From Levilactobacillus cerevisiae (GTDB taxonomy: Bacteria; Bacillota; Bacilli; Lactobacillales; Lactobacillaceae), in contig NZ_RHNN01000009.1 of NCBI RefSeq assembly GCF_003946245.1, forward strand, positions 62,001-126,000: 64,000 nt of DNA, given 5' to 3'. Below, piece after piece: positions 1 through 64,000 of this stretch. The first letter of the stretch is position 1; every line of letters starts with the position of its first letter. Made by a program: the position numbers and the translations under genes. The notes beneath the pieces are model-generated. The model did not search any database. It was given only the letters and a program-made list of their open reading frames with translations, and had not been told where the DNA came from.

Positions 1-551
1 CACAGGTGACGTCAAGTATCATTGCGGAGACTGTGCAAAAGGTTGTTCGTCCCACTATCAGGGGGCTGCAACAAGATGGTTTGTCTTTTAATGGTGTGCT
101 TTATATCGGGGGTATTATGACGCCCAATGGGGTCCAAGTAGTTGAATACAATCTACGGTTAGGAGATCCAGAAGCACAAATACTATTGCCGCAATTGCAA
201 AGTGATTTTTATCAGGCGATACTAACGTTGCTGCAAGGGAAAACGCCCGATCTTCAGTGGCAACACGCCGACACTTACCTAGGGGTGGTACTAGCAGCAC
301 CCGGGTATCCAGACAAGCCAACGACTGGAATCAGCGTGCCAACGGTGAAGGGGGCCGACTATGCCAGTGTGAATGGCACAATAGAACAGCTGCTGGGAAA
401 TGGTGGCCGTTTAATGATGGTGACCGACCATGCGCCAAGTCTGGCAGAGGCCCAGCGACGGGTCTATGCCCGTTTGTCCAAACTTGATTTAGGTGATTTG
501 ATTTATCGGACGGATATTGGTGATAAAGGGCTCGACGACAGTTCAGTGTGA
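1..551 (+). CDS. purD: Phosphoribosylamine-glycine ligase, C-terminal part (5' truncated)
   Basis: This is the C-terminal part of GAR synthetase, which joins 5-phosphoribosylamine to glycine with ATP in purine synthesis. The reading frame is already open at the window edge (codons in phase with base 3), so the N-terminus lies outside. Visible family signatures are the ATP-grasp segment [13 protein letters not shown] followed by [14 protein letters not shown], matching the PurD metal/ATP-binding region, then the C-terminal domain with [12 protein letters not shown]. The end at TGA 549-551 and the hairpin that follows suggest this is the last gene of a purine operon lying to the left. Assignment to PurD rather than another ATP-grasp enzyme is secure from these motifs. 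Confidence 0.93.
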
Positions 552-586
552 AGTGACCTGACGTCACCAGGGTAAAGCGTTAAGTT

Positions 587-617
587 TCGGATAGTCCCGC
601 AGCTATCCGATTTTTCT
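587..617 (+). terminator. Rho-independent terminator after purD
   Basis: An 8-bp perfect stem, TCGGATAG (587-594) with CTATCCGA (603-610), is followed by TTTTTCTTTCT. It would end the purine transcript before argR. Confidence 0.85.
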
Positions 618-762
618 TTCTGCCACTGATCTAACAAACGAAAATAAATTCGGCGTTGACTCCCGCGGGAAATAAGCAAGGTTCATTGCGTTAAAAACGA
701 ATATTTGGTACACTGACTTTATAAATATGCAGAGACATGTGGCCAAATTCCGCATCCTTTGT

Positions 763-768
763 TATACT
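763..768 (+). promoter_or_regulatory. Probable -10 box of the argR promoter
   Basis: TATACT lies 32 bases before the argR start in an AT-rich spacer that follows the purD terminator. No convincing -35 is seen. AT-rich half-palindromes such as GAAAATAAATTC near 640-651 could be ARG boxes but match the consensus poorly, so autoregulation is not asserted. Confidence 0.5.
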
Positions 769-799
769 TAATGCAATTTTATGCGGGAGGGTCGTCGTC

Positions 800-1267
800 A
801 TGAAGAAAAGTATTCGCCAAGCGCGCATCGAGCAACTCATCAATCAGTATCCCATTGGGACCCAAGAAGAATTAATGGAACACCTGGAAGAGGTTGGTAT
901 TCAGGCGACTCAGGCCACCATCTCGCGTGATATTCGGGAAATGCAAATTGTAAAGGCCCAAGATGGCCACGGCCACCTGCGTTACACGATTTTTAAGGCG
1001 GGGAATCGTAGTGAGGAAGAACATCTACGGGAGACCATCAATGAAGTGGTCACCGGCCTGACACGGGTTGAATTTGTCAATATTTTGAAAACGCTGCCGA
1101 GTAACGGGAACCTTTTAGCAGCCATCTTTGACGACCTGAATCTACCGGAGATTGCCGGTACCTTGGCCGGGCATGATACGATTTTTATTATCAGTCCGAA
1201 CGCCACAATTGCTGAAAAACTCCATGATGAGATTGCTGGAGAGATGAATCCTGAAATTATTCATTAA
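800..1267 (+). CDS. argR: Arginine repressor ArgR/AhrC family
   Basis: A 155-residue transcriptional regulator of arginine metabolism. The N-terminal winged helix runs from MKKSIRQARIEQLI to about residue 70 and includes ATQATISRDIREM, the family's recognition helix. The C-terminal hexamerisation and arginine-binding domain (about 80-150) contains GNLLAAIFDD and AGTLAGHDTIFI. The ATG at 800 is preferred over an upstream in-frame ATG at 737 because GGGAGG (785-790) stands nine bases before it and family members begin at this point. No arginine genes are adjacent, so its targets are elsewhere. A strong terminator follows, so it is monocistronic. Confidence 0.93.
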   Translation: MKKSIRQARIEQLINQYPIGTQEELMEHLEEVGIQATQATISRDIREMQIVKAQDGHGHLRYTIFKAGNRSEEEHLRETINEVVTGLTRVEFVNILKTLPSNGNLLAAIFDDLNLPEIAGTLAGHDTIFIISPNATIAEKLHDEIAGEMNPEIIH

Positions 1268-1274
1268 CGAACGT

Positions 1275-1313
1275 AAAGGCGTCACCCGCGAGACTAGTGG
1301 GTGACGCCTTTTT
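1275..1313 (+). terminator. Terminator after argR
   Basis: A 13-bp perfect stem, AAAGGCGTCACCC (1275-1287) with GGGTGACGCCTTT (1299-1311), runs into a short T tract. Confidence 0.9.
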
Positions 1314-1391
1314 CAATGGAATGGTCACTCGGTTAAGCTATTTTAAAGGTTGATAAAGATTCCAGGGATTCGTGGTTGGTAGCGCGGTTTA

Positions 1392-1400
1392 TGCTAAAAT
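1392..1400 (+). promoter_or_regulatory. Extended -10 promoter for the class A PBP gene
   Basis: TGCTAAAAT (TG, one base, TAAAAT) stands 37 bases before the start codon. The -35 is weak. The same form recurs upstream of pepF, relQ, ecsA and the adhesin gene in this window, so it appears to be a common promoter style of this genome. Confidence 0.6.
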
Positions 1401-1436
1401 AGGAGTATTACAATTGAGATAAGAAGAGGCTATTTT

Positions 1437-3530
1437 ATGAATAACCAAGAACCTAATCAGAATTTTTGGTCGGGCTTCAAAGCATACTTCAAACATTTCT
1501 GGCGGCGATTCCAAATTACCCGTTGGATCATCATTGTTGTGCTCACCATCATCTTGGTGGGCAGCGGGTATCTGACTTTTATGGCCAAGACCGCCAACGT
1601 TGGTGATTTGAAGGCCGCATTGGAAAACCCAACCCAAATTTATGACCGCAAGAATAAGAAGGCGGGGACCCTGTATTCGCAGAAAGGGACCTACGTTGCT
1701 TTAACCAAGATTTCACCTAACGTGCAAAGCGCGGTGATTTCGACTGAAGATCGGAATTTTTATCATGAACACGGTTTCTCCGTAAAGGGGATTGGCCGGG
1801 CCGTTTTTCTATACGCTAAAAATAAGATCTTACGACAAAGTTACATCAGTGGTGGGGGAAGTACCTTGACCCAGCAACTGGTGAAGAATGCCTACCTGAC
1901 GCAGGAACAGACATTTTCTCGTAAATTCAAAGAACTTTTCCTGTCCATTGAAGTCGAAAATGTTTATAGCAAGAAGGACATTCTGTCCATGTACCTGAAC
2001 AACGCCTACTTCGGCAACGGGGTCTGGGGTGTCCAGGATGCTGCCGAACGCTACTTTGGCAAATCCGCCGCAGCTTTGACGGTACCTGAGTCCGCCGTGT
2101 TGGCGGGGATGTTGACGTCGCCGAGTGCCTACAACCCGGTTGACCATCCCCAAGCGTCGCGTTCACGACGTAACGTGGTCTTGGGCTTGATGGCGGAAAC
2201 GGGTGCTATTTCAAGCTCGCAGGCCAAACAGTACCAGGCCACAGCCTTGACGACTAACGATAACTACAGTTATAAAAACTCGTACAAGTATCCTTATTTC
2301 TTCGATGCCGTCATCAATGAAGCCGTCAGCAAGTACGGCTTAACCGAATCGGAAATCATGAATAAAGGTTACAAGATTTACACGACGCTGGATCAGGCTA
2401 ATCAGACCCAGATGCAGAATCTATTTAAGAATTCGAGCTATTTCCCGGCCAATGCCAGTGATGGGACCAAAGTTCAGGCGGCCTCCATCGCCATCAATCC
2501 GGATACCGGTGGTGTGGAAGCGGTCGTCGGTGGTCGGGGCAAGCACGTGTTCCGGGGTTACAACCGGGCGACACAAATGCAACGGCAACCGGGTTCGACG
2601 ATTAAGCCGTTGGCCGTTTACACGCCAGCTCTGGAAAATGGCTACTACTACGATTCTGAATTAACCGATAAGAAGAAATCGTACGGGACTAACAATTATT
2701 CACCTAGCAACTACGGCAATGTGTATAGCGGTAAAGTGCCGATGTACCAGGCGCTTGCGCAGAGTAAGAACGCACCCGCAGTCTGGTTGTTGAATAAGAT
2801 TGGGGTCGACAAGGGTTACGATTCGGTCAAGAAATTCGGCCTGCCCGTTTCCAAGTCCGACAAGAACCTGGCGTTGGCCTTGGGTGGCTTGAAGACCGGG
2901 GTTTCACCGCAACAGTTGGCGCAGGCCTATACGGCATTTGCCAACAGCGGGACCATGACGTCCGCCCATTACATTCGTAAGATCGTTGATGCCTCCGGTA
3001 ACGTGGTGGTCGACAACTCCGACACCGAAGCTAAGCGGACCAAGGTGATGTCCAGCAAGACTGCCAAGCAGATGACCAGTATGATGATGGGCGTCTTCAA
3101 TTACGGGACTGGGGTCAGCGCTAAGCCGTACGGGTACACCATCGCCGGGAAGACCGGGAGTACCGAAGCCGATGGCGATTCGGATGCCACCCGTGACAAA
3201 TGGATTGTGGGCTACACACCAGACGTGGTCGTTGCCACCTGGGAAGGGTTCGACAACACCAGCAGCAAGCACCATTTGGAAAATGTTAGTGGTACCGGTG
3301 AAGGGCCGCTTTACCAAGCAGAAATGCAGAGCATCTTGCCGAACACCAAGGGAACGGCCTTTAACACCAAGGATGCCTCAACCATTGCCAAGGCCGAGAG
3401 CAGCGGCACGTCTTCCAGCAGTAGTAGCGATGTCTGGGATTCCGTTCAAAAGGGCATCGACAATGCGGGCAAGTCCTTTAGCAACGCCGCCAACACTGTC
3501 AAATCCTGGTGGAATTCCGTGGTCAATTAG
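1437..3530 (+). CDS. pbp2A: Class A penicillin-binding protein (PBP2A-like), bifunctional
   Basis: A 697-residue membrane-anchored peptidoglycan synthase. A short cytoplasmic tail is followed by one membrane segment (about 31-50, IIIVVLTIILVGSGYLTF). The GT51 transglycosylase domain (about 80-260) shows STEDRNFYHEHG with the catalytic Glu, GGSTLTQQLVKN and YLNNAYFGNGVWG. The transpeptidase domain (about 330-620) shows the active-site SxxK in PGSTIKP, SKN in AQSKNAPAVW, and KTGS in IAGKTGSTEAD. A Ser-rich C-terminal tail follows. Architecture matches streptococcal/lactobacillar PBP2a. It sits alone between argR and a yheA homologue and acts at the outer face of the membrane. Which class A paralogue it is (1a, 1b or 2a) is an inference. 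Confidence 0.9.
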   Translation: MNNQEPNQNFWSGFKAYFKHFWRRFQITRWIIIVVLTIILVGSGYLTFMAKTANVGDLKAALENPTQIYDRKNKKAGTLYSQKGTYVALTKISPNVQSAVISTEDRNFYHEHGFSVKGIGRAVFLYAKNKILRQSYISGGGSTLTQQLVKNAYLTQEQTFSRKFKELFLSIEVENVYSKKDILSMYLNNAYFGNGVWGVQDAAERYFGKSAAALTVPESAVLAGMLTSPSAYNPVDHPQASRSRRNVVLGLMAETGAISSSQAKQYQATALTTNDNYSYKNSYKYPYFFDAVINEAVSKYGLTESEIMNKGYKIYTTLDQANQTQMQNLFKNSSYFPANASDGTKVQAASIAINPDTGGVEAVVGGRGKHVFRGYNRATQMQRQPGSTIKPLAVYTPALENGYYYDSELTDKKKSYGTNNYSPSNYGNVYSGKVPMYQALAQSKNAPAVWLLNKIGVDKGYDSVKKFGLPVSKSDKNLALALGGLKTGVSPQQLAQAYTAFANSGTMTSAHYIRKIVDASGNVVVDNSDTEAKRTKVMSSKTAKQMTSMMMGVFNYGTGVSAKPYGYTIAGKTGSTEADGDSDATRDKWIVGYTPDVVVATWEGFDNTSSKHHLENVSGTGEGPLYQAEMQSILPNTKGTAFNTKDASTIAKAESSGTSSSSSSDVWDSVQKGIDNAGKSFSNAANTVKSWWNSVVN

Positions 3531-3590
3531 CCAAATGTGGCTGGGATGAAAGCGCCTAGCATGTTACAATGGAACATGTATTGTAAAAGA

Positions 3591-3759
3591 GAGTGGGACA
3601 AAAGGCGCTTAGCTGGCGAGCATTAAGGCTGATAGCCGAATAATCCTGGGTTTGGATTGTTTGGCTATCAGTTTTAAGCGGAGTCAGCTGCCTTTTGTCG
3701 CACGTTTCAGCAATATAGATTTGGAGATACAAAACGAGTCAGGGGTTCGTCCCAGACTC
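3591..3759 (+). repeat. RE-3 element, copy 1 (GTGGGACAAAAGGC hairpin repeat)
   Basis: A non-coding, nested inverted-repeat element. GTGGGACAAAAGGC (3593-3606) pairs with GCCTTTTGTCGCAC (3690-3703) with one mismatch. CTGATAGCC (3629-3637) pairs perfectly with GGCTATCAG (3663-3671) inside it. The right flank, including GAGATACAAAACGAGTC and TCGTCCCAGACTC, is closely matched in inverted orientation by the sequence at 20244-20327. Similar GTGGGAC hairpins are common between genes of lactobacilli from general knowledge. It lies between two unrelated plus-strand genes and ends just before the RBS of the next one. Confidence 0.7.
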
Positions 3760-3776
3760 ACTGAGGAGGAAACGTA

Positions 3777-4121
3777 ATGGCTGACAAGATGACAGAACTG
3801 GGCGCACAAGTGACCCAAGCTCTGAAAGATTCAGAACAGTATCACGCACTCGCAACAGCATTCAACGAGATGAAGGCGGACGCCGACACCTACAAGCTGT
3901 TCAAAGATTTCCAAAACATCCAATTAGACCTGCAACAGAAACAAATGGCTGGTCAAGAATTAACGGATGCTGAAATGAAGCATGCCCGCGAAGTTGCCGA
4001 CCAAGTTGGCAAAATTGACGCCATCAAGAACTTGATGGAAGCAGAACGCGGCGTCAACTCCATGTTGAACCAATTAAACAAAACGATTACACAACCCATT
4101 CAAGACATTTACGAGGGTTAA
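3777..4121 (+). CDS. yheA: YlbF/YmcA superfamily protein, YheA-like (UPF0342)
   Basis: A 114-residue, entirely helical, charged protein with no signal or membrane segment. Length and pattern (LKDSEQYHALATAFNEMKAD near the N-terminus, FKDFQNIQLDLQQKQMAGQEL in the centre) match the UPF0342/YheA branch of the YlbF/YmcA fold. In Bacillus, YlbF and YmcA (with YaaT) modulate RNase Y; the function of YheA itself is not well defined. GAGGAGG precedes the ATG by seven bases. It stands immediately before yhaO-yhaN-yhaM as in Bacillus, but a strong terminator separates it, so it is probably transcribed alone. Confidence 0.85.
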   Translation: MADKMTELGAQVTQALKDSEQYHALATAFNEMKADADTYKLFKDFQNIQLDLQQKQMAGQELTDAEMKHAREVADQVGKIDAIKNLMEAERGVNSMLNQLNKTITQPIQDIYEG

Positions 4122-4130
4122 GTTTCAGTC

Positions 4131-4183
4131 AATCGTCGGCGCAACCACTCGCTTTGGGAGGTCGGTGCGCCGACGATTTTTTC
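4131..4183 (+). terminator. Terminator after yheA
   Basis: A 13-bp perfect stem, AATCGTCGGCGCA (4131-4143) with TGCGCCGACGATT (4166-4178), is followed by a run of T. Confidence 0.92.
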
Positions 4184-4233
4184 GTTTCCGGTTCACCTCA
4201 GTCAATTAGTAAAATTCAGAATGGGAGACCCTC

Positions 4234-5448
4234 ATGAAATTTATTCACGCAGCAGATTTACATCTCGACAGTCCCTTTTTAGGGTTGACCAGCCTGCCCA
4301 GCAGCCTACTCACGACCGTGCGGCAGTCAACGTTTACCGCCGCCACCCGCGTTTTTGACCGGGCACTTGCCGAGCAGGTCGACTTCGTTATTTTGGCGGG
4401 TGACCTGTTCGATCGCGCCGAGCAGAGTGTCGCGGCTCAGGCCTATTTATTCCAGCAATTCGACCGCTTAAATAGCGCACACATCCCCGTCATCATTAGC
4501 TTTGGTAATCATGATTATTTGGCGGATCAACATCAAACGGTGGCCTATCCCGCCAACGTGACAACCTTGGGCGCCAACGTGAGCACGCATACCTTGACGC
4601 TTAATTCTGGGGAGGCCGTGGCCATCAGCGGATTTAGTTATCCCCAGCGTTGGGTCACAACGGATCAATTGGCGGACTATCCCGTTCATGCCGCTACCGA
4701 TTGGCATATTGGCGTTCTGCACGGGGCCGTGGCCACCGGTAGCGCGGACCACTACGCGCCGTTTCACGTGGCCGATATGCTAACCAAACGCTACGACTAT
4801 TGGGCGTTGGGCCACATCCATCATCATCAACTATTGACCGAGCAGCCGCCCATTTTATATGCGGGTAACACGCAGGGACGGTCCATCAACGAGACCGGAG
4901 AGAAGGGCGCGTACCTAGTGACTAGTGAGTCCGGGCGCTTGGTGCCGCAGTTCTTCACCACCGCAGAAATTTTATGGGCCACGGCGACCCTGAGGAGTGC
5001 TGCGACTGATTTACGCCAGTTAACGACGGAACTGACCGCTTGGCTCACCGAGCACGTGGCGGCCCAGTCAACCTTGACGCAACTCACGATTGCCGGCGCT
5101 ACGTTGGACGGCACTGATTTGGCCAGCGTGCGCAGTGGTGAGTGGCTCACACTCTATCAACGGACGCATGCCCGGCAGTTGAAGGCGGCGCAGCGGTATT
5201 TGATCAATGTCGTGATTGCCGCGCAACCCGCTAATCTGACTGCGCCCCAGATTGACGCAGCCTATTGGGAGCAGGGGGCCGCAACGATTTTTGCCCCGGC
5301 TAACCTGCAGACGACATTTGGCAAATTAGCGCAGGAACCCGCGTTGGCCGCGTGGTTTGCGCAACCGGCGACGCGTAGTCAGCTGACGGACCAGGCGCAA
5401 CACCTACTAGCTGAGCTTACGGGAAAGGAGGGCCACGATGAAGCTTAA
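4234..5448 (+). CDS. yhaO: SbcD/Mre11-like DNA repair exonuclease YhaO
   Basis: A 404-residue calcineurin-like metallophosphoesterase. All metal-binding motifs are present in order: HAADLHLDSP at the N-terminus, LAGDLFDR, SFGNHDY, GVLHGA and LGHIHHHQL by about residue 200. The region after 220 is the capping and partner-binding part and is less conserved. The gene overlaps the next one (yhaN) by 11 bases, indicating translational coupling. The pair resembles SbcD-SbcC/Mre11-Rad50, in which the nuclease is gated by an SMC-like ATPase; a role in DNA end processing is inferred from that family. GGGAGA precedes the ATG. Confidence 0.88.
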   Translation: MKFIHAADLHLDSPFLGLTSLPSSLLTTVRQSTFTAATRVFDRALAEQVDFVILAGDLFDRAEQSVAAQAYLFQQFDRLNSAHIPVIISFGNHDYLADQHQTVAYPANVTTLGANVSTHTLTLNSGEAVAISGFSYPQRWVTTDQLADYPVHAATDWHIGVLHGAVATGSADHYAPFHVADMLTKRYDYWALGHIHHHQLLTEQPPILYAGNTQGRSINETGEKGAYLVTSESGRLVPQFFTTAEILWATATLRSAATDLRQLTTELTAWLTEHVAAQSTLTQLTIAGATLDGTDLASVRSGEWLTLYQRTHARQLKAAQRYLINVVIAAQPANLTAPQIDAAYWEQGAATIFAPANLQTTFGKLAQEPALAAWFAQPATRSQLTDQAQHLLAELTGKEGHDEA

Positions 5449-8065
5449 CCGTTTAACAATTTATGGTTTTGGCCACTTTCACGACCGCACCTTTGATCTC
5501 TCAACGGACCTGAACTTTCTGGTGGGGCCCAACGAGGCTGGTAAATCAACCCTGACGCAATTTATCACGTCGATATTATTTGGTTTTCCCACAAAAAAAC
5601 ATCCGGTTCTCCGGTACGAGCCCCTAGATGGGAGTCGATTTGGGGGCGAAATTCAGTTCACGCAGGGGTCGGCGACCTATATCGTTACCCGGATGGATGG
5701 TCCCCGTGGCGGGAAAGTGACGCTTCATAATGAAACCACCGACCTCGAATTGCCCGCCAATCAGTTAGCCAATCTGCTGGCACCGGTGGACGCGCAGCTC
5801 TTCGCCAATGTTTACGCCATCAACGAACCGCGGTTGGGCGAGGTGTTTGCGGCATCGAAGCAGGAATTGATTGACCGGTTACGACACGTCGGTGCGGTTG
5901 GTAGTGATTTTTGGTTACAGCAGGCGCACCAGCTCGATCGCCAGGCTGATAGCCGGTATAAACCGCAGGGTCGCAATCCCATTTTGAATCAGCAACTACA
6001 GGAACACCGGGAGTTAACGGCCAAATTGGCCAAGGCCGACGCCGCTTATGATACCTATTGGCAGTTGCTGCAGGAGCAGCAAGACTTCCGGCAACAGCAA
6101 GCACAGATGCAAGCAACGCTCCGCCACCAGCGGCAGGTGACGGATCAGTTGACGCAGCAGGCTGCCCGGTGGTCCGCGTTTACGGAGTGGCAACGTCTTG
6201 GGCAACTGGCCCAGGCGCCGGTACCAAGCGGATTTACCGCCGCGGACGCTACTCAGCTCGAACAACTCCGCGGGCAGGCCACGGCCGCTGACCAAGCGTT
6301 AGCCGCTGATCAACAACGGTTACAGACGCTGCAACAAGACGCGCAACTACCGCCGTTATTTCAAGCTTATCTGCCGGTGGCAGCCCAGATGGATCCGCTT
6401 TTAGCGACGTTGACCACCACACGAACCGCTGACAGTGATCGGCAACGTTTAGCCGCGAGTCAACACGATCTTGAGGAGCGAGCCGGTACCATCGAAGCGC
6501 AGTACGCCACCAACGGCCAGATGCCGCGGCCGTTTTCATTGACGACCACACAGCAGGTGGCAGCACTGCAGGAGCGGTTGACGACGGCCAGTCAGAAACG
6601 CCGTCGACTCCAACAACAACTGAATCAATTAAACGAACGTTTCCAGCAACAACAGCCTGTCCGGCAGCAGCAACGCAATCCGCTAGCCGATAAACAAATT
6701 ATTTGGTTGGCCGTGGGGCTGATTGTGTTAATTGGTTCGCTATTTCTTCCGGGAACCTTGTTCAAACTAGTTGGTGCCTTACTCGGGGTCGCAGTGGGGT
6801 ACTACGGTGTCTTTTTGGTCGACAGCAGCACCCCTGCCAGTCGGGAGCACGACGAATTGACCGCGGACATTCGGGACGTTCAGGCCCAATTACGTGAAGG
6901 CGGCCATTTGGTAGATGACTTGAACAATCAGTTAGACGTCATCGGTGATGCGCACGGCCTGGGCGACTTGCCCACCGAACAGTGGTCCGCCGCGCAGGCC
7001 GCCATCACCGAGTGGGAACGCCTATCCCATCAAATGGAGGCCACTCACGCACAGCTGGTGAAGGCACAACAACAGGTCGCCAACTTCTTGACCGCGGTGG
7101 GAGCGGCATTACCCAGCCTTGCCGGTGAAAATTTCCAGACGGTCGCGCCCCAACTGGCAGAACTGCAGACGTTGAAGCAAGCCATTCAAAATCAAGCGGG
7201 CGACCTGGCCACCGTTGCCGAACGGTTGAAGACCGACCAAATCACGGCTGATCAGGCGCAGCAAGCACTCGCCGCCTTCCTCAGCACGCGGAATCTCCGC
7301 AGTGTGACGGCGTTTTACGACCACTACCAGGCACAGCGGGAGCGCCACAATCAAGCGGAACAGCGCACGGCATTAGCCACACAAATTGGTGCCGAGAACT
7401 TGACGGCACTCCAACAGGTGACGGATCAGACGAGCTTGACACAGGCGGTCCAGGCTGCCCAAACGCAGCAGGCTCAAACGCAACAGGCGCTGGATTTAAC
7501 GACAGCCAAGTTGGCTACACTAGCCGGGCAGCTCACCCATTTAACGGCGAGCGGCACCCAGGCCACGTTGCGGCAACGACTGGCCAATTTGGAAACGCAA
7601 ATGGTGGCGACCACCCAAGACTGGTTGGTCCAGCGACTCGTCAGTCAGTGGATTGCGGCGACCCTCGCTGCCGCTTCCGGCGACCGTTTGCCACAAATTG
7701 TCACCCAAGCCAGCAATTTTTATGGTAAATTAACTGAAAACCGGTATACTGAAATTGAGTTGACAGCGGATACACTCCGGGTAAAACGGGCGGATGGCGC
7801 GTGGCGGACGGTTGGCCAATTGTCACGGGGAACGGCGGAACAACTCGACCTCGCCGTCAAGTTGGCCTTCGCCGTGGTGATGCAACAACAGGTCGCCATG
7901 CCCTTGGTGATTGACGACGGCTTCGTGAACTTTGATGCCCAGCGCCGGCAAGCGGCCTATGCGTTACTGGCAGAGATTAGCCAGCACGTGCAAATTATTT
8001 TCCTGACGGCAGATACCGCTGTTGAACAGTTAAGAACGGGTAATTTAATTCGGTTAAATGACTAG
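5438..8065 (+). CDS. yhaN: SMC/Rad50-like AAA ATPase YhaN with an internal hydrophobic hairpin
   Basis: An 875-residue ATPase partner of YhaO. The N-terminus has YGFGHFHDRTFDL and a Walker A, VGPNEAGKSTLTQF. Long Gln/Ala-rich coiled coils fill about 170-420 and 480-740. The C-terminal lobe has the ABC signature LSRGTAEQLDLAVK and Walker B PLVIDDGFVNFD. Between the coiled coils, about residues 423-465, two hydrophobic segments (IWLAVGLIVLIGSLFL and LVGALLGVAVGYYGVFLV) replace the zinc-hook tip of Rad50 and look membrane-embedded. This suggests a nuclease complex tethered at the membrane by the coiled-coil tip; tethering is inference. Confidence 0.87.
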   Translation: MKLNRLTIYGFGHFHDRTFDLSTDLNFLVGPNEAGKSTLTQFITSILFGFPTKKHPVLRYEPLDGSRFGGEIQFTQGSATYIVTRMDGPRGGKVTLHNETTDLELPANQLANLLAPVDAQLFANVYAINEPRLGEVFAASKQELIDRLRHVGAVGSDFWLQQAHQLDRQADSRYKPQGRNPILNQQLQEHRELTAKLAKADAAYDTYWQLLQEQQDFRQQQAQMQATLRHQRQVTDQLTQQAARWSAFTEWQRLGQLAQAPVPSGFTAADATQLEQLRGQATAADQALAADQQRLQTLQQDAQLPPLFQAYLPVAAQMDPLLATLTTTRTADSDRQRLAASQHDLEERAGTIEAQYATNGQMPRPFSLTTTQQVAALQERLTTASQKRRRLQQQLNQLNERFQQQQPVRQQQRNPLADKQIIWLAVGLIVLIGSLFLPGTLFKLVGALLGVAVGYYGVFLVDSSTPASREHDELTADIRDVQAQLREGGHLVDDLNNQLDVIGDAHGLGDLPTEQWSAAQAAITEWERLSHQMEATHAQLVKAQQQVANFLTAVGAALPSLAGENFQTVAPQLAELQTLKQAIQNQAGDLATVAERLKTDQITADQAQQALAAFLSTRNLRSVTAFYDHYQAQRERHNQAEQRTALATQIGAENLTALQQVTDQTSLTQAVQAAQTQQAQTQQALDLTTAKLATLAGQLTHLTASGTQATLRQRLANLETQMVATTQDWLVQRLVSQWIAATLAAASGDRLPQIVTQASNFYGKLTENRYTEIELTADTLRVKRADGAWRTVGQLSRGTAEQLDLAVKLAFAVVMQQQVAMPLVIDDGFVNFDAQRRQAAYALLAEISQHVQIIFLTADTAVEQLRTGNLIRLND

Positions 8066-8076
8066 GAGGGACTCAC

Positions 8077-9054
8077 ATGGCGGCAACGAAACAATTAATG
8101 GACTACGGAGTCGACGAGGCGGTTGACCTCTTCGTCCTCCTGAAAGCGGCAGACGTGCGCACGGCCAAGAATGGCAAGCAGTACATCGCCTTGGTATTTG
8201 AAGATCAGTCGGGAGAAATCTCGGGCAAATATTGGGACGCCTCACCGGATGACATCGAAAACTATGTCGCTGGTAAGGTCGTTCATTTACAAGGCAAACG
8301 CGAAAACTATCAAACGCATCCACAGATCAAGATTCTCCATTTACGCTTGACGCATCCGGGTGAGCTCAGCGACCCCAACGCCTTTATCGAACAGGCGCCC
8401 ATGAGTCGCGCAGAGATGGAAGAATACATCACCCAGACCATTTTTGAGATTACCCAGCCAACCTGGAACCGGCTGGTGCGCAAGTTGATCAGTGAGTACG
8501 CAGACAAGTTCTATACGTACCCGGCGGCCAAGAGCAATCATCACGCCTTTCAGGGTGGATTAGCGTTTCACACGATTTCCATTTTAAAATTAGCGCATTC
8601 AGTGGTGAAGCAATATCCCGATTTGGACGCGCCACTACTCTTCGCCGGCGCTATCCTGCACGATTTGGGTAAGACGATTGAACTGTCCGGACCCAAGTCG
8701 ACGGTGTACACGTTGGCCGGCAATCTAGTCGGGCACATTGTCCTGATTGATGGCGAATTGGTGCGCGCCTGCGATACGTTGAAATTGGATCCGCAAGCCG
8801 AAGACGTCTTGTTGTTGCGGCACATGATTTTGAGTCACCACGGCTTGTTGGAATACGGTTCGCCAGTTCGGCCAGCTCTGAAAGAGGCGGATGTGCTCCA
8901 TCAATTGGACGAACTCGATGCCTCCATCATGATGTTGGACACGGTTGTCGAACACACGGAACCGGGTGAATTCTCGGAACGGGTCTTTGCTATGGACGGC
9001 CGGCGCTTCTACCGGCCATCAACGACCACCCCTCAGCCACCAACCGCGGAGTAA
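8077..9054 (+). CDS. yhaM: 3'-5' exoribonuclease YhaM (OB fold plus HD domain)
   Basis: A 325-residue nuclease. An N-terminal OB-fold (about 15-95, with DQSGEISGKYWDAS) binds nucleic acid. The HD domain (about 155-290) carries HHAFQGGLAFHT and the metal-binding LHDLGK, then LRHMILSHHG. Bacillus YhaM degrades RNA 3'-5' and ssDNA. AGGAGG stands just before the ATG, 12 bases after yhaN ends, so yhaO-yhaN-yhaM form an operon. Transcription ends at a hairpin 40 bases downstream, facing prsA. Confidence 0.92.
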   Translation: MAATKQLMDYGVDEAVDLFVLLKAADVRTAKNGKQYIALVFEDQSGEISGKYWDASPDDIENYVAGKVVHLQGKRENYQTHPQIKILHLRLTHPGELSDPNAFIEQAPMSRAEMEEYITQTIFEITQPTWNRLVRKLISEYADKFYTYPAAKSNHHAFQGGLAFHTISILKLAHSVVKQYPDLDAPLLFAGAILHDLGKTIELSGPKSTVYTLAGNLVGHIVLIDGELVRACDTLKLDPQAEDVLLLRHMILSHHGLLEYGSPVRPALKEADVLHQLDELDASIMMLDTVVEHTEPGEFSERVFAMDGRRFYRPSTTTPQPPTAE

Positions 9055-9090
9055 GCGGGTAGGGTGTCCGAATTTTAAAAACGTTACGTT

Positions 9091-9126
9091 GACTCACTTC
9101 AGAATCTGGAGTGGGTCTTTTTTTCG
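9091..9126 (+). terminator. Terminator after yhaM
   Basis: GACTCACT (9091-9098) pairs with AGTGGGTC, allowing one G-T pair, followed by a run of T. Confidence 0.75.
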
Positions 9127-9143
9127 TAAGAAATCAGCCCCAC

Positions 9144-9176
9144 AGAAAAAGGGCACCAACCCGAAGGTCAGTGCCC
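9144..9176 (-). terminator. Terminator after prsA
   Basis: Read on the minus strand, GGGCAC...GTGCCC forms a stem followed by TTTTT. It is separate from the plus-strand terminator at 9091-9126 and insulates the convergent pair. Confidence 0.8.
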
Positions 9177-9193
9177 CAAACGTTATCGTTTAA

Positions 9194-10120
9194 TTATTTG
9201 GATGAAGATGATGAAGTCGTTGAGCTAGAACTTGAGCTCGTTGACAGGTAGTCGGAAAGGATGTTCTTCAAGTCAGAATCCTTGATAGAAACGTTACCCT
9301 TCTTCAAGACCTTGGCAACCACGTTGTGCAGTACAGTACTGTCGTTCATGTCGTTGTCGATGATTTGCTTCGTCAATTCAGCCTTGTGTTGCTTGATGGT
9401 ACCCTTACCAGGGTTGTTCAGCATCAAGATGACGTGGTAACCGTATTGCGTCTTAACAGGCGTTGCGGTGTATTCGTCAGTAGACAGCTTGAAGGCAGCC
9501 TTCTTAAAGGTTGAGTCCAAAGAAGTATCAGTGCTATCGAAGGCACTCAACTTACCACCCTTGTTCTTGGTAGCAGTATCAGTGGAGTACTTCTTAGCTA
9601 ACTTCGTGAATTCGCTGCTCAAGTTGCTCTTCTTGGTCCCCTTAAGGTCCTTGATGATCGTTTGGGCAGTAGCCTTCTTGGAAACTAAGATGTGGGCAAC
9701 AGTGACCTTAGGTTCGTAACTCTTGAATTGCTTCTTAAGTTGCGCGTCGGTAACTGTGACGTTGTCCTTAACGGCTTCCTTCAAAAGTAAGTTCGAACGA
9801 ATTTCAGTCTTTAAGCTGGATTCCGTCATCCCACTTTGGGAAAGAACGCTCTTGAATGATGAACCGTATTGCGTCTTGTAGGTGTTGAATTGCTTGGTAA
9901 CGGCAGACTTGCTGACCTTGCTACCGTATTGCTTTTCCAATACCTTGTTCAAAATCATTTGTTGCAAGACTTGCTTACCAGAAGAGGTACCCTTTAAACT
10001 GCTGTAGTACGCACTTTCGGTAATCTTACCACCGTTAGTAGTGGCAACGGTTTGGCTGCCACAACCGGCAAGCGTTACGGTCAGTAACAGGCCAGCGAAG
10101 GCGATAAACCATTTCTTCAT
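9194..10120 (-). CDS. prsA: Foldase lipoprotein PrsA (parvulin peptidyl-prolyl isomerase)
   Basis: A 308-residue lipoprotein that folds exported proteins outside the membrane. The signal peptide [20 protein letters not shown] ends in a lipobox (LAGC), so mature PrsA is lipid-anchored at Cys20. The parvulin domain lies at about 135-235, with [15 protein letters not shown] and [10 protein letters not shown] near its ends. The C-terminus is a Ser-rich tail. The start at 10120 was chosen because it gives the canonical lipoprotein signal; an ATG six codons upstream adds only a charged extension. PrsA clients include secreted proteins and PBPs, both plentiful in this window. The order yhaM-prsA-(YtxH-like)-hit-ecsAB matches the Bacillus neighbourhood. 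Confidence 0.93.
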
Positions 10121-10232
10121 ATTCCTCAACACATCCATTCATCAAAATTGGTGCAAGCACCATACTCAAACATCATAACACAAATCATCCGAAACCGAAA
10201 AAGGTCGGCAAAGCTTTACAAAAAGTTCAAGA

Positions 10233-10553
10233 TTATTCATCGTTTTCCTGGTCTAGGATTTCCTGGATGGCTGATAGGCGGGGTGCCGTTTTAAAAGCGA
10301 ACTTATCAACCTCCGTTTGGATATCGTCCAAGACGGGTTGGGCTGCCGTTAAAGCGGCCGTCAACCGATTCGAACTCTGGGTCAAATTATCTTTGGCCCG
10401 CCGCACATTGTCGACCTGAGTAGCGGTGTGTCGTGCTTGTTGCTTCACGTGGTTCCCCCAAGTGACGGGGTCCTGCTTGGTGAGGGTGAGGTAAGCGACT
10501 AACCCCACGCCAACAGCCAGGGTGGTACCAGTTAAAAAGCGACCGAGTCCCAT
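10233..10553 (-). CDS. YtxH/YhaH-like membrane-anchored protein
   Basis: A 106-residue protein with one N-terminal hydrophobic segment (FLTGTTLAVGVGLVAYLTL, about 5-23) and a long helical, probably coiled-coil, remainder. Placement directly downstream of hit mirrors yhaH near hit in Bacillus. GGAGGG lies six bases before the ATG, and the start nearly abuts the hit stop codon, so the two are co-transcribed. Function is unknown; YtxH proteins are often stress-linked. Confidence 0.7.
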   Translation of the reverse strand: MGLGRFLTGTTLAVGVGLVAYLTLTKQDPVTWGNHVKQQARHTATQVDNVRRAKDNLTQSSNRLTAALTAAQPVLDDIQTEVDKFAFKTAPRLSAIQEILDQENDE

Positions 10554-10555
10554 GA

Positions 10556-11014
10556 TTAACCCTCCAGTTGTGCCTTGATTTTAGCCTGAATTGCGGCATA
10601 ATCATCCGGCGTGTAATTTCCAGAATTATCTTTAAAAATCATTTTGAAATCATCCTGATCGGTGTAGCGTGGCACCAAGTGGATGTGGGAGTGGAAAACG
10701 GATTGGTAAGCCACAGTCCCATTATTGTTTAAAATGTTCATCCCCGTGATGGCCGGGTCAGAAGCCTTAACTGCCCGAGCAATCTTAGGAATCCGCGAAA
10801 AGACTGCGGCGGCCAAGTCGGCGTCGTAGGCAAAAATATCTTGAACGTGGGTCTTCGGAATCACCAACGTGTGGCCGGGCGTCCCTTGCGAGATATCCAG
10901 AAATGCCTTGACGATGTTATCTTCGTAAACCGTGTAGCTGGGGATTTCGCCAGTTAAGATTTTGCAGAAGACACAGTCGTCAGCGTAGTGCGGTTCTAGG
11001 GTCATTTGATCCAT
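10556..11014 (-). CDS. hit: HIT-family nucleotide hydrolase/transferase
   Basis: A 152-residue Hint-branch histidine triad protein. CVFCKILTGEIPSY is the typical N-terminal start, with the CxxC zinc half-site, and HSHIHLVPR carries the catalytic histidine triad. The start at 11014 is set by AAGGAG five bases upstream; longer in-frame extensions would run into repeat sequence. The family hydrolyses AMP-linked substrates such as adenosine phosphoramidates; the physiological substrate is unknown. It is divergent from ecsAB, as is common in Firmicutes, but here more than 1.1 kb of repeat-filled DNA separates them. Confidence 0.92.
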   Translation of the reverse strand: MDQMTLEPHYADDCVFCKILTGEIPSYTVYEDNIVKAFLDISQGTPGHTLVIPKTHVQDIFAYDADLAAAVFSRIPKIARAVKASDPAITGMNILNNNGTVAYQSVFHSHIHLVPRYTDQDDFKMIFKDNSGNYTPDDYAAIQAKIKAQLEG

Positions 11015-11077
11015 GAAAACTCCTTCTTTCAGTTCGATTTCATTCATTATACACCACCGCCACCGGGAGACCAACTC

Positions 11078-11430
11078 AGCCAGTGTTCGCGGTCACCGGG
11101 AGACCAACTCCACCTGCGGCAGTTCAGACCCGCCCCCCTATGGGGACCGACTGAAGCCTGAGAGGCGGTCTTCAGTCTTGCTTTCAAGCCGTCACCGAGA
11201 GGCCAACTCCACCTACGGCAGTTCAGACCCGCCCCCCCTGTGGGGACCGACTGAAGCCTGAGGGGGCGGTCTTCAGTCTTGCTTTTAGGCTTCACAAAGG
11301 GCGTGAGGCCTAAAAGTCATCCCGTGCTGTAAGCCGAGCGAACCCCTCGGCAACACCACCGACACAGGGGGGCGGGTCTGACTGCCTCCGGCTCCGTTGG
11401 TCTCCCGGTGACTGGCTGGCAACACTGGCT
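11078..11430. repeat. RE-1 element, copy a (largest, with an internal tandem duplication)
   Basis: A non-coding inverted-repeat element of about 350 bp. Outer arms are AGCCAGTGTT (11078-11087) with AACACTGGCT (11421-11430). A 17-bp perfect arm follows, GTCACCGGGAGACCAAC (11092-11108) with its complement at 11396-11412, then a 15-bp perfect arm at 11125-11139 with 11366-11380. The left side is tandemly duplicated: about 98 bases from 11092 are repeated from 11191 with a few changes. Each unit carries the family core GGCGGTCTTCAG. A 9-bp hairpin, CTTTTAGGC (11282-11290) with GCCTAAAAG (11308-11316), corresponds to hairpin 2 of the other RE-1 copies. Open frames across it are incidental. Confidence 0.8.
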
Positions 11431-11826
11431 AGAGTTTCCGACTTGTTGGCCGTTTCGTTTGAACTGGAGCGCGGCGGATGGGACGGCCCAGGTCCAAAAG
11501 TATTCATGGCGCCTCCCTTTAGTGTTTTAATGGTGCCGTGTTCCAAGACAGCCCACGTGAAAAATCCCACAGATACTCATACCCACGACTGGTCGGGTGA
11601 ACGCAGAGTCTTGACCAGAGTGCCACAACGGTCTGTGTAGATGGCTACCGTAAATTAAATTGGCATCACCAACAATCTCTGCCGGTGGTCTCCGTCAGCG
11701 CAACAACTAGACACAAAAGAAAGATACCGCGATACCATCCGTGGCCGAGCCCCGCCACCAGTGTCGCTGACTTGGGTGGTCTAGCCCTTGACCCTGCACC
11801 AACGCCAAGTAAAGTTGACCTTACAA
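11431..11826. other. Non-coding stretch between two repeat elements upstream of ecsA
   Basis: No convincing gene is seen. Short open frames here have no ribosome binding site and no recognisable product. The stretch contains partial inverted repeats, for example GTCAGCG near 11695 and CGCTGAC near 11766, and may hold a degraded third repeat. Confidence 0.5.
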
Positions 11827-11829
11827 TCA

Positions 11830-12015
11830 AGAGCCGGAGGAAGCCAGGTACGTAGCCAGCTGTGTCGAGGGTGTTGGCTGAGGTTTTTGCTCAGCCTACA
11901 GCCTGGGCCGACTTTGGAAACTCGCGCTCCTAAGCGAGGTTTCAAAGCGAGGTGGAAGCCCGTTTCTCAGGCTGGAACCGGGCCCCACAGCAGGCGAAGT
12001 ACCTGGAAGCCGCAG
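11830..12015. repeat. RE-2 element, copy a
   Basis: A non-coding structured repeat, matched base for base over much of its length by 56341-56523. The closing stem is CCAGGTAC (11844-11851) with GTACCTGG (11999-12006). Hairpin 1 is GGCTGAG (11876-11882) with CTCAGCC (11890-11896). Hairpin 2 is 11912-11925 with 11934-11947, 12 of 14 pairs. Hairpin 3 is GCCCG (11958-11962) with CGGGC (11979-11983). It ends about 100 bases before the ecsA promoter. Confidence 0.8.
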
Positions 12016-12113
12016 GCGGCCGGTTGTAAGTGAACTTTTCTTTAGGTCTTGACCTTAAGGAACTCGGAAAGACCACCCAAGTCAACAACATCCAGCAACC
12101 TAAAGGCCACGTA

Positions 12114-12122
12114 TGGTATAAT
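12114..12122 (+). promoter_or_regulatory. Extended -10 promoter of ecsAB
   Basis: TGGTATAAT (TG, one base, consensus TATAAT) stands 36 bases before the ecsA start. The -35 is weak, as usual for extended -10 promoters. Confidence 0.75.
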
Positions 12123-12158
12123 AGGGCGGTTAATTCAAAGGAAATGAAGGGATGCATA

Positions 12159-12893
12159 ATGGCATTAGAAGTCAGCCATGTCGTGGGTGGATACTCACAA
12201 ATTCCCGTCTTAAAAGACATTAGTTTTGACGTTAAAGACGGTGAATTGGTCGGCTTGATCGGGCTAAACGGGGCCGGCAAATCGACCACGATTAACCATG
12301 TGATTGGGTTACTGACCCCACACAAGGGTAAAATTAGTATTAACGGCGTGACCATCGATCAGGATAGTCAGGCTTACAAACAGCAGATTGCGTACATTCC
12401 AGAAACACCGGTGCTCTACCAGGAGCTCACATTGCGGGAGCATTTGGAAATGACCATCATGGCCTACGATTTAGACGCAGACAAGGCTTGGGAAACGGCT
12501 CACGAGTTGTTAAAAACATTTCGATTGGCGAACAAACTCGATTGGTTCCCGGCCAACTTTTCCAAGGGGATGAAGCAAAAGGTCATGATTGTGTGTGCCT
12601 TCATGACCCAAGCCAAGCTCTATATCATTGATGAACCATTCTTGGGCTTGGATCCCTTAGCGGTTAACGACCTCTTAAATCTGATTGAAGCCCGCAAGAA
12701 GACCGGGGCCAGCATCCTGATGTCGACCCACGTGTTGGACACGGCTCAGCGGTATTGTGACCGCTTCGTGCTTCTGCATGATGGCCAGGTCAAGACTGAA
12801 GGCACCCTCAGCGAATTGCAAGCCGCTCTTCCGGAAGCGGGGGAATCGTTGAATGATATTTACCTCTCAATGACCAAGGTCGACCGCGCATGA
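12159..12893 (+). CDS. ecsA: ABC transporter ATP-binding protein EcsA
   Basis: A 244-residue ABC ATPase. Walker A is GLNGAGKSTT, the signature is NFSKGMKQKV, Walker B is LYIIDEPFLGLDP, and the switch His is in LMSTHVLD. The ATG at 12159 follows GAAGGGATGC; an open frame extends upstream but runs into the promoter. In Bacillus, EcsAB affects secretion, the signal peptidase pathway and competence; in other Firmicutes it has been linked to peptide export or proteolysis. The substrate here is inferred only from the family. It overlaps ecsB by four bases (ATGA), so translation is coupled. Confidence 0.92.
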   Translation: MALEVSHVVGGYSQIPVLKDISFDVKDGELVGLIGLNGAGKSTTINHVIGLLTPHKGKISINGVTIDQDSQAYKQQIAYIPETPVLYQELTLREHLEMTIMAYDLDADKAWETAHELLKTFRLANKLDWFPANFSKGMKQKVMIVCAFMTQAKLYIIDEPFLGLDPLAVNDLLNLIEARKKTGASILMSTHVLDTAQRYCDRFVLLHDGQVKTEGTLSELQAALPEAGESLNDIYLSMTKVDRA

Positions 12894-14116
12894 CGGATCT
12901 ATTTAAGGACCGACTGCAGCGCCATCTCCGGGAAATGGCCAAGTATCTGCGGTTGGTATTCAATGACTTCTTCGTCTTCGCACTGCTGTTCTTCTTGGGT
13001 GGCCTGGGTCTGGGCTATTCTAACATTTTAAAATCATTAAAAACGGGTCTCTGGTGGTCACCGGTCGTGGCCTTGATTGTGTTGGTCATCGTGGCCCAAA
13101 TTGGTCGGTTTGCGACCCTGATTGAAGACGCTGACCGGGTCTTCCTGTTACCGAAGGAACGAGCGATGCACGCTTACTTCGTCGCTGCCCGGCGTTACAG
13201 CCAATTCTTGGCGCAGTGTACCCAGGTCATCACGTTGTTTATTTTGGCACCGTTCTTAAGTGTGGCGCTCCATTGGACCGTCGGAAAGATTCTGATTCTG
13301 GCCGTGGCGCAAGTTGTGCTCAAGGATAGTTTCCTGCGCTTAGACCTCGCCAGTGCCTACCAGGTGACGGGGCAACGCCGAATGAATCAATGGGGCTTCA
13401 AGTGGCTCCTCGCCATCGTGATTCTGGCAAGTGGCCTCTGGTTGACACCCTATCTGGCGTTAGTGCTGGCCGTCGTGGTGGACGCTGCCGTGGCCCTCTG
13501 GACGCAGCAACACTGGCAAAAGCAGCAAATCCGTTGGCGTGAGCAGATTAAGATTGAAGATAACCGGATGCTGGGCATCTATCGCTTCTTTAACCTGTTT
13601 ACGGAAGTCCCAATGGTCTCTGGCACCATCAAGCGCCGCCGTTATTTGGACTGGTTGTTCACGTGCATCAAGCCCAAACACAGCCAGACGTACCTGTACC
13701 TGTTTAGTCGGGGAATGGTACGTGGCACTGATTTCAGTGGCCTGGTGGTCCGCTTGACGGTGATTGGCATGTTGCTCCTGTATTTTGTCCGCGGACAATG
13801 GTTGCCCGTCTTCTTAGCTGCACTGTTCATTTACCTGATTGGCTTTCAACTCTTGCCTTTCTTCCAGCAATACGATGACGTGGTCTTCACGCACGTCTAT
13901 CCCGTCTTGCCGGAGTTCCGGTTGAAGAGTTTCGTCAAATTGGTCACGCTGATCTTAAGTGTCGCAGCGTTGCTTCTGTGGATCGTGGTTGTGATTGCCA
14001 ACTTCCAGCTGGAAACGGCCGGCCTGACGCTGATTGTCGAGGTCGTGGAAGTTTGGTATCTGGCGAGAATCTACACGCCGCAACGGTTAGCGCGTGCTGA
14101 TAAAAATAAGGCTTGA
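12890..14116 (+). CDS. ecsB: ABC transporter permease EcsB
   Basis: A 408-residue polytopic membrane protein with about eight hydrophobic segments, paired with EcsA. The N-terminal half has FVFALLFFLGGLGLGYSNIL and WWSPVVALIVLVIVAQIGRF. A basic cytoplasmic stretch of about 205-240 (WQKQQIRWREQIKIEDNR) precedes the second membrane block. Length and topology agree with EcsB. The third Bacillus gene, ecsC, is absent; ytmP follows after 60 bases. Confidence 0.88.
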   Translation: MTDLFKDRLQRHLREMAKYLRLVFNDFFVFALLFFLGGLGLGYSNILKSLKTGLWWSPVVALIVLVIVAQIGRFATLIEDADRVFLLPKERAMHAYFVAARRYSQFLAQCTQVITLFILAPFLSVALHWTVGKILILAVAQVVLKDSFLRLDLASAYQVTGQRRMNQWGFKWLLAIVILASGLWLTPYLALVLAVVVDAAVALWTQQHWQKQQIRWREQIKIEDNRMLGIYRFFNLFTEVPMVSGTIKRRRYLDWLFTCIKPKHSQTYLYLFSRGMVRGTDFSGLVVRLTVIGMLLLYFVRGQWLPVFLAALFIYLIGFQLLPFFQQYDDVVFTHVYPVLPEFRLKSFVKLVTLILSVAALLLWIVVVIANFQLETAGLTLIVEVVEVWYLARIYTPQRLARADKNKA

Positions 14117-14177
14117 CGTCGGCGTCATTTCCCCATAGAATTGATAATAGCTGACAAATCGAGGAGGGGTGGCACGC

Positions 14178-14969
14178 ATGGCACTAGATATTAGTGACGG
14201 CTGGAGTTTGTATCCGCTGGGCGGTAATACGGGCACGGCGTACATGGGAACCAAGGCGTCACAAAAGGTGTTCTTAAAACAAAACGCGTCACCATTTCTA
14301 GCGGCACTCTCCATGGAGGGCATCACGCCGCGACTAGTCTGGACCAAACGGCTTGCAACTGGCGACGTCATGACGGCCCAGGAATGGTTGAACGGCCGCA
14401 CGTTGCGTCGCAGTGAAATGCGGGAACAACGGGTCGCGCGGTTGATCCATCGGGTCCACCATTCCCACTTGCTCCATGATATGTTATTAAAAGTCGGCGG
14501 ACGATTTACCACGCCCGCCCAGTTGTTAACTCGCTTACAGCCAGCCCTAGCTGACGACTTGCGCCAACATCCGCTGATCCAATCAGCCTTTGCGAGCTTG
14601 CAAAACGAGCAACCGCAACTGCCCAAGACGCATTATGAAGTTTGTCATGGTGATTTGAACCACAAGAATTGGCTCCTGTCCGACCGTGAGCGGTTATACC
14701 TAGTTGACTGGGATGCCGCCACGTTCGCTGATCCTGCCTTCGACCTCGGGGCACTCCTCTGTGAGTACGTCCCCTTGGAAGAGTGGCAACGCTGGTTACA
14801 AGACTATGGTGAGACCACCACACCAGATTTGACCGCACGGGTGAACTGGTATGCACGGGTTCACTGTTTAAGCGTGATTGCGGACAGTTTTCACCAGCAA
14901 CGTTTTCAAATTATGAATCAACATTTAATTTTACTCGAAAAGCTGACGCGTGAGTCAGTGACTGATTAA
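14178..14969 (+). CDS. ytmP: APH/choline kinase-fold phosphotransferase YtmP-like
   Basis: A 263-residue kinase of the aminoglycoside phosphotransferase/choline kinase fold. The catalytic loop CHGDLNHKNWL (Brenner HGDxxxxN) and the metal-binding LVDWDAATFADPAFDLG are intact; the N-lobe begins with the loop LGGNTGTAYMGTK. The ATG at 14178 is chosen because GAGGAGGGG sits nine bases upstream, whereas a GTG at 14169 would be inside the Shine-Dalgarno. YtmP is conserved beside trmB in Firmicutes; its substrate is not established. It is not a drug-resistance gene on this evidence. Confidence 0.85.
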   Translation: MALDISDGWSLYPLGGNTGTAYMGTKASQKVFLKQNASPFLAALSMEGITPRLVWTKRLATGDVMTAQEWLNGRTLRRSEMREQRVARLIHRVHHSHLLHDMLLKVGGRFTTPAQLLTRLQPALADDLRQHPLIQSAFASLQNEQPQLPKTHYEVCHGDLNHKNWLLSDRERLYLVDWDAATFADPAFDLGALLCEYVPLEEWQRWLQDYGETTTPDLTARVNWYARVHCLSVIADSFHQQRFQIMNQHLILLEKLTRESVTD

Positions 14970-14975
14970 TAACGT

Positions 14976-15008
14976 CGGCGGGAGCGGGGACAAACCTCGC
15001 GCCCGCCG
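14976..15008 (+). promoter_or_regulatory. GC-rich hairpin in the ytmP-trmB spacer
   Basis: CGGCGGG (14976-14982) pairs perfectly with CCCGCCG (15002-15008), with further GCG/CGC pairing inside. No T run follows, so it is probably not a full terminator. It may adjust trmB expression or stabilise the mRNA. Confidence 0.45.
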
Positions 15009-15034
15009 TTGTGCTTACAAGGAGGAATTTTACA

Positions 15035-15682
15035 GTGCGTGTGCGTAATAAACCGTGGGCCAAGGACTACATGGCCGAACATACTGAACGAATGGTCGAA
15101 GAACCAGAACCCCTGATGGGCAACTGGCAGAGTCGCTTCCCCACAGAACAACCGTTGGACGTTGAAATTGGGACGGGGAAGGGCCAATTTATCGTAGAAA
15201 TGGCCAAAGCGCATCCCGACCGCAACTTTATTGGGATTGAAATCCAATTTTCCGTGATTGCGGCGGCATTGAAGAAGGTCGTTGCCAGCGAGTTGACCAA
15301 CATTCAATTGGTCCACACGGATGGTGAGGCAATCAACACCTTCTTTGCAAAGGGTGAAGTGTCCGGGCTCTACCTGAACTTCTCTGATCCCTGGCCTAAG
15401 ACGCGCCACGAGAAGCGCCGGCTGACGTCGCCCGTTTTCTTGGCCCACTATGCCGATGTGCTGCAGCCCAAGGGGGCCATTCAGTTCAAGACCGACAACC
15501 GGGGCTTATTTGAATACTCCCTGGGAAGCCTGAACAACTACGGCTTGGTCTTCGATGGCGTCTGGCTTGACCTGCACGCCGCGACCGATGACGTGGAAGA
15601 CATTCAGACGGAGTACGAGCAGAAGTTCTCCGCTAAGGGTCCGATTTACCAGGTGATTGCGCATTTTCCGGTCGCTGACTAA
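15035..15682 (+). CDS. trmB: tRNA (guanine-N7-)-methyltransferase
   Basis: A 215-residue SAM-dependent enzyme that makes m7G46 in tRNA. The SAM loop VEIGTGKGQFIVEMA, GIEIQFSVI and the family signature LNFSDPWPKTRHEKRRL are present. It uses a GTG start at 15035, set by AAGGAGG (15019-15025). It forms a conserved pair with ytmP and is followed by its own terminator. Confidence 0.95.
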   Translation: MRVRNKPWAKDYMAEHTERMVEEPEPLMGNWQSRFPTEQPLDVEIGTGKGQFIVEMAKAHPDRNFIGIEIQFSVIAAALKKVVASELTNIQLVHTDGEAINTFFAKGEVSGLYLNFSDPWPKTRHEKRRLTSPVFLAHYADVLQPKGAIQFKTDNRGLFEYSLGSLNNYGLVFDGVWLDLHAATDDVEDIQTEYEQKFSAKGPIYQVIAHFPVAD

Positions 15683-15733
15683 GTCGACTTGATTGCTAAT
15701 CGATACAGTGAAAGCTTAATCAAAATGTGAACG

Positions 15734-15769
15734 AATCCGTATCCTGAAATTTGGGATGCGGATTTTTTT
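15734..15769 (+). terminator. Terminator after trmB
   Basis: AATCCGTATCC (15734-15744) pairs with GGGATGCGGATT (15753-15764), with one mismatch, followed by a T run. Confidence 0.9.
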
Positions 15770-15828
15770 ATTTATTTTCGTACATTTGGCACTTTCTTAC
15801 GGAGTTAACCTGTGAGGAGGGATGTCAG

Positions 15829-16923
15829 ATGTTAATTGCAGCACGTGAGCAGCAGCTGGTTGATGCGAAGAATGCCAAACGGGGAGTAGCTTACGTTTGC
15901 CCGGCCTGTCAGCATGCGGTGATTTTGCACCGGGGGACGCGGGTACAGCCCTACTTCGCCCACACGCCGCAGAACCCCTGTACCTTTCAAGGCGAGGGGG
16001 AAACGGCCCAACATGTTTTGGGAAAACGACAGTTGTCAGTTTTCTTTGCCGCTTGGGGACCGGTCACGCTTGAAAAAGTTCTGCCCAGCATTGCGCAGCG
16101 TGCCGACTGTTGGATCGACCATCAACCGCGGCCGGTAGCGCTGGAATTTCAGTGTAGTCCCATCAATCGCGATGAAGTGGCCGAACGTACGCGAGGATAT
16201 CAACGGCTGGGCGTTTATCCATTTTGGCTATTGGGGAGTCGCTATGCGCGGCAAAAATTAGGGTGGTCGTTGATCGACCGGTTTGCGAGCTGGCTCAGGG
16301 GATGGGGGCTTTGCCTCTTGTTCTGGGATGTGACCCGGCAAGAATTGCGCATCGACCATCACATCTGTCAGGCCGTGACCGGTGAGTACCTGTGCCAAAC
16401 GGTGTGGGTGAGCGATGTGGCTGCTCTAAGTGCGGGGGCGCAACGCCGACTCTGGTGGTCAGAGCCTAACATTGCGCGTTTTCGCTTTGAACTTGACCGA
16501 GACTTGCGGCGCTCATCCTTAACGTTACGGCCCCTACAGACGGCCATTTATTTAACGGGCCACCATTTAGCCGGTTTTCCCCAAACGCTGGTGACCACCG
16601 GCGTGACTGCCCCAATCTTTGGCCGTGGCTTACTGTTATGGCGGGTCATGGTAGCGGCCTGGTTGTTTGAACGGCCAAGTCTCTTACCGGAGACCATCAA
16701 CGGCCTGGCTGAGGAAGCCTTTCGTCTGGTCGGCGGGCATATTGCGGCGGTTCGGTTCACTGGTCAGCCAGCCCTTCAACAGGCCGTTGACACGTTATTA
16801 ACCGACTTGATTCACGACCAGTATTTGGTAAAGATACCTACCGGATGGCGGGTGCTATCAGAACCCCATTGGGATGCCGATTATACGGCGTGGTTAGAAA
16901 ATGATGAGAAAATCTTGGGCTGA
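15829..16923 (+). CDS. coiA: Competence protein CoiA
   Basis: A 364-residue CoiA-family protein, needed for recombination of incoming DNA in naturally competent streptococci and bacilli. The N-terminal zinc-ribbon-like part has YVCPACQHAVILH and VQPYFAHTP. The nuclease-like core includes VALEFQCSPINRDEV, the family's restriction-endonuclease-like motif. The start is set by GAGGAGGG before the ATG. coiA-pepF is the usual Firmicute order. Other competence genes are not in the window, so actual competence cannot be judged. Confidence 0.88.
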   Translation: MLIAAREQQLVDAKNAKRGVAYVCPACQHAVILHRGTRVQPYFAHTPQNPCTFQGEGETAQHVLGKRQLSVFFAAWGPVTLEKVLPSIAQRADCWIDHQPRPVALEFQCSPINRDEVAERTRGYQRLGVYPFWLLGSRYARQKLGWSLIDRFASWLRGWGLCLLFWDVTRQELRIDHHICQAVTGEYLCQTVWVSDVAALSAGAQRRLWWSEPNIARFRFELDRDLRRSSLTLRPLQTAIYLTGHHLAGFPQTLVTTGVTAPIFGRGLLLWRVMVAAWLFERPSLLPETINGLAEEAFRLVGGHIAAVRFTGQPALQQAVDTLLTDLIHDQYLVKIPTGWRVLSEPHWDADYTAWLENDEKILG

Positions 16924-16946
16924 TTTCCCATTCCTACCGGTTAAAG

Positions 16947-16955
16947 TGGTAAAAT
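16947..16955 (+). promoter_or_regulatory. Extended -10 promoter of pepF
   Basis: TGGTAAAAT, 33 bases before the TTG start of pepF and just after the coiA stop. The -35 is weak. Confidence 0.6.
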
Positions 16956-16988
16956 GTTGCTATGCAATGTTAAAGGAGGATGAGAAAT

Positions 16989-18797
16989 TTGAAACAAATT
17001 CCCAAGCGTTCTGCGGTACCCACGGCTTTGACCTGGGACCTGACCACCATTTATCCTGATGATGCGGCCTTCCAAGAGGCGCTGCAAGCCATTAAAACCC
17101 AATCCGATGATGCGGCGAAGTTAAAGGGCCAATTAGCCCAAAGCGGCGCCGACCTTTACCGGGTTACCCAGGCCAACTTTGACCTGCAACGGCAACTGGA
17201 ACGGGCCTACGTGTACGCCTCCCTGAAAAATGATCAGGACACGGGTAACGCCGCGGCACAAGCACTGATGGGGCAGGCTGAAAGCCTCCTGGCGACAGTG
17301 GGCGCTGCCACTTCTTGGTTCGAGCCAGAAGTCTTAGCATTAGAGCCAGCTGCGCTACAGAAATTAATCGACGCTGAACCCAAGTTGGCCGACTACCAGC
17401 ACTACTTTGACGTGCTGGGCAAGCAACGGGCCCACACCTTGTCCGCCCAGGAGGAAAAATTGTTGGCTGGCGCAAGCGACATTTTTTCAGCGTCTTCCAA
17501 GACATACAGCGTCCTGAGTGATGCCGACTTGAAGTTCCCAGTTGTACAAGACGAGGAAGGCAACGACGTTCGGCTCTCCGAAGGGCTGTATGGCGTGTTG
17601 CTGGAGTCAACCACCCCAGCCGTCCGTGAGCAGGCATTTAAAGCCCTCTACAGCGTTTATCAACAATTCCGTCATACCTTTGCATCAACACTGTCAAGTG
17701 AGGTTAAAACGCATAATTTTAACGCTCAGATCCGTCATTATGGAAGTGCTCGGGAAGCGGCGATGGCTGCCAACAATGTGCCAGCAGTGGTTTATGATAC
17801 GCTGGTGCACACGGTCAATGATCATCTCGGCTCACTCCACCAATACGTGAACCTGCGGAAGGAAATTCTGGGATTGCCCGAATTGCACATGTACGACCTG
17901 TACACGCCGATCACCGGTGAACCTAGCCTGACTTACACCTACGAAGAGGCCCAACAGGAGGCGCTGAAGGCGCTGAACGTGCTCGGTCCCGATTACGTGG
18001 CTAACGTGCAGAAAATGTTTGATAGCCGGGCCATTGACGTCGTGGAAAACGAAGGCAAGCGGACTGGTGCCTATTCAGGGGGGATGTACGACACCAAGCC
18101 GTATATCTTACTGAATTGGCAAAATAGTCTGGAGAGCCTGTTCACGCTGGTCCACGAAATGGGTCACAGCATGCACAGTCACTATACCCGGACGAATCAG
18201 TCTTACCTGTACGGTGACTACTCGATCTTCGTGGCAGAAATTGCGTCGACGACCAACGAAAACCTCTTAACCGATTACCTGTTACAAACGCAGACGGATC
18301 CCAAAGTCCGGGCGTACGTGTTGAATCACTACCTGGATGGCTTCAAGGGGACCGTCTACCGGCAAACGCAATTCGCTGAATTTGAAGATTACATTCACCG
18401 TCAAGCCGCTGCCGGGGAAACCCTGACCGCTGACTTCATGAGCAAATTCTATGGCGACCTGAACCGGCGTTATTACGGGGATGGCGTGGTCTCTGATCCA
18501 CAAATTTCAGACGAGTGGACCCGGATTCCTCATTTCTACTACAACTACTACGTTTACCAGTATTCGACTGGTTTCGCGGCCGCGACGACGCTGAGTCAAC
18601 GCGTGTTGAGTGGGGATGCGGCTAAACGTGAGGCGTATCTGAACTATCTGAAGTCTGGGAGTTCTGACTTGCCATTGAACGTGATGAAGAGGGCCGGCGT
18701 GGACATGACGCAACCGGAATACTTGCAGACGGCGTTCAAGACGTTTGACGACCGCCTGGCTGAGTTCACCCAGCTCGCCCACGATTTGAAGAAGTAG
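16989..18797 (+). CDS. pepF: Oligoendopeptidase F (M3B)
   Basis: A 602-residue cytoplasmic zinc metallopeptidase that cuts oligopeptides. The zinc-binding HEMGHSMHSH lies at about 389-398, with the third ligand Glu in FVAEIASTTNENLL. The TTG at 16989 is chosen because AAAGGAGG ends nine bases upstream; the in-frame ATG at 16980 directly abuts the Shine-Dalgarno. The resulting length is normal for PepF. A role in peptide nutrition or turnover of signal and competence peptides is known for the family. Confidence 0.95.
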   Translation: MKQIPKRSAVPTALTWDLTTIYPDDAAFQEALQAIKTQSDDAAKLKGQLAQSGADLYRVTQANFDLQRQLERAYVYASLKNDQDTGNAAAQALMGQAESLLATVGAATSWFEPEVLALEPAALQKLIDAEPKLADYQHYFDVLGKQRAHTLSAQEEKLLAGASDIFSASSKTYSVLSDADLKFPVVQDEEGNDVRLSEGLYGVLLESTTPAVREQAFKALYSVYQQFRHTFASTLSSEVKTHNFNAQIRHYGSAREAAMAANNVPAVVYDTLVHTVNDHLGSLHQYVNLRKEILGLPELHMYDLYTPITGEPSLTYTYEEAQQEALKALNVLGPDYVANVQKMFDSRAIDVVENEGKRTGAYSGGMYDTKPYILLNWQNSLESLFTLVHEMGHSMHSHYTRTNQSYLYGDYSIFVAEIASTTNENLLTDYLLQTQTDPKVRAYVLNHYLDGFKGTVYRQTQFAEFEDYIHRQAAAGETLTADFMSKFYGDLNRRYYGDGVVSDPQISDEWTRIPHFYYNYYVYQYSTGFAAATTLSQRVLSGDAAKREAYLNYLKSGSSDLPLNVMKRAGVDMTQPEYLQTAFKTFDDRLAEFTQLAHDLKK

Positions 18798-18829
18798 CCT
18801 TGCTTTGCTGGACAGATTGATGTGAATTG

Positions 18830-19013
18830 CGCCTTACCGGGCGGTGAAAATGGGTCGGAACGCTGTGGGCAGGACGCCCAGAGCCGAAGGGCGGTCTCTG
18901 AGCTCGCTTTGAACCTCAGAGGGCGAGTTTCAAAGACGCCATTTACGTCGCTGACACGCCGTAAATCCCACGGCTGAGCATGTTTTCGTTGCCCTCTCGG
19001 CTCACACTGTGAA
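18830..19013. repeat. RE-1 element, copy b
   Basis: A non-coding structured repeat filling most of the pepF-degV gap (18798-19170). The conserved left linker is GTCGGAACGCTGTGGGC (18854-18870) and the right linker CCCACGGCTGA; GTGGG (18865-18869) pairs with CCCAC (18967-18971). Hairpin 1 is CAGAG (18879-18883) with CTCTG (18896-18900) around the core GGCGGTCT. Hairpin 2 is CTTTGAA (18907-18913) with TTCAAAG (18929-18935). Hairpin 3 is ATTTAC (18941-18946) with GTAAAT (18961-18966). The outer arm (GGGCGGTGAAAATG) pairs only imperfectly with 18979-18993. Confidence 0.8.
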
Positions 19014-19102
19014 AATCGGCAACTTTTCAACTGGTTTGCGATTGGATGGTCACTCGAATCGCAGACTCGTCATCTAAACCTACCAAACAGTAAAACTAAG
19101 CC

Positions 19103-19150
19103 AAAAAAGACTGACGCGCCACCTCAAATCGAGGCAGTGGTCAGTCTTTT
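19103..19150. terminator. Bidirectional terminator between pepF and degV
   Basis: AAAGACTGAC and GTCAGTCTTTT form a stem with an A run on the left and a T run on the right, so it can stop both convergent transcripts. GCC-ACCTC...GAGG-C pairing extends it internally. Confidence 0.85.
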
Positions 19151-19170
19151 CATTTGCACAAAATTCAGTT

Positions 19171-20031
19171 TTAGTAAGATTGCCAATCACGTTGCCAGAT
19201 CAGGCCCATTGTTTTTTCACCCGTGTGGACGCTGATTGCGGGGCCTAATTGACTCTGGACCACGCGGACCTCTGGGAATTGATCGGTCAGTTCTGCCGTC
19301 CAGTCATCGGCTAAGTCAGCGTTGTTGGCGTTGATCACCGTGACCAGTAGGGGATAGTCGACCTGGGTCAACGTAGTTTGCAGCTTGTCGGTCATGAAGC
19401 GGAACGCCTTCTTCATGGTGCGCTCCTTACCGATGGCGATGATTTTGCCCTCGTCATTGAACGTCAGGAGCGGCTTGATGTTTAGCAGGTTGCCGATAAT
19501 GGCCGAACGGTTACTCAAGCGACCAGTTCGGGCCAAATGGCTCAAGTTATCCACGGCAAAGTAAACGCCCATTGTGTCGCGCAAGTCTTCCAGCTGGGGA
19601 ACGATATCGGTTGCGGCGTTGCCATTTGCAATCAATTGTCCCGCCAACAAGCACATGTTTGCTTCGCCGGCACTGGCAACTAGGGAATCAACCGGGTAAA
19701 TCTTAGCCTTGGTGTACGTTTTGCAAAACATCCGCAAGTTATTCAGGAACGAGGTAATCCCACTGGAAAGGTGAATCGAGATGATTTCGTCGTAGCCTTC
19801 GCCAGCGAGGCGGTCGTAGGCTTCCTCGATTTGGCCCAGAGAGACCTGTGCCGTCGTCGGCAGTTCCTGGTCGGTCTTTAAGTAGTCGTAAAATGTCCTG
19901 AGGCTCAACTTGGATTCAGCGTACTGTTGGTCGCCCAGAATCACGGTGATAGGTAAGACCACGATGTGAAATTGCTTGATCTGTTCAGGGGTGAGATAGG
20001 AGGCGGTGTCCGTTACGATAGCTGTTCGCAT
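19171..20031 (-). CDS. DegV family fatty-acid-binding protein
   Basis: A 286-residue protein of the DegV fold, which binds fatty acids and in many Firmicutes presents them to fatty acid kinase FakA. Family features are AIVTDTASYLTPEQI at the N-terminus, PTTAQVSLGQ, IHLSSGITSF (the lipid head-group Ser) and NLSHLARTGRLSNR. AAGGG stands before the ATG. Several paralogues per genome are usual, so no specific gene name is given. It is monocistronic and converges on pepF. Confidence 0.92.
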   Translation of the reverse strand: MRTAIVTDTASYLTPEQIKQFHIVVLPITVILGDQQYAESKLSLRTFYDYLKTDQELPTTAQVSLGQIEEAYDRLAGEGYDEIISIHLSSGITSFLNNLRMFCKTYTKAKIYPVDSLVASAGEANMCLLAGQLIANGNAATDIVPQLEDLRDTMGVYFAVDNLSHLARTGRLSNRSAIIGNLLNIKPLLTFNDEGKIIAIGKERTMKKAFRFMTDKLQTTLTQVDYPLLVTVINANNADLADDWTAELTDQFPEVRVVQSQLGPAISVHTGEKTMGLIWQRDWQSY

Positions 20032-20243
20032 AAATTTTCCCTTCAGTTCAACAAAATAGTTGGGTCAATCATACCATATTGGCCTGGAATCCGGTAGTGA
20101 ATGTAGTGGCAAAGTTTACAATTATCAGGCGATTGCTGCTTCCGGTAGTGTCCCCAGTTAACGTGATTGGGAAATACAGGAGGGCGTTGGGCTGCGGGGG
20201 AATTGTACCAGCGGCGGTTGTTCAACTATCTGTTGGCACACAA

Positions 20244-20327
20244 AAAGTCTGGGACAAAACCCCAGACTCGCATTGTATCTTCGAAGCTATATTGTTGGGA
20301 GTAGGACAAAAGGCTGCGGTTTGTCCC
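20244..20327 (-). repeat. RE-3 element, copy 2 (inverted)
   Basis: In reverse complement this aligns with 3690-3759: GCCTTTTGTC, then CAATATAG, then GATACAA, GCGAGTC and GTCCCAGACT in the same order and spacing. Internal hairpins are AGTCTGGG (20246-20253) with CCCAGACT (20261-20268), and GGACAAA (20304-20310) with TTTGTCC (20320-20326). The hairpin insert seen in copy 1 (3607-3689) is missing here. The rest of the gap 20032-20393 holds no gene that can be supported. Confidence 0.7.
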
Positions 20328-20334
20328 ACGCTCA

Positions 20335-20370
20335 CAAAAAAAGCGGCCTAGCCCTTGGGCTAAGTCGCTT
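20335..20370 (-). terminator. Terminator after spxH
   Basis: Read on the minus strand, AAGCGACTTAGCCC and GGGCTAGGCCGCTT form a stem with one mismatch, followed by seven T. Confidence 0.85.
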
Positions 20371-20393
20371 AACGTAAAACGATTCATCAGTAC

Positions 20394-21044
20394 CTACAGT
20401 ACGTGAAGATTGGGTTGACTGTTGGCCAACATGAATGAAGTCGCCCGTTCATTAGTTTGATAATTAGGTTCAGCCATTAACATTTCTTTCGTGGCAACGC
20501 CTTGACTTTCGCAGACGTCGCAGAGGGCATCGTAGGTCACGTCGTTCAACAGTAACCCACAGTCGGAGACGTCGCAGTTGTAAATCACAGCGGATGAGGA
20601 TTCTTCAATCTTCATCTCGGCCGCTAACTTTTGATCCGTCTTGAAGGCTTGTTTCGCCAGGTCGGATTGACAGTCTTCCGTGAACATGTCGAGGTCCAGG
20701 TGGCACTTCTTGGCCATTTCTAACGTCAGGTCTGCTGAAAAATTCTGTTGCTGACTGACTACGGCGTCCTGCATGTTGAGCAGGAACTTCCGCCCCTTAC
20801 GTTTACCTTGAAAAAGGGCGGCCTTATAAGCCAAAATTGCTTCGTAGGTGACGTTGAAGCGCTCGTTTCTCTCAGCGAGGGTTGGTCGGGGAGAGAGGGA
20901 TTGCGCGATGATCTGTTGGTTAAGCAACGGCACAAATTGGAACGACACCTTGCTATTGAGATGATCGGCCAACCGCATAATGTTGCGCTCGGAACGCATG
21001 CAGCGCGCGCCAAGCGGGTTGACGAACAAATAGACTTCTAACAC
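20394..21044 (-). CDS. spxH: SpxH/YjbH-like DsbA-family ClpXP adaptor
   Basis: A 216-residue thioredoxin/DsbA-fold protein. In Bacillus and Staphylococcus, YjbH delivers the redox regulator Spx to ClpXP. Visible features are the N-terminal strand LEVYLFVNPLGARC with a single Cys where a CxxC might stand, then a helical insert rich in charge. The start is a GTG at 21044 with AGGAGGA six bases upstream; an ATG two bases further upstream is out of frame. Divergent from relQ-nadK-rluD-like, the same neighbourhood as Bacillus yjbH-yjbM-yjbN-yjbO, which supports the call. Confidence 0.82.
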   Translation of the reverse strand: MLEVYLFVNPLGARCMRSERNIMRLADHLNSKVSFQFVPLLNQQIIAQSLSPRPTLAERNERFNVTYEAILAYKAALFQGKRKGRKFLLNMQDAVVSQQQNFSADLTLEMAKKCHLDLDMFTEDCQSDLAKQAFKTDQKLAAEMKIEESSSAVIYNCDVSDCGLLLNDVTYDALCDVCESQGVATKEMLMAEPNYQTNERATSFMLANSQPNLHVL

Positions 21045-21401
21045 ATTGCTTCCTCCTATACCTGTCCTTGATTGGCAGTCGTGGGATCACCAATCAAAAA
21101 GTAACAATACCACTACATTACCAAATTTTCAAAAAATAGCAATTGAAACGTTTGTTTGAAGTGAAGACCGCTCATTTAAAACGCAACCTAATCATGCAAC
21201 ATTTTTTAACGCAGGTAAAGCTAAACGCCTCGTAAAAGTGATTGTTCGCCGCAAGTGGGGTAATCGTGAATCTTTTAACAAGTTAATGAGGTAATTACTC
21301 TCAGTTGTGGGAAAAATATGGTAAAATCGAAAGATGAGTCATGTTTTGTGCTGGAAATGATGGCGGCACGGACGTGGAACTAAGGTTGGGGGATAGTCAT
21401 T
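21045..21401. other. Divergent spacer of spxH and relQ with a relQ promoter
   Basis: A non-coding, AT-rich spacer. TGGTAAAAT at 21319-21327 is an extended -10 pointing at relQ, 74 bases before its ATG. No convincing operator or small gene is seen in the remainder. Confidence 0.55.
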
Positions 21402-22058
21402 ATGGTAACGAATTGGGATCAATTTTTATTGCCCTATCAACAGGCCGTGAGTGAGCTGAAGGTGAAGCTCCGCGGTATCCGCAAGCAATTTGAAAATAAA
21501 AACGAGCGGCCACCAATCGAATTCGTCACGGGCCGGGTCAAACCGGTACCCAGTATCAAGGAAAAGATGTCACGGCGCCACGTAACCGAGGAACGGCTGG
21601 AACAGGACATGCAAGATATTGCGGGCTTGCGGATCATGTGCCAGTTCGTCGAAGACATTTACCAAGTCGTTGATCTGTTGCGGCGCCGGACGGACCTGAC
21701 CATCCTGGAGGAACGGGACTACATTCACAACGAGAAGCCGAGTGGTTATCGGTCATACCATATTGTGGTGGAGTATCCGGTTCAACTGGTGACTGGCGAG
21801 AAGAAGATTCTGGCCGAGATTCAGGTACGGACGCTGGCCATGAACTTCTGGGCCACCATCGAGCATTCATTAAATTACAAATATCAAGGCGCCTTTCCTG
21901 AGGAACTCAGCGATCGGTTACAGCGGGCCGCTGAAGCCGCCTTTAAATTAGACACGGAAATGTCTGAGATTCGCGAAGAAATTCAAGAGGCACAACAATA
22001 CACGCCGAAACATGATAGCGATGTGAATGGGACGCCTCACCAAAATAAGGAAGATTAG
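21402..22058 (+). CDS. relQ: Small alarmone synthetase RelQ/YjbM
   Basis: A 218-residue (p)ppGpp synthetase with only the synthetase domain. Motifs are [15 protein letters not shown], the ppGpp-synthetase loop [13 protein letters not shown], and [17 protein letters not shown]. The usual RelQ length and its position before nadK and an RluD-like gene (as yjbM-yjbN-yjbO) are diagnostic. It is one base from nadK, so translation is coupled. RelQ forms tetramers and responds to cell-wall stress in Firmicutes. Confidence 0.93.
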
Positions 22059-22059
22059 T

Positions 22060-22863
22060 ATGAAGGTTTCCATTTTTAGTAATAACGGGCCGTCATCACA
22101 AAAGGTGGCGACCGCACTGCATCAGGGCCTGGAAGCTGCGGGCGTGCCCATCGATAGCTTGGACCCAGACATTGTGGTCACGGTTGGCGGCGATGGCACC
22201 CTGCTGTCGGCTTTTCACCATTACAATGACCGGCTAGACAAGATTCGCTTTGTGGGGATCCATACGGGGCACTTGGGCTTCTACACCGACTGGCGCGACT
22301 TCGAGGTTCAGGAGTTGGTCGACAGTCTGGCGGAGGACAACGGCCAGAGTGTCAGTTACCCCTTGCTGTCGATTCAGGTCGACTACGCGGATGGCACGCA
22401 CCCGGACCAGGCATTGGCACTGAATGAATCGACAATCAAAAAAGTTTCTGGGACCATGGTGGCCGACGTGTACATTAAGGGCGAGCTCTTCGAAAGTTTT
22501 TGGGGGGATGGCCTGTGTATCTCGACACCCACGGGTTCTACGGCTTATAATAAGTCTGTGGGCGGCGCCGTGCTTAATCCCCGGTTCAATGCCATTCAAA
22601 TGGCTGAGATTGCGTCCATTAACAATTTAGTCTTCCGGACGTTAGGGTCGCCCCTGATTATTCCGGCAGACGAATGGATTCGCATCGAACCGACGGACCC
22701 CACGGACAACGTCTTAATGTGTGATCAGCTGAGTATTGAAGGCCGGCCAGTCAAGGCGATTACCTACCGGATTGCGCGCCAACGGATTTCCTTCGCCGAA
22801 TACCGGCATACCCATTTCTGGCAACGGGTCGAGGCTTCCTTCATTGGACGGGAGAACGGATGA
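22060..22863 (+). CDS. nadK: NAD kinase
   Basis: A 267-residue enzyme phosphorylating NAD to NADP. The GGDG motif is in [13 protein letters not shown], the NE/S motif in LNESTIKKV, and the glycine-rich signature in [17 protein letters not shown]. The ATG at 22060 is set by AAGGAAG and by the relQ stop at 22056-22058. It overlaps the next gene by ATGA. Confidence 0.95.
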
Positions 22864-23759
22864 TAAGTTTTAAATGGACAGTGACCGGTGAGAGTCCGGT
22901 TCACGTAAGGACGGTGCTGATGGCCCATGGGGTCACCCGCACCTTTTTGAAACAGGTAAAATTTCACGGCGGCGTGATTACGTTAGATGGGCGTGAGGTC
23001 CGGGTGATTGCGATGGCTCAGCCGGGACAAACGGTGGGTCTGCAACTGCCACCAGAGCCAGCCAACGACCACGTGTCGACCTCATTTAAGCCGCTAGACA
23101 TTCTGTATGAGGATCCTCACTTCTTAGTGGTCAACAAGCCGGCAAAAATGGCTTCTGTGCCCTCACACTTGTATCCTGATGATACATTGGCTAATCGGGT
23201 CAAAGGGCACCTGACGATGATTCACGCCCCTAGCACGGTGACCCATATCGTGACGCGGCTGGATCGTGAGACCAGTGGAGTAGTGTTATTTGCGAAACAC
23301 CACTTTGCCCACTCGATTCTGGACAAACAGTTAAAGGATAGCCAGCTGGATAAACGCTACATTGCCTTGGCAACGGGTTGTATCGCGGCGGATCATCAGC
23401 TGATTGATGCGCCAATCGGTCGAGCAGCGGGGTCTTTCATCAAAAGAACCGTCAGACCGGATGGCCGCCCAGCCCAGACAGAACTGTGGGTGCGGGCGCG
23501 CTCCAAGACGGCGACCTTGCTGGCCATCAAACTCCACACGGGGAAAACCCACCAAATCCGGGTCCATTGTCAGTCGATTGGCCATCCGCTGGTGGGGGAT
23601 TGGTTGTATGGCAAACAAACCAACCCCTGGATTCACCGCCAAGCCTTACACTGCGCGCGTCTACGCTTCTATCAGCCATTTTTAGGCGAGTGGATCACCT
23701 GTTATGCACCGTTGCCGGTAGACATGGCAACGGTTATCACTAATGAGCTTGTAAACTGA
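22860..23759 (+). CDS. RluD-family RNA pseudouridine synthase (YjbO-like)
   Basis: A 299-residue pseudouridine synthase. An S4-like N-terminus (about 15-70) precedes the catalytic domain with [18 protein letters not shown], where the Asp of RLDRETSG is catalytic, and [19 protein letters not shown]. The target site (rRNA or tRNA) is uncertain, so no symbol is given. It is last in the relQ operon and is followed by a terminator. Confidence 0.9.
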
Positions 23760-23775
23760 ATAACGTAGCTGAGAG

Positions 23776-23810
23776 CACGGATCACCGACTGGGGTGATTC
23801 GTGTTTTTTT
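23776..23810 (+). terminator. Terminator of the relQ operon
   Basis: CACGGATCACC (23776-23786) pairs with GGTGATTCGTG (23793-23803), one G-T pair, followed by seven T. Confidence 0.9.
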
Positions 23811-23841
23811 CGGTTGGATTTCGCGTTATAGCAGATTTATA

Positions 23842-23868
23842 CGTCAAAATAAGACGTTTATTTTGACG
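23842..23868. promoter_or_regulatory. 10-bp inverted repeat upstream of the adhesin gene
   Basis: CGTCAAAATA (23842-23851) with TATTTTGACG (23859-23868), a perfect AT-rich palindrome with a 7-base centre and no T run. It may be an operator. It stands about 740 bases upstream of the adhesin start. Confidence 0.55.
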
Positions 23869-23877
23869 ATACTTAAA

Positions 23878-23891
23878 TGAAAACGGTTTCT
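23878..23891. promoter_or_regulatory. Candidate cre (CcpA) site
   Basis: TGAAAACGGTTTCT matches the catabolite-response consensus TGNAANCGNTNNCA at all fixed positions but the last. The identical 14-mer occurs at 48286-48299 before the MucBP protein gene. Confidence 0.55.
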
Positions 23892-24273
23892 GAAAGCTGA
23901 ATCCCTCAGGCCTGATGGCGGGGGAGTAAGTATAAATTGGTTAATAAGCAAGACTGGATATTAGTTAAAAACGGAAAGTAAGTTAATGTTACATATTTAG
24001 GAATGTGTGTGTACGGTGAACCGATTTACCCGGAATACTTAAGAATTCCTAAACTAACTGCTTGCATTTAAGCGTCAAAAATGGCCAAGTGCAACCTACA
24101 CATTTTATGGTCCGTGGACAAAATTTTCATCAAACTTTAATTTAAAAACTTAAAAGAATATTTTCAAGAAAACGTAATAGTTAATGGTATAAGTCCTGAA
24201 TTAAATGCGTTGAAAATGAGTCATGACATTTGACTTCAACTGAAATGCCTATATATCAGCGTTCTTAAACTGA

Positions 24274-24299
24274 CGATAGTAGGTATTAACTTACTATCG
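24274..24299. promoter_or_regulatory. 8-bp inverted repeat in the adhesin upstream region
   Basis: CGATAGTA (24274-24281) pairs with TACTATCG (24292-24299). There is no T run. It lies about 140 bases before the probable -10, so it could be a regulator-binding palindrome. Confidence 0.45.
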
Positions 24300-24439
24300 A
24301 ACGCGGCAATTTGCAAATTAGCAGGCAAAAAATGGGGTCAGAAAACATGTGAAAGTTTTAACTAAATGTCGTTATTTACAAAATTCTAATAAAAATCGAC
24401 TATAAATTTACTTTTAAAACAGTACGTAGAGTAAATCTG

Positions 24440-24448
24440 TGCTAAAAT
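24440..24448 (+). promoter_or_regulatory. Probable extended -10 of the adhesin promoter
   Basis: TGCTAAAAT, followed by AGCA to make the near-palindrome TGCTAAAATAGCA. It predicts a 5' leader of about 150 bases. Confidence 0.6.
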
Positions 24449-24463
24449 AGCATTTGTTAGGGG

Positions 24464-24512
24464 AGTGGTTTACAGGGGAGACCCTTTAAAGGGCAAATTT
24501 GTATATACCACT
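24464..24512 (+). promoter_or_regulatory. Stem-loop in the adhesin mRNA leader
   Basis: AGTGGT (24464-24469) with ACCACT (24507-24512) encloses the perfect palindrome CCCTTTAAAGGG. It lies between the promoter and the RBS and could affect translation or stability. Confidence 0.4.
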
Positions 24513-24606
24513 CAAAACAAGCTCACAAATGATTACGAACTTCAATCAAATGGGAGTAGCGATTGTCACTCAACTTTCACAGTCTATTTAAGGAGGACGA
24601 TTAAAA

Positions 24607-27600
24607 GTGAAATTCATGCGGAATAAAGCTTTTAACGGCGACCCTAAATTACGGTACAAGATGTACAAGGTAGGGAAGACCTGGGTCTTTGCTGCATTGG
24701 CATCCTTTTCGTTATTAGGTGCTGGGACTCTGTCGGCAAGTGCGGATAGCACAACTACGTCAGACGCAACCAGTAGTACAGAGGTCGCTTCATCAGCAGC
24801 AAGTTCATCAAGTAATTCAGCCAGTTCAAGTAGTAGTTCGAGTGCTAGCTCATCATCTTCTTCAGCAGCTAGCTCTTCAGCCAGTAGCGCTGCAAGTTCA
24901 AGCAGTGCGACCAGCTCAGCTAGTAGCTCCAGTGCTGCTTCAAGTTCTTCTACTAAAGCGGTAACTGAATCAGCGTCAGTTTCTAGCGCGACCAGTTCAG
25001 CTGCTTCATCTTCAAGTTCATCAAATGCAAGCAACGCCAGCAGTACCACTGCGACAGCAACGAGCGCCGCAACCACGGACACTGCCAGCATTGCATCCAG
25101 CGCAGCCGCAAAGGTTAGCACGGATGTGACGCTGAGTGCTAACGTGACGAAGACGGTTACTAAGGTGGCAACCACGAAACAAGCTGTGGTGACCCCAGTA
25201 ACTGAGAGTACAGCCGCTACCGTGGCTGCATCAGATGCGACGAAGGTAGCCACCTCCGCTGATCAAGATGCTAGTGCTGCAGCAAGTGCTGCCGCAGCTG
25301 CTAAAGAAAACGCTGCTTCGGCAGCTAGTTATGCAGCTTTAGTACCTACGGATGACGTGACGAATGCTTATAAGTCAACTAGTAGTTACGCTGCCAAGAC
25401 AGCTACAGCTTCAGATCTGACCCAGTACTACAGCAGTTTAGCTTCAGGCTACAAACAAGCTATCGCTGATGGCATGGGAAATTCAGATGATTTACTCGAT
25501 AAATACACGTCGGCCCTATCTAATGCAAGTTCGGCAGCAATTGGTGCGACTTCGTATGCTGATCTGGCATCTAGCACGGCGGCAGTTGCAAAATCAGCCG
25601 CAGCTATTGGTCTGAAAGATATGGTCAGCAGCGCTAATGAACCAACGTTCTCAGCTGCTGCAGCAGCCAGTGAGGCAGCAGCCTCAGCCTCAGCTGCCGC
25701 AAGTAGTGCTTATAACGCGACACAATATGATACAAGTAATGCAGCCGCAGTTGCTGCTTATGCAACAGCTAGTAGTGCGGCTTCAGATGCCGCAATTGCT
25801 TCATCAACTGCAACGAGTTTAGCTAGCGATGCACAGGCTCAGTATGTCGTTGCTAGTAGTGCTGCGCTTAGTGGTGACTATGAGGGCGCTAGCGATGCGT
25901 TCATCGCTGCGAATGATATTGCAAGTCAGGCACTCGTTGCTTATGGAGAAGCTAGTGATGCAAATTCGACAGCACAGTCTGCTGCTTTGACAGCCACTGA
26001 AATAGCTGTTGGTGATTCTGCCATACGAGCATCTTCCAGCGCTACTTTAGCAGCTGGTTCTGCAAGTACAGCTAACTCAATGGCAACTGAAGCTGCTGGC
26101 TACAAGGGTGATCAATCCGCCCAGTATGCTGAAAACGCTGCGTCATTTGCTGCTTTGGTAACGTCCTCAGCCAATTTGGCAAGCTCAGCTGCTTCGACGG
26201 CAGCGATTGCAACTAGTGCTGCCGATGCTGCATCCCTGGCTCGAGTTGCAAGTTCAGCGGCTTCAGATGCTGCTGTGAATTTGCAGGGAGCTTCTAGTGC
26301 TGCTTCACTTGCAGCGGCATATGAGACCGATACACAGGGTGTACCAGATGCTTCAGATGAAGATACGAGTGCAACTGGTGGCACTACAAACCAATTGACG
26401 ACTTCATCAACGGCGGTTAGTGTTGGCGAAAAAGTGACGTTAACTAACACTATGACGTTGGGTACGTATGATTTTCCACTTGTTATTGGATCCTCGAAGT
26501 ACAAGATTAATTCAGGTACGTATACTTGGTATGAATCAACAGATGGAAAAAATTGGACGGTTGCTTCTACAAATTCCTCAACAGCAACGTCACAAACATT
26601 TATGCCGGAGTATACTTCTGCTGGAACGTATTACTATTATTTGTTAGTTAGTGGCACAAAAAAGGCTACTAGCTTGACACAAAGCAAGACATCTAGCTTC
26701 TCAACACCATCTAACGTCATCACTGTGGTTGTCTCAGATGCTAACGGAAACTATACGGACCAAGCTTCGAGTGCGGCAGCAGCAGCGAATGATACTGCGA
26801 CACTAGCTTCCTCGATGGCTAGCTCAGCGAATGCCGCGTATGATTTGTTGGCAAGTACAACTGACATTGATAGCGATATTTCAATCAATGATCTTGCAGG
26901 TAGTGCGGCAGGTTACACGAAAGATACGGCTAGTTATGCAACATTAGCCGTTCAAGCGGCCGCTGATGCTAGTACGGCCAGTAGTTTAGCTGCTTCATAT
27001 GAAGCAGGAAAAAATTACTCAGCTGCATCTTCTGCAGCCATTGATGCTATCTCGGCTCAGACAGCCGCTGACTCATATGGTGTTTTGACTACTTCAGCTG
27101 CGGCTCTCGCTACTAAGTACGTTGCAGACACTTATTCTGCTGCGCAAAGTCAAGAAGGAGCTGCCAACTACTTGGCTTCAAGTTATGCTGCTGCTGCTTC
27201 TGATGCGGCGAGCCAGGCTGTTGAACAGGCGAATATTGCGAACTCCAATGCTGCTGATGCTGCAAACGCTTTCGCTTCTGCACCAGACTACCAAGCAGCT
27301 GCATCTGCAGCGAATGATGCTGCAATCCTTGCCAATACGAATGCGTCCAGTAATGCCTCGATGGCTATATTTAAGGCAAATGAGGCAGCCTCATACGCTG
27401 CTGAAGGTAACTTGGGCTTGGCTTCAGCTGCCGCAGCTAATGCTCAGACATACCTTAAGCGGACGACCGACAATGCAAATTCCGGTGCAGCTGCTGCTGC
27501 TGAAGCAACGAAGACAATTGTTGATGGACAATCTTCAGCGGTGAGCGTTACGGCTGCCTCAACAGCTGCGATTGATTCAGCTGCAGCCTCAGAAGCGAAA

Positions 27601-30477
27601 GTAGCAAGCTCGGTGGCAAATTCAATTGCAAATGAAATGGCAACGAACACCACTGTAGGTGGATCATACACTGCTGCTGCTGCCAGTTACGCACAGGATG
27701 CGCAGTATGCTGCAGCAACTGCTGATGCAGCAACGAATGATGCTAACAGTTATATGGCATTAGCGTCATCTGCAGTTGCTTCAGGTAGCTTTGCGATGGC
27801 AAGCGAATATTCAACTGCTGCTGACACGGAACTTACAAACGCCGCTGCATTGGCTTCTGAAGCTACAATTGCTGCGAGCGCCGCTACAGAAGCTGCTAGT
27901 TATGCGGTTATGTTTTCTAACGATTTGAGTGGAGGTAAGGGGTCACCAAAGGGTGATGCTTGGGTCCTGCTTGGAATCGTGATTTCTGGTGGATATACGC
28001 AACAACCAACGGAGCTGACCTCGGTTAGATCAGGTGCAACGGTAACCCTGACATCAACGGCAAAGACAGGTTTAGGGGCAATCAACGTTGGGAACTCTGT
28101 AAGCTGGTATGTTCAAATTGATGGTAAATGGACAACACTTAGTGGTGGTACAATCGCAGATGCTAATGGTAAGACCATTGGGACCTATACAACGAAGAGT
28201 AACACTAATATTCTGTCTGGATTAGCTACGGCGTCCAGCACGTTGACGGTAACCTTCGCAGATGATTACACAGGTTCAGTTTCCTTCCAATCAGCTGCGT
28301 CTTTCTTGGGAACCAATCCATTTAATTGGTACAGTAATCAAGCACAAGTAGATGTGTATGATACTGATATTCCAGCTACTGGTATTAGCATTACTGGTGA
28401 TGATTACATCTTGAACAATTCGACTACCAGTAATACTGGTGCTTATCAAGCCGTCAAAAATCCTGGAAATGCGACTGGAAACGTTACTTGGTCAATTAGT
28501 GATCCAAGTATTGCCACGATTTCGGATGATGGGACGGTTACACCGGTTTCAACGTCATCTGCTGGTAAGGTAACCGTTACAGCAACAATTACGAATGCGG
28601 ATGAGACAACTTATTCGGCATCAAAGGAAATTACCATTGGTAATGGACTTGCTGACCAAAGTGTTAATACTGGAGATTCTCTGACATGGGCGCCTGCCAC
28701 AAATAGTATTGGATCCGATGATGGAAGCACTTCATATTCATATCAATGGTATTACTCCGCAACTGCAGGAAGTTTAGGAAAAGCAATTTCGGGTCAAACA
28801 GATAGCACGCTGAATATGGATAATGTGACTAGCGACAAAGCTGGTTACTACACATTGCAAGTCACTGCTAACAAGACGACCGTATCATTGGGTCAAGCTT
28901 ACCTGACTGTTAATGCCACTCAAACTGATGCTGCTTCATCATCAGCAAGCTTAGCAGCTGATGCAGCTAATGAAGCTGGGCAATATGCAAGTGTAGCGAA
29001 CTCATACGCTGACTTATCTACAGATTATGCGGTGAAGGGTTCGACTGCAGCAAGTTATGCTGATCAAGCTGCTGACGCTGCCTCAACCGCAACTTCTGCT
29101 GCAACAGCTGCGTCATCTGCCGCAGCTGCAGCTTCTACGGCTCATGCAAATGCATCATCTGCTGAAGCTGCTAGTGATAATGCCGCAGCTTCAAGCTACG
29201 CTGCAGAAGCTTCATCTGCTGCAGCTGCAGCTCAAACTGCCAAAGATCATGCTTCAAGTGCTGCATCTGATGCACAATCATATGCCAATATGGCAATTGC
29301 AGCAGATTCCGATTCAGACTCTGAAAGTGACTCGGATGCTGACAGTGATTCAGACTCAGACTCCGACAGTGATTCTGACAGCGACAGCGATTCCGATTCC
29401 GACAGTGATTCCGATAGCGATTCCGATAGCGATAGCGATTCTGACAGCGACTCAGACTCCGATTCCGACAGTGATTCCGATAGCGACAGCGATTCTGACA
29501 GCGACTCAGACTCCGACAGTGACTCAGACTCCGACAGCGATTCCGATAGCGACAGTGACTCAGATTCCGACAGTGATTCTGACTCCGACAGCGACTCAGA
29601 TAGCGACAGCGACTCAGACTCCGACAGTGATTCAGACTCCGACAGCGATTCTGATTCCGATAGCGACTCCGACTCCGACAGTGACTCAGATAGCGACAGC
29701 GACTCCGACTCCGACTCCGACAGTGATTCCGACTCCGACAGTGATTCCGACTCCGACAGTGATTCCGATAGCGACAGCGACTCCGACTCCGACAGTGACT
29801 CAGATAGCGACAGTGATTCCGATAGCGACAGTAACTCCGGAAACGGTGGAGGAAATTCTGACTCAGATTCCAATAGCGACTCAGATTCCGATTCTGATAG
29901 CGATTCAGATTCTGACAATGGGAATAACTCTGGTAGCGGTGGTGATACTGGCTCAGGTTCCGGTTCAGGATCCGGTAGCGGCTCAGGTAGCGGCTCAGGC
30001 AGTGGTTCTGGCTCTGGTTCAGGCAGTGGCTCAGGTTCTGGTTCATCAGGATCAGGCTCTGGTTCAACAGGCGGTAGCGGTTCATCTGCTGCAACTGCTT
30101 CAACCGGTTCTGGCACGACACCAGTCGCCGCAACTTCACTGAATTACGGCACTGGTACAGGCACAACAGGATCAACACCAACTGTTGATTTGACTGCTAG
30201 CTCACCAGCAACTGCTTCTGACGCATCGACGAACAACGGCAACAGTAGTAGCGATAAGTCCTCAAGTGACAAGACTTCTAATGATAAGTCTGGTTCAACG
30301 AGTAATAACGCTGCTGCAGATTCAGCCAACAATGGCGACTCTGCCACTGCAAATGACAAGTCACAAACTGGTAGCAATGCCAGCTTATGGGGCGCAATCG
30401 TTGCGGCTGTAGCTGCTGTAACCGGTGGTTCATGGTGGTACTTCGGTGGCAAGCGTCGGAAACACGGCGATGATTAA
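24607..30477 (+). CDS. Giant Ser-rich repeat adhesin (KxYKxGKxW signal)
   Basis: A 1956-residue surface protein with a GTG start after AAGGAGG. Residues 1-46 form a long signal peptide with KMYKVGKTW, the KxYKxGKxW type used by Ser-rich repeat glycoproteins. Then come a Ser-rich tract (about 47-130) and long Ala/Ser-rich helical repeats (about 215-590, 715-1115, 1440-1565). Two ligand-like beta regions interrupt these: an Ig-like one at about 592-713, and 1125-1437, which includes a Big_2-like segment. A (Ser-Asp)n stalk covers about 1567-1742 and a (Gly-Ser)n stalk about 1781-1824. The C-terminus has a hydrophobic segment and the basic tail [10 protein letters not shown]. No LPxTG is present; the corresponding position reads KSQTGS. 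Neighbouring glycosyltransferases suggest it is O-glycosylated on Ser before export. Confidence 0.88.
29305..29832 (+). repeat. (Ser-Asp)n coding repeat
   Basis: About 175 codons of alternating Ser and Asp. Third positions vary (AGC, TCC, TCA, TCT, AGT; GAC, GAT), so the protein repeat is kept while the DNA is moderately diversified. The period-6 composition leaves other frames open on both strands; those frames are by-products. Confidence 0.95.
29950..30075 (+). repeat. (Gly-Ser)n coding repeat
   Basis: A second low-complexity stalk with a different composition, joined to the Ser-Asp stalk through Asn/Gly-rich linkers. It is likely to vary in length between strains by slippage or recombination. 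Confidence 0.9.
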
Positions 30478-30533
30478 TCAGAACGAAGACAGTTCTGAAT
30501 CATAAAATTTTCACGAATAATTCCGCATGAAAA

Positions 30534-30571
30534 TCAAAAAGCACGTTGCCTAATGGCAGCGTGCTTTTTGA
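30534..30571 (+). terminator. Terminator after the adhesin gene
   Basis: AAAAAGCACG and CGTGCTTTTT, with TGCC/GGCA inside, form a strong stem ending in T. Confidence 0.9.
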
Positions 30572-31090
30572 TATGTCTACAACTGTAGAGTCATCGATAT
30601 TTTTTTAAGTGATGAGCAATTAAAAAAATGAAGAAGCGGAAAGATTGAGAGGAGAAGCGGCAACAAAATCGAAGAAAATTAAGTTTAGATTCATACTCAC
30701 ACTTATAAAAAAGTGGATAATTAAGTAAAAATTAAATCGGGAATAGAAAAGTGCAGTATAATGAAACTTATGGGAGCAGTTTATTCGTAAAGTGTGCATT
30801 CAATCGGCTGGATCTTGGATAGGATATTCAAGCAATGCCTGAATTGCTGGCGCTTTCAGCACTTGCCTATCATTTGATTAATAAATAATGATAGGATAAT
30901 GTAATTTGAATGAAAAATCGTCAAAAAGGATAGTGCGTACGGTGAATTTGTGTTAATATGAATTTGTATAAAGAATGAACCAAACAAGCTGTAACCTTGC
31001 AGCAATTATCTTAGCAGGTAATAGTTGTTGGCATAGTTAGTTGACGCGTATTTAATTAAACTTCGGTTGAAGAAGGGGGCTTACCTACCG
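30572..31090. other. Regulatory spacer between the adhesin and the glycosylation genes
   Basis: AT-rich and non-coding. TATAAT at 30757-30762 and TGTTAATAT near 30951-30959 are possible -10 boxes for the downstream operon. CCTATCATT (30866-30874) pairs perfectly with AATGATAGG (30887-30895), a possible operator. The terminator and promoters imply separate transcription of the adhesin and its modification genes. Confidence 0.5.
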
Positions 31091-32731
31091 ATGAAAAAAG
31101 CTGTAATCAAAAGATTCAAAGAGGCAGTTGTCAATTTAGGAAATTTAAGCGATTCTGCCACTAATGAAGTCACCATAGCGGTTTCTGTGTCTGACCGAAA
31201 GAAACGGGCTGAAGTTCAGTTTATCCGGGGTAACAGCTTTAATCAAGCTTGGAACGAAATTGAACAGGCGCTAGCAAGTGCCCCGCAAGATGCTTGGGTC
31301 AGACTCGAAGTGGTCCACAGTATCCAAAGACAGTCGATTACGACTGTTAAGGAACAACTAAATGAAATGGACCGAATGAATTACTGGCGCCGAGGCATTA
31401 GCTTCGATGAAAAGTTCCAGACAGCCTTACTAGAGATGGAAATCAATGGACACGAGTTTTTCAAGCCAGGTGAGAACCATAAGATTGGCAAGAATAAGTC
31501 CGCAAGCTGGATTGATTATGATCAGATTACCAAGTATTTGAAACGGCGAAATGGTTCTGTTCCCCTTGACCTAGCTAGCGCGCAACAGGTTTGGGTTTTC
31601 ACTACATCTGGAATCTTCAGCAATGGCGAACAAATCTGGCGATTAGATGATTCCGAGACCGGTGAAAAGGGTCTTCGTCAATTAGTTAATCCAAGACAAG
31701 AATTGCATGATTACTTGTATCAGGGAGAAGCATTTCTGGCTCGGCAAATTAAGGAGAATGGTCAGTTCATTTATGGCTATTATCCCGGACTACAACGGAT
31801 TTTAAGCAGTTACAACAGTGTACGGCATTTTTCCTCAATTTATGCCTTGCTGGAAGCTATCGCGTTTACCAATAACACAGATGATTTGGCCAAGGTTAAG
31901 GATGCTCTACAGTGGGGATTGCAAGAATTAACGATTACTGAGGGAAACGCGTTGTTTGTGGTTGAACGTCCTAAGAAGGGTGCACCAGAGATTAAACTTG
32001 GTGCGCAAGCAATGTTGATTCTGGCTTTGTGTAAGTATCAAGAGGTGACACATGATGAGACCTTCTTACCCCAAGCAAAACAGGCGTTCAATGGCGTAGT
32101 TGCTTTCCGGCAAGACTCAGGTCGGTTCAATCACGTGTTGAATACTGATTTAACCGTGAAAGATGCCTTTCGTATCATTTATTACGAAGGTGAAATCACA
32201 TTTGCCTTGGCCAGACTGTACGAACTTATTGGCGATGATCAGGTGCTCGCAGCTGTGAAGGACTCTTTAGATTTTATGGTCACTAACGACTACGGTAAGT
32301 ACCACGATCATTGGATTGCCTATGCTGTGAATGAAGCCTTACAAATCATGCCAGCCAATCGAGACTACATGCAGTTAGGACTAAAGAACGTCTACAGTCA
32401 CCTGCAGTTCATCGAGGACCGAGATACGGCTTATCCAACGTTATTGGAGCTGCTCAACGCTGCCGTTAAAATGACTGACATCATCAAACGCACAGGGAAC
32501 GAAGACTTGCTAGAGCCTTACGATTTGATTCGCTTGCGACGGGCTTGGCAAGTTCGAGCAGAACATGAACTCATGACGGGTGCTTTCCAACCAGAGCTAG
32601 CTATGTACTTCTACGCACCACAGAAGTTCGTTGGCGGATTCTTTGCCCGCCATGACCATTTCCGAACCCGAATCGATGACTGTGAGCATTTCTTATCCGG
32701 TCTTATTAACTATTACAACTACACTTACTGA
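31091..32731 (+). CDS. Unknown alpha-helical protein, possibly an (alpha/alpha) toroid
   Basis: A 546-residue protein that I do not recognise. There is no signal peptide or membrane segment, so it is probably cytoplasmic. The N-terminal 130 residues are mixed alpha/beta. From about 200 onward helices recur with motifs such as RHFSSIYALLEAIAF, LGAQAMLILALCKYQE and IIYYEGEITFALARLYEL. The last resembles the YPGEA-type turn of six-hairpin glycosidase or epimerase proteins; this is a weak, structural-style guess. The ATG at 31091 is preferred because AGAAGGGGG precedes it by 11 bases. It heads the operon that contains the GtfB/GtfA pair, so a role in glycan handling is inferred. Confidence 0.6.
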   Translation: MKKAVIKRFKEAVVNLGNLSDSATNEVTIAVSVSDRKKRAEVQFIRGNSFNQAWNEIEQALASAPQDAWVRLEVVHSIQRQSITTVKEQLNEMDRMNYWRRGISFDEKFQTALLEMEINGHEFFKPGENHKIGKNKSASWIDYDQITKYLKRRNGSVPLDLASAQQVWVFTTSGIFSNGEQIWRLDDSETGEKGLRQLVNPRQELHDYLYQGEAFLARQIKENGQFIYGYYPGLQRILSSYNSVRHFSSIYALLEAIAFTNNTDDLAKVKDALQWGLQELTITEGNALFVVERPKKGAPEIKLGAQAMLILALCKYQEVTHDETFLPQAKQAFNGVVAFRQDSGRFNHVLNTDLTVKDAFRIIYYEGEITFALARLYELIGDDQVLAAVKDSLDFMVTNDYGKYHDHWIAYAVNEALQIMPANRDYMQLGLKNVYSHLQFIEDRDTAYPTLLELLNAAVKMTDIIKRTGNEDLLEPYDLIRLRRAWQVRAEHELMTGAFQPELAMYFYAPQKFVGGFFARHDHFRTRIDDCEHFLSGLINYYNYTY

Positions 32732-32745
32732 GAGGAGCTGACACG

Positions 32746-32949
32746 ATGGCAGTTTTGACCACAATCTTTGCGTATAAGCGGGTCCAATTCACAATTCGGA
32801 TGTTGATTTACGTAGTGGTGGGGATTCTCGTGCTGGTGTTTCGGTGGCGGAACAAGAAGAAGACCCGTAAGCGCATGGATGATCGAACCGAGAAGATGAT
32901 GAGAGAAACGAAGAAAAACAAAGATGGCAAATACCCTTGGGAAGAATAA
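32746..32949 (+). CDS. Small single-pass membrane protein
   Basis: A 67-residue protein with one membrane segment (about 18-37, IRMLIYVVVGILVLVFRW) and a strongly basic, then mixed-charge, cytoplasmic tail. GAGAGGAG precedes the ATG. It lies 14 bases after the previous gene and 22 before the GtfB-like gene, so it belongs to the glycosylation operon. It could anchor the glycosyltransferase complex at the membrane; that is inference. No family is recognised. Confidence 0.7.
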   Translation: MAVLTTIFAYKRVQFTIRMLIYVVVGILVLVFRWRNKKKTRKRMDDRTEKMMRETKKNKDGKYPWEE

Positions 32950-32971
32950 CCCAATAGATTGGAGTGTAACG

Positions 32972-34489
32972 ATGTTCTATTTTATTAATGAATACATCCT
33001 ACAAAAGAATTCTAGCGTGGAGCATACCGCAATGAACCGCGTGAAACTGTTTAATCACTATAAGCGGCCAGCCAAGATTGTGACGAAGACTTACGATCGG
33101 CTGATTCATCAGACCATCAAGAAGTTTGGTGTGGCTGACAATGAAATCGTTAACATGTTCGACTTCTTCCAAGGAGTCGATGGGTTAAGCGACGAAAAAG
33201 TCTTACATGCCGACGATTTGCACCTGCCACTTGAATCCGAAGTCATTGTTGGTGCCAACTTTAGCCAAGTGTTTGACGGCGATACGCCAACCAGTAATGT
33301 TGGTTTCATCCCTGGAACCGTGGGTCGCGTCTTCTACCAAGAATTTTTCGATGGCCAAGGCAACGTGATTGAAACGAATCTCTGGGACTGGCGCGGCTTC
33401 AAGTCTGCCACCCAGTACTTCGGGCAAAATGGTAAATTGATTCTTCAACGTTACTACACGCCAGCCGGCAAAATTGTCCTCGAACAATTCTTCGTGCCGG
33501 ATACCAATGGTAACCCACTGACCTCCCGAATCACCCTAATGGACTATCAAGGTCGCGGCGACTTGTTCTTCCAGAATGTCGATGATTTATTTGCCTTCTT
33601 CCTGACCGAACTGAGTAAGCAAGATCCTGAAACCACGACCTTCATCAGTGATCGGCCGGGGACCGGTGTCCGCCCCTTACTGGCGCTCAATGATAACTCT
33701 CATAAGTACATCTACATTCCCATTAACCACGCCGTTGATCCTAACGATCCAGTTCACGGCAAGTTAGACGGCTTCCTGGAACCCGCCTTCGAACACTTTA
33801 ACCATTTTGACGGGTTCATCACGCCAACGGAACAACAAGCAGAACACCTTCGTCAACGGTATTCACAAGCTAAATTCACGTCAATTTCTGCCGTGACGAC
33901 GGTGCCGTTAACCAAGGAACGTGAAGCGAAGATGGCACAGATGCAACGCCAACCGCACAGCTTACTGTACGTGGGTCGTATCTCAGCGGACAAGCAAATT
34001 GAACAACTGCTCCGGATGTTTGCGTTGGTCAAGAGCCAAATCACCGACGCCACCTTCGACCTCTACGGCTACGGCGCACCAGAGTTCATGGAACAGATGG
34101 CCGCCGTCGTTAAGGAATTAAACCTGAACGATAGCGTAACGTTTAAAGACTACGACCCACAAATGGCCGATCGTTACGACCGTTACCAGTTGCTGGTCAA
34201 CATGTCTTATGCCGATGGCGCGCCAATGGCCATGCAAGAAGCCATGGACCACGCAATTCCAGTGATCAGTTATCCGTTCAATTACGGGCCTAACGCGTTT
34301 ATCAAAGATGGCGTTAACGGCTTCCTGATTGACCGGGGGAACTCACTGGGAATGGCGGACAAGATCCGGGAACTCTTCACGGATGACGCCCAGTTGGCGA
34401 CGCTCAGCCAGGCAGCCTACGATGAGGCGCACCAGAGCTGGACGCAGCGTAAAGTTTGGAACCGTTGGCAGCGCTTGTTACAGGCGTAG
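32972..34489 (+). CDS. GtfB-like member of a GT4 glycosyltransferase pair
   Basis: A 505-residue protein of the TagE/Gtf group with the N-terminal beta-rich (DUF1975-type) region, about 90-250, and a GT4 Rossmann domain from about 320. YVGRISADKQ keeps the donor-site Arg and Lys. The catalytic EX7E motif is altered to DX7E in YADGAPMAMQEAMDH. In streptococcal Ser-rich repeat glycosylation, GtfB is a catalytically poor partner that holds the acceptor for GtfA; the altered motif fits that role. The ATG at 32972 is set by GGAGTG. Annotation as poly(glycerol-phosphate) glucosyltransferase would be the usual automatic call and is the main alternative. Confidence 0.75.
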   Translation: MFYFINEYILQKNSSVEHTAMNRVKLFNHYKRPAKIVTKTYDRLIHQTIKKFGVADNEIVNMFDFFQGVDGLSDEKVLHADDLHLPLESEVIVGANFSQVFDGDTPTSNVGFIPGTVGRVFYQEFFDGQGNVIETNLWDWRGFKSATQYFGQNGKLILQRYYTPAGKIVLEQFFVPDTNGNPLTSRITLMDYQGRGDLFFQNVDDLFAFFLTELSKQDPETTTFISDRPGTGVRPLLALNDNSHKYIYIPINHAVDPNDPVHGKLDGFLEPAFEHFNHFDGFITPTEQQAEHLRQRYSQAKFTSISAVTTVPLTKEREAKMAQMQRQPHSLLYVGRISADKQIEQLLRMFALVKSQITDATFDLYGYGAPEFMEQMAAVVKELNLNDSVTFKDYDPQMADRYDRYQLLVNMSYADGAPMAMQEAMDHAIPVISYPFNYGPNAFIKDGVNGFLIDRGNSLGMADKIRELFTDDAQLATLSQAAYDEAHQSWTQRKVWNRWQRLLQA

Positions 34490-34501
34490 GAGGGAGTCGC
34501 T

Positions 34502-36034
34502 ATGTATTATTTCTTAAATGACAACATGCAGTATTCAAAATCAGGAATCGAACACGCTGAAATCAACCGGCTCCACCTTTTCGAAAAGAACGGGGTGCCC
34601 GCAAAGATTGTGACCCGAATCTTTTCAATGGAATTGTCAAAGATTATCGATCAGGCGGGGATTGATCCGGCCGGATTTGTGAATCTTTTCCAATACTTCT
34701 GTGGCAGCGCGGATGTGCCCACGACCCGATTTTCTTTGAATGAATTTTCACTACCCAGCAACACCACCCAAACGCGGAAGGACAATCAAATCCAAGTCTT
34801 TGCGCAGGGGAAGATGCAAATGATTATTTATCTGCGGCAAGGTTCTGATGAAATCAGTAACATCCAGTACTTTGACGTTAACGGCCGGACGCTTAAGATG
34901 TCCTGGTGGGATGTCCGGGGCTTCAAGTGTCTCGAACAGCTCTTCGATTGGGACGGCAAGATTGTGCAGGAACAGTACTTTGGTCCTGACGGCTTAGTCC
35001 ACATTGAAAAATGCCATCTGCTTAACCGGGCAGGTAAGGAGCATCTCAGCTGGCGCGTTCTCAATTATCATGACCAGGATTGGGTCTTTAGCGGCATGAA
35101 CGCGTTGACCCGCTTCTTCTACGACGAGTTGAACGCTAACGGCGAACAGAATGTTTATATCTGTGACCGGACCGTGGAATGTGACTGGGCACTGTTCAAC
35201 ATGCAGACGTCGGCCTTCCGGGTTCTGCATTTGCACAACGACCACGTGGCCGATCCGACCGACATGATTCATTCCCAACTGAACAACAACTATCAAAACG
35301 CGTTGATGAACTGGGACAAGTGGGACGCCGTGATTTCCTCCACGCCGGAACAATCTCAAGATATCGAGGACCGGTTTGGCAAGGATATTCCAGCCTTCAC
35401 GATTCCCGTGGGGTTTGTGACCGATGAACAGATTGCCAAGGCACACCAAGACTTTAGCAAACGTCAGAAGAATCTGGTCGTGCACGTGGCACGGTTAGCG
35501 CCCGAAAAGCAACAAAACCATTCCATCCGGGCCTTTGCGCAAGTGCACAAGCAGTTCCCTGATGCCCGCTTAGAGCTCTGGGGCTACGCCAACGGGGACA
35601 TCGGCAAGCAATTCAGACAAGAAGCCGCCGACCTCGGCTTGACGGATGTGGTGGCCTTCAAGGGCTACACGCACGACATCTCAGCCGTGTACGATCGGGC
35701 TCAGTTAGGCTTACTGCCAAGTCGGGCGGAAGGTTTCTCACTCATGTTACTGGAAGCACAATCCCACGGGTTACCAATGGTCGCCAATGACGTGAAATAT
35801 GGTCCTAGCGACATCATTGATAACAACGTGAGTGGCCGCTTAACGACCGACGGCAACGTTCAGGAATTGGCGGACGCCATGATTGATTTGCTAGGCCACC
35901 AGGATGAATTGGCCGCCTACAGTGAAGCCTCCTACGAAAATGCCAAACGGTATTCCGAAGACGCTGTGTTCAAGCAGTGGCAGGCCATGTTAACTTACTT
36001 TGATGAGAAGATTGATGCACAAGTAACCGTTTAA
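34502..36034 (+). CDS. GtfA-like GT4 glycosyltransferase (catalytic partner)
   Basis: A 510-residue paralogue of the preceding protein with the same two-part layout. Its N-terminus MYYFLNDNMQYSKSGIEHAE parallels MFYFINEYILQKNSSVEHTA of the neighbour. The GT4 domain keeps VARLAPEKQQ and an intact EX7E in RAEGFSLMLLEAQSHG. It is therefore the likely active subunit, adding the first sugar (GlcNAc in characterised systems) to Ser/Thr. It starts 12 bases after the previous stop with AGGAGGG upstream, so the two are coupled. Wall teichoic acid glycosylation (TagE/TarM) is the alternative. Confidence 0.78.
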   Translation: MYYFLNDNMQYSKSGIEHAEINRLHLFEKNGVPAKIVTRIFSMELSKIIDQAGIDPAGFVNLFQYFCGSADVPTTRFSLNEFSLPSNTTQTRKDNQIQVFAQGKMQMIIYLRQGSDEISNIQYFDVNGRTLKMSWWDVRGFKCLEQLFDWDGKIVQEQYFGPDGLVHIEKCHLLNRAGKEHLSWRVLNYHDQDWVFSGMNALTRFFYDELNANGEQNVYICDRTVECDWALFNMQTSAFRVLHLHNDHVADPTDMIHSQLNNNYQNALMNWDKWDAVISSTPEQSQDIEDRFGKDIPAFTIPVGFVTDEQIAKAHQDFSKRQKNLVVHVARLAPEKQQNHSIRAFAQVHKQFPDARLELWGYANGDIGKQFRQEAADLGLTDVVAFKGYTHDISAVYDRAQLGLLPSRAEGFSLMLLEAQSHGLPMVANDVKYGPSDIIDNNVSGRLTTDGNVQELADAMIDLLGHQDELAAYSEASYENAKRYSEDAVFKQWQAMLTYFDEKIDAQVTV

Positions 36035-36053
36035 ACTTTAGGGGGAGATTGTG

Positions 36054-36449
36054 ATGGACAAAACAACTAGTTTAGTCGTTGATATTGATGGGACGCTGTG
36101 TGACTTGAAGACGCCGGACCAAACGTATTTAGACGTCACACCCAAGGTCAGCATGGTTGAGAAAATGCGGGAGTATCAACAGGCGGGCTACCATATCATC
36201 TTGTTTACGTCGCGGCAAATGCGGACCTACGAAGGGAACCTCGGCAAGATCAACAAGTTTACGGCGCCCATGACTCAGGAATGGCTCGCCAAAAATGACG
36301 TGCCCTATGACGAAATTATCTTCGGTAAGCCCTGGGCCGGCCGTGGTGGGTACTACATTGATGACCGGGCATTCCGACCCAGCGAACTCTTACAGCATTC
36401 ACCTGAAGAGCTGGCGGATTTGGTTGAAAAGGAGCGTGACGTACATTGA
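36054..36449 (+). CDS. HAD-superfamily phosphatase of capsule-locus type
   Basis: A 131-residue, cap-less HAD hydrolase. Motif I is VVDIDGTLCD (nucleophile and acid/base Asp), motif II is ILFTSRQM, a Lys stands in FGKPWAGR, and motif III is YYIDDRAF. This short type is common in capsular polysaccharide loci beside kinases and nucleotidyltransferases, as here. Predicted cytoplasmic. The substrate, a phospho-sugar or phospho-alcohol, is not deducible. ATG 36054 follows GGGGGAG by six bases and overlaps the next gene by four bases. Confidence 0.78.
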   Translation: MDKTTSLVVDIDGTLCDLKTPDQTYLDVTPKVSMVEKMREYQQAGYHIILFTSRQMRTYEGNLGKINKFTAPMTQEWLAKNDVPYDEIIFGKPWAGRGGYYIDDRAFRPSELLQHSPEELADLVEKERDVH

Positions 36450-38092
36450 CTAAGACACTGTTAATGCTCTCCGCGGCTAAGATTGCGGATGATATGCAGA
36501 CGACCTTTGGGACCATTTATCCGGCCATGATTCCGGTCACCGATGGGCAACGAATTATTGACCGGACCGTGGATCAGTATCAGGCGTTGGGTTACGACAT
36601 GTACGTTGCCGTGAGTGCCAGCGATGAGTCGGTTGCGGATTATGTGGCACAGAAGCATTTACCCGTGACGCCGATTAAAGTGGCGAGTGGGCTGAACTTA
36701 AGTGAAGCCGTTGCGCAAGCCTTTCAAACGTTGGCGACTGAAACCACAGTTGCAGACTTAACCATTGTCTTTGGTGACACGGTGGTGAAAGCTCAGGACT
36801 TAACCCGCGCAGACACCATCTTCACCCATGAAGTCGGCGATGCCGGTCGGTGGACCACGGTGTCCTACGACCAGCACCAACACGTGGTCTTCACGGATAA
36901 GGTCGTGCCAGAACAAGCCCAAGCTAATTTCGATGCAGCCGTGGGGGTCTTCAACTTTAGTGCCGGCCAAGAGTTAGTGACAGCGTGGCAGGGGGCAAAG
37001 TCCTTCTACGAAAACTTGCGGATCTATGATGAACAGCACCCGTTAACGGTTGCCGACACGGACCAGTGGTTGGACTTCGGGCACAGCGATAAGTATGCCG
37101 AGGCCAAGCAAGTGGAAGCCCGGTTCTTCAACAAAACCAACATCGACTTCAAACGCGGTATCATCCGCAAGGAAAGTACCGACGTGGACAAGTTCTTGGG
37201 TGAAGTCAAGTGGTACCTGAAGCTGCCAAAGCGGCTGTCGTACATTGCGCCACGGATCTTTGACTACTCGCTGAACTACAATGCGCCGTTCGTGGAAATG
37301 GAATATTTCTCCTACGAAAGCCTCCACAACCTCTTCCTCTATGGTAATTTTGAACTGGGCTTCTGGCGAGAAATTATTGACGAACTTTTCTTCCTGCGTT
37401 CAGAAATGAATGATTATCAAGTACAGGTTGACCAGGAAGAGTACCAGGCCACCGTGAGTGATATGTACCTGGACAAGACGGTGAACCGCCTCCACCGGTT
37501 GATTGATGAGGACGATTTCTATGCGACCATCGCGGACAAACCACTAGTGATTAATGGCCAGAATTACCCGAGTATCAACGGCATCATCGCGGCTTTGCCA
37601 GACGTTTTGGCCCAGAGTGGCGTGCTCCAAGGGAACACGTTTGCGGTGATTCACGGCGACTTCTGCATGACCAACATTTTGTATGACAACACGAAGCACG
37701 TCATGCGGTTGATTGACCCCCGCGGTAAATTCGGTAAGTTTGATATTTACGGGGATGCCAAGTACGATTACGCCAAGCTGATGCACAGCTTCTCGGGCAA
37801 GTACGACTGCATCATTTCCGACATGTTTACGGTGGACGCTGATGAAAGTGGTCGCTTGGACTACGGTCTCAATGTTACTGGCAACGAAGAAGAAATCGGT
37901 CACTTATTTGAAACGAAATTGCAGGAACATCTGGGTGATCAGCGGGCCTACCAACAGATTCAGTTGATTGAATCGCTGCTGTTCCTCAGTATGATTCCGT
38001 TGCACAAGGACAAGCCAGAACGGCAAAAAGCTATGTTGGCGGTGGGCGTTACCAAGTTCGCACCGTTCATGGCAAAAGTTATGGAGGGATAG
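36446..38092 (+). CDS. Fusion of a degenerate nucleotidyltransferase domain and a choline kinase-like domain
   Basis: A 548-residue, TTG-initiated protein. The N-terminal 230 residues resemble a sugar nucleotidyltransferase fold, but the usual GxGxR loop is replaced by LSAAKIADDMQTTFG, suggesting it is degenerate. The C-terminal 300 residues form an APH/choline kinase domain with the catalytic AVIHGDFCMTNILYD and metal-binding LIDPRGKFGK. Its context between a HAD phosphatase and an intact nucleotidyltransferase recalls lic-type or capsule-substituent pathways, in which a small alcohol is phosphorylated and then activated with a nucleotide. The product is unknown. Confidence 0.72.
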   Translation: MTKTLLMLSAAKIADDMQTTFGTIYPAMIPVTDGQRIIDRTVDQYQALGYDMYVAVSASDESVADYVAQKHLPVTPIKVASGLNLSEAVAQAFQTLATETTVADLTIVFGDTVVKAQDLTRADTIFTHEVGDAGRWTTVSYDQHQHVVFTDKVVPEQAQANFDAAVGVFNFSAGQELVTAWQGAKSFYENLRIYDEQHPLTVADTDQWLDFGHSDKYAEAKQVEARFFNKTNIDFKRGIIRKESTDVDKFLGEVKWYLKLPKRLSYIAPRIFDYSLNYNAPFVEMEYFSYESLHNLFLYGNFELGFWREIIDELFFLRSEMNDYQVQVDQEEYQATVSDMYLDKTVNRLHRLIDEDDFYATIADKPLVINGQNYPSINGIIAALPDVLAQSGVLQGNTFAVIHGDFCMTNILYDNTKHVMRLIDPRGKFGKFDIYGDAKYDYAKLMHSFSGKYDCIISDMFTVDADESGRLDYGLNVTGNEEEIGHLFETKLQEHLGDQRAYQQIQLIESLLFLSMIPLHKDKPERQKAMLAVGVTKFAPFMAKVMEG

Positions 38093-38094
38093 GT

Positions 38095-38817
38095 TTGCAG
38101 GTTGTGATTACAATGGCGGGGCAGGGCTCACGTTTTCGTAAAGTGGGCTACACCGTCCCCAAGCATGAGATTGAAGTGCGGGGCAAGAGCCTATTCGAGT
38201 GGGCCATGCTGTCCCTGAAGGATTTTGTGAATGAAAAATTTGTCTTCGTCGTGCGCGAGGGTCAGTACCAACCGGACAATCTGCGGAAACTGATTCGTAA
38301 GGCGGGTATTCACCGCTACCAGATTGTGGCGATCTCAGAGCTGACAAGCGGTCAAGCAGCAACGGTGATGGCGGCGGAATCCGTCTTGAATCCGAAAGAC
38401 AGTGTTGCTGTGTATAACATTGATACGTACGTGTTGCCGGGCTACATTTTACGAGAAGACTTGCGGCACTGCGACGGTAATCTGACGACGTTCACAGCTC
38501 CTGGTGACCACTGGTCCTTTGTCCAACTGGACGAGGCGGGTAAGGTCACCGACGTGGTGGAGAAGCGACGGGTCTCGAGTCATGCGTCGATCGGTTTCTA
38601 TTACTTCAACACGTATGGCGATTTTAAAGAGATCTTCAACCATTATGGGGATGCCATTAAGGCTGAGTACGGTGAGGTTTACGTGGCGCCGATGTATCAT
38701 TATTTATTGAAGCAACAGGCTAAGATTACCTACACGGACATCCCGTTTGACGTGGTGCACGTGTTGGGGACGCCGGCAGAGTTGGATGTGTTTAAGGAAG
38801 AAGCAGCAATGGAGTGA
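38095..38817 (+). CDS. Nucleotidyltransferase (NTP-transferase fold)
   Basis: A 240-residue enzyme with the intact activation loop TMAGQGSRFRKVGYTVPKHE (GxGSRF...PK) and the metal-binding VYNIDTYVLPG. It likely joins an NTP to a phosphorylated sugar or alcohol and releases pyrophosphate. It starts with TTG after GGAGGGATAGG, two bases after the preceding stop, so the three genes at 36.0-38.8 kb are tightly coupled. The specific nucleotide (CTP, UTP or dTTP) cannot be told from the sequence. Confidence 0.75.
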   Translation: MQVVITMAGQGSRFRKVGYTVPKHEIEVRGKSLFEWAMLSLKDFVNEKFVFVVREGQYQPDNLRKLIRKAGIHRYQIVAISELTSGQAATVMAAESVLNPKDSVAVYNIDTYVLPGYILREDLRHCDGNLTTFTAPGDHWSFVQLDEAGKVTDVVEKRRVSSHASIGFYYFNTYGDFKEIFNHYGDAIKAEYGEVYVAPMYHYLLKQQAKITYTDIPFDVVHVLGTPAELDVFKEEAAME

Positions 38818-38903
38818 CTCTAGTTTTGGTAGCTGGTGAATTGTTATTCAACCGGTATTAATGAAATGATTGAGACAAGAGAGCTAATTGGGGAGGAAAG
38901 AGT

Positions 38904-40757
38904 ATGCGATCTGTATGGGCAATGGTCTGTGGGACAATTCGTGATCAGGTTGATTTTAGTTTGATAATGGACTATTTAATGCGGTGTCGAGAGAAGGGCA
39001 TCATTCAAGGAATTGTGGTAAGTACCTGGGAACATGAATTTGATCAACTGGGTGATTTAGAAGCTAAACTAGCGCTAAATGATGTGGCTGTTGTGATGTC
39101 TCCGACTAATGATGATATGGTGGCAAACATGCATGCTAATTCCGTAAACTATTGGCGGCAAGCTAAGCAGATGCAGGCGGCTTTAGATTTGATTCCGACC
39201 GATGCGATTGTGATAAAGACCCGAACGGATCGAGCCCTGCCTGCTACAAAGCGGTTGATTTCCATGCTAGATGAACCTGATCCATTGCCACTTGTTGCTG
39301 AGGAAGCCCAGACTAGAAATTTGACGCAAATTCCTCGAGTGTTTAAGCATAAAATTGCTATTTTTAAGGCACGGACAGGACGAATTCTACAGTTTACAGA
39401 CTTTGCTTTCATGGGTTACAGCCCAGACATTCGTAAACTCATTAATTTTGATATTGCAGATTTAACTTTTACTCGCCCCATTGTTGCTAATATCCAGTTC
39501 TTTATTTACCCATTCATTCGGGACTACCCAATCATCCGTGATTATTATCGGGTCGTTGATTTTTACCCCTTACTAAAGGACTTGAATAATTATACGGAAA
39601 ATGGCGGTATTATGTTTCCAAAGTTTTTTGAACGCGTATATGCAGCGTACTTTGGACTTCTAGTCACTCACTTTCGGATCGGCTCACTTGGCGAAAAATC
39701 CAATCTTGGGGAGATTACCTTGCCAATTGAATTTTCTGCTTTATTTCATTCGGGTGAAGGGAAACATTTACTTCACGATGCTTTGGGCGTGACCCTAAAT
39801 TCACAGGAAATCTTGGATAAATTTTTAGGACAGCCATTCCAGGCGGACGATAAGCCCAAAGCCAAGCATTGGTGGCAGAAGAATGCTTCGGATATCACTC
39901 CCCCTCAGGTTGTTGTCGAACAGGAAGCAACTAAGCAAGTTCTAAGAAATGTGAAAAATTTATCTTCAGAGATGCTTGATCGAGTAACTAATGAGGAACT
40001 GGAAGAACTTAAGGAATTTACCAACAACCAAAGTTTTTCACCTAATCACTGGTTGCGAGTGAAGAGACCAATACTGGACGAGCAGGTGGCACCGTATAAA
40101 TCAACATTCAGATATGAATTACCTGGAATTAGTGATGAAGAGCGAGCAAATCTGTGGCAAGAATGTGAAGAAAGTACGAGTGCCAATCAAGTTCTTTATC
40201 GCTATTGGTTACATCACGAAATCAAACCGGAAGATACACCAGCATATCTTATGAGCACAGCAAGAACGGACAATAGATTTAGTATCTTGACGATGACAAG
40301 ATTGCTTCGCAAGGGACTGTTAGATAATGATACTAAGGCGGAAATCCTAAGAATTAATAATTTCTTTGGGAGCTTTCATGTTCGTCATGGTCGAATGAAT
40401 GCCGAGACTGCTTGTTACATTATGGCTAGGTACATGTATTTAGTTGAAAACAATCAAAAGATTCCTGCCATGGCTAATGAGCAGGCTAATTACGTTTTCA
40501 AACGGTATTTGTCGGATGAATTTGAGTCATTTAAAACTTTGTTGAAAGAACCGAATGCTTTAATTCCTTTCTTTGACAAAGCGATTGATGAACGACAAGA
40601 GACTAAAAAGGCTGCAGCCTGTCAGCGTGCCATTGAAGTGGCATTAGAGGTCACCCATGACTCTAAGTATTGGGACATGCTTGAAAAGCGGTTTAATGGA
40701 CGGTATGAAGGGTATGAGTATGCATACCAGTATGGTATTTCTTGGAAATTGATTTGA
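38904..40757 (+). CDS. WavE-like glycan synthesis protein
   Basis: A 617-residue protein. The N-terminal 300 residues show VIKTRTDRALP and GIVVSTWEHEFD, resembling the WavE lipopolysaccharide-synthesis family, a probable glycosyltransferase fold. Residues 330-617 are charged, helical and unrecognised. There is no signal or membrane segment. The gene is AT-richer than the preceding enzymes and has more AAT/GAT/TTT codons, a break that suggests a separate origin. GAGGAAAG precedes the ATG. A role in extending the glycan of the locus is inferred from context only. Confidence 0.55.
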   Translation: MRSVWAMVCGTIRDQVDFSLIMDYLMRCREKGIIQGIVVSTWEHEFDQLGDLEAKLALNDVAVVMSPTNDDMVANMHANSVNYWRQAKQMQAALDLIPTDAIVIKTRTDRALPATKRLISMLDEPDPLPLVAEEAQTRNLTQIPRVFKHKIAIFKARTGRILQFTDFAFMGYSPDIRKLINFDIADLTFTRPIVANIQFFIYPFIRDYPIIRDYYRVVDFYPLLKDLNNYTENGGIMFPKFFERVYAAYFGLLVTHFRIGSLGEKSNLGEITLPIEFSALFHSGEGKHLLHDALGVTLNSQEILDKFLGQPFQADDKPKAKHWWQKNASDITPPQVVVEQEATKQVLRNVKNLSSEMLDRVTNEELEELKEFTNNQSFSPNHWLRVKRPILDEQVAPYKSTFRYELPGISDEERANLWQECEESTSANQVLYRYWLHHEIKPEDTPAYLMSTARTDNRFSILTMTRLLRKGLLDNDTKAEILRINNFFGSFHVRHGRMNAETACYIMARYMYLVENNQKIPAMANEQANYVFKRYLSDEFESFKTLLKEPNALIPFFDKAIDERQETKKAAACQRAIEVALEVTHDSKYWDMLEKRFNGRYEGYEYAYQYGISWKLI

Positions 40758-40841
40758 TCCTTCCAAGCTAAAATAGCATGCTTAGGTCTTATATTTGTGA
40801 AAAAAGGTGGACTCAGTTGAAAACGCTTGAGGTGAAAAGAG

Positions 40842-42080
40842 ATGGGAAAAAATGGAGAGCTTTTAGTTGTATTAGCTGTCGCTGCATTACTGGTTTGGTT
40901 TGTACCGGTAGCTGTGCACGCAGATGTTAGCAAGAATGAAGTTGAGGTTCAAAGCTTCAGGTTGAGTGTTCGACCAGATGCAGATACGACTTCCGTCCCT
41001 ATTCGTGATGCAAAGGTGAATGTATATGGAATTGGCACTGTGACCGGAAAGACAACGTTGTTAACGACTGTAGTGAGTGATAGCGTTGGTAAAATTTCTA
41101 ATTTGAAGTTGAAGTCAGATGAAGAATTTGATCAGATTCGCTTTCAATACTATTTTGGTAATGATGAACGTGGATATGTTATTAAGCAAACTGATTATCA
41201 TTATAATGTGAATCATACACGAACGATTCCGGACAATCGGGTTATCAATGGAAATTGGACTTCGTCATTCAGTGGTGACAATGGAACTCCTTCGTTCTAT
41301 TATTATTTGACAATGCTGAATAGTGTATACGATGATGTTTATGGCAATCAAGTTGAAGCAGTTGAGGCGGCATCATCATATATTGATACCAGCCAAATTT
41401 CCTTCAAACCTATTGATTTGATTTATGATACGACCATTGATCAAAGCGGAAACTCATTTAATCGTAATGGTAAAGGAGACGTTATTCGTTCAGTTATTTG
41501 TGTGAATACGGACAATATAACTGACTGGGATTTAACGAATGCCGTAACGCATGAGTGGGCACACTGGAACATGTATCGTGCTACAGGGATGCCTGGTGGC
41601 GAGTATAGTTCTCACTATACTTATAATGCTAATCCTGAAGTGAGTTACAAGGAAGGATGGGCGATTTTTCAGAGGCACCGGTATTCATGTGGACTAACAA
41701 ACGAATTCACAAATGATACGCAGGTTCAGAATGATGCTAGGTTATTTGGCACGTCGACAAATTTCACAGTTAAAGGTGCTTTATACGATATCTATGACAT
41801 CAATTATGATGATTACGCGCAACTTGAGAATGATTCATTTGATATCTATCAGTTGTTTGTTGGAGATGAGGCCACATTGTCTCGAAAGAATTTGGTGAGT
41901 GAGGGACTCATGTATTCACTGATGGTTAATAGCCGTGCAACAACATTTGAGGGCTTTTATCAGTACTTGATTCAGAATTACTTAAGTGGCACAGATAATC
42001 AAGTGCTGAAGGCTGAGCTAGTAAAAGCGATGGCCGTGAATGGCATTGACGAAAATGGGAACTTTATGCTTAAGGGTTAA
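40842..42080 (+). CDS. Secreted HEWAH zinc metalloprotease-like protein (zincin 1)
   Basis: A 412-residue exported protein. Signal peptide about 1-27 (hydrophobic LLVVLAVAALLVWFVPVAV, probable cleavage after AHA). Residues about 35-115 form a beta-rich module resembling a Cna-B/transthyretin fold (IRDAKVNVYGIG). The zinc motif HEWAH is at 237-241, in an HEXXH helix, and a second acidic motif KEGWAIF places Glu271 30 residues on, as in gluzincins. No LPxTG is present, so it is probably released. It is closely related throughout its length to the protein at 43402-44682. AT-rich, probably acquired. Substrate unknown; the adjacent adhesin is a candidate. Confidence 0.75.
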   Translation: MGKNGELLVVLAVAALLVWFVPVAVHADVSKNEVEVQSFRLSVRPDADTTSVPIRDAKVNVYGIGTVTGKTTLLTTVVSDSVGKISNLKLKSDEEFDQIRFQYYFGNDERGYVIKQTDYHYNVNHTRTIPDNRVINGNWTSSFSGDNGTPSFYYYLTMLNSVYDDVYGNQVEAVEAASSYIDTSQISFKPIDLIYDTTIDQSGNSFNRNGKGDVIRSVICVNTDNITDWDLTNAVTHEWAHWNMYRATGMPGGEYSSHYTYNANPEVSYKEGWAIFQRHRYSCGLTNEFTNDTQVQNDARLFGTSTNFTVKGALYDIYDINYDDYAQLENDSFDIYQLFVGDEATLSRKNLVSEGLMYSLMVNSRATTFEGFYQYLIQNYLSGTDNQVLKAELVKAMAVNGIDENGNFMLKG

Positions 42081-42133
42081 ATTGCTGAAACACAGGTTAT
42101 TTATGAGTAAATAGATAGAGAGATGGTAAGCCG

Positions 42134-43012
42134 ATGAAAGTATTCAAGCGGTTCGTCTTCTTCGTCCTCCTGGCAGCCGTTGTCGGCACCGCTATGTGGG
42201 GGATGACTAAGATGTACCAGGCCATGTTTGGCAATAACCATTATTATCAGCGGTCCCGGGCCTACACGACGCAGGATGGACTGATCAACCAGAAGATGGT
42301 GTCCGGCAAGAAACTGCAGCAGTTAACCAGTCTGACACACGGCACCGCCTACACTGGCAATACCAGTCTGGACCAGGCTTCAGTGACTTATCGTTACCGA
42401 GTCGGCAAGAACAACATCAGTAACTTTATGGGAACGGATACGACTTTGCAGTTGTACACGGAATCTAAGTTGATGACCAAGTCGATGGTACAAGACGCTG
42501 CGACCTACTGGAACACACTGGCTGGACAACAAATCGTTAGTGTGGTTGACAGTGCCAAGCAGAGCGATGAAGTCATTCATGATAGCAAGAGCGATTCTAA
42601 TTCTACGTCGCTGGGTGGTCAGACCTATGATCGTCAGGGGATGAACTTTCATCCAGCTAACTGGAAATCTAAGGGACTCAGCTCAGCGGAGAAGCAAGAT
42701 TGGGTAGAAGCTGTTTTGATTCGTGAAATTGGTCATGCTTTGGGTATTCCAAGTTTAGCCGGTGGGACGTTGGGCACGAACGCCTTTGCTGAGGGAAAGA
42801 TCGGCTCAGAAGTCATGGGCTACTGGTCCGTTGGTAATGCGGCACCTGCCGTGAACAAACTGGGCGTCAAGAGTACCGTCATGGATGGTGCGGCCCTGGC
42901 ACTGGCTGGATTAAGCTGGAAACAACCTCAGCGCTTAGCAAAGTGGGTATACACGGATCAGACGCCGTACGTGCTCTATCACGATGGTAAGGTCACCTCA
43001 ACGTTTAAGTAG
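42134..43012 (+). CDS. Matrixin-like membrane protein with lost zinc ligands
   Basis: A 292-residue protein with an N-terminal membrane anchor or signal (about 7-27). The C-terminal half is like bacterial matrixins (DAATYWNTLAGQQIV, then a zinc-helix region, then VMGYWS as a Met-turn). The expected HExxHxxGxxH reads REIGHALGIPS, at 197-207: the first His is Arg197 and the third is Ser207, while Glu198 and His201 remain. It should not bind catalytic zinc in the usual way, so a non-enzymatic or chaperone role is possible. It is GC-richer than the two zincins flanking it. Confidence 0.68.
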   Translation: MKVFKRFVFFVLLAAVVGTAMWGMTKMYQAMFGNNHYYQRSRAYTTQDGLINQKMVSGKKLQQLTSLTHGTAYTGNTSLDQASVTYRYRVGKNNISNFMGTDTTLQLYTESKLMTKSMVQDAATYWNTLAGQQIVSVVDSAKQSDEVIHDSKSDSNSTSLGGQTYDRQGMNFHPANWKSKGLSSAEKQDWVEAVLIREIGHALGIPSLAGGTLGTNAFAEGKIGSEVMGYWSVGNAAPAVNKLGVKSTVMDGAALALAGLSWKQPQRLAKWVYTDQTPYVLYHDGKVTSTFK

Positions 43013-43401
43013 AGTCATTTGGGAATGCGAACGAATCGGGTCGAGCACCAACCACGAAGAATAAGCTCCCAAGGAAATGCGGTTCCCTGGTTGAGCCAAT
43101 TCATGCGGCAACTCGTGATTGAAGGGCGTTCGTGAAACAAGAAGGACGGTATCGGTGAACTCCAATCCACTGGTACCGTCCTTTTAGCTTTAGCTCTTAA
43201 AAGTGTGATTAGTTTGGAAGGTGAACTTGACTCTGGGAGCAGATAGTGTCAGTCCCAAACTAAGACAAGGCATAATATTTGTAGATGGTTATAATGAACA
43301 AACAATGAATTTTGGATGACCGTAAGTCATATCACGGAAACTTCAAGATTCAATGTACATGAAACAGATGGCGTGAAAACAATCATTAGGAGGATGTGAG
43401 T
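43013..43401. other. Spacer between matrixin-like gene and zincin 2
   Basis: No gene is supported. It contains the terminator at 43142-43176, followed by CTCTTAAAAGT, which also follows the related terminator near 44750. The rest is AT-rich and includes the upstream region of zincin 2, with AGGAGG at 43388-43393. Confidence 0.6.
43142..43176 (+). terminator. Terminator, copy 1 of a duplicated hairpin
   Basis: AAGGACGGTATC and TGGTACCGTCCTTTT pair with a loop containing CCAATCCAC. The sequence is closely repeated at 44703-44743. Confidence 0.85.
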
Positions 43402-44682
43402 ATGAAGAGATCGAAGAAGATCTATATTGGCATCGGCATTTTTTTAGGAATTCTTTTACTTTTCATCGTTCAAGCAACATTAAGTCGTTCAACATCAAAA
43501 CAGGTCACACCGAGTAATGAGATGACGATCAAGGCGTACAGCTTCTCACTTAAGGAGAGTGGGACTGCTTTTGACACGGCGATTCCATTGGCAGATGCTA
43601 GTGTCAAAATTTACGGCATTAACAGTAAGACTGGCAAGCAGATTTCGCTTGCTTCAACAACGACAAATGCAGCGGGTGTTATTAGGCATTTGAAGTTAAA
43701 GGCAACCAGAAAATTTGATCGGATTAAACTAACCTATTTTTTTGGTGAAAAGGCACGTGGCTATGCAATTACCTTAAAGGATGCTCGTTATCAAGTTAGC
43801 CACACACTTACAGTTCCCAAGAATCGGATATTAAGTTCCAAGCGGATCTCGGTTTACGAGACGCCTGCGGTTTCTTCTCAAATGTATTATCAGCTTGCAA
43901 GGTTGAACAGAACTTATGCGGATGTTTTTCGGAATCAATCGGCTGCTATAAAAGCTGCATCGTCATACATTGATATGAGCAGGGCCACGTTAAAACCGAT
44001 TGACCTGATTTATGACCCCACGTTAACTGATAGTCAAAGTTCTTTTCACAGTCGTGGAAAGAGTGATAACGATGGAGGCGTGATTCGCCGGCCAGTCATT
44101 TGTATCAATACCAGCAATCAGACTCAGATGACCATGAATTCCGCGGTCAGTCATGAGTGGGCTCATTGGAACATGTGGCGAGTCAACGATAAGCTAGCGG
44201 CGGGAAGTTACAGGAGTCATTCGGCTTATAACGTTGATCCAGGTGTTAGCTATAAGGAGGGCTGGGCAATTTTTCAACGATACCGGTATATGTATGGTCT
44301 GACCAAAGCTTTTGCCTATGATACGTTGGTTCAGAAAAACGCTTCACTTTACGGAAAATCAACAAATAATACAGTTTGGGGAGCCTTGAATGACTTGTTT
44401 GACATTAATTATGGAAAATATGCCGCGTTGGAGGACGATCCATTCGACGTTTATCAGCTATTTGTACATGGAAATGATAGTTTGGCCAATAAGGAACTTA
44501 TCAACGAGGGGCTGATGTACGGTGTAATGGTCAATAGCCGGGCAACGACTTTCAAAGAGTTTTATCAGTACTTGGCCACTTATGCAGATAAGTCTGCGGA
44601 TAAGACTATTAAGTCAAGGCTGGTTCGGGCCATGGCAGTAAATGGTATTGATAAGCATGGAAATTTTAAGGTGAAGGGTTAA
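43402..44682 (+). CDS. Secreted or anchored HEWAH zinc metalloprotease-like protein (zincin 2)
   Basis: A 426-residue paralogue of zincin 1. The N-terminus has one hydrophobic segment (about 7-26, KIYIGIGIFLGILLLFIV) without a clear cleavage site, so it may stay membrane-anchored. A Cna-B/transthyretin-like module follows (LADASVKIYGIN), then HEWAHWNMWR with the zinc motif at 241-245 and KEGWAIF with Glu276. The two zincins share order and many identical stretches but differ across the signal region. ATG 43402 is set by AGGAGG eight bases upstream. Function unknown; a wall or glycoprotein protease is inferred. Confidence 0.75.
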   Translation: MKRSKKIYIGIGIFLGILLLFIVQATLSRSTSKQVTPSNEMTIKAYSFSLKESGTAFDTAIPLADASVKIYGINSKTGKQISLASTTTNAAGVIRHLKLKATRKFDRIKLTYFFGEKARGYAITLKDARYQVSHTLTVPKNRILSSKRISVYETPAVSSQMYYQLARLNRTYADVFRNQSAAIKAASSYIDMSRATLKPIDLIYDPTLTDSQSSFHSRGKSDNDGGVIRRPVICINTSNQTQMTMNSAVSHEWAHWNMWRVNDKLAAGSYRSHSAYNVDPGVSYKEGWAIFQRYRYMYGLTKAFAYDTLVQKNASLYGKSTNNTVWGALNDLFDINYGKYAALEDDPFDVYQLFVHGNDSLANKELINEGLMYGVMVNSRATTFKEFYQYLATYADKSADKTIKSRLVRAMAVNGIDKHGNFKVKG

Positions 44683-44701
44683 ACGTTGTACGATGATGCG
44701 T

Positions 44702-44747
44702 AAAAGGACGGTATCGGTGAAGGCCAATCCACCGGTGCCGTCCTTTT
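44702..44747. terminator. Terminator, copy 2 of the duplicated hairpin
   Basis: AAAAGGACGG...CCGTCCTTTTT, near-identical to 43142-43176, with one compensated change (TATCGG...TGGTACC against TATCGG...CGGTGCC). A and T runs on the two sides let it serve zincin 2 and the convergent cutC. Confidence 0.85.
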
Positions 44748-44759
44748 TAGGTGCAACTC

Positions 44760-45395
44760 TTAAAAGTCTAAAACGTGTTGCCCATACACCAAATTCACGT
44801 GTAAGTCGTCTGCCACTTGTTGGGCCGTTGCTGCCGTAACGGTTGCGGGAACTAGTGTGACACCATCCGCATCCGCCAAGCGCTTGCTGGCAGTCCAGTC
44901 TGCGAGCTGGTCGTTGGCAGCGGTTCCAGCGCTTAACACGCGGTCGACGCCCTGACTGGCTATCCAATCTAACGCAGTCCCGCGGTCCTGGGGCCGGATT
45001 TGATCGAAGGCTTGGCCAAATGTCAGCGTCATCCCACCAGCCGCCGCAATCAGCGTGCTCAGAACTTCGACGTCTAACTGGTTTTGGTCGGTGAGAGCGC
45101 CGAAAATGGCACCGTCAACGCCCAGCTGTTGGGCCTCCAACAGGTCGGCTTCCATCATTTTAATTTCCACGCCGTTGTAGGGGGCGTTGCCACCGCGGGG
45201 GGCGATGATCAAGTCCAAGGACACCTGGTGTTCATGGGCGTACCGCACGGCCTCGGCCATGACCCCTTTACTGACGGTTGTTCCGCCAACGGCCAGGTTA
45301 TCGGCCAGAGCGACGTGCTTGGCCCCGGCACGAATGGCGGCGGGGAGGTCTGTATAATTTTCTAGTAACGGTTCAACTAAGAGCAAAATCGTCAT
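44760..45395 (-). CDS. cutC: CutC-family copper homeostasis protein
   Basis: A 211-residue TIM-barrel protein of the CutC family, once linked to copper tolerance; the biochemical function is unsettled. Signatures are LVEPLLENYTDLPAAIRAGAKHV at the start (VENY-type), MIAPRGGN as LIIAPRGGNAPY, and GADGVVFG as GVDGAIFGAL. The ATG at 45395 lies against its Shine-Dalgarno (AGAAAGG), so a TTG three codons later is an alternative start. No copper genes are adjacent. Confidence 0.85.
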   Translation of the reverse strand: MTILLLVEPLLENYTDLPAAIRAGAKHVALADNLAVGGTTVSKGVMAEAVRYAHEHQVSLDLIIAPRGGNAPYNGVEIKMMEADLLEAQQLGVDGAIFGALTDQNQLDVEVLSTLIAAAGGMTLTFGQAFDQIRPQDRGTALDWIASQGVDRVLSAGTAANDQLADWTASKRLADADGVTLVPATVTAATAQQVADDLHVNLVYGQHVLDF

Positions 45396-45476
45396 CCTTT
45401 CTTCGCTTGCTTGACGCAAAGCGGCTAACAGTATGGTACAATATATCCACTCATCCGGGTTACATTGTCGTTGACA

Positions 45477-45661
45477 GCGCCTTACCGGGCGGCGAAAATA
45501 AGTCGGAACGCGGTGGGCGGACACCCGAAGCCAAAAGGCGGTCTTCGGGCTTGTTTTGAGCCACATAAGTCGTGTCTCAAAAGCACCAATTCCCTAACCG
45601 GCCAAAGTCGCCGCTAAGGGAATTCCCACGGCTGAACTTATTTTCGCCGCCCTAACGGCTG
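45477..45661. repeat. RE-1 element, copy c (perfect outer arm)
   Basis: A non-coding structured repeat in the cutC-permease spacer (45396-45876). The outer stem is 17 bp and perfect: GGGCGGCGAAAATAAGT (45487-45503) with its complement at 45636-45652. GTGGG (45513-45517) pairs with CCCAC (45625-45629). Hairpin 1, CCCGAAG (45524-45530) with CTTCGGG (45543-45549), encloses the core GGCGGTCT. Hairpin 2 is TTTTGAG (45554-45560) with CTCAAAA (45576-45582). Hairpin 3 is AATTCCCT (45588-45595) with AGGGAATT (45617-45624). Together these make a four-way junction plan. Confidence 0.88.
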
Positions 45662-45876
45662 ACGTGGTATCCCGAATGGTGAGGTTATCGTTGTGGTGGC
45701 CAGCGCGGCGTGGCCACAATGATGTTAGAGTTCTGATGATCAGCCATTAGATATGGCGATGAATCACTTGCCGGGTAAGAAGTACAGTATTCTTGCAAAT
45801 GATACCACAGCAATGTAACGGCCATCAGCAAGAGCTCAAAATCCACTTACATAAATCAATTCAAGGAGTGACCCAT

Positions 45877-47061
45877 TTGAAATCGGAACTCAAACAGCAC
45901 CGGTCGTGGTTTTGGAACTGGGTCGTTAACAATCGGCTGGTTTCCATTCTAACAATCACGCTCCTTATTTTACTCATTTTACTGGTCTTAAGTAAAGTCC
46001 CATGGCTCGCAACGCCCTTTATTTTGGTGGGGCAGATCTTGGGACTGCCCATTATCCTGGCCGGAGTCGGCTATTACCTGATGAATCCAGTAGTTGATCT
46101 GCTGGAGAAGCGGGGCGTTCGGCGTAGTTGGTCAATCGTTGGCCTGTTTATCGTCGTGGCCCTTCTGTTGGCGTGGGGTGTCATCAGCCTGATTCCCATG
46201 GTTCAACGGCAGACGACCGCCCTGATTACCGAGTGGCCGGACTACTGGCACCAAATTACGCAGACCAGCCTGCAGTGGCTCCAGGACGACCGACTCGATG
46301 GTATCCGCAAGCAGCTAGACCAGTTTAACCAGCATCTGTCGGCCAGTTCATCCTCCGCCATCTCCAGTCTGGCCAAGAATACGGTCAGTTCCGTTGGCGG
46401 CATCGTCAGCCGGGTCGTGTCCATCGTGGTGGCCATTGTGACCGCGCCGTTCATTCTGTTTTATCTCTTACGGGACGGCCATCAATTGCCCACTTATTTA
46501 TCCCGGTTGTTACCGGTTAGCCGGCGAGAATCCGTCGTGAAACTCTTACGTGAAATGAACCGTCAAGTCAGTAACTACGTTCGGGGCCAACTGGTCGTCG
46601 CGTTTATCGTGGCCGTGTTGTTCTACGTTGGTTTCTTGATTGTGGGGTTGAAATTTGCGCTACTGCTGGGCATCGTGGCTGGTGTTCTCAATCTGGTTCC
46701 GTACCTCGGTTCCTTTTTAGCCATGATACCCGCCGTAGTGGTCGCCGCATTCGTGTCCCCGTGGATGCTGGTCAAGGTGTTGATCGTCTTCGTCATTGAA
46801 CAGACGTTAGAAGGACGAATCATTTCACCGCTCGTGTTGGGAAGTTCACTCAAAATTCACCCGTTAACGATTATTTTTATTTTATTGATTGCCGGCAAGG
46901 CCTTTGGCGTGTTGGGCGTGGTCCTCGGGATTCCGGGGTACGCCGTCATCCGGGTCGTTGCCACCGAGATTTTCCGTTGGTACCAGAACTTTGTTGGCGG
47001 CTATGAAGACCCACAGCCCATCATTGCAGAAACAGGAGAGAAAGCTCATGAAGAAGATTGA
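45877..47061 (+). CDS. AI-2E/PerM family membrane permease
   Basis: A 394-residue polytopic protein with about seven membrane segments. Typical family features are the N-terminal pair (LVSILTITLLILLILLVLS; ILGLPIILAGVGYYLMNPVV), a charged extracytoplasmic domain (about 100-165), and the conserved LNLVPYLGSFLAMIPAV. Members export AI-2 in some enterics; in Gram-positives the substrate is mostly unknown and Na+/H+ antiport has been suggested. The TTG at 45877 is chosen because AAGGAG stands nine bases upstream. It overlaps rlmA by 14 bases, so the two are co-translated. Confidence 0.85.
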   Translation: MKSELKQHRSWFWNWVVNNRLVSILTITLLILLILLVLSKVPWLATPFILVGQILGLPIILAGVGYYLMNPVVDLLEKRGVRRSWSIVGLFIVVALLLAWGVISLIPMVQRQTTALITEWPDYWHQITQTSLQWLQDDRLDGIRKQLDQFNQHLSASSSSAISSLAKNTVSSVGGIVSRVVSIVVAIVTAPFILFYLLRDGHQLPTYLSRLLPVSRRESVVKLLREMNRQVSNYVRGQLVVAFIVAVLFYVGFLIVGLKFALLLGIVAGVLNLVPYLGSFLAMIPAVVVAAFVSPWMLVKVLIVFVIEQTLEGRIISPLVLGSSLKIHPLTIIFILLIAGKAFGVLGVVLGIPGYAVIRVVATEIFRWYQNFVGGYEDPQPIIAETGEKAHEED

Positions 47062-47902
47062 TCAAGCGGCAACGTTCTTGGCCGCGCACACCCAGCTATT
47101 CCGTTGCCCGGTGTGTCTCGAACCCTACGCCACTGTGGCAGGTCACAGTCTGATTTGTCCCAACGGTCATAACGTTGATTTGTCCAAGAAGGGGACGCTG
47201 TACTTTATGCAGCGCGCCGTGGCTAGCGAGTATGATAACGCCATGTTAGCGGCCCGGCGGCGGATGTTGCAGGCCGGCTTATTTGCCGGGATTACCGATG
47301 CCTTTGCCGCTAAACTGCCGGCGACACCACAAACGATTTTGGACGTTGGTTGTGGGGAAGGAACGCCGCTGGATGATGTGCTGAAGGGCCGGCGTGGCCA
47401 GGATGCGGCGGTTGGCTTTGATTTATCGAAGCCCGGGATTAATTTAGCCACGCAACTCGACAACGATGCCTTCTTCTGTGTGGCTGACCTGGCCCAAATG
47501 CCGTTCGCTGATCACCAATTCACGGCGATTCTCGACCTGTTTTCACCGTCAGCTTACAATGAGTTCAACCGTGTCTTGGCCCCCGGTGGTCAGTTGTTAA
47601 AGGTGATTCCCAATCCGGACTACCTGATTGAACTGCGCCAGGCCATTTTCCCCGCGGGGAGTGCGCACGCCAGTTACGACAATAGTAACGTGCTTGAACT
47701 GTTCCAAAAGCACTATCCCAACGCCACCGCAGAGCGGATTCACTACCAGGTACCGGTGCCGACTGACTTGTTTGCCGACCTGATGTTAATGACGCCGATG
47801 CACTGGGGCGCAGACGAAGCACGCTTGGCAGAGGTCAAGGCAAATCCGTTCCCAGCAATCACGGTTGACGTGACCCTGTTAACCGCTGAGGGCGTGAAGT
47901 AA
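47048..47902 (+). CDS. rlmA: 23S rRNA (guanine-N1-)-methyltransferase RlmA
   Basis: A 284-residue SAM methyltransferase. An N-terminal zinc ribbon FRCPVCLEPY...LICPNGHNVD binds zinc and RNA, followed by the SAM loop ILDVGCGEGTPL and the characteristic FSPSAYNEFNRVLAPGGQLL. Gram-positive RlmA-II modifies G748 in the macrolide tunnel. Its ATG has GGAGAG upstream and lies inside the preceding gene. Confidence 0.92.
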   Translation: MKKIDQAATFLAAHTQLFRCPVCLEPYATVAGHSLICPNGHNVDLSKKGTLYFMQRAVASEYDNAMLAARRRMLQAGLFAGITDAFAAKLPATPQTILDVGCGEGTPLDDVLKGRRGQDAAVGFDLSKPGINLATQLDNDAFFCVADLAQMPFADHQFTAILDLFSPSAYNEFNRVLAPGGQLLKVIPNPDYLIELRQAIFPAGSAHASYDNSNVLELFQKHYPNATAERIHYQVPVPTDLFADLMLMTPMHWGADEARLAEVKANPFPAITVDVTLLTAEGVK

Positions 47903-47929
47903 AACGTTTAAAGAAAAAGTTAAAAATGC

Positions 47930-47958
47930 TTGTGAACCTGACAAGACAGTGTTATATT
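47930..47958 (+). promoter_or_regulatory. Promoter of a candidate small RNA
   Basis: TTGTGA (47930-47935), a 17-base spacer, and TATATT (47953-47958). It predicts a start near 47965 and has no good open frame behind it. Confidence 0.65.
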
Positions 47959-47964
47959 AATCGA

Positions 47965-48071
47965 TGAGAAATCGTTTGGCAGTCACCATCAGTTTTGCTG
48001 TTGATGGCTGGCAAGTAGCACTTCACTAAAGCAGTCCCTCGCCGTGCCCACACCGAGGAGCTGCTTTTTTT
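47965..48071 (+). ncRNA. Candidate small RNA of about 105 nt
   Basis: It lies between the promoter above and a terminator-like hairpin, AAAGCAG (48028-48034) with CTGCTTT (48061-48067), ending in seven T. A first hairpin, CCATCA with TGATGG (about 47984-48007), precedes it. There is no start codon with an RBS. This could be an independent sRNA, or the leader of the disrupted MucBP gene that ends prematurely. No family is recognised. Confidence 0.5.
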
Positions 48072-48273
48072 CGTGCTCTTTGGAAGTTTACACTGTATAA
48101 GGCACCGAATTATGGTATACACTAATCTTGTACATAGATGTTAATTGTAAGAGGATGAGTGTTGCAGAATATCTGTAGTGATTGGGCGTATGAATGCTCA
48201 CAAAAAATCTTTGAAAAGTGGTGCTAACAAATATTTTTAAGGGTAATGTGGGGCAATAAGTGTAAACATAGGT

Positions 48274-48299
48274 TATAATTAATTATGAAAACGGTTTCT
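48274..48299 (+). promoter_or_regulatory. -10 box with an overlapping cre site for the MucBP gene
   Basis: TATAAT (48274-48279) is followed by the cre-like TGAAAACGGTTTCT (48286-48299), which covers the expected start of transcription, a repressive position for CcpA. The same 14-mer stands upstream of the adhesin gene. Confidence 0.6.
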
Positions 48300-48329
48300 T
48301 AAACTATGATAATTAGAGGGAGTGAAAAA

Positions 48330-49970
48330 ATGAAATGGCGGCGATATTTGATAGCGGGGTGCGTTGGTTTATTGGTAGGGCTAATTGGCGTGAGTGGGCA
48401 ACAAACACCTCACTATGTTCAGGCACAGGCGGATACCCAAGAGATTAGCTTTCAGGTGACCCCATTTGATGAGGATAATCCAAATGGCTTACCGCCTTAT
48501 GGTATATCAGCTCAGGGGATGACTACGAGTGCGTTAAGAGTACCAACTTCAGGACCATCAATTACTACCTTGGTTGAGGTTAGTTCAGACAGTTTGACTA
48601 ATCGAAAGGTGCTAGCCAGTTATACGGCTAATAGTAGCGATACTACGAGTCTAGGAAACGATATTCCTGCATACTACAGGACGATTTCTGATACAGATAA
48701 TGGGATTTGGACGAGAGCTGATTTAGCTTATATCTATAAGCAACATGAACTAACGGATACTCAAAGTGCGGCAAATTTGAATGCATTAGACAATTTTAAC
48801 GGCTATTGGAAAGATCTGCTGGAGGCTTCCGATACGGGTAATTTCGATTTGAACCGGTCGCCGTATACTTTAGATCAGCCAAAATTTGAGTCGCTGTTAG
48901 ATGAGCAATTTGATCTACAAACGGGTACTGTGAATGTTCCGTGGAAGAAGTCGACTGCCAACATGACGGTCTTATTTAAGACCTCGGATGGTAGCACCTT
49001 ACCAAATAAGTTAGAGGGAGCGGATGGTGCGCAGGTTCCGGAACCTAAGAAAGATATCACTGGATACCCAGGTGAAGTGGTCAACGATGAAGCCTTTATT
49101 CCAACGTTTACCGGTTACACAGCAGATAAGTCGTCCGTAACGTTCAACGCAGACGACAGCCAAACCGAAACGGTGGTCTACATCACGGACGCCGACCTTA
49201 AGACCACGACAATCCATTACCAGTACGCCGATGGCACGACCGCAGCACCGGACGCTGTGAAATATGGGTACAAGAATGCAACGGGTTAGGAACCCAGTTC
49301 AACGGTAACTTCGCCAACTATCACCGGTTTCACGGCTTCGCAGGCGTCCGTTCCCGTGAACTTTGACTACGCAGGGAAGACTGCCGACATAACGGTGACC
49401 TATACGAAGGCGGCCTCCGGATCCACGGGTAACTCTGCGGCGACGACCGATTCGTCTAGTACCAGTTCGACACCTGATGTAACAGCAAACAAGGCTGATG
49501 AGAAAGCGCCAGTTCAGAAAGAAACTATTTACGCGATTAAGAAATTGGGATTGTACCGTACGCCCAATTTTTCCAAGCAAACGCGAGAATTGTATTACGC
49601 TAAACGCACCCGGACTAACCGGCCCCAATTCGTAGTGACGGGGTATGCCCGTTCCAAGCAGGGCCGCTTGCGGTACAAGGTTGTGGATGTGAATCACGAT
49701 AGGCGGACAGCTGGCAAAGTCGGGTACATCACGGCAAATGATGCTTTCACCACCGCAACCTATTACCAAAGCAATCCCAAACGGGTGAAGGTTCTGCGCG
49801 ATGGGGTGAAGAGTTACCGTCAAGTTTCTTTGAAGACGGTCGGACACCGTTACCGGCAAGGTCAGGTCTTGAAAGTAAAGAAGCTGGTACGGTACCATTT
49901 GACGACTCGCCTGCTATTGCGCAACGGGGAATACGTTTCAGCGAATAAGACATTGAGTATTAAGCAGTAA
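48330..49970 (+). pseudogene. Secreted MucBP/DUF5776-like protein interrupted by an amber codon
   Basis: The frame opens at ATG 48330 (GAGGGAG upstream) with a signal peptide (about 1-33, ending VQAQA). It continues through a 190-residue unknown domain (with IWTRADLAYIYKQHE), a MucBP-like repeat (NMTVLFKTSDGSTL onward) and the first half of a second (TTTIHYQYADGT). TAG at 49287-49289 stops it. The very next codons continue in the same frame through the rest of the second MucBP (ITGFTASQASVPVNFDYAG) and a basic DUF5776-like C-terminal domain ending at 49970. No base is gained or lost, so one substitution explains the break. The full product would be about 546 residues. Without read-through, a 319-residue fragment lacking the wall-binding end is made. 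Confidence 0.8.
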
Positions 49971-50013
49971 TACGATGTGTGATTTTCAGTTCTTAAACCA
50001 TAACGTACCAAAC

Positions 50014-50049
50014 AAAACGACCTTGGGACAGTAGTCTCAAGGTCGTTTG
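50014..50049. terminator. Bidirectional terminator between two convergent surface genes
   Basis: AAACGACCTTGGGA (50015-50028) pairs with CTCAAGGTCGTTT, with an A run on one side and a T-rich tail on the other. Confidence 0.85.
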
Positions 50050-50137
50050 TTGTCACGTAGAGTTGTTTGAACAGGCTAGTGATCGTTAGGAACGTTGGAA
50101 CGTCGGCAACGGTCACTGGTGAAAGGGGTGATTGGGG

Positions 50138-51478
50138 TTACTGTTTCCGGTCGCGAAGACCCAGAAATCCACCAAGTAAACTGGTCAGGAGTAAGACTGT
50201 GCCAGCGAGAACTACACCGTTAGACTGGTGGTCATTAGTCTGTGGCAGCGTGCCCGGCTTGTTTGCTGCTGAGCCGGTGGCTACTGGATTAGCCGTCGCT
50301 GATTGACTTGCTGAGGTTGTTCCAGCAGCTTGCGTTCCAGCGGTTGACCCGTTGGTGCCGCTTGTTCCAGATTGACTACCACCAGTTGGGGCAATGGTAG
50401 CGGATTGGCCGCCATTATTGCTGGTAGTGGTTGCAGGATGGTCAACACTTGGCTTGTTTTCAGATGATTGGTTGTAAACGTCTTCACCGGAAACGGAAGT
50501 CCCAGGGTGTTCAGGTTCTTGAGGTGTTACAGCTGGGGATTCAGTCCCTGGCTTTTCAGTCGTCCCAGAGCCATCGCCAGGGAAGTCGATGCCAGGTTGT
50601 TGGGTACCTGGTTTTTCAATACCAGGTTTCTCAGTACTTGGTGTTTCGGTCCCAGGGTTCTCTGTTCCGGGCTTCTCTGTTCCAGGATTTTCAGTTCCGG
50701 GCTTCTCAGTCCCGGGGTTTTCAGTCCCAGGTGTTTCGGTCCCAGGATTCTCAGTTCCGGGATTCTCAGTCCCAGGATTCTCAGTCCCAGGATTCTCAGT
50801 CCCAGGATTCTCGGTCCCAGGGTTCTCGGTCCCAGGGTTTTCGGTTCCAGGATTCTCGGTCCCAGGGTTTTCGGTCCCAGGGTTTTCAGTCCCAGGGTTT
50901 TCGGTTCCAGGATTCTCAGTCCCTGGATTTTCAATCCCTGGTGTCTCTGTCCCTGGGCCTTCAATTCCTGGACCTTCATTGCCAGGCCCGGGATCCACAA
51001 CTGGTGGTGTAGTAACTTCTTCTTTGCCGGCTCCGTTGACCTCAAAAGTAATAAAGCCTTTCCGACTGTATTTCGGATTTGAAAAGTAACTGTTGAAGGT
51101 ACTGTAGCCGACGTGACTATCCTTGGTCACGGTGGTCATCCCCGCCAAGACAACGTTGTCATTTCCAATCAGCTTAAACGACCGTGTGCGGGTGACGTTG
51201 ACGTTACTAGGAATGTAGAATTCCATGGTGTCGCCGGAGACCATCTTTTCAGTTTTGGGGATGGCCCAACTGTATTTCACATCGTAAACGCCAGTCTTTG
51301 GCAGTACCACGGTGTGACTCATGACCTTGCCACCCGGGTCCGAGACAATTTTAGCGTCACGTGCATCGACTCCAGTTGCGGTAACGACTTTCGCCTGAGC
51401 CTTGATTGGGGACTCAAACAAGAAGATGGCTGCTAGGCTGGAGGTAACGAGTAACACGACTTTTGATTCTTTGCGCAT
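50138..51478 (-). CDS. LPQTND-anchored wall protein with PGTEN pentapeptide stalk
   Basis: A 446-residue surface protein. The signal peptide is about 1-29. A beta-rich N-domain of about 30-165 (VKYSWAIPKTEKMVSGDTMEFYIP) resembles the SdrG/collagen-adhesin Ig fold but is much shorter than a full ligand-binding pair. About 25 repeats of PGTEN or close variants follow. The C-terminal part is Ser/Thr/Gln-rich. The sorting signal is LPQTND, a hydrophobic segment and the RDRKQ tail, so a sortase anchors it. AAGGAGGAA precedes the ATG. The repeats make long open frames on the other strand, which are not genes. It is convergent with the broken MucBP gene. Confidence 0.85.
   Translation of the reverse strand: MRKESKVVLLVTSSLAAIFLFESPIKAQAKVVTATGVDARDAKIVSDPGGKVMSHTVVLPKTGVYDVKYSWAIPKTEKMVSGDTMEFYIPSNVNVTRTRSFKLIGNDNVVLAGMTTVTKDSHVGYSTFNSYFSNPKYSRKGFITFEVNGAGKEEVTTPPVVDPGPGNEGPGIEGPGTETPGIENPGTENPGTENPGTENPGTENPGTENPGTENPGTENPGTENPGTENPGTENPGTENPGTENPGTETPGTENPGTEKPGTENPGTEKPGTENPGTETPSTEKPGIEKPGTQQPGIDFPGDGSGTTEKPGTESPAVTPQEPEHPGTSVSGEDVYNQSSENKPSVDHPATTTSNNGGQSATIAPTGGSQSGTSGTNGSTAGTQAAGTTSASQSATANPVATGSAANKPGTLPQTNDHQSNGVVLAGTVLLLTSLLGGFLGLRDRKQ
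50600..50985 (-). repeat. 15-bp tandem coding repeat (PGTEN)
   Basis: About 25 near-identical 15-base units encode the stalk of the wall protein. Variation is mostly silent or swaps ENP for ETP/EKP. Length polymorphism between strains is expected. Confidence 0.92.
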
Positions 51479-51862
51479 AAATAATTCCTCCTTAGCAAAG
51501 CTTAACTACACCCACAACCTACCACGTTCAGGCGGGGGCTCCCAGTTATCAAGTTGGTTTGTTCAGTGACTAGCGATTGGCTAATCCTTGTATTGTCGCG
51601 GTTTACCATGTTCACTCTTGTGCAGACTGAATCAATGAGGTAGCTGGCTTGCTTTTGGGATAAGTCATTTTGAGGGTGAAAATATTGCTAAACGAGTTTG
51701 CTGCAAACTGATTATTAGTCGAAAATATTGGGGAACGACCATGGTGCGTTCGTGATGATGGCCCAATTATTTTGCCGCGCCAGCCCTTGTCAAAGGCCCC
51801 CCGGAATGGCTATAATAATGGAACAGAACGAATGTTTGATAACAGAACGGAGAAGAGAATTT
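51479..51862. other. Divergent spacer with the trmL promoter
   Basis: Non-coding. TTGTCA (51787-51792), an 18-base spacer and TATAAT (51811-51816) form a good promoter for trmL, with the start of transcription about 40 bases before its ATG. The promoter of the minus-strand wall protein must also lie here but is not clear. Confidence 0.65.
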
Positions 51863-52375
51863 ATGAGCAATCACATTGCGTTATTTGAGCCCCTTTTTCC
51901 CGCCAACACGGGGAATATCGCCCGGACCTGTGCCGGGACCGACACCGTCTTAGACCTGATCAAGCCCCTCGGATTTTCCGTGGATGATGCCCACTTAAAA
52001 CGGGCTGGCCTGGATTACTGGGACAAGGTGGATGTACGGTACCACGAGAACCTACCAGCCTTTCTGGCGTCGATTCCAGATCCGACCCAACTGTATTTGG
52101 TATCCAAATTTGCTGATCAGGACTATACCGAACCGGATTACAGCGTCAATGAGAACGATCACTATTTCCTCTTTGGGAAAGAAACGACGGGGCTGCCTGA
52201 ACCCTTCATGCGCAAGCACGCTGAGAAATGTATTCGGATTCCACAAGACGACACCCACATTCGGGCCCTTAACCTGTCTAATAGTGCGGCCATCGTGATT
52301 TACGAAGTCCTGCGGCAACAGGCATTTCCCAACCTTGAACGGGTGCACACCTACCCACACGATAAATTAAAGTAA
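51863..52375 (+). CDS. trmL: tRNA (cytidine/uridine-2'-O-)-methyltransferase TrmL
   Basis: A 170-residue SPOUT enzyme modifying the wobble base of tRNA-Leu. Family motifs are HIALFEPLFPANTGNIARTCAGT, LFGKETTGLPE and the knot motif IRALNLSNSAAIVIYE. The ATG at 51863 follows GGAGAAGAG. An in-frame upstream extension is rejected because it crosses the promoter. It is followed after 18 bases by ftsK. Confidence 0.93.
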   Translation: MSNHIALFEPLFPANTGNIARTCAGTDTVLDLIKPLGFSVDDAHLKRAGLDYWDKVDVRYHENLPAFLASIPDPTQLYLVSKFADQDYTEPDYSVNENDHYFLFGKETTGLPEPFMRKHAEKCIRIPQDDTHIRALNLSNSAAIVIYEVLRQQAFPNLERVHTYPHDKLK

Positions 52376-52393
52376 GCGAAAGGAGGCAGTCGG

Positions 52394-54730
52394 TTGGCTA
52401 CCAAACGAAAAACGACCCGGCGCCGCACCACTAAGCGTAAGCCGGCTCGTCGTAAGACCACAAAAAAACAACCATTTCCTTATACGGCCAACGTGATTGG
52501 TTTAGTCCTGATTGCCTTAGCGGGCTTGGGCTTGTTCAATCTGGGACTATTGGGAACCCTGACGGCCGATCTTGTTCGGCTAGTTGTGGGGGATACCTAT
52601 GAATTTGGGCTGATTCTCATCGCTGCGGTGGGGGTGACCTTGACCATCACCGGCCGACTGCCGAGCATTGCCCGGCACTACTGGCTCGGTAGTGGCCTGA
52701 TTTATGGCGGTTGGCTCCTCTGGATGAGCGCCAATCACTTTATTGCGGTCGACATCCACAGTCAATTTCTCCCCGTCATTTGGAATGCAGGGCTGGCAGA
52801 TCTCTTCAGCGGTGGCTTGACGTCGCAACTGGGTGGTGGCCTGGTGGGTACACTGTTGTTGAGTGTGATTGCTTGGCTGATTGCCCTGGTCGGCTCGCAG
52901 ATAGCGGCCTGGCTAATTATGCTGGGGGGAGTCATTGTCTTCTTCCAGATTCCGCTGGCAAGTATCGAGCACTGGTTCCAGACCATCTGGGAGGCCTTAC
53001 ATTCCGGCCTCCAAGCCAGTGGCACCGCCCTGAAAAAGGGGGGCGAATTGGCCAAGGAGCGTCAGGCCAAGCGGGCTGAGAAGAAGCCGACCGTGACGAC
53101 ACCCAGGGATCCGGACAAGAAAGACTTGCCAGAACCTAAGCCACAACCGACCGTGCCCGTTGCGCCAGAAGAACCCAGTTACCACATCACTGTGGCGGCT
53201 GACGCAACTTCCAAGGCAGCGCCCAAGAGTGACGCGGGGAGTGATGAGGAGGCCGACGCAACAGCCGCCGCTTTGGCCAGCAGTACGCCGGTCGATCCCA
53301 ATTACCAGTTACCCACGGCAGATCTGCTGAAACAGGTGCCACCAACCGACCAGACGGAAGAGGTCAACGCGATTGATGCCAATACTAAGATTTTAAAGCA
53401 AACGCTCGATAGCTTTGGCGTCGACGCCGAAGTGAAAAATGTGAGCTTAGGGCCCTCCGTGACCGAGTACGAACTGCACCCGGCCATTGGGGTCAAGGTG
53501 TCGCGGATTGTGAATTTAGCCGACGACCTCGCCTTAGCACTGGCCGCCAAAGGAATTCGGATTCAAGCGCCTATTCCCGGGAAGTCCCTGATTGGGATTG
53601 AAGTTCCGAACAAGGAAGTCTCAACCGTGTCGTTCCGCGACGTGGTTGAAGCTCAGCCAGCCCACCCCAACAAGCCACTCGAAGTCCCGCTGGGTCGCAA
53701 CGTGACCGGGGAAGTGGTGACGATGGACCTCACGAAGATGCCGCACCTGCTGATTGCTGGGGCGACCGGGAGTGGGAAGTCCGTGGCCATCAACGGGATT
53801 ATTACCAGTATGTTAATGAACGCCCGGCCGGACCAGCTGAAATTAATGCTGATTGACCCCAAAAAGGTTGAATTAAGCGTCTATAACGGCATTCCCCACC
53901 TGTTAACGCCGGTGGTCTCCGAACCCAAGAAGGCCGCCCGAGCGCTCCACAAGGTGGTTGCCGAAATGGAACGGCGCTACGAACTGTTCTCACAATTTGG
54001 GCAACGGAAAATTTCCGGTTATAACGCCTTTGTTCAGAAGGCCAACGCCGAGGACGACCAAGCCCGACCAACGTTGCCGTATATCGTGGTTGTCGTGGAT
54101 GAATTGGCGGACTTGATGATGACGGTTTCGAGCGAAGTCGAAGACGCCATCATTCGCTTAGCCCAAATGGGGCGGGCCGCCGGGGCCCACATGATCCTGG
54201 CCACGCAACGGCCATCCGTTGATGTCATTACCGGTCTGATCAAGGCCAACGTGCCATCACGAATTGCCTTTGCCGTGTCCAGTGGAATTGATTCCCGAAC
54301 CATTTTAGATGCCAACGGGGCCGAAAAGCTCTTGGGTCGCGGGGACATGTTGTATCAACCGGTCGATGCCAATTCACCGGTGCGGGTCCAAGGGGCCTTT
54401 ATTCCGGACGATGACGTGGCGAACGTGGTCGATTTCATCAAGCAACAACAGTCCGCGGACTACGACGAGGACATGATGGTGACCGACGAAGAGCTACAAC
54501 AGGAGGATGCCGGTGACAGCGATGATGAGTTGTTCGACGATGCGTTAAAATTCGTGGTCGAGCAACAAAAGGCTAGCACGTCATTGCTCCAACGGAAGTT
54601 CCGCATCGGGTATAATCGCGCCGCTCGCATCATGGATGACCTGGAACAACGCGGGTACATTGGCCCACAAGAGGGCAGTAAGCCGCGGCAAGTTTACAAG
54701 CAAGCGGATCCTGATCAACCCACTGATTAA
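52394..54730 (+). CDS. ftsK: DNA translocase FtsK/SpoIIIE
   Basis: A 778-residue septal DNA pump. The basic Lys/Arg/Thr N-tail (1-30) precedes four or five membrane segments (about 32-195), an acidic/Pro linker (about 230-320) and the motor. Walker A is [14 protein letters not shown], Walker B is [14 protein letters not shown], and [16 protein letters not shown] follows. The C-terminal winged-helix gamma domain (about 705-770, [18 protein letters not shown]) reads KOPS/SRS signals. It starts with TTG after AAGGAGG. It resolves chromosomes at the septum; placement before the dcw region is as in many Firmicutes. Confidence 0.95.
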
Positions 54731-54855
54731 TGTTCTGAATGACGTGGGATTTGTAATTCAAATGTCTTTACTTAGTCTCTCCCAGGCCGCCTAATTCGTT
54801 GGTGGTCATAGTCATCAGGCGTATTCTGATGACTAAGTGGGGGGAGGCTTTTTGC

Positions 54856-55218
54856 ATGGAATTGGGAACGTGGTCGGATTGGTTCGAAGCGGTGGGCGAG
54901 CTCCTGGCAGTCGTGGTCGCGTTGTTTTTGCCCGTATATCAGGAGCGCAAGCAAAAACGGCTGACACGGCAACGGGTAAAAAACAATATTCAGCGGTTGG
55001 TTCAGTCCTTGCTCAGCACAGCGCGAGCCAATCGCGAATGGGAGACGGATTTTCAGACGTTACAGACCTTGATGCGGTTGTACGGCGCCTTGCTAACGGA
55101 TGAGCGGGGAGAACCCATCGTCTCGCTGGGGGAACAACTGGTGGTCGCCATCGCGGAACCAAGCCCGGACCAGGCGGTAATTAAGGATTTGTTAGCAGAA
55201 CTAGCAGCGTGTAAATAA
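54856..55218 (+). CDS. Hypothetical small membrane-anchored protein
   Basis: A 120-residue protein with one N-terminal hydrophobic segment (about 11-28, AVGELLAVVVALFLPVY) followed by a basic helical region, KQKRLTRQRVKNN, and a mostly helical tail. I do not recognise it. The ATG at 54856 is set by GGGGGAGG. Its leader folds: ACTTAGT (54769-54775) with ACTAAGT (54831-54837) encloses GTCATCAG (54811-54818) with CTGATGAC (54826-54833), partly mutually exclusive. A terminator follows, so it is a single-gene unit. Confidence 0.62.
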   Translation: MELGTWSDWFEAVGELLAVVVALFLPVYQERKQKRLTRQRVKNNIQRLVQSLLSTARANREWETDFQTLQTLMRLYGALLTDERGEPIVSLGEQLVVAIAEPSPDQAVIKDLLAELAACK

Positions 55219-55220
55219 CA

Positions 55221-55273
55221 AAAAAACGTGGTCACTACCAGTCGAAAGGGATTGGGCGTGATCACGTTTTTAA
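55221..55273 (+). terminator. Terminator after the small membrane protein gene
   Basis: AAAAAACGTGGTCAC and GTGATCACGTTTTT pair with one mismatch. The remainder of the spacer to 55541 holds no gene that can be supported. Confidence 0.75.
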
Positions 55274-55541
55274 AGTTTGTGAACCAAATAATAAGTTAAG
55301 TGACTGACTTAACGGGCGATTAAAAACCCAGCCGTCAAGCAATCAACTCAGAATGGATACAAAATTAATTAATATTCGTTTACACGCTGATTTATGCGAG
55401 TTGCGGGTTGTGCTGGAGAGAGGCACGTATAGAAAAATTTACTCGCCAACGTTGTTGTTCCCGTGGTTTTTCACAACGGGTGGTTCTCAAGGCAGAAAAA
55501 AAGCCGCCAACATTCAAGTGAATGCGACGACGAGACTGGGA

Positions 55542-55664
55542 TTAGCCCATTAAGCCAAGTGACGAAATGGCACCGAAAACCAGTGAGCCAATGGTTGCGA
55601 TAATCATGATCCAAACAAACACGTTCGTAATTTTTTGGAATGTTGATTTTTTCTTTTTTTCCAT
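55542..55664 (-). CDS. DUF4044-type micro membrane protein
   Basis: A 40-residue protein. Translation from the minus strand gives a Lys-rich start, MEKKKKSTFQK, then one hydrophobic helix, VFVWIMIIATIGSLVFGAI, ending SSLGLMG. This is the pattern of the DUF4044 micro-proteins found near the division cluster in lactobacilli (from memory of the family). AGAGGTGG lies 10 bases before the ATG. It sits upstream of the mraZ region on the opposite strand. Function unknown. Confidence 0.75.
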   Translation of the reverse strand: MEKKKKSTFQKITNVFVWIMIIATIGSLVFGAISSLGLMG

Positions 55665-55799
55665 GTGGGAGTAGCCACCTCTTTGCGTCTAGATTACTCA
55701 ATTAGTTTACCGTGGCAAGGCTTGAATTGCAACCGCCACGCAAAAAACTTCTAGTAGAAATCTAGGCTGAAAGCGACAACATTGTGTGTAACTGCCGGC

Positions 55800-55965
55800 T
55801 TGCCGTTCGCCAAATTTAGGTCGGAACGCTGTGGGCAGGACGCTACCAGCCTGAAAAGTGGTCTGCCAGCTCGCGTTGAACCGCCCAAATCGCGTTTCAA
55901 AGTCACCATTTTCCAAGCAAACCCACTTGAAAAATCCCACGGCTGAACCTAAATTTGGCTCACTC
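55800..55965. repeat. RE-1 element, copy d
   Basis: A non-coding structured repeat in the spacer 55665-56607. The outer stem is 13 bp and perfect: GCCAAATTTAGGT (55809-55821) with ACCTAAATTTGGC (55947-55959), a sequence unlike the arm of copy c. The linker GTCGGAACGCTGTGGGC (55820-55836) is shared with copy b. GTGGG (55831-55835) pairs with CCCAC (55936-55940). Hairpin 2 is TTGAA (55876-55880) with TTCAA (55896-55900). Hairpin 3 is 55908-55917 with 55926-55935, 9 of 10 pairs. Hairpin 1 is weak in this copy. Confidence 0.83.
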
Positions 55966-56339
55966 ACGCTTACATTGCTCGTATCAACAACTAGGTGTTG
56001 AATGCGGCTACATCTTTTCCGCCTGCGGTAATGGCATGTAATTCCCGTTACAGTGGGGCTAGAGATTCCCGCAGTTGAAATCAATCGTGCATCAGTCCAT
56101 GATAATTTTGACGGTTGTAAAAAAGGTTAAAAATTTTGTGATGTGCCAACCAGCGATTGCAACGACTAGGAGAATTCCCTATAATTAAACGGAGTCATCA
56201 TTGTTCAGGTAATTCTAGGAGAGCAAAAACGATAAGGCGTTGACTTGCTACAATGAATGGGCATTTCGTAATGGTAGTCAACAACGTTCAATGTGGCGTT
56301 GACGTGGGTTCTAAGCCTACGTTCTAGTTAAGCACAGTC

Positions 56340-56530
56340 AAGAGCCGAAGGAAGCCAGGGACGTAGCCAGCTGTGTCGGTGGTGTTGTCTGAGGTCTTTT
56401 CTCAGACTACAGCACGGGACGATCTTGGAGACGTGCGGGTTATCACGGCTTCAAGTCGAGGTGGAAGCCCGTTTCTCAGGCTGGAACCGGCCCCATAGCA
56501 GGCGGAGTCCCTGGAAGCCGCAGGTGGCCA
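56340..56530. repeat. RE-2 element, copy b
   Basis: A close relative of 11830-12015. The closing stem is CCAGGGAC (56355-56362) with GTCCCTGG (56507-56514), against CCAGGTAC/GTACCTGG in copy a. Hairpin 1 is GTCTGAG (56387-56393) with CTCAGAC (56401-56407), against GGCTGAG/CTCAGCC in copy a. Both are compensatory changes that keep pairing. Hairpin 2 is 56424-56435 with 56444-56455. It lies upstream of the DUF3397 gene. Confidence 0.8.
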
Positions 56531-56607
56531 ATTATTCACAACCTAATCACTCATGCAACTTAAGCAAATGCAAAGTCAAGAACATTGAAGCAGTAGGGGG
56601 AAGCGAC

Positions 56608-56961
56608 ATGGCGTTTTGGACATCACCAGCTGGAACATTGGCCATCCTGGTCATCGGCTGGCTAATCATCCGGGGAATCAAGCGGCTGTTCCGCAAGCAT
56701 TGGCCGGCACAACTCAACACCTGGGATCTGATGACCCCGCTGCTGATTGTCGGGTCACTGATTTTGATTCCGGCCGGCGCGGGCGTGATCATCCCCTGGT
56801 TAATCATTGGCTGGATGGCTATTGGTATCGGGGTGACGCTTTTGCAGGCGATACACAACAAAGAGTTACTTTACAGCACTTTTTTCCGGACATTCTGGCG
56901 ATTGACCGACTTGTATTGGACCGCCGGATTCATTATCTGTTTTTTACTCGTAATTAGCTAG
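56608..56961 (+). CDS. DUF3397 family membrane protein
   Basis: A 117-residue protein with four hydrophobic segments (LAILVIGWLIIRGI, LMTPLLIVGSLILI, VIIPWLIIGWMAIGIGVTLL, LYWTAGFIICFLLVI). Size, topology and position before mraZ match DUF3397, the Bacillus YllA-type protein next to yllB (mraZ). GGGGGAAG precedes the ATG. A long open frame runs upstream through RE-2 but is not credible coding. Function unknown; a wall or division link is suggested only by synteny. Confidence 0.75.
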   Translation: MAFWTSPAGTLAILVIGWLIIRGIKRLFRKHWPAQLNTWDLMTPLLIVGSLILIPAGAGVIIPWLIIGWMAIGIGVTLLQAIHNKELLYSTFFRTFWRLTDLYWTAGFIICFLLVIS

Positions 56962-57027
56962 ATTTATGCATAAATATTAATTTTTTTGACTATCAACTCA
57001 TTTTAAGTAAGCGTTATAAAACGCTCT

Positions 57028-57064
57028 AAGCCACGGTGAACAGGTGTTCGCCGTGGCTTTTTTA
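57028..57064 (+). terminator. Terminator before mraZ
   Basis: AAGCCACGGTGAAC and GTTCGCCGTGGCTT pair with one G-T, followed by a T run. It separates the DUF3397 gene from the dcw operon. Confidence 0.9.
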
Positions 57065-57122
57065 AGTTTTGTGGGGAAATTTATAAAAATTCGGAAACGT
57101 TGTGGTAGAAAGTGGGGGGGTG

Positions 57123-57131
57123 TGGTAAACT
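57123..57131 (+). promoter_or_regulatory. Extended -10 promoter of the dcw cluster
   Basis: TGGTAAACT, 32 bases before mraZ. MraZ represses its own operon at repeated GTG(G/T) boxes in other bacteria. Here GTGG or TGGG-type triplets recur at about 57100-57126 (TTGTGGTAG, AGTGGGG, TGTGG), in keeping with that. Confidence 0.6.
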
Positions 57132-57162
57132 TGGTGATAGTTACAAATGGGAGTGATTGGCT

Positions 57163-57594
57163 ATGTTTATGGGCGAGTTTGAACATTCTATCGACACCAA
57201 AGGCCGGCTGATCATTCCCGCCAAGTTTCGGGAGCAATTAGGCGAGCAATTTGTCGTCACTCGGGGGATGGATGGCTGTTTATTCGGCTACCCAATGCCA
57301 GAGTGGGGTGCGCTGCAAGAAAAGTTGAAAGCCTTGCCAGTTAATCGCAAGGACGCCCGGGCCTTTGTCCGGTTCTTCTATTCAGCAGCGACGGAATGTG
57401 AGCTTGATAAGCAGGGCCGGATCAATTTACCCAAATCACTCCGAGACCACGCAGCGTTAACTAAACAATGTGTGATTGTCGGGGTTGCTAACCGATTTGA
57501 AATTTGGAGCGCCGAACGGTGGCAGGATTTCTCTACCACGGCAGAAGAAGACTTCGACGATATTGCTGAAAATCTCATTGATTTTGGCATGTAG
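57163..57594 (+). CDS. mraZ: Transcriptional regulator MraZ
   Basis: A 143-residue double AbrB-like protein, beginning [20 protein letters not shown] with a second copy of the motif at [19 protein letters not shown]. It heads the division and wall cluster and usually represses it. The ATG at 57163 follows GGGAG by nine bases; a TTG two codons earlier is less likely. Confidence 0.95.
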
Positions 57595-57616
57595 CGTTTA
57601 GGAAAGGAGAGTGTTT

Positions 57617-58561
57617 ATGGAAAACTTTCATCACGTAACGGTTTTGCTCAAAGAAGCGGTGGCTGGATTAGCCATTAAGCCAACTGGTATCTACGTTGAC
57701 TGCACTCTCGGTGGCGGCGGTCACAGCGAGCGAATCTTAGAGCAACTGACGACCGGTCACTTGTACGCCTTTGACCAAGATCAAACGGCCATTACTTATA
57801 ACCAAGAACACTTAAAAAAATACATCGAAGAGGGTAAATTAACCTTCATCAAGAGCAACTTTCGGGACATCAAGGAACAGCTCAATCAACTGGGGATTAC
57901 CGCAGTCGATGGCATCCTGTATGACTTGGGGGTTTCCTCACCACAGTTTGACGAGGCAGATCGCGGTTTCAGCTACCAGCACGACGCCCCGTTAGACATG
58001 CGGATGGATCAGAGCCAAAAGTTAACGGCCTGGATTGTGGTCAATGAATGGGAATTCAACGACCTCATGCGAATTTTCCACCGTTACGGCGAAGAAAAAT
58101 TTGCGAAGCCGATTGCCAGGGCCATTGAACGGCACCGGGCAACGGCCCCGATTGATACCACCGGCCAACTGGTCGACATCATCAAGGAAGGTATTCCCGC
58201 GGCGGCTCGTCGTCACGGTGGCCATCCTGCCAAGAAGGTTTTCCAAGCTATCCGTATCGCCGTCAACGACGAACTGGGGGCCCTGGAGGACTCATTGGAA
58301 CAGGCCATATCGTTAATTGATTTGAACGGTCGGGTCAGCGTGATTACCTTCCAGTCCTTGGAAGATCGCCTGGTCAAGACCATGTTCCGGGAAAACTCCT
58401 CCCTGCCAGACTTACCGCAGGGGTTACCCGTCATTCCGGACAACCTGCAACCTAATTATCAACTCGTCAATCGCAAGCCTATCTTGCCGTCTGAGGAAGA
58501 ACTTGCGGTGAACCACCGCGCCCACAGCGCAAAGTTACGAATTTTAGAAAAAATTAAGTAG
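57617..58561 (+). CDS. rsmH: 16S rRNA (cytosine-N4-)-methyltransferase RsmH
   Basis: A 314-residue enzyme making m4C1402 in the ribosomal P site. Motifs are [12 protein letters not shown], the SAM loop [34 protein letters not shown] and [15 protein letters not shown] at the end. AAAGGAG precedes the ATG by seven bases. Second in the dcw operon, 22 bases after mraZ. Confidence 0.96.
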
Positions 58562-58603
58562 TCAAACAAATTCATATAATTCGACATAGGAAGATGATTA
58601 TTT

Positions 58604-59005
58604 ATGGCGCAAAATAATTTAGCTGAAGCGGTTCCCCTCAGTGCGGAACCCCAACAACGCCCAAACATAGAACAACCCCAACGACAGGCTCAGCCGCAGC
58701 TTAATCCGCAGCAGCATCCCAACAGCCACAAGTTGCCGATCTCAAAATTTGAAAAATGCTTATTAACCGCGTGCGGTCTAGTCTTGGCCGTCATGATGGT
58801 TTGTGTTGTGTCCGCCAAGATTACGACGACCAACGCACAGCACAATTTGCAGAGCATTAACAGCCGCATTACGACCGTGCAGAATCACAACACGAATGCG
58901 CAGCAACAGATTAATGAGTTGCAGAGTCGGAGCCGTCTTGATAAAATTGCTAAAAAACAAGGCTTGAGTCTCCAAAATGCCAGAATAAGGAATGTAAACA
59001 AATAA
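58604..59005 (+). CDS. ftsL: Cell division protein FtsL
   Basis: A 133-residue bitopic protein: a Gln/Pro-rich cytoplasmic tail (1-45), one membrane segment (about 50-72, LLTACGLVLAVMMVCVVSA) and an extracytoplasmic coiled coil (about 80-125). Size, topology and position are those of FtsL, which with DivIC/FtsB recruits PBP2x/FtsW. Its stop overlaps the next start (TAATG). Confidence 0.9.
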   Translation: MAQNNLAEAVPLSAEPQQRPNIEQPQRQAQPQLNPQQHPNSHKLPISKFEKCLLTACGLVLAVMMVCVVSAKITTTNAQHNLQSINSRITTVQNHNTNAQQQINELQSRSRLDKIAKKQGLSLQNARIRNVNK

Positions 59006-61164
59006 TGAAAGATTCCCACGAGCGTCAAACGACCAATAAGCAACCTAGCAGGAACCGTAAGAGTTTTGGGCGGTTTCTGTTTTACGCCATCTGCGTGTTG
59101 TTTATTTTTGTCGTTTGCCGCTTTTCGTATATTGCGATTGGTAAAAGCATTCAGAACGTCAATTTGAGTAGCCAGGCCCAGAAGCTGTACACCGCTAACG
59201 AGACCCTCAAAGCCAAACGGGGGACCATTTATGATGCCAACGGCCAGGCGATTGCCGAAGATACCAGTGTGTATTCCATTTACGTGGTGCTGGATAAGCG
59301 GCAAGTTGGCCTGAACGGGCAGAAGCTGTACGCAACCAACAAGCAAAAGATTGCGCGGGTCCTGGCCAAGTATTTACCAATCACCAAGAAGAAGGCGCTC
59401 AAGGCGTTGAACCCTAGCAATAAGAACACGTTCCAGGTTGAATTTGGAACGGCGGGGCAAAACATTTCGTTGACGACTAAGCAGAACATCCAGAAGGCCC
59501 ATTTAAGCGGGGTCAATTTTGTTCAACAGGAAGCGCGACTGTACCCTAACGGCATCTTCGCCTCCCACCTGATTGGGTTAGCCGAGTCCAAGACCAGCAA
59601 GTCTGGTGAAACGACCTTAACCGGGACTATGGGCCTCGAGCAGGCGTTTAACAAACAACTGACCGGGACAAATGGATCGCAGAAAATCAAGAAGGATATG
59701 TACGGTTACCAGTTGCCTGGGACTAAGCAAAAGTCCAAGAAGGCTAAGAACGGCGACAACGTCTACACCACTTTGGACACCCGGTTACAGACGCTGCTGG
59801 AAACGGAAATGAGTAGCGTTCAGAGTCAGGTTAAGGCCAACTCGATGAACGCCGTCCTGATGAATGCCAAGACGGGGGCCATTTTAGCGGCAACCCAACG
59901 GCCAACGTTTAACGCGTCGACCAAGGCTGGATTGAGCCAGATTTGGCGCGACACCTTGGTTCAGGATGCCTACGAACCCGGGTCAACCATGAAGGTCTTC
60001 ACGCTGGGGGCCTCAATCGATAGCGGCAATTACAACGGGAACGCGACCTACCAATCTGGGAAATACGCGATCGGCAGTCAGACTGTTCCAGACTGGAACA
60101 CCTCTGGTTGGGGAACGATTACCTATAACAAGGGGTTTGCGCTGTCCAGTAACGTGGCCATGGCGCACCTGGAACAACAGATGGGTGCCAAGACCTGGCG
60201 GAAATACATCAACCGGTTCCACTTCCTGAAGAGCACGAATTCCGGCTTGCCAGGTGAATTGACCGGGAGCATTGCTTTTAAACGGCCGATCGAACAGGCC
60301 GACACGTCATTTGGTCAAGGGATTCAAGTCACGTTCTTCCAGATGCTCCAGGCATTGACCGCCGTCAGCAACAATGGGAAAATGATGAAGCCTTACGTGA
60401 TTAGTAAGGTGACCGATCCGAACACCAACAAGACGGTCGCTAAGTACTCGCCGAAAGAGGTGGGTAACCCCATTTCAGCCAAAACGGCTAAAGCGGTTCG
60501 GAAACACATGGAAGATGTTGTCTATAAGAGTTATGGTATTGGGAGTGACTACAAGATGAGCGGGGAACGGGTCGCTGTTAAGACCGGTACCGCGCAAGTC
60601 AGTAATGGGAGTGGGTATTTGACCGGTGACGACAGTTATCTGTATTCCGTCGCCGCCATGGTGCCCGCAAGCAATCCGAAATACGTGATGTACATCACCA
60701 TGAAACAACCTCACTTGGGGAGTAAGACCGCGACACAGTTACTGGCTTCGATCATGAAACCAGTGATGGCCCGTGCCTTACAAGAAGATGCACAAACGAA
60801 GAGTACCAGTAGCGCCAAGATGCCAGCGGTGACCGGTAAAGCAACAACCAGTGCCACGACGGCGTTGACCAAGATTGGCGCCACGGTCACCACGTTGGGG
60901 ACCGGTAGTAAGGTCTTGAGCCAGTCCGTGAAGACTGGAACAACGCTTTACAGTGGCCAACGGATTTTCTTGAAGACGGGTGGTACGGTTGCCTTACCAA
61001 GTTTAACCGGCTGGTCCAAGGGTGATGTGGTAAAATTAGCACAGATAGAAGGTTTGAAACTGACCGTGTCCGGTGACGGGTACGTGACCAAGCAAAGTGT
61101 GAAGGCAGGAACCACTGTCGGCTCGGGTGCTGGTCTCACGGTTACTTTGAAACAAAATAAATGA
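59005..61164 (+). CDS. pbp2x: Septal transpeptidase PBP2x (class B PBP with PASTA domains)
   Basis: A 719-residue class B PBP for septal cross-linking. One membrane segment (about 25-45) is followed by the dimerisation domain (about 60-230). The transpeptidase carries SxxK in PGSTMKVF, SSN in ALSSNVAMAH and KTGT in AVKTGTAQVSN. Two PASTA domains occupy about 605-719 (MPAVTGKATTSAT; ALPSLTGWSKGDV). The two PASTA repeats are typical of Gram-positive PBP2x. Confidence 0.95.
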   Translation: MKDSHERQTTNKQPSRNRKSFGRFLFYAICVLFIFVVCRFSYIAIGKSIQNVNLSSQAQKLYTANETLKAKRGTIYDANGQAIAEDTSVYSIYVVLDKRQVGLNGQKLYATNKQKIARVLAKYLPITKKKALKALNPSNKNTFQVEFGTAGQNISLTTKQNIQKAHLSGVNFVQQEARLYPNGIFASHLIGLAESKTSKSGETTLTGTMGLEQAFNKQLTGTNGSQKIKKDMYGYQLPGTKQKSKKAKNGDNVYTTLDTRLQTLLETEMSSVQSQVKANSMNAVLMNAKTGAILAATQRPTFNASTKAGLSQIWRDTLVQDAYEPGSTMKVFTLGASIDSGNYNGNATYQSGKYAIGSQTVPDWNTSGWGTITYNKGFALSSNVAMAHLEQQMGAKTWRKYINRFHFLKSTNSGLPGELTGSIAFKRPIEQADTSFGQGIQVTFFQMLQALTAVSNNGKMMKPYVISKVTDPNTNKTVAKYSPKEVGNPISAKTAKAVRKHMEDVVYKSYGIGSDYKMSGERVAVKTGTAQVSNGSGYLTGDDSYLYSVAAMVPASNPKYVMYITMKQPHLGSKTATQLLASIMKPVMARALQEDAQTKSTSSAKMPAVTGKATTSATTALTKIGATVTTLGTGSKVLSQSVKTGTTLYSGQRIFLKTGGTVALPSLTGWSKGDVVKLAQIEGLKLTVSGDGYVTKQSVKAGTTVGSGAGLTVTLKQNK

Positions 61165-61188
61165 GAATGAGGATTGAGTAGGACAATG

Positions 61189-62157
61189 ATGAATGTGATT
61201 TTGCCACTGTTGGGTGGATTTGTAATTACGGCGGCATTTATGCCGTCCCTAATCCGGTACTTCCGGGCGCGGCACGAAGGCCAAATGATTCGAGACGAAG
61301 GCCCGACCTGGCACGAAAAGAAATCAGGGACCCCAACGATGGGTGGCCTGTTATTCATTATTGCCATCGCCGTCATGACACTGGCAACTAGCTGGATCAT
61401 GGCACCGCACCATTTGTTGTCGACCACCTGGATTTTGCTATTCATCCTGGTCCTTTATGGGGCTTTGGGTGCCTGGGACGACAGTATTAAGCTGTTCCAC
61501 CGGCAAAATGAAGGCTTGAAAGCTTGGCAGAAATTGCTGGGCCAAATTGTGGGGGCGTTGATTTTATTCTGGGTGTACACCCACGAACGACTCCCCATGG
61601 CCCTGCACGTTCCGGGGATGGGTAACTGGCACATGAGTGGCTGGTACGCCGTCTTCGTGATTATTTGGTTAGTCGGCTTTAGTAATGCCGTGAACCTCTC
61701 CGATGGCCTCGATGGCTTGGTGAGTGGGTTGGCTAGCATTTCCTTTGCCGCATACGGAATAATCGCCTGGGAACAGCAACAGATTAACATTGCTATCTTC
61801 TGTTTTGCCGTAGTCGGCAGTCTTCTCGGCTTTCTCATTTTTAATCACAAGCCAGCCAAAATCTTCATGGGTGACACCGGGTCTTTGGCCTTAGGTGGTG
61901 CGCTAGCAGCCGTTTCAATTCTGTTGCACCACGAATTGTCACTGCTGTGGATTGGGTTGATCTTCGTGATTGAGACGGCGAGTGTTATTTTGCAAGTTGC
62001 CTCATTCAAGTTAACGGGCAAGCGAATTTTCCTGATGAGTCCGATTCACCACCACTTCGAAATGAAGGGTTGGAGTGAATGGAAGATTGATTTGACTTTC
62101 TGGGGAATTAGTTTGGTTACCGCCGTTACTGGAGTTTGGGTTATTTTGCCGAAGTAG
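61189..62157 (+). CDS. mraY: Phospho-MurNAc-pentapeptide translocase MraY
   Basis: A 322-residue integral membrane enzyme making lipid I. Ten membrane segments and all family motifs are visible: [10 protein letters not shown], the DD motif in [33 protein letters not shown] and [11 protein letters not shown]. The start is uncertain between ATGs at 61186 and 61189; 61189 has better spacing from AGGA. A terminator hairpin follows, so murD needs its own promoter, which is unusual inside a dcw operon. Confidence 0.95.
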
Positions 62158-62167
62158 ACGGACGACT

Positions 62168-62211
62168 GATGGGCTATCCCGCTCGCAAGTCGCCGCAGGT
62201 AGCCCATTTTT
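62168..62211 (+). terminator. Terminator after mraY
   Basis: TGGGCTA (62170-62176) pairs with TAGCCCA (62200-62206), followed by five T. Confidence 0.8.
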
Positions 62212-62250
62212 AGCTTCCCTGGTTGTTATACTGGCGAGGCTGGTCGCTTC

Positions 62251-62415
62251 GCCGGACAGATACGCCACCCCTGTGGGGACCGGTTGAAGCCATAGTGCGG
62301 TCTTCAGCCTCGCTTTGAGACGCCGGAACCCACGGCGTCTCAAAGTCGTCCCAGTCTGTACGGCTGGCTTTCGCCAACCTACAGACTCGACACGGGGGTT
62401 CTGTATCTGTCCGGC
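62251..62415. repeat. RE-1 element, copy e (inside the dcw cluster)
   Basis: A non-coding structured repeat between mraY and murD. The outer stem is 13 bp and perfect, GCCGGACAGATAC (62251-62263) with GTATCTGTCCGGC (62403-62415), different again from the other copies. Hairpin 1 is TGAAG (62285-62289) with CTTCA (62302-62306) around the core GCGGTCT. Hairpin 2 is 13 bp and perfect, 62313-62325 with 62333-62345. Hairpin 3 is AGTCTGTA (62353-62360) with TACAGACT (62380-62387). ACCCCTGTGGGGACCG is shared with copy a. Confidence 0.85.
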
Positions 62416-62426
62416 TTCGCTGAAGT

Positions 62427-62788
62427 TAGTGTGGGACCGTGAAGCTAAAGATGGGCCACCGCTCTAGTTCGTTAGGTGTTTTTATTTGTCTGGTTGGCCT
62501 TTGGCCTGCTGCATTGATTTTATGCGGCAGGACTGTCTTGTTTAATCATTTGGTTGCTAATCATTTTACTGTTAGTGTTTGTTTAGGGAATGATAAGTGG
62601 TGTTGGACAATGACCATTCAAATAGAGTAGTGACACTTATCAGTGCGCTATGCTTGCAACCGATTTTTGGCAGATAAAACACCATCAAGAGCCGCAGGCG
62701 GTAACTTCACCGCCATCTGTTTCAACACAATTCAAGTTCATTTAAAGAATAAAATCAAAAGCATAAGAATGGAGAGCGAACGGTTATT
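62427..62788. other. Spacer before murD with a short RE-2 vestige
   Basis: No gene is supported; a 63-codon open frame has no RBS and no family. TCAAGAGCCGCAGGCGG (62685-62701) joins the left edge of RE-2 (TCAAGAGCCG) to its right edge (GCCGCAGGCGG) with nothing between. A murD promoter must lie here, but none is clear. Confidence 0.5.
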
Positions 62789-64000
62789 ATGAAACAAATC
62801 ACGACGTATCAAAACAAAAAAGTGTTGGTCCTGGGACTAGCCAAGAGTGGGGTTAATGCAGCGCGCTTGTTGAAGCGGTTGGGCGCACAGGTGACCGTCA
62901 GTGATGTGAAACCGTTGGCTGAAAATCAGGATGCACAGGACTTAAAGGCGGATGGCTTTACCGTTATTACTGGCGAACAGACCGCTGACCTCTTGGATCC
63001 TGGTTATGACTACATCGTTAAGAATCCCGGCATCTTTTATGACGTTCCCGTGGTTAAGCGGGCACTGGCCGAAAAGATTCCCGTGATTGGAGAAATGGAA
63101 CTGGTTGGTGAAGTCGCCGATGCCGAATTGGTTGCCGTCACTGGGAGTAACGGGAAGACCACCACGACGACCATGATTCAAAAAATGCTCGACCGTGACC
63201 GGAAGGCTGGCAAAGCTGTTTATGCCGGGAACATTGGTATTCCAGCCAGCAAAGTGGTTCAGGACGTGACACCGGCCGATTCACTGGTGCTGGAAGTGTC
63301 CAGTTTCATGTTGGTGGCCACGACTGAATTTCATCCCCACATCGCCGTGTTGACCAACATTTTCTCTAACCACTTGGACTACCACAAGACGCGGGCCAAT
63401 TACGTAGCTGCCAAGATGAAAATTACGGCCAACCAGACCGGAGACGATTACTTCGTCGTAAACTTTGACAACCCAGAGTGGCGTGACCTGAGTCAAAACA
63501 CCAAGGCCCAAGTTGTGCCGTTCTCCCGTCAGGATCAGTCCGAAGCGGGCGCCTATGAAAAAGCTGGCGTGTTGTACTTTAAAGGTGAGAAAATCATGCC
63601 CGCCAGTGAAATCAAGGTTCCCGGCGACCACAACGTGGAAAACGCCTTAGCGGCCATTGCCGTTGCCAAGATTAAGGGGGTTAGCACGGCTGCCATTGTC
63701 GCCGTCTTACGGACCTTTGGTGGTGTGCGGCACCGGACACAGTACGTGTTAGAGGCTGAGGGTCGGCAGTATTATAACGACTCCAAGGCAACCGACATGG
63801 AAGCTACTGAAATGGCCCTCAAGGGGTTCAAGGCACCGGTTGTCCTGCTTGCCGGCGGATTAGACCGGGGCTACACCTTTGAAAAAATGGTGCCAGCCTT
63901 TAAGGAACACGTCAAAGCCATCGTCTTATTTGGGCAAACGGCCAAGCTTTTGGCTGAAACGGCGAAACAAGCTGGGATTAAAACCATTAAAATGACGGAA
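62789..64000 (+). CDS. murD: UDP-N-acetylmuramoylalanine-D-glutamate ligase (3' truncated by the window)
   Basis: 404 codons of MurD are present; a full protein is about 450 residues, so the last 40-60 residues lie outside. The N-terminal UDP-binding domain has LVLGLAKSGVNAARLL, the ATP loop is VAVTGSNGKTTTTTM, and the Mur-ligase motifs EVSSFML, NHLDYHKT, PGDHNVENALAA and YNDSKATD are intact. ATG 62789 has GGAGAG about 12 bases upstream. It belongs to the dcw order mraY-murD but is separated by a terminator and an RE-1 repeat. Confidence 0.95.
   Translation, partial: MKQITTYQNKKVLVLGLAKSGVNAARLLKRLGAQVTVSDVKPLAENQDAQDLKADGFTVITGEQTADLLDPGYDYIVKNPGIFYDVPVVKRALAEKIPVIGEMELVGEVADAELVAVTGSNGKTTTTTMIQKMLDRDRKAGKAVYAGNIGIPASKVVQDVTPADSLVLEVSSFMLVATTEFHPHIAVLTNIFSNHLDYHKTRANYVAAKMKITANQTGDDYFVVNFDNPEWRDLSQNTKAQVVPFSRQDQSEAGAYEKAGVLYFKGEKIMPASEIKVPGDHNVENALAAIAVAKIKGVSTAAIVAVLRTFGGVRHRTQYVLEAEGRQYYNDSKATDMEATEMALKGFKAPVVLLAGGLDRGYTFEKMVPAFKEHVKAIVLFGQTAKLLAETAKQAGIKTIKMTE

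Follow-up and report, generated by a model that had tools for sequence, protein, structure and literature searches.

What kind of modification system is encoded at positions 24607-44682 of the window, the 64 000-nucleotide stretch of Levilactobacillus cerevisiae DNA analysed here, and does it belong with the accessory-Sec loci that glycosylate serine-rich repeat proteins (SRRPs)? A preliminary description had read it as a self-contained and possibly new variety of such loci, adding a nucleotide-activated substituent and maturing the product with a set of metalloproteases. All of the genes named there were confirmed on one strand of this Levilactobacillus locus, with the following features.

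Gene content and synteny of the locus

24607..30477, + strand: giant surface protein (adhesin), 1956 aa, with a KxYKxGKxW signal peptide
29326..29829, + strand: longest unbroken xD run of the adhesin, 84 units (residues 1574-1741), the predicted acceptor
31067..32731, + strand: TOR, GtfC-family protein with an N-terminal alpha/beta part and a C-terminal (alpha/alpha)6 toroid
32746..32949, + strand: MICRO, 67 aa, with a single hydrophobic helix
32924..34489, + strand: GTB, GT4-like, with EX7E changed to DX7E
34502..36034, + strand: GTA, GT4 with EX7E intact and SdgA as best NCBIfam match
36051..36449, + strand: HAD phosphatase, EcbF/BcbF-like, DxDGT intact
36446..38092, + strand: KIN, fusion of a degenerate nucleotidyltransferase and an APH/choline-kinase-like small-molecule kinase
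38095..38817, + strand: NTP, nucleotidyltransferase with intact signature
38904..40757, + strand: WAVE, 617 aa, putative transferase
40842..42080, + strand: MP1, exported metalloprotease-like protein, HEWAH...EGWA
42134..43012, + strand: MATRIX, membrane-anchored matrixin-like protein, REIGHALGIPS, two zinc ligands replaced
43396..44682, + strand: MP2, HEWAH protein, paralogue of MP1

The genes from TOR to MATRIX are tightly spaced, with intergenic gaps of -26 to 86 bp, and no strongly hydrophobic stretch (19-residue mean >1.6) was found in TOR, GTB, GTA, KIN, NTP or WAVE. A recognisable version of the locus with the gene order kept is present in nine other Levilactobacillus genomes, and the same chromosomal neighbours flank it in the four maps spanning both sides (G317, G347, G234 and G381), so that it is not a chance grouping. 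The gene order is also recognisable in 11 named species, a set overlapping the nine genomes; in the G356 stretch the glycosyltransferase (GT) pair was not seen and the contig ends there, and in G365 the pair lies on the opposite side of the adhesin.

The adhesin comprises an Ala/Ser-rich region followed by a Ser-Asp (SD) repeat tract, and its C-terminus, compared with the tails of relatives, consists of a hydrophobic segment and a basic tail from which LPXTG is absent. It had been called a Ser-rich repeat adhesin, but its repeat differs from that of SRRPs and, with the 84-unit run, makes it a large surface protein carrying (xD)n with x = Ser, as in Pls-type loci. The adjoining GT pair was correctly recognised, but its GtfB/GtfA label needs correction: among NCBIfam models SdgA/SdgB match both GTs best, at 182-272 bits (272 for GTA against SdgA), all far under the cut-off of 800 that these exception models set for membership. 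Against the GtfA equivalog the two GTs score 109 and 144 bits (cut-off 574.6), whilst both genes exceed the Pfam PF00534 cut-off and so provide the GT4 partner of a Pls-type locus. GTB, which probably starts at 32972, has the altered DX7E motif in the window and in eight relatives and is likely a partner rather than the sole catalyst. In Staphylococcus aureus, SdgA and SdgB act on the SD repeats of Sdr/Clf proteins; SD repeats and a GT4 pair are common to that system and the window, but the window GTs fall far below its models.

TOR, the GtfC family and alternating-aspartate proteins

The gene directly downstream of the adhesin encodes TOR, the 'unknown helical protein' of the preliminary description, which on sequence grounds is a member of the GtfC family; it is helical in part, as stated, but hardly unknown, since it is the core of the system, is conserved widely and has a published relative. 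Its assignment to GtfC follows from the primers published for gtfC of the S. aureus pls locus, which match the TOR homologue of locus L115 with zero mismatches; the published gtfD primers match exactly inside the GT4 gene of L115. TOR, whose start codon is probably ATG 31091, had no Pfam match at E<=0.01 and thus falls outside the AGE epimerase and GH76 Pfam families. Its structural model (pLDDT 78) nevertheless has the (alpha/alpha)6 fold when superposed on 3vw5 (Z 26.5, rmsd 3.4, 314 residues aligned), and no relatives were found by profile search among viral contigs. Profile searches against PDB sequences with KIN, WAVE, TOR and MP gave no useful match. Most Levilactobacillus loci read have MICRO immediately 3' of TOR, and it also follows TOR in L186, one locus from another genus of the same family.

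The single study found on the GtfC family presents GtfC as assisting the glycosylation of Pls: the 538-aa protein is encoded directly downstream of pls, CAZy predicts no transferase, and SD peptides of Pls bear HexNAc (PMC5230774). Glycosylation was full with GtfC and GtfD, GtfC being required for this, whilst GtfD without GtfC gave weak glycosylation with the COL genes and none with the 1061 genes (PMC5230774). The window and pls-gtfC-gtfD thus share an SD-repeat surface protein, a GtfC-family protein directly downstream and a GT4 partner. In L115, by contrast, HAD-KIN-NTP-WAVE and MICRO were not recognised, the GT is convergent, the adhesin carries LPXTG and a Mur ligase follows the GT4. Database entries often give the GtfC family the misleading name poly(glycerol-phosphate) alpha-glucosyltransferase. 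The sesJ-gtfA-gtfB islands of S. epidermidis encode an SD-repeat MSCRAMM and, 88 bp downstream of it, a region with two neighbouring 'glycosyltransferase' genes, of which one, to judge from its position, may be a TOR; unlike the window locus these islands are mobile, and the available sections of the source report no second module (PMC7029136). Listeria Lmo1799 has 226 Ala-Asp repeats (PMC8687577). We equate it by likeness with the (AD)n LPXTG protein whose gene immediately precedes that of a TOR in L082, a locus that differs from the window in having no recognised partner enzyme within 6 kb.

Proteins with alternating-Asp (xD)n tracts accompany TOR widely, in staphylococci, Listeria, other Lactobacillales, lactic acid bacteria and on plasmids of Proteobacteria. 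Of the 85 loci read, 72 have one no further than 3.5 kb from TOR (32/41 TOR rows in an earlier count), and amongst ORFs of at least 300 aa an xD tract was found in 68/132 at up to 600 bp from TOR versus 10/322 beyond. Six plasmid loci added after the table was made gave an xD protein in four and none in the two from Variovorax. Many of these proteins are (AD)n with almost no hydroxyl residues, which makes it unlikely that TOR/GtfC serves just to help O-glycosylation, and in 32 of the 72 xD loci no partner enzyme was recognised within 6 kb, so TOR does not always act next to a GT.

The kind of partner, sought within 6 kb of TOR and recognised solely by likeness to a reference set compiled by hand, tracks the repeat: GT4 enzymes accompany (S/T)D, and enzymes of the Mur-ligase or ATP-grasp type accompany (A)D for the most part. 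The S+T fraction of x is 0-0.69 in ligase-only loci (n=21) and, without overlap, 0.88-1.0 in GT4-only loci (n=16, tabulated with L142 and L148, which belong in the 'both' class as MurF lies further along the same contigs (L070, L072); the range is the same for the remaining 14). The three loci tabulated with both enzyme kinds have values of 0.07, 0.68 and 0.77. When loci were clustered at 70% TOR identity, S+T was >=0.85, a threshold picked after the data were seen, in 0/11 ligase and 8/8 GT4 clusters (Fisher p 1.3e-5). Across all 72 loci most pairs are the same in repeat type and independent switches of repeat and partner are few, with 3/3 supported pairs in agreement (sign test p 0.25). The table covers the mapped genus loci only through G381 (L152), and 13 of the 85 loci were left out beforehand as having no qualifying xD run (L075, L076, L079, L114, L129, L137, L138, L141, L153, L199, L202, L216 and L218); amongst these, L076 and L079 have xD proteins at a greater distance, L114 has a short xD fragment, L153, L202 and L216 lie where the contig ends on the upstream side, and the large adhesin of L075 has no xD tract.

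The HAD-KIN-NTP-WAVE module and accessory proteins

HAD scores 139 bits against the EcbF/BcbF model (cut-off 162), and a literature search for EcbF/BcbF returned only unrelated acronyms among the matches listed. The kinase motifs of KIN (HGDFCMTN and IDPRG) are intact, and its nucleotidyltransferase half we judge by eye to be degenerate. The sole solved relative of NTP from a profile search is 4evw. WAVE has a Rossmann/GT-A-like N-terminal part with an invariant KTRTDRA and a helical C-terminal part; it had been labelled WavE-like, a family identity we rejected as there was neither a Pfam match at E<=0.01, the WavE model included, nor a Foldseek match at E<=0.001. Relatives carry one or two WAVE genes, and none was found in plasmids.

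A WAVE-like gene is present in 14 of 35 Levilactobacillus genomes. The preliminary description had proposed gene co-occurrence as its check, and this came out in its favour: KIN and WAVE agree in 25/25 genus genomes searched for both, the same 10 having both and the same 15 neither. TOR is likewise present in all 10, each with one KIN match, always at the TOR locus, and HAD, KIN, NTP and at least one WAVE-like gene are clustered in 11/11 named Levilactobacillus loci, albeit with NTP in two pieces in L067 and a WAVE-like gene in two in L072. The module is a Levilactobacillus extension of the locus, and the suggestion of an uncharacterised variety adding a nucleotide-activated substituent fits.

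The metalloprotease set does not belong to the system. Only 3/35 genus genomes have a homologue of MP2, so that the HEXXH proteins are not core and a role as general maturation machinery was rejected. MATRIX has indeed lost its zinc site, its REIGHALGIPS departing from HExGHxxGxxH at two zinc ligands, which are replaced by R and S/T in eight of the nine homologues whose motif was read, L068 alone having the intact site; identity as a matrixin (M10) protease was accordingly rejected. Nor is the locus self-contained, since 5/11 named relatives add a MurF-S11-CapA fusion that is absent from the window locus. Relocation of MurF-CapA in the window genome was considered and rejected, the two weak 27%-identity partial matches being taken for housekeeping enzymes.

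Competing readings and a proposed pathway

Accessory-Sec SRRP loci of the GspB/SraP type have a KxYKxGKxW signal, an adjoining GT pair, Ser-rich repeats and Asp proteins. The signal and the side-by-side GT pair recur in the window, the GTs give weak GtfA, Asp1 and GtfB matches, and some relatives possess a second SecY, all of which would suit a true accessory-Sec locus with SecA2/SecY2/Asp encoded elsewhere in the genome. The window genome (99.99% complete), however, has a single SecY at 199 bits, well under the SecY2 cut-off of 249.6, the repeats are SD, TOR replaces the Asp proteins and SdgA/SdgB models outscore GtfA; we rejected this very improbable reading on the missing SecY2 and the repeat type, and with it the supposed kinship to such loci. 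Less remote, but still unlikely, is that HAD-KIN-NTP-WAVE is a cassette decorating wall polysaccharide or teichoic acid that is linked to the adhesin operon only by its position downstream. In a Bacteroidetes locus KIN, HAD and NTP sit together beside flippase, O-antigen ligase and GT genes, the setting to be expected for a module making an activated glycan precursor, which suits the explanation we prefer; it also shows that the trio can serve a polysaccharide, which speaks against that explanation. This setting and the similarity of HAD to the capsule proteins EcbF/BcbF favour the cassette. Opposed to it are the single KIN match at the TOR locus of each of the 10 genomes, the packing of the module against the GT genes and the absence of flippase, polymerase and lipid-linked first-step genes from those of the window locus.

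Two further readings concern TOR itself. It could be a non-enzymatic adaptor that presents the extended acidic tract to whichever modifying enzyme is at hand, much like GtfB with GtfA in accessory-Sec loci. Its fusions with three unrelated kinds of enzyme, i.e. Mur ligase (L077, L201, L213, L216, L225 and L226), ATP-grasp domains (L079) and GT4 (L076), favour an adaptor, as does the weak or absent glycosylation of Pls by GtfD without GtfC. Numerous invariant charged residues (e.g. RH, DHW, NE and RxRIDDxEH) across 18 sequences, down to 30% identity, look catalytic, and the closest folds to the model are enzymes, sugar epimerases and GH76, a point that also counts against our preferred explanation; we regard the adaptor as quite possible, if somewhat short of an even chance. 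More doubtful is the idea that modification of alternating-Asp tracts takes place at the Asp residues: TOR would bind or prime (xD)n, Mur-ligase-like or ATP-grasp enzymes would then link amines or amino acids to the Asp side chains, and GT4 enzymes would modify x solely if this is Ser or Thr; on this view the window is the GT form and relatives with MurF-S11-CapA have both. The hydroxyl-poor (AD)n partners, the separate S+T ranges and the TOR fusions would be explained, but independent switches are few, the 0.85 threshold is post hoc, three loci hold both enzyme kinds and the Mur ligases could instead use a sugar or small molecule; side-chain modification of Asp in bacterial adhesins was not found in the literature searched.

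We think it probable that the locus is a Pls-type SD-repeat glycosylation system of the Pls/SdrD kind, extended by a nucleotide-activated substituent, although no GtfC relative is known to be needed in the S. aureus SdgA/SdgB system, which counts against it. In this pathway, for which we infer the step order, the substrates, the acceptor of WAVE and the action of the module on the adhesin, TOR would handle the alternating-Asp tract in the cytosol before export, and the GT pair would place a sugar on the serines, GTA as catalyst and GTB as variant partner. The 14 Levilactobacillus genomes that possess the module would add a second layer: KIN would phosphorylate a small molecule, NTP couple the product to a nucleotide, HAD dephosphorylate a pathway intermediate and WAVE move the activated group onto the glycan. 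The MurF-S11-CapA enzyme of some relatives would add a further, probably amide-linked group, and the modified adhesin would leave by the ordinary Sec pathway. The earlier view of a modification locus with an activated substituent is thereby retained, minus its accessory-Sec kinship, metalloprotease maturation and self-containment.

More speculatively, the surface proteins with (xD)n in Bacillota and Proteobacteria may form one system, in which the GtfC/TOR toroid is constant and exchangeable enzymes modify either x (GT4) or the Asp carboxylates (amidation by Mur-ligase or ATP-grasp enzymes), the Levilactobacillus locus being the most elaborate among those read. The ligases located with TOR yield a specific, testable prediction on aspartate, and the window adhesin, from a harmless food bacterium whose natural variants are missing individual modules, offers a tractable test case.

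A twelve-gene adhesin locus and its distribution in Levilactobacillus

The genome carrying the window (3.38 Mb, 99.99% complete) encodes, on the plus strand at 24607-44682, twelve genes in one direction. The first specifies a 1956-aa adhesin with a KxYKxGKxW signal; in its long Ser-Asp tract up to 84 xD units (alternating Asp, x being another residue) follow one another without a break. It is followed by TOR, a 67-aa one-helix protein (MICRO), two GT4 glycosyltransferases (GTB and GTA), a HAD phosphatase (HAD), a nucleotidyltransferase-kinase fusion (KIN), a nucleotidyltransferase (NTP), a WavE-like protein (WAVE) and three proteins each with an N-terminal hydrophobic helix (MP1, the matrixin-like MATRIX, and MP2). 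LPXTG is absent at the C-terminus of the window adhesin, where GGSWW and basic residues accompany a hydrophobic stretch; the tail is much alike in most of the Levilactobacillus adhesins read:

30330-30477, plus strand: adhesin tail, no LPXTG; tails compared in L140-L152, with similar GG-SWW tails in most Levilactobacillus relatives

Such tails point to anchoring in the membrane or to a sorting signal of unknown type. A surface protein rich in PGTEN/PGTEK repeats is encoded at 50138-51478 (minus strand), with homologues downstream of the locus in genomes G337 and G347. Some Levilactobacillus genomes (G397, G381, G111, G279, G402, G404 and G405) encode two SecY proteins, the second scoring near the SecY2 cut-off; the window genome lacks this second copy.

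Of 397 Lactobacillaceae genomes, 11 matched the KIN fusion: ten belong to the genus, of which 25 genomes were examined, and the eleventh, a weak match, lies outside it. In nine other genomes the gene maps gave the order adhesin-TOR-MICRO-GTB-GTA-HAD-KIN-NTP-WAVE with variation: G365 has the glycosyltransferase pair upstream of the adhesin; in the G356 stretch, cut off by the contig end, the pair was not seen; G337 has a Mur ligase and one WAVE copy between MICRO and the glycosyltransferases; and WAVE occurs in one or two copies. A scan of named records returned 12 loci, 11 from Levilactobacillus species, which overlap with the genomes of the gene maps, and one from a Bacteroidetes MAG, where polysaccharide genes surround a group of KIN, HAD and NTP. 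HAD, KIN, NTP and WAVE all occurred in each of the 11 Levilactobacillus loci. Five of these (L063, L064, L066, L069 and L070) encode a fusion of ~1067 aa, with Mur ligase, S11-like and CapA as its Pfam domains in the one fusion whose domains were read; the Mur and CapA parts are split over two ORFs in L072, the Mur ligase is a separate gene in L065, and L067, L068 and L071 have a CapA protein without a Mur match. Among 35 genus genomes TOR occurred in 25 (some copies broken), WAVE in 14 and MP2 in three, and by these counts the usual genus core is adhesin-TOR with MICRO and glycosyltransferase genes, HAD-KIN-NTP-WAVE is an added module, and the metalloproteases are local.

The added module and the extracellular proteins

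HAD keeps DxDGT and the kinase keeps HGDFCMTN and IDPRG; judged by eye, the catalytic signature is lost from the nucleotidyltransferase half of KIN and kept in NTP. NTP resembles 4evw (E 1.2e-49). The first part of the WAVE model (pLDDT 77.6, pTM 0.60) is Rossmann/GT-A-like; Foldseek gave zero matches at E<=0.001, the best (all E >0.001) being cytidylyltransferases of CDP-ribitol synthesis and GT-A enzymes. From motifs and models we read the module as a putative pathway that makes a nucleotide-activated small group and transfers it.

MP1 and MP2, both rare, keep HEWAH and EGWA. The MATRIX motif was compared in the window, L063-L066, L068-L070 and L147; fragments of such a gene also occur beside the G365 locus. 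The window protein and those of seven relatives (L063-L066, L069, L070 and L147) have RExGHxxGxPS/T; L068 alone has an intact HExGHxxGxPH, in a protein joined to a long part with GW repeats. MATRIX resembles a pseudo-enzyme that has been conserved, and might serve the adhesin as a scaffold or an inhibitor. L147 comes from a genome that lacks the kinase module, and there the zinc-less gene (16080-16949) is found upstream of the adhesin, which argues that the pseudo-enzyme goes with the adhesin rather than with the module.

TOR, the GtfC family and alternating-Asp proteins

No Pfam family was found for TOR. Its relatives in 54 plasmid records (about 31-37% identity, at least 80% of TOR length) often carry the name poly(glycerol-phosphate) alpha-glucosyltransferase or Mur ligase family protein. 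According to PMC5230774, GtfC is a 538-aa protein directly downstream of pls and not predicted as a glycosyltransferase by CAZy; Pls glycosylation is weak (COL) or none (1061) with GtfD alone and full with GtfC and GtfD together, and HexNAc is found on SD peptides of Pls. L115 is a staphylococcal pls-type locus: its TOR homologue contains exact matches to the two gtfC primers printed in that paper, and its convergent GT4 to the two gtfD primers. These matches place TOR in the GtfC family. A Mur ligase gene lies behind gtfD (L115, 12829-16414); a further primer from the paper, GtfD-mutR, falls inside it, so the published clone seems to hold only part of that gene. The TOR model (mean pLDDT 78) contains an (alpha/alpha)6 toroid at residues 205-554. 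Its nearest structural neighbours are sugar epimerases, among them cellobiose 2-epimerase (Z 26.5, rmsd 3.4, 314 aligned), and GH76 (Z about 24); conserved charged residues suggest a putative enzyme role. A tandem pair of TOR genes stands behind one xD protein in L122 (7355-11376).

Searches placed TOR in 30 of 398 Bacilli genomes (7 of 146 genera) and 54 of 395 Lactobacillales genomes (11 of 80 genera). We read 85 loci: 25 of the 29 other Bacilli genomes supplied 26 stretches, the genus survey 14, plasmids 10, and the remaining 35 came from 32 of the 54 Lactobacillales genomes. An ORF with an alternating-Asp run of at least 12 x positions lay within 3.5 kb of TOR in 72 of them. By a second measure, with six more plasmid loci added, 68 of 132 ORFs (at least 300 aa) within 600 bp of TOR contained 60 consecutive residues in which Asp filled >=60% of alternate positions, versus 10 of 322 further away. 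Ala is often the x residue. Among Proteobacteria, 3-8 kb separate the xD protein from TOR in Nitratireductor, Rhizobium, Agrobacterium and Klebsiella, where it stands behind type I secretion genes if these are annotated; in Sulfitobacter it adjoins TOR on the other strand. Three alphaproteobacterial sets (L223, 10896-13980; L225, 10644-14051; L226, 10824-14054) combine type I secretion genes, an (AD)n protein and TOR with a MurF-like gene or a TOR-Mur fusion; two of the three (AD)n proteins are BapA-like.

Repeat type and partner enzyme

Partner enzymes, sought within 6 kb of TOR by similarity to a hand-made reference set, were GT4 only in 16 of the 72 loci, where Ser plus Thr made up 0.88-1.0 of x, and Mur ligase/ATP-grasp only in 21, where they made up 0-0.69; three loci had both kinds and 32 neither. 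With TOR clustered at 70, 60 and 50% identity the split was 8/8 versus 0/11 (p 1.3e-5), 4/4 versus 0/6 (p 0.0048) and 2/2 versus 0/5 (p 0.048). In a tree built from the 72 TORs partner class changes only four times, and repeat type likewise; 3/3 supported independent pairs agree (p 0.25, significance being out of reach), and with all loci most pairs show no difference in repeat type, so the pattern is complete yet based on a small number of changes. Where hydroxyls are available it fits O-glycosylation, and where they are absent it fits carboxylate-directed ligation.

Glycosylation of SD repeats by SdgA/SdgB (PMC3794999, PMC8561734) and GtfC/GtfD (PMC5230774), glycosyltransferase pairs beside sesJ (PMC7029136, PMC4850167) and the Ala-Asp repeats of Lmo1799 (PMC8687577) are already known. 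In listings of open-licence PMC papers we did not find that the GtfC family is linked in general to alternating-Asp proteins, that it is fused to or neighbours Mur ligases and ATP-grasp enzymes, or that the locus is extended in Levilactobacillus. We file the locus under Pls-type SD-repeat glycosylation, as a variant of it.
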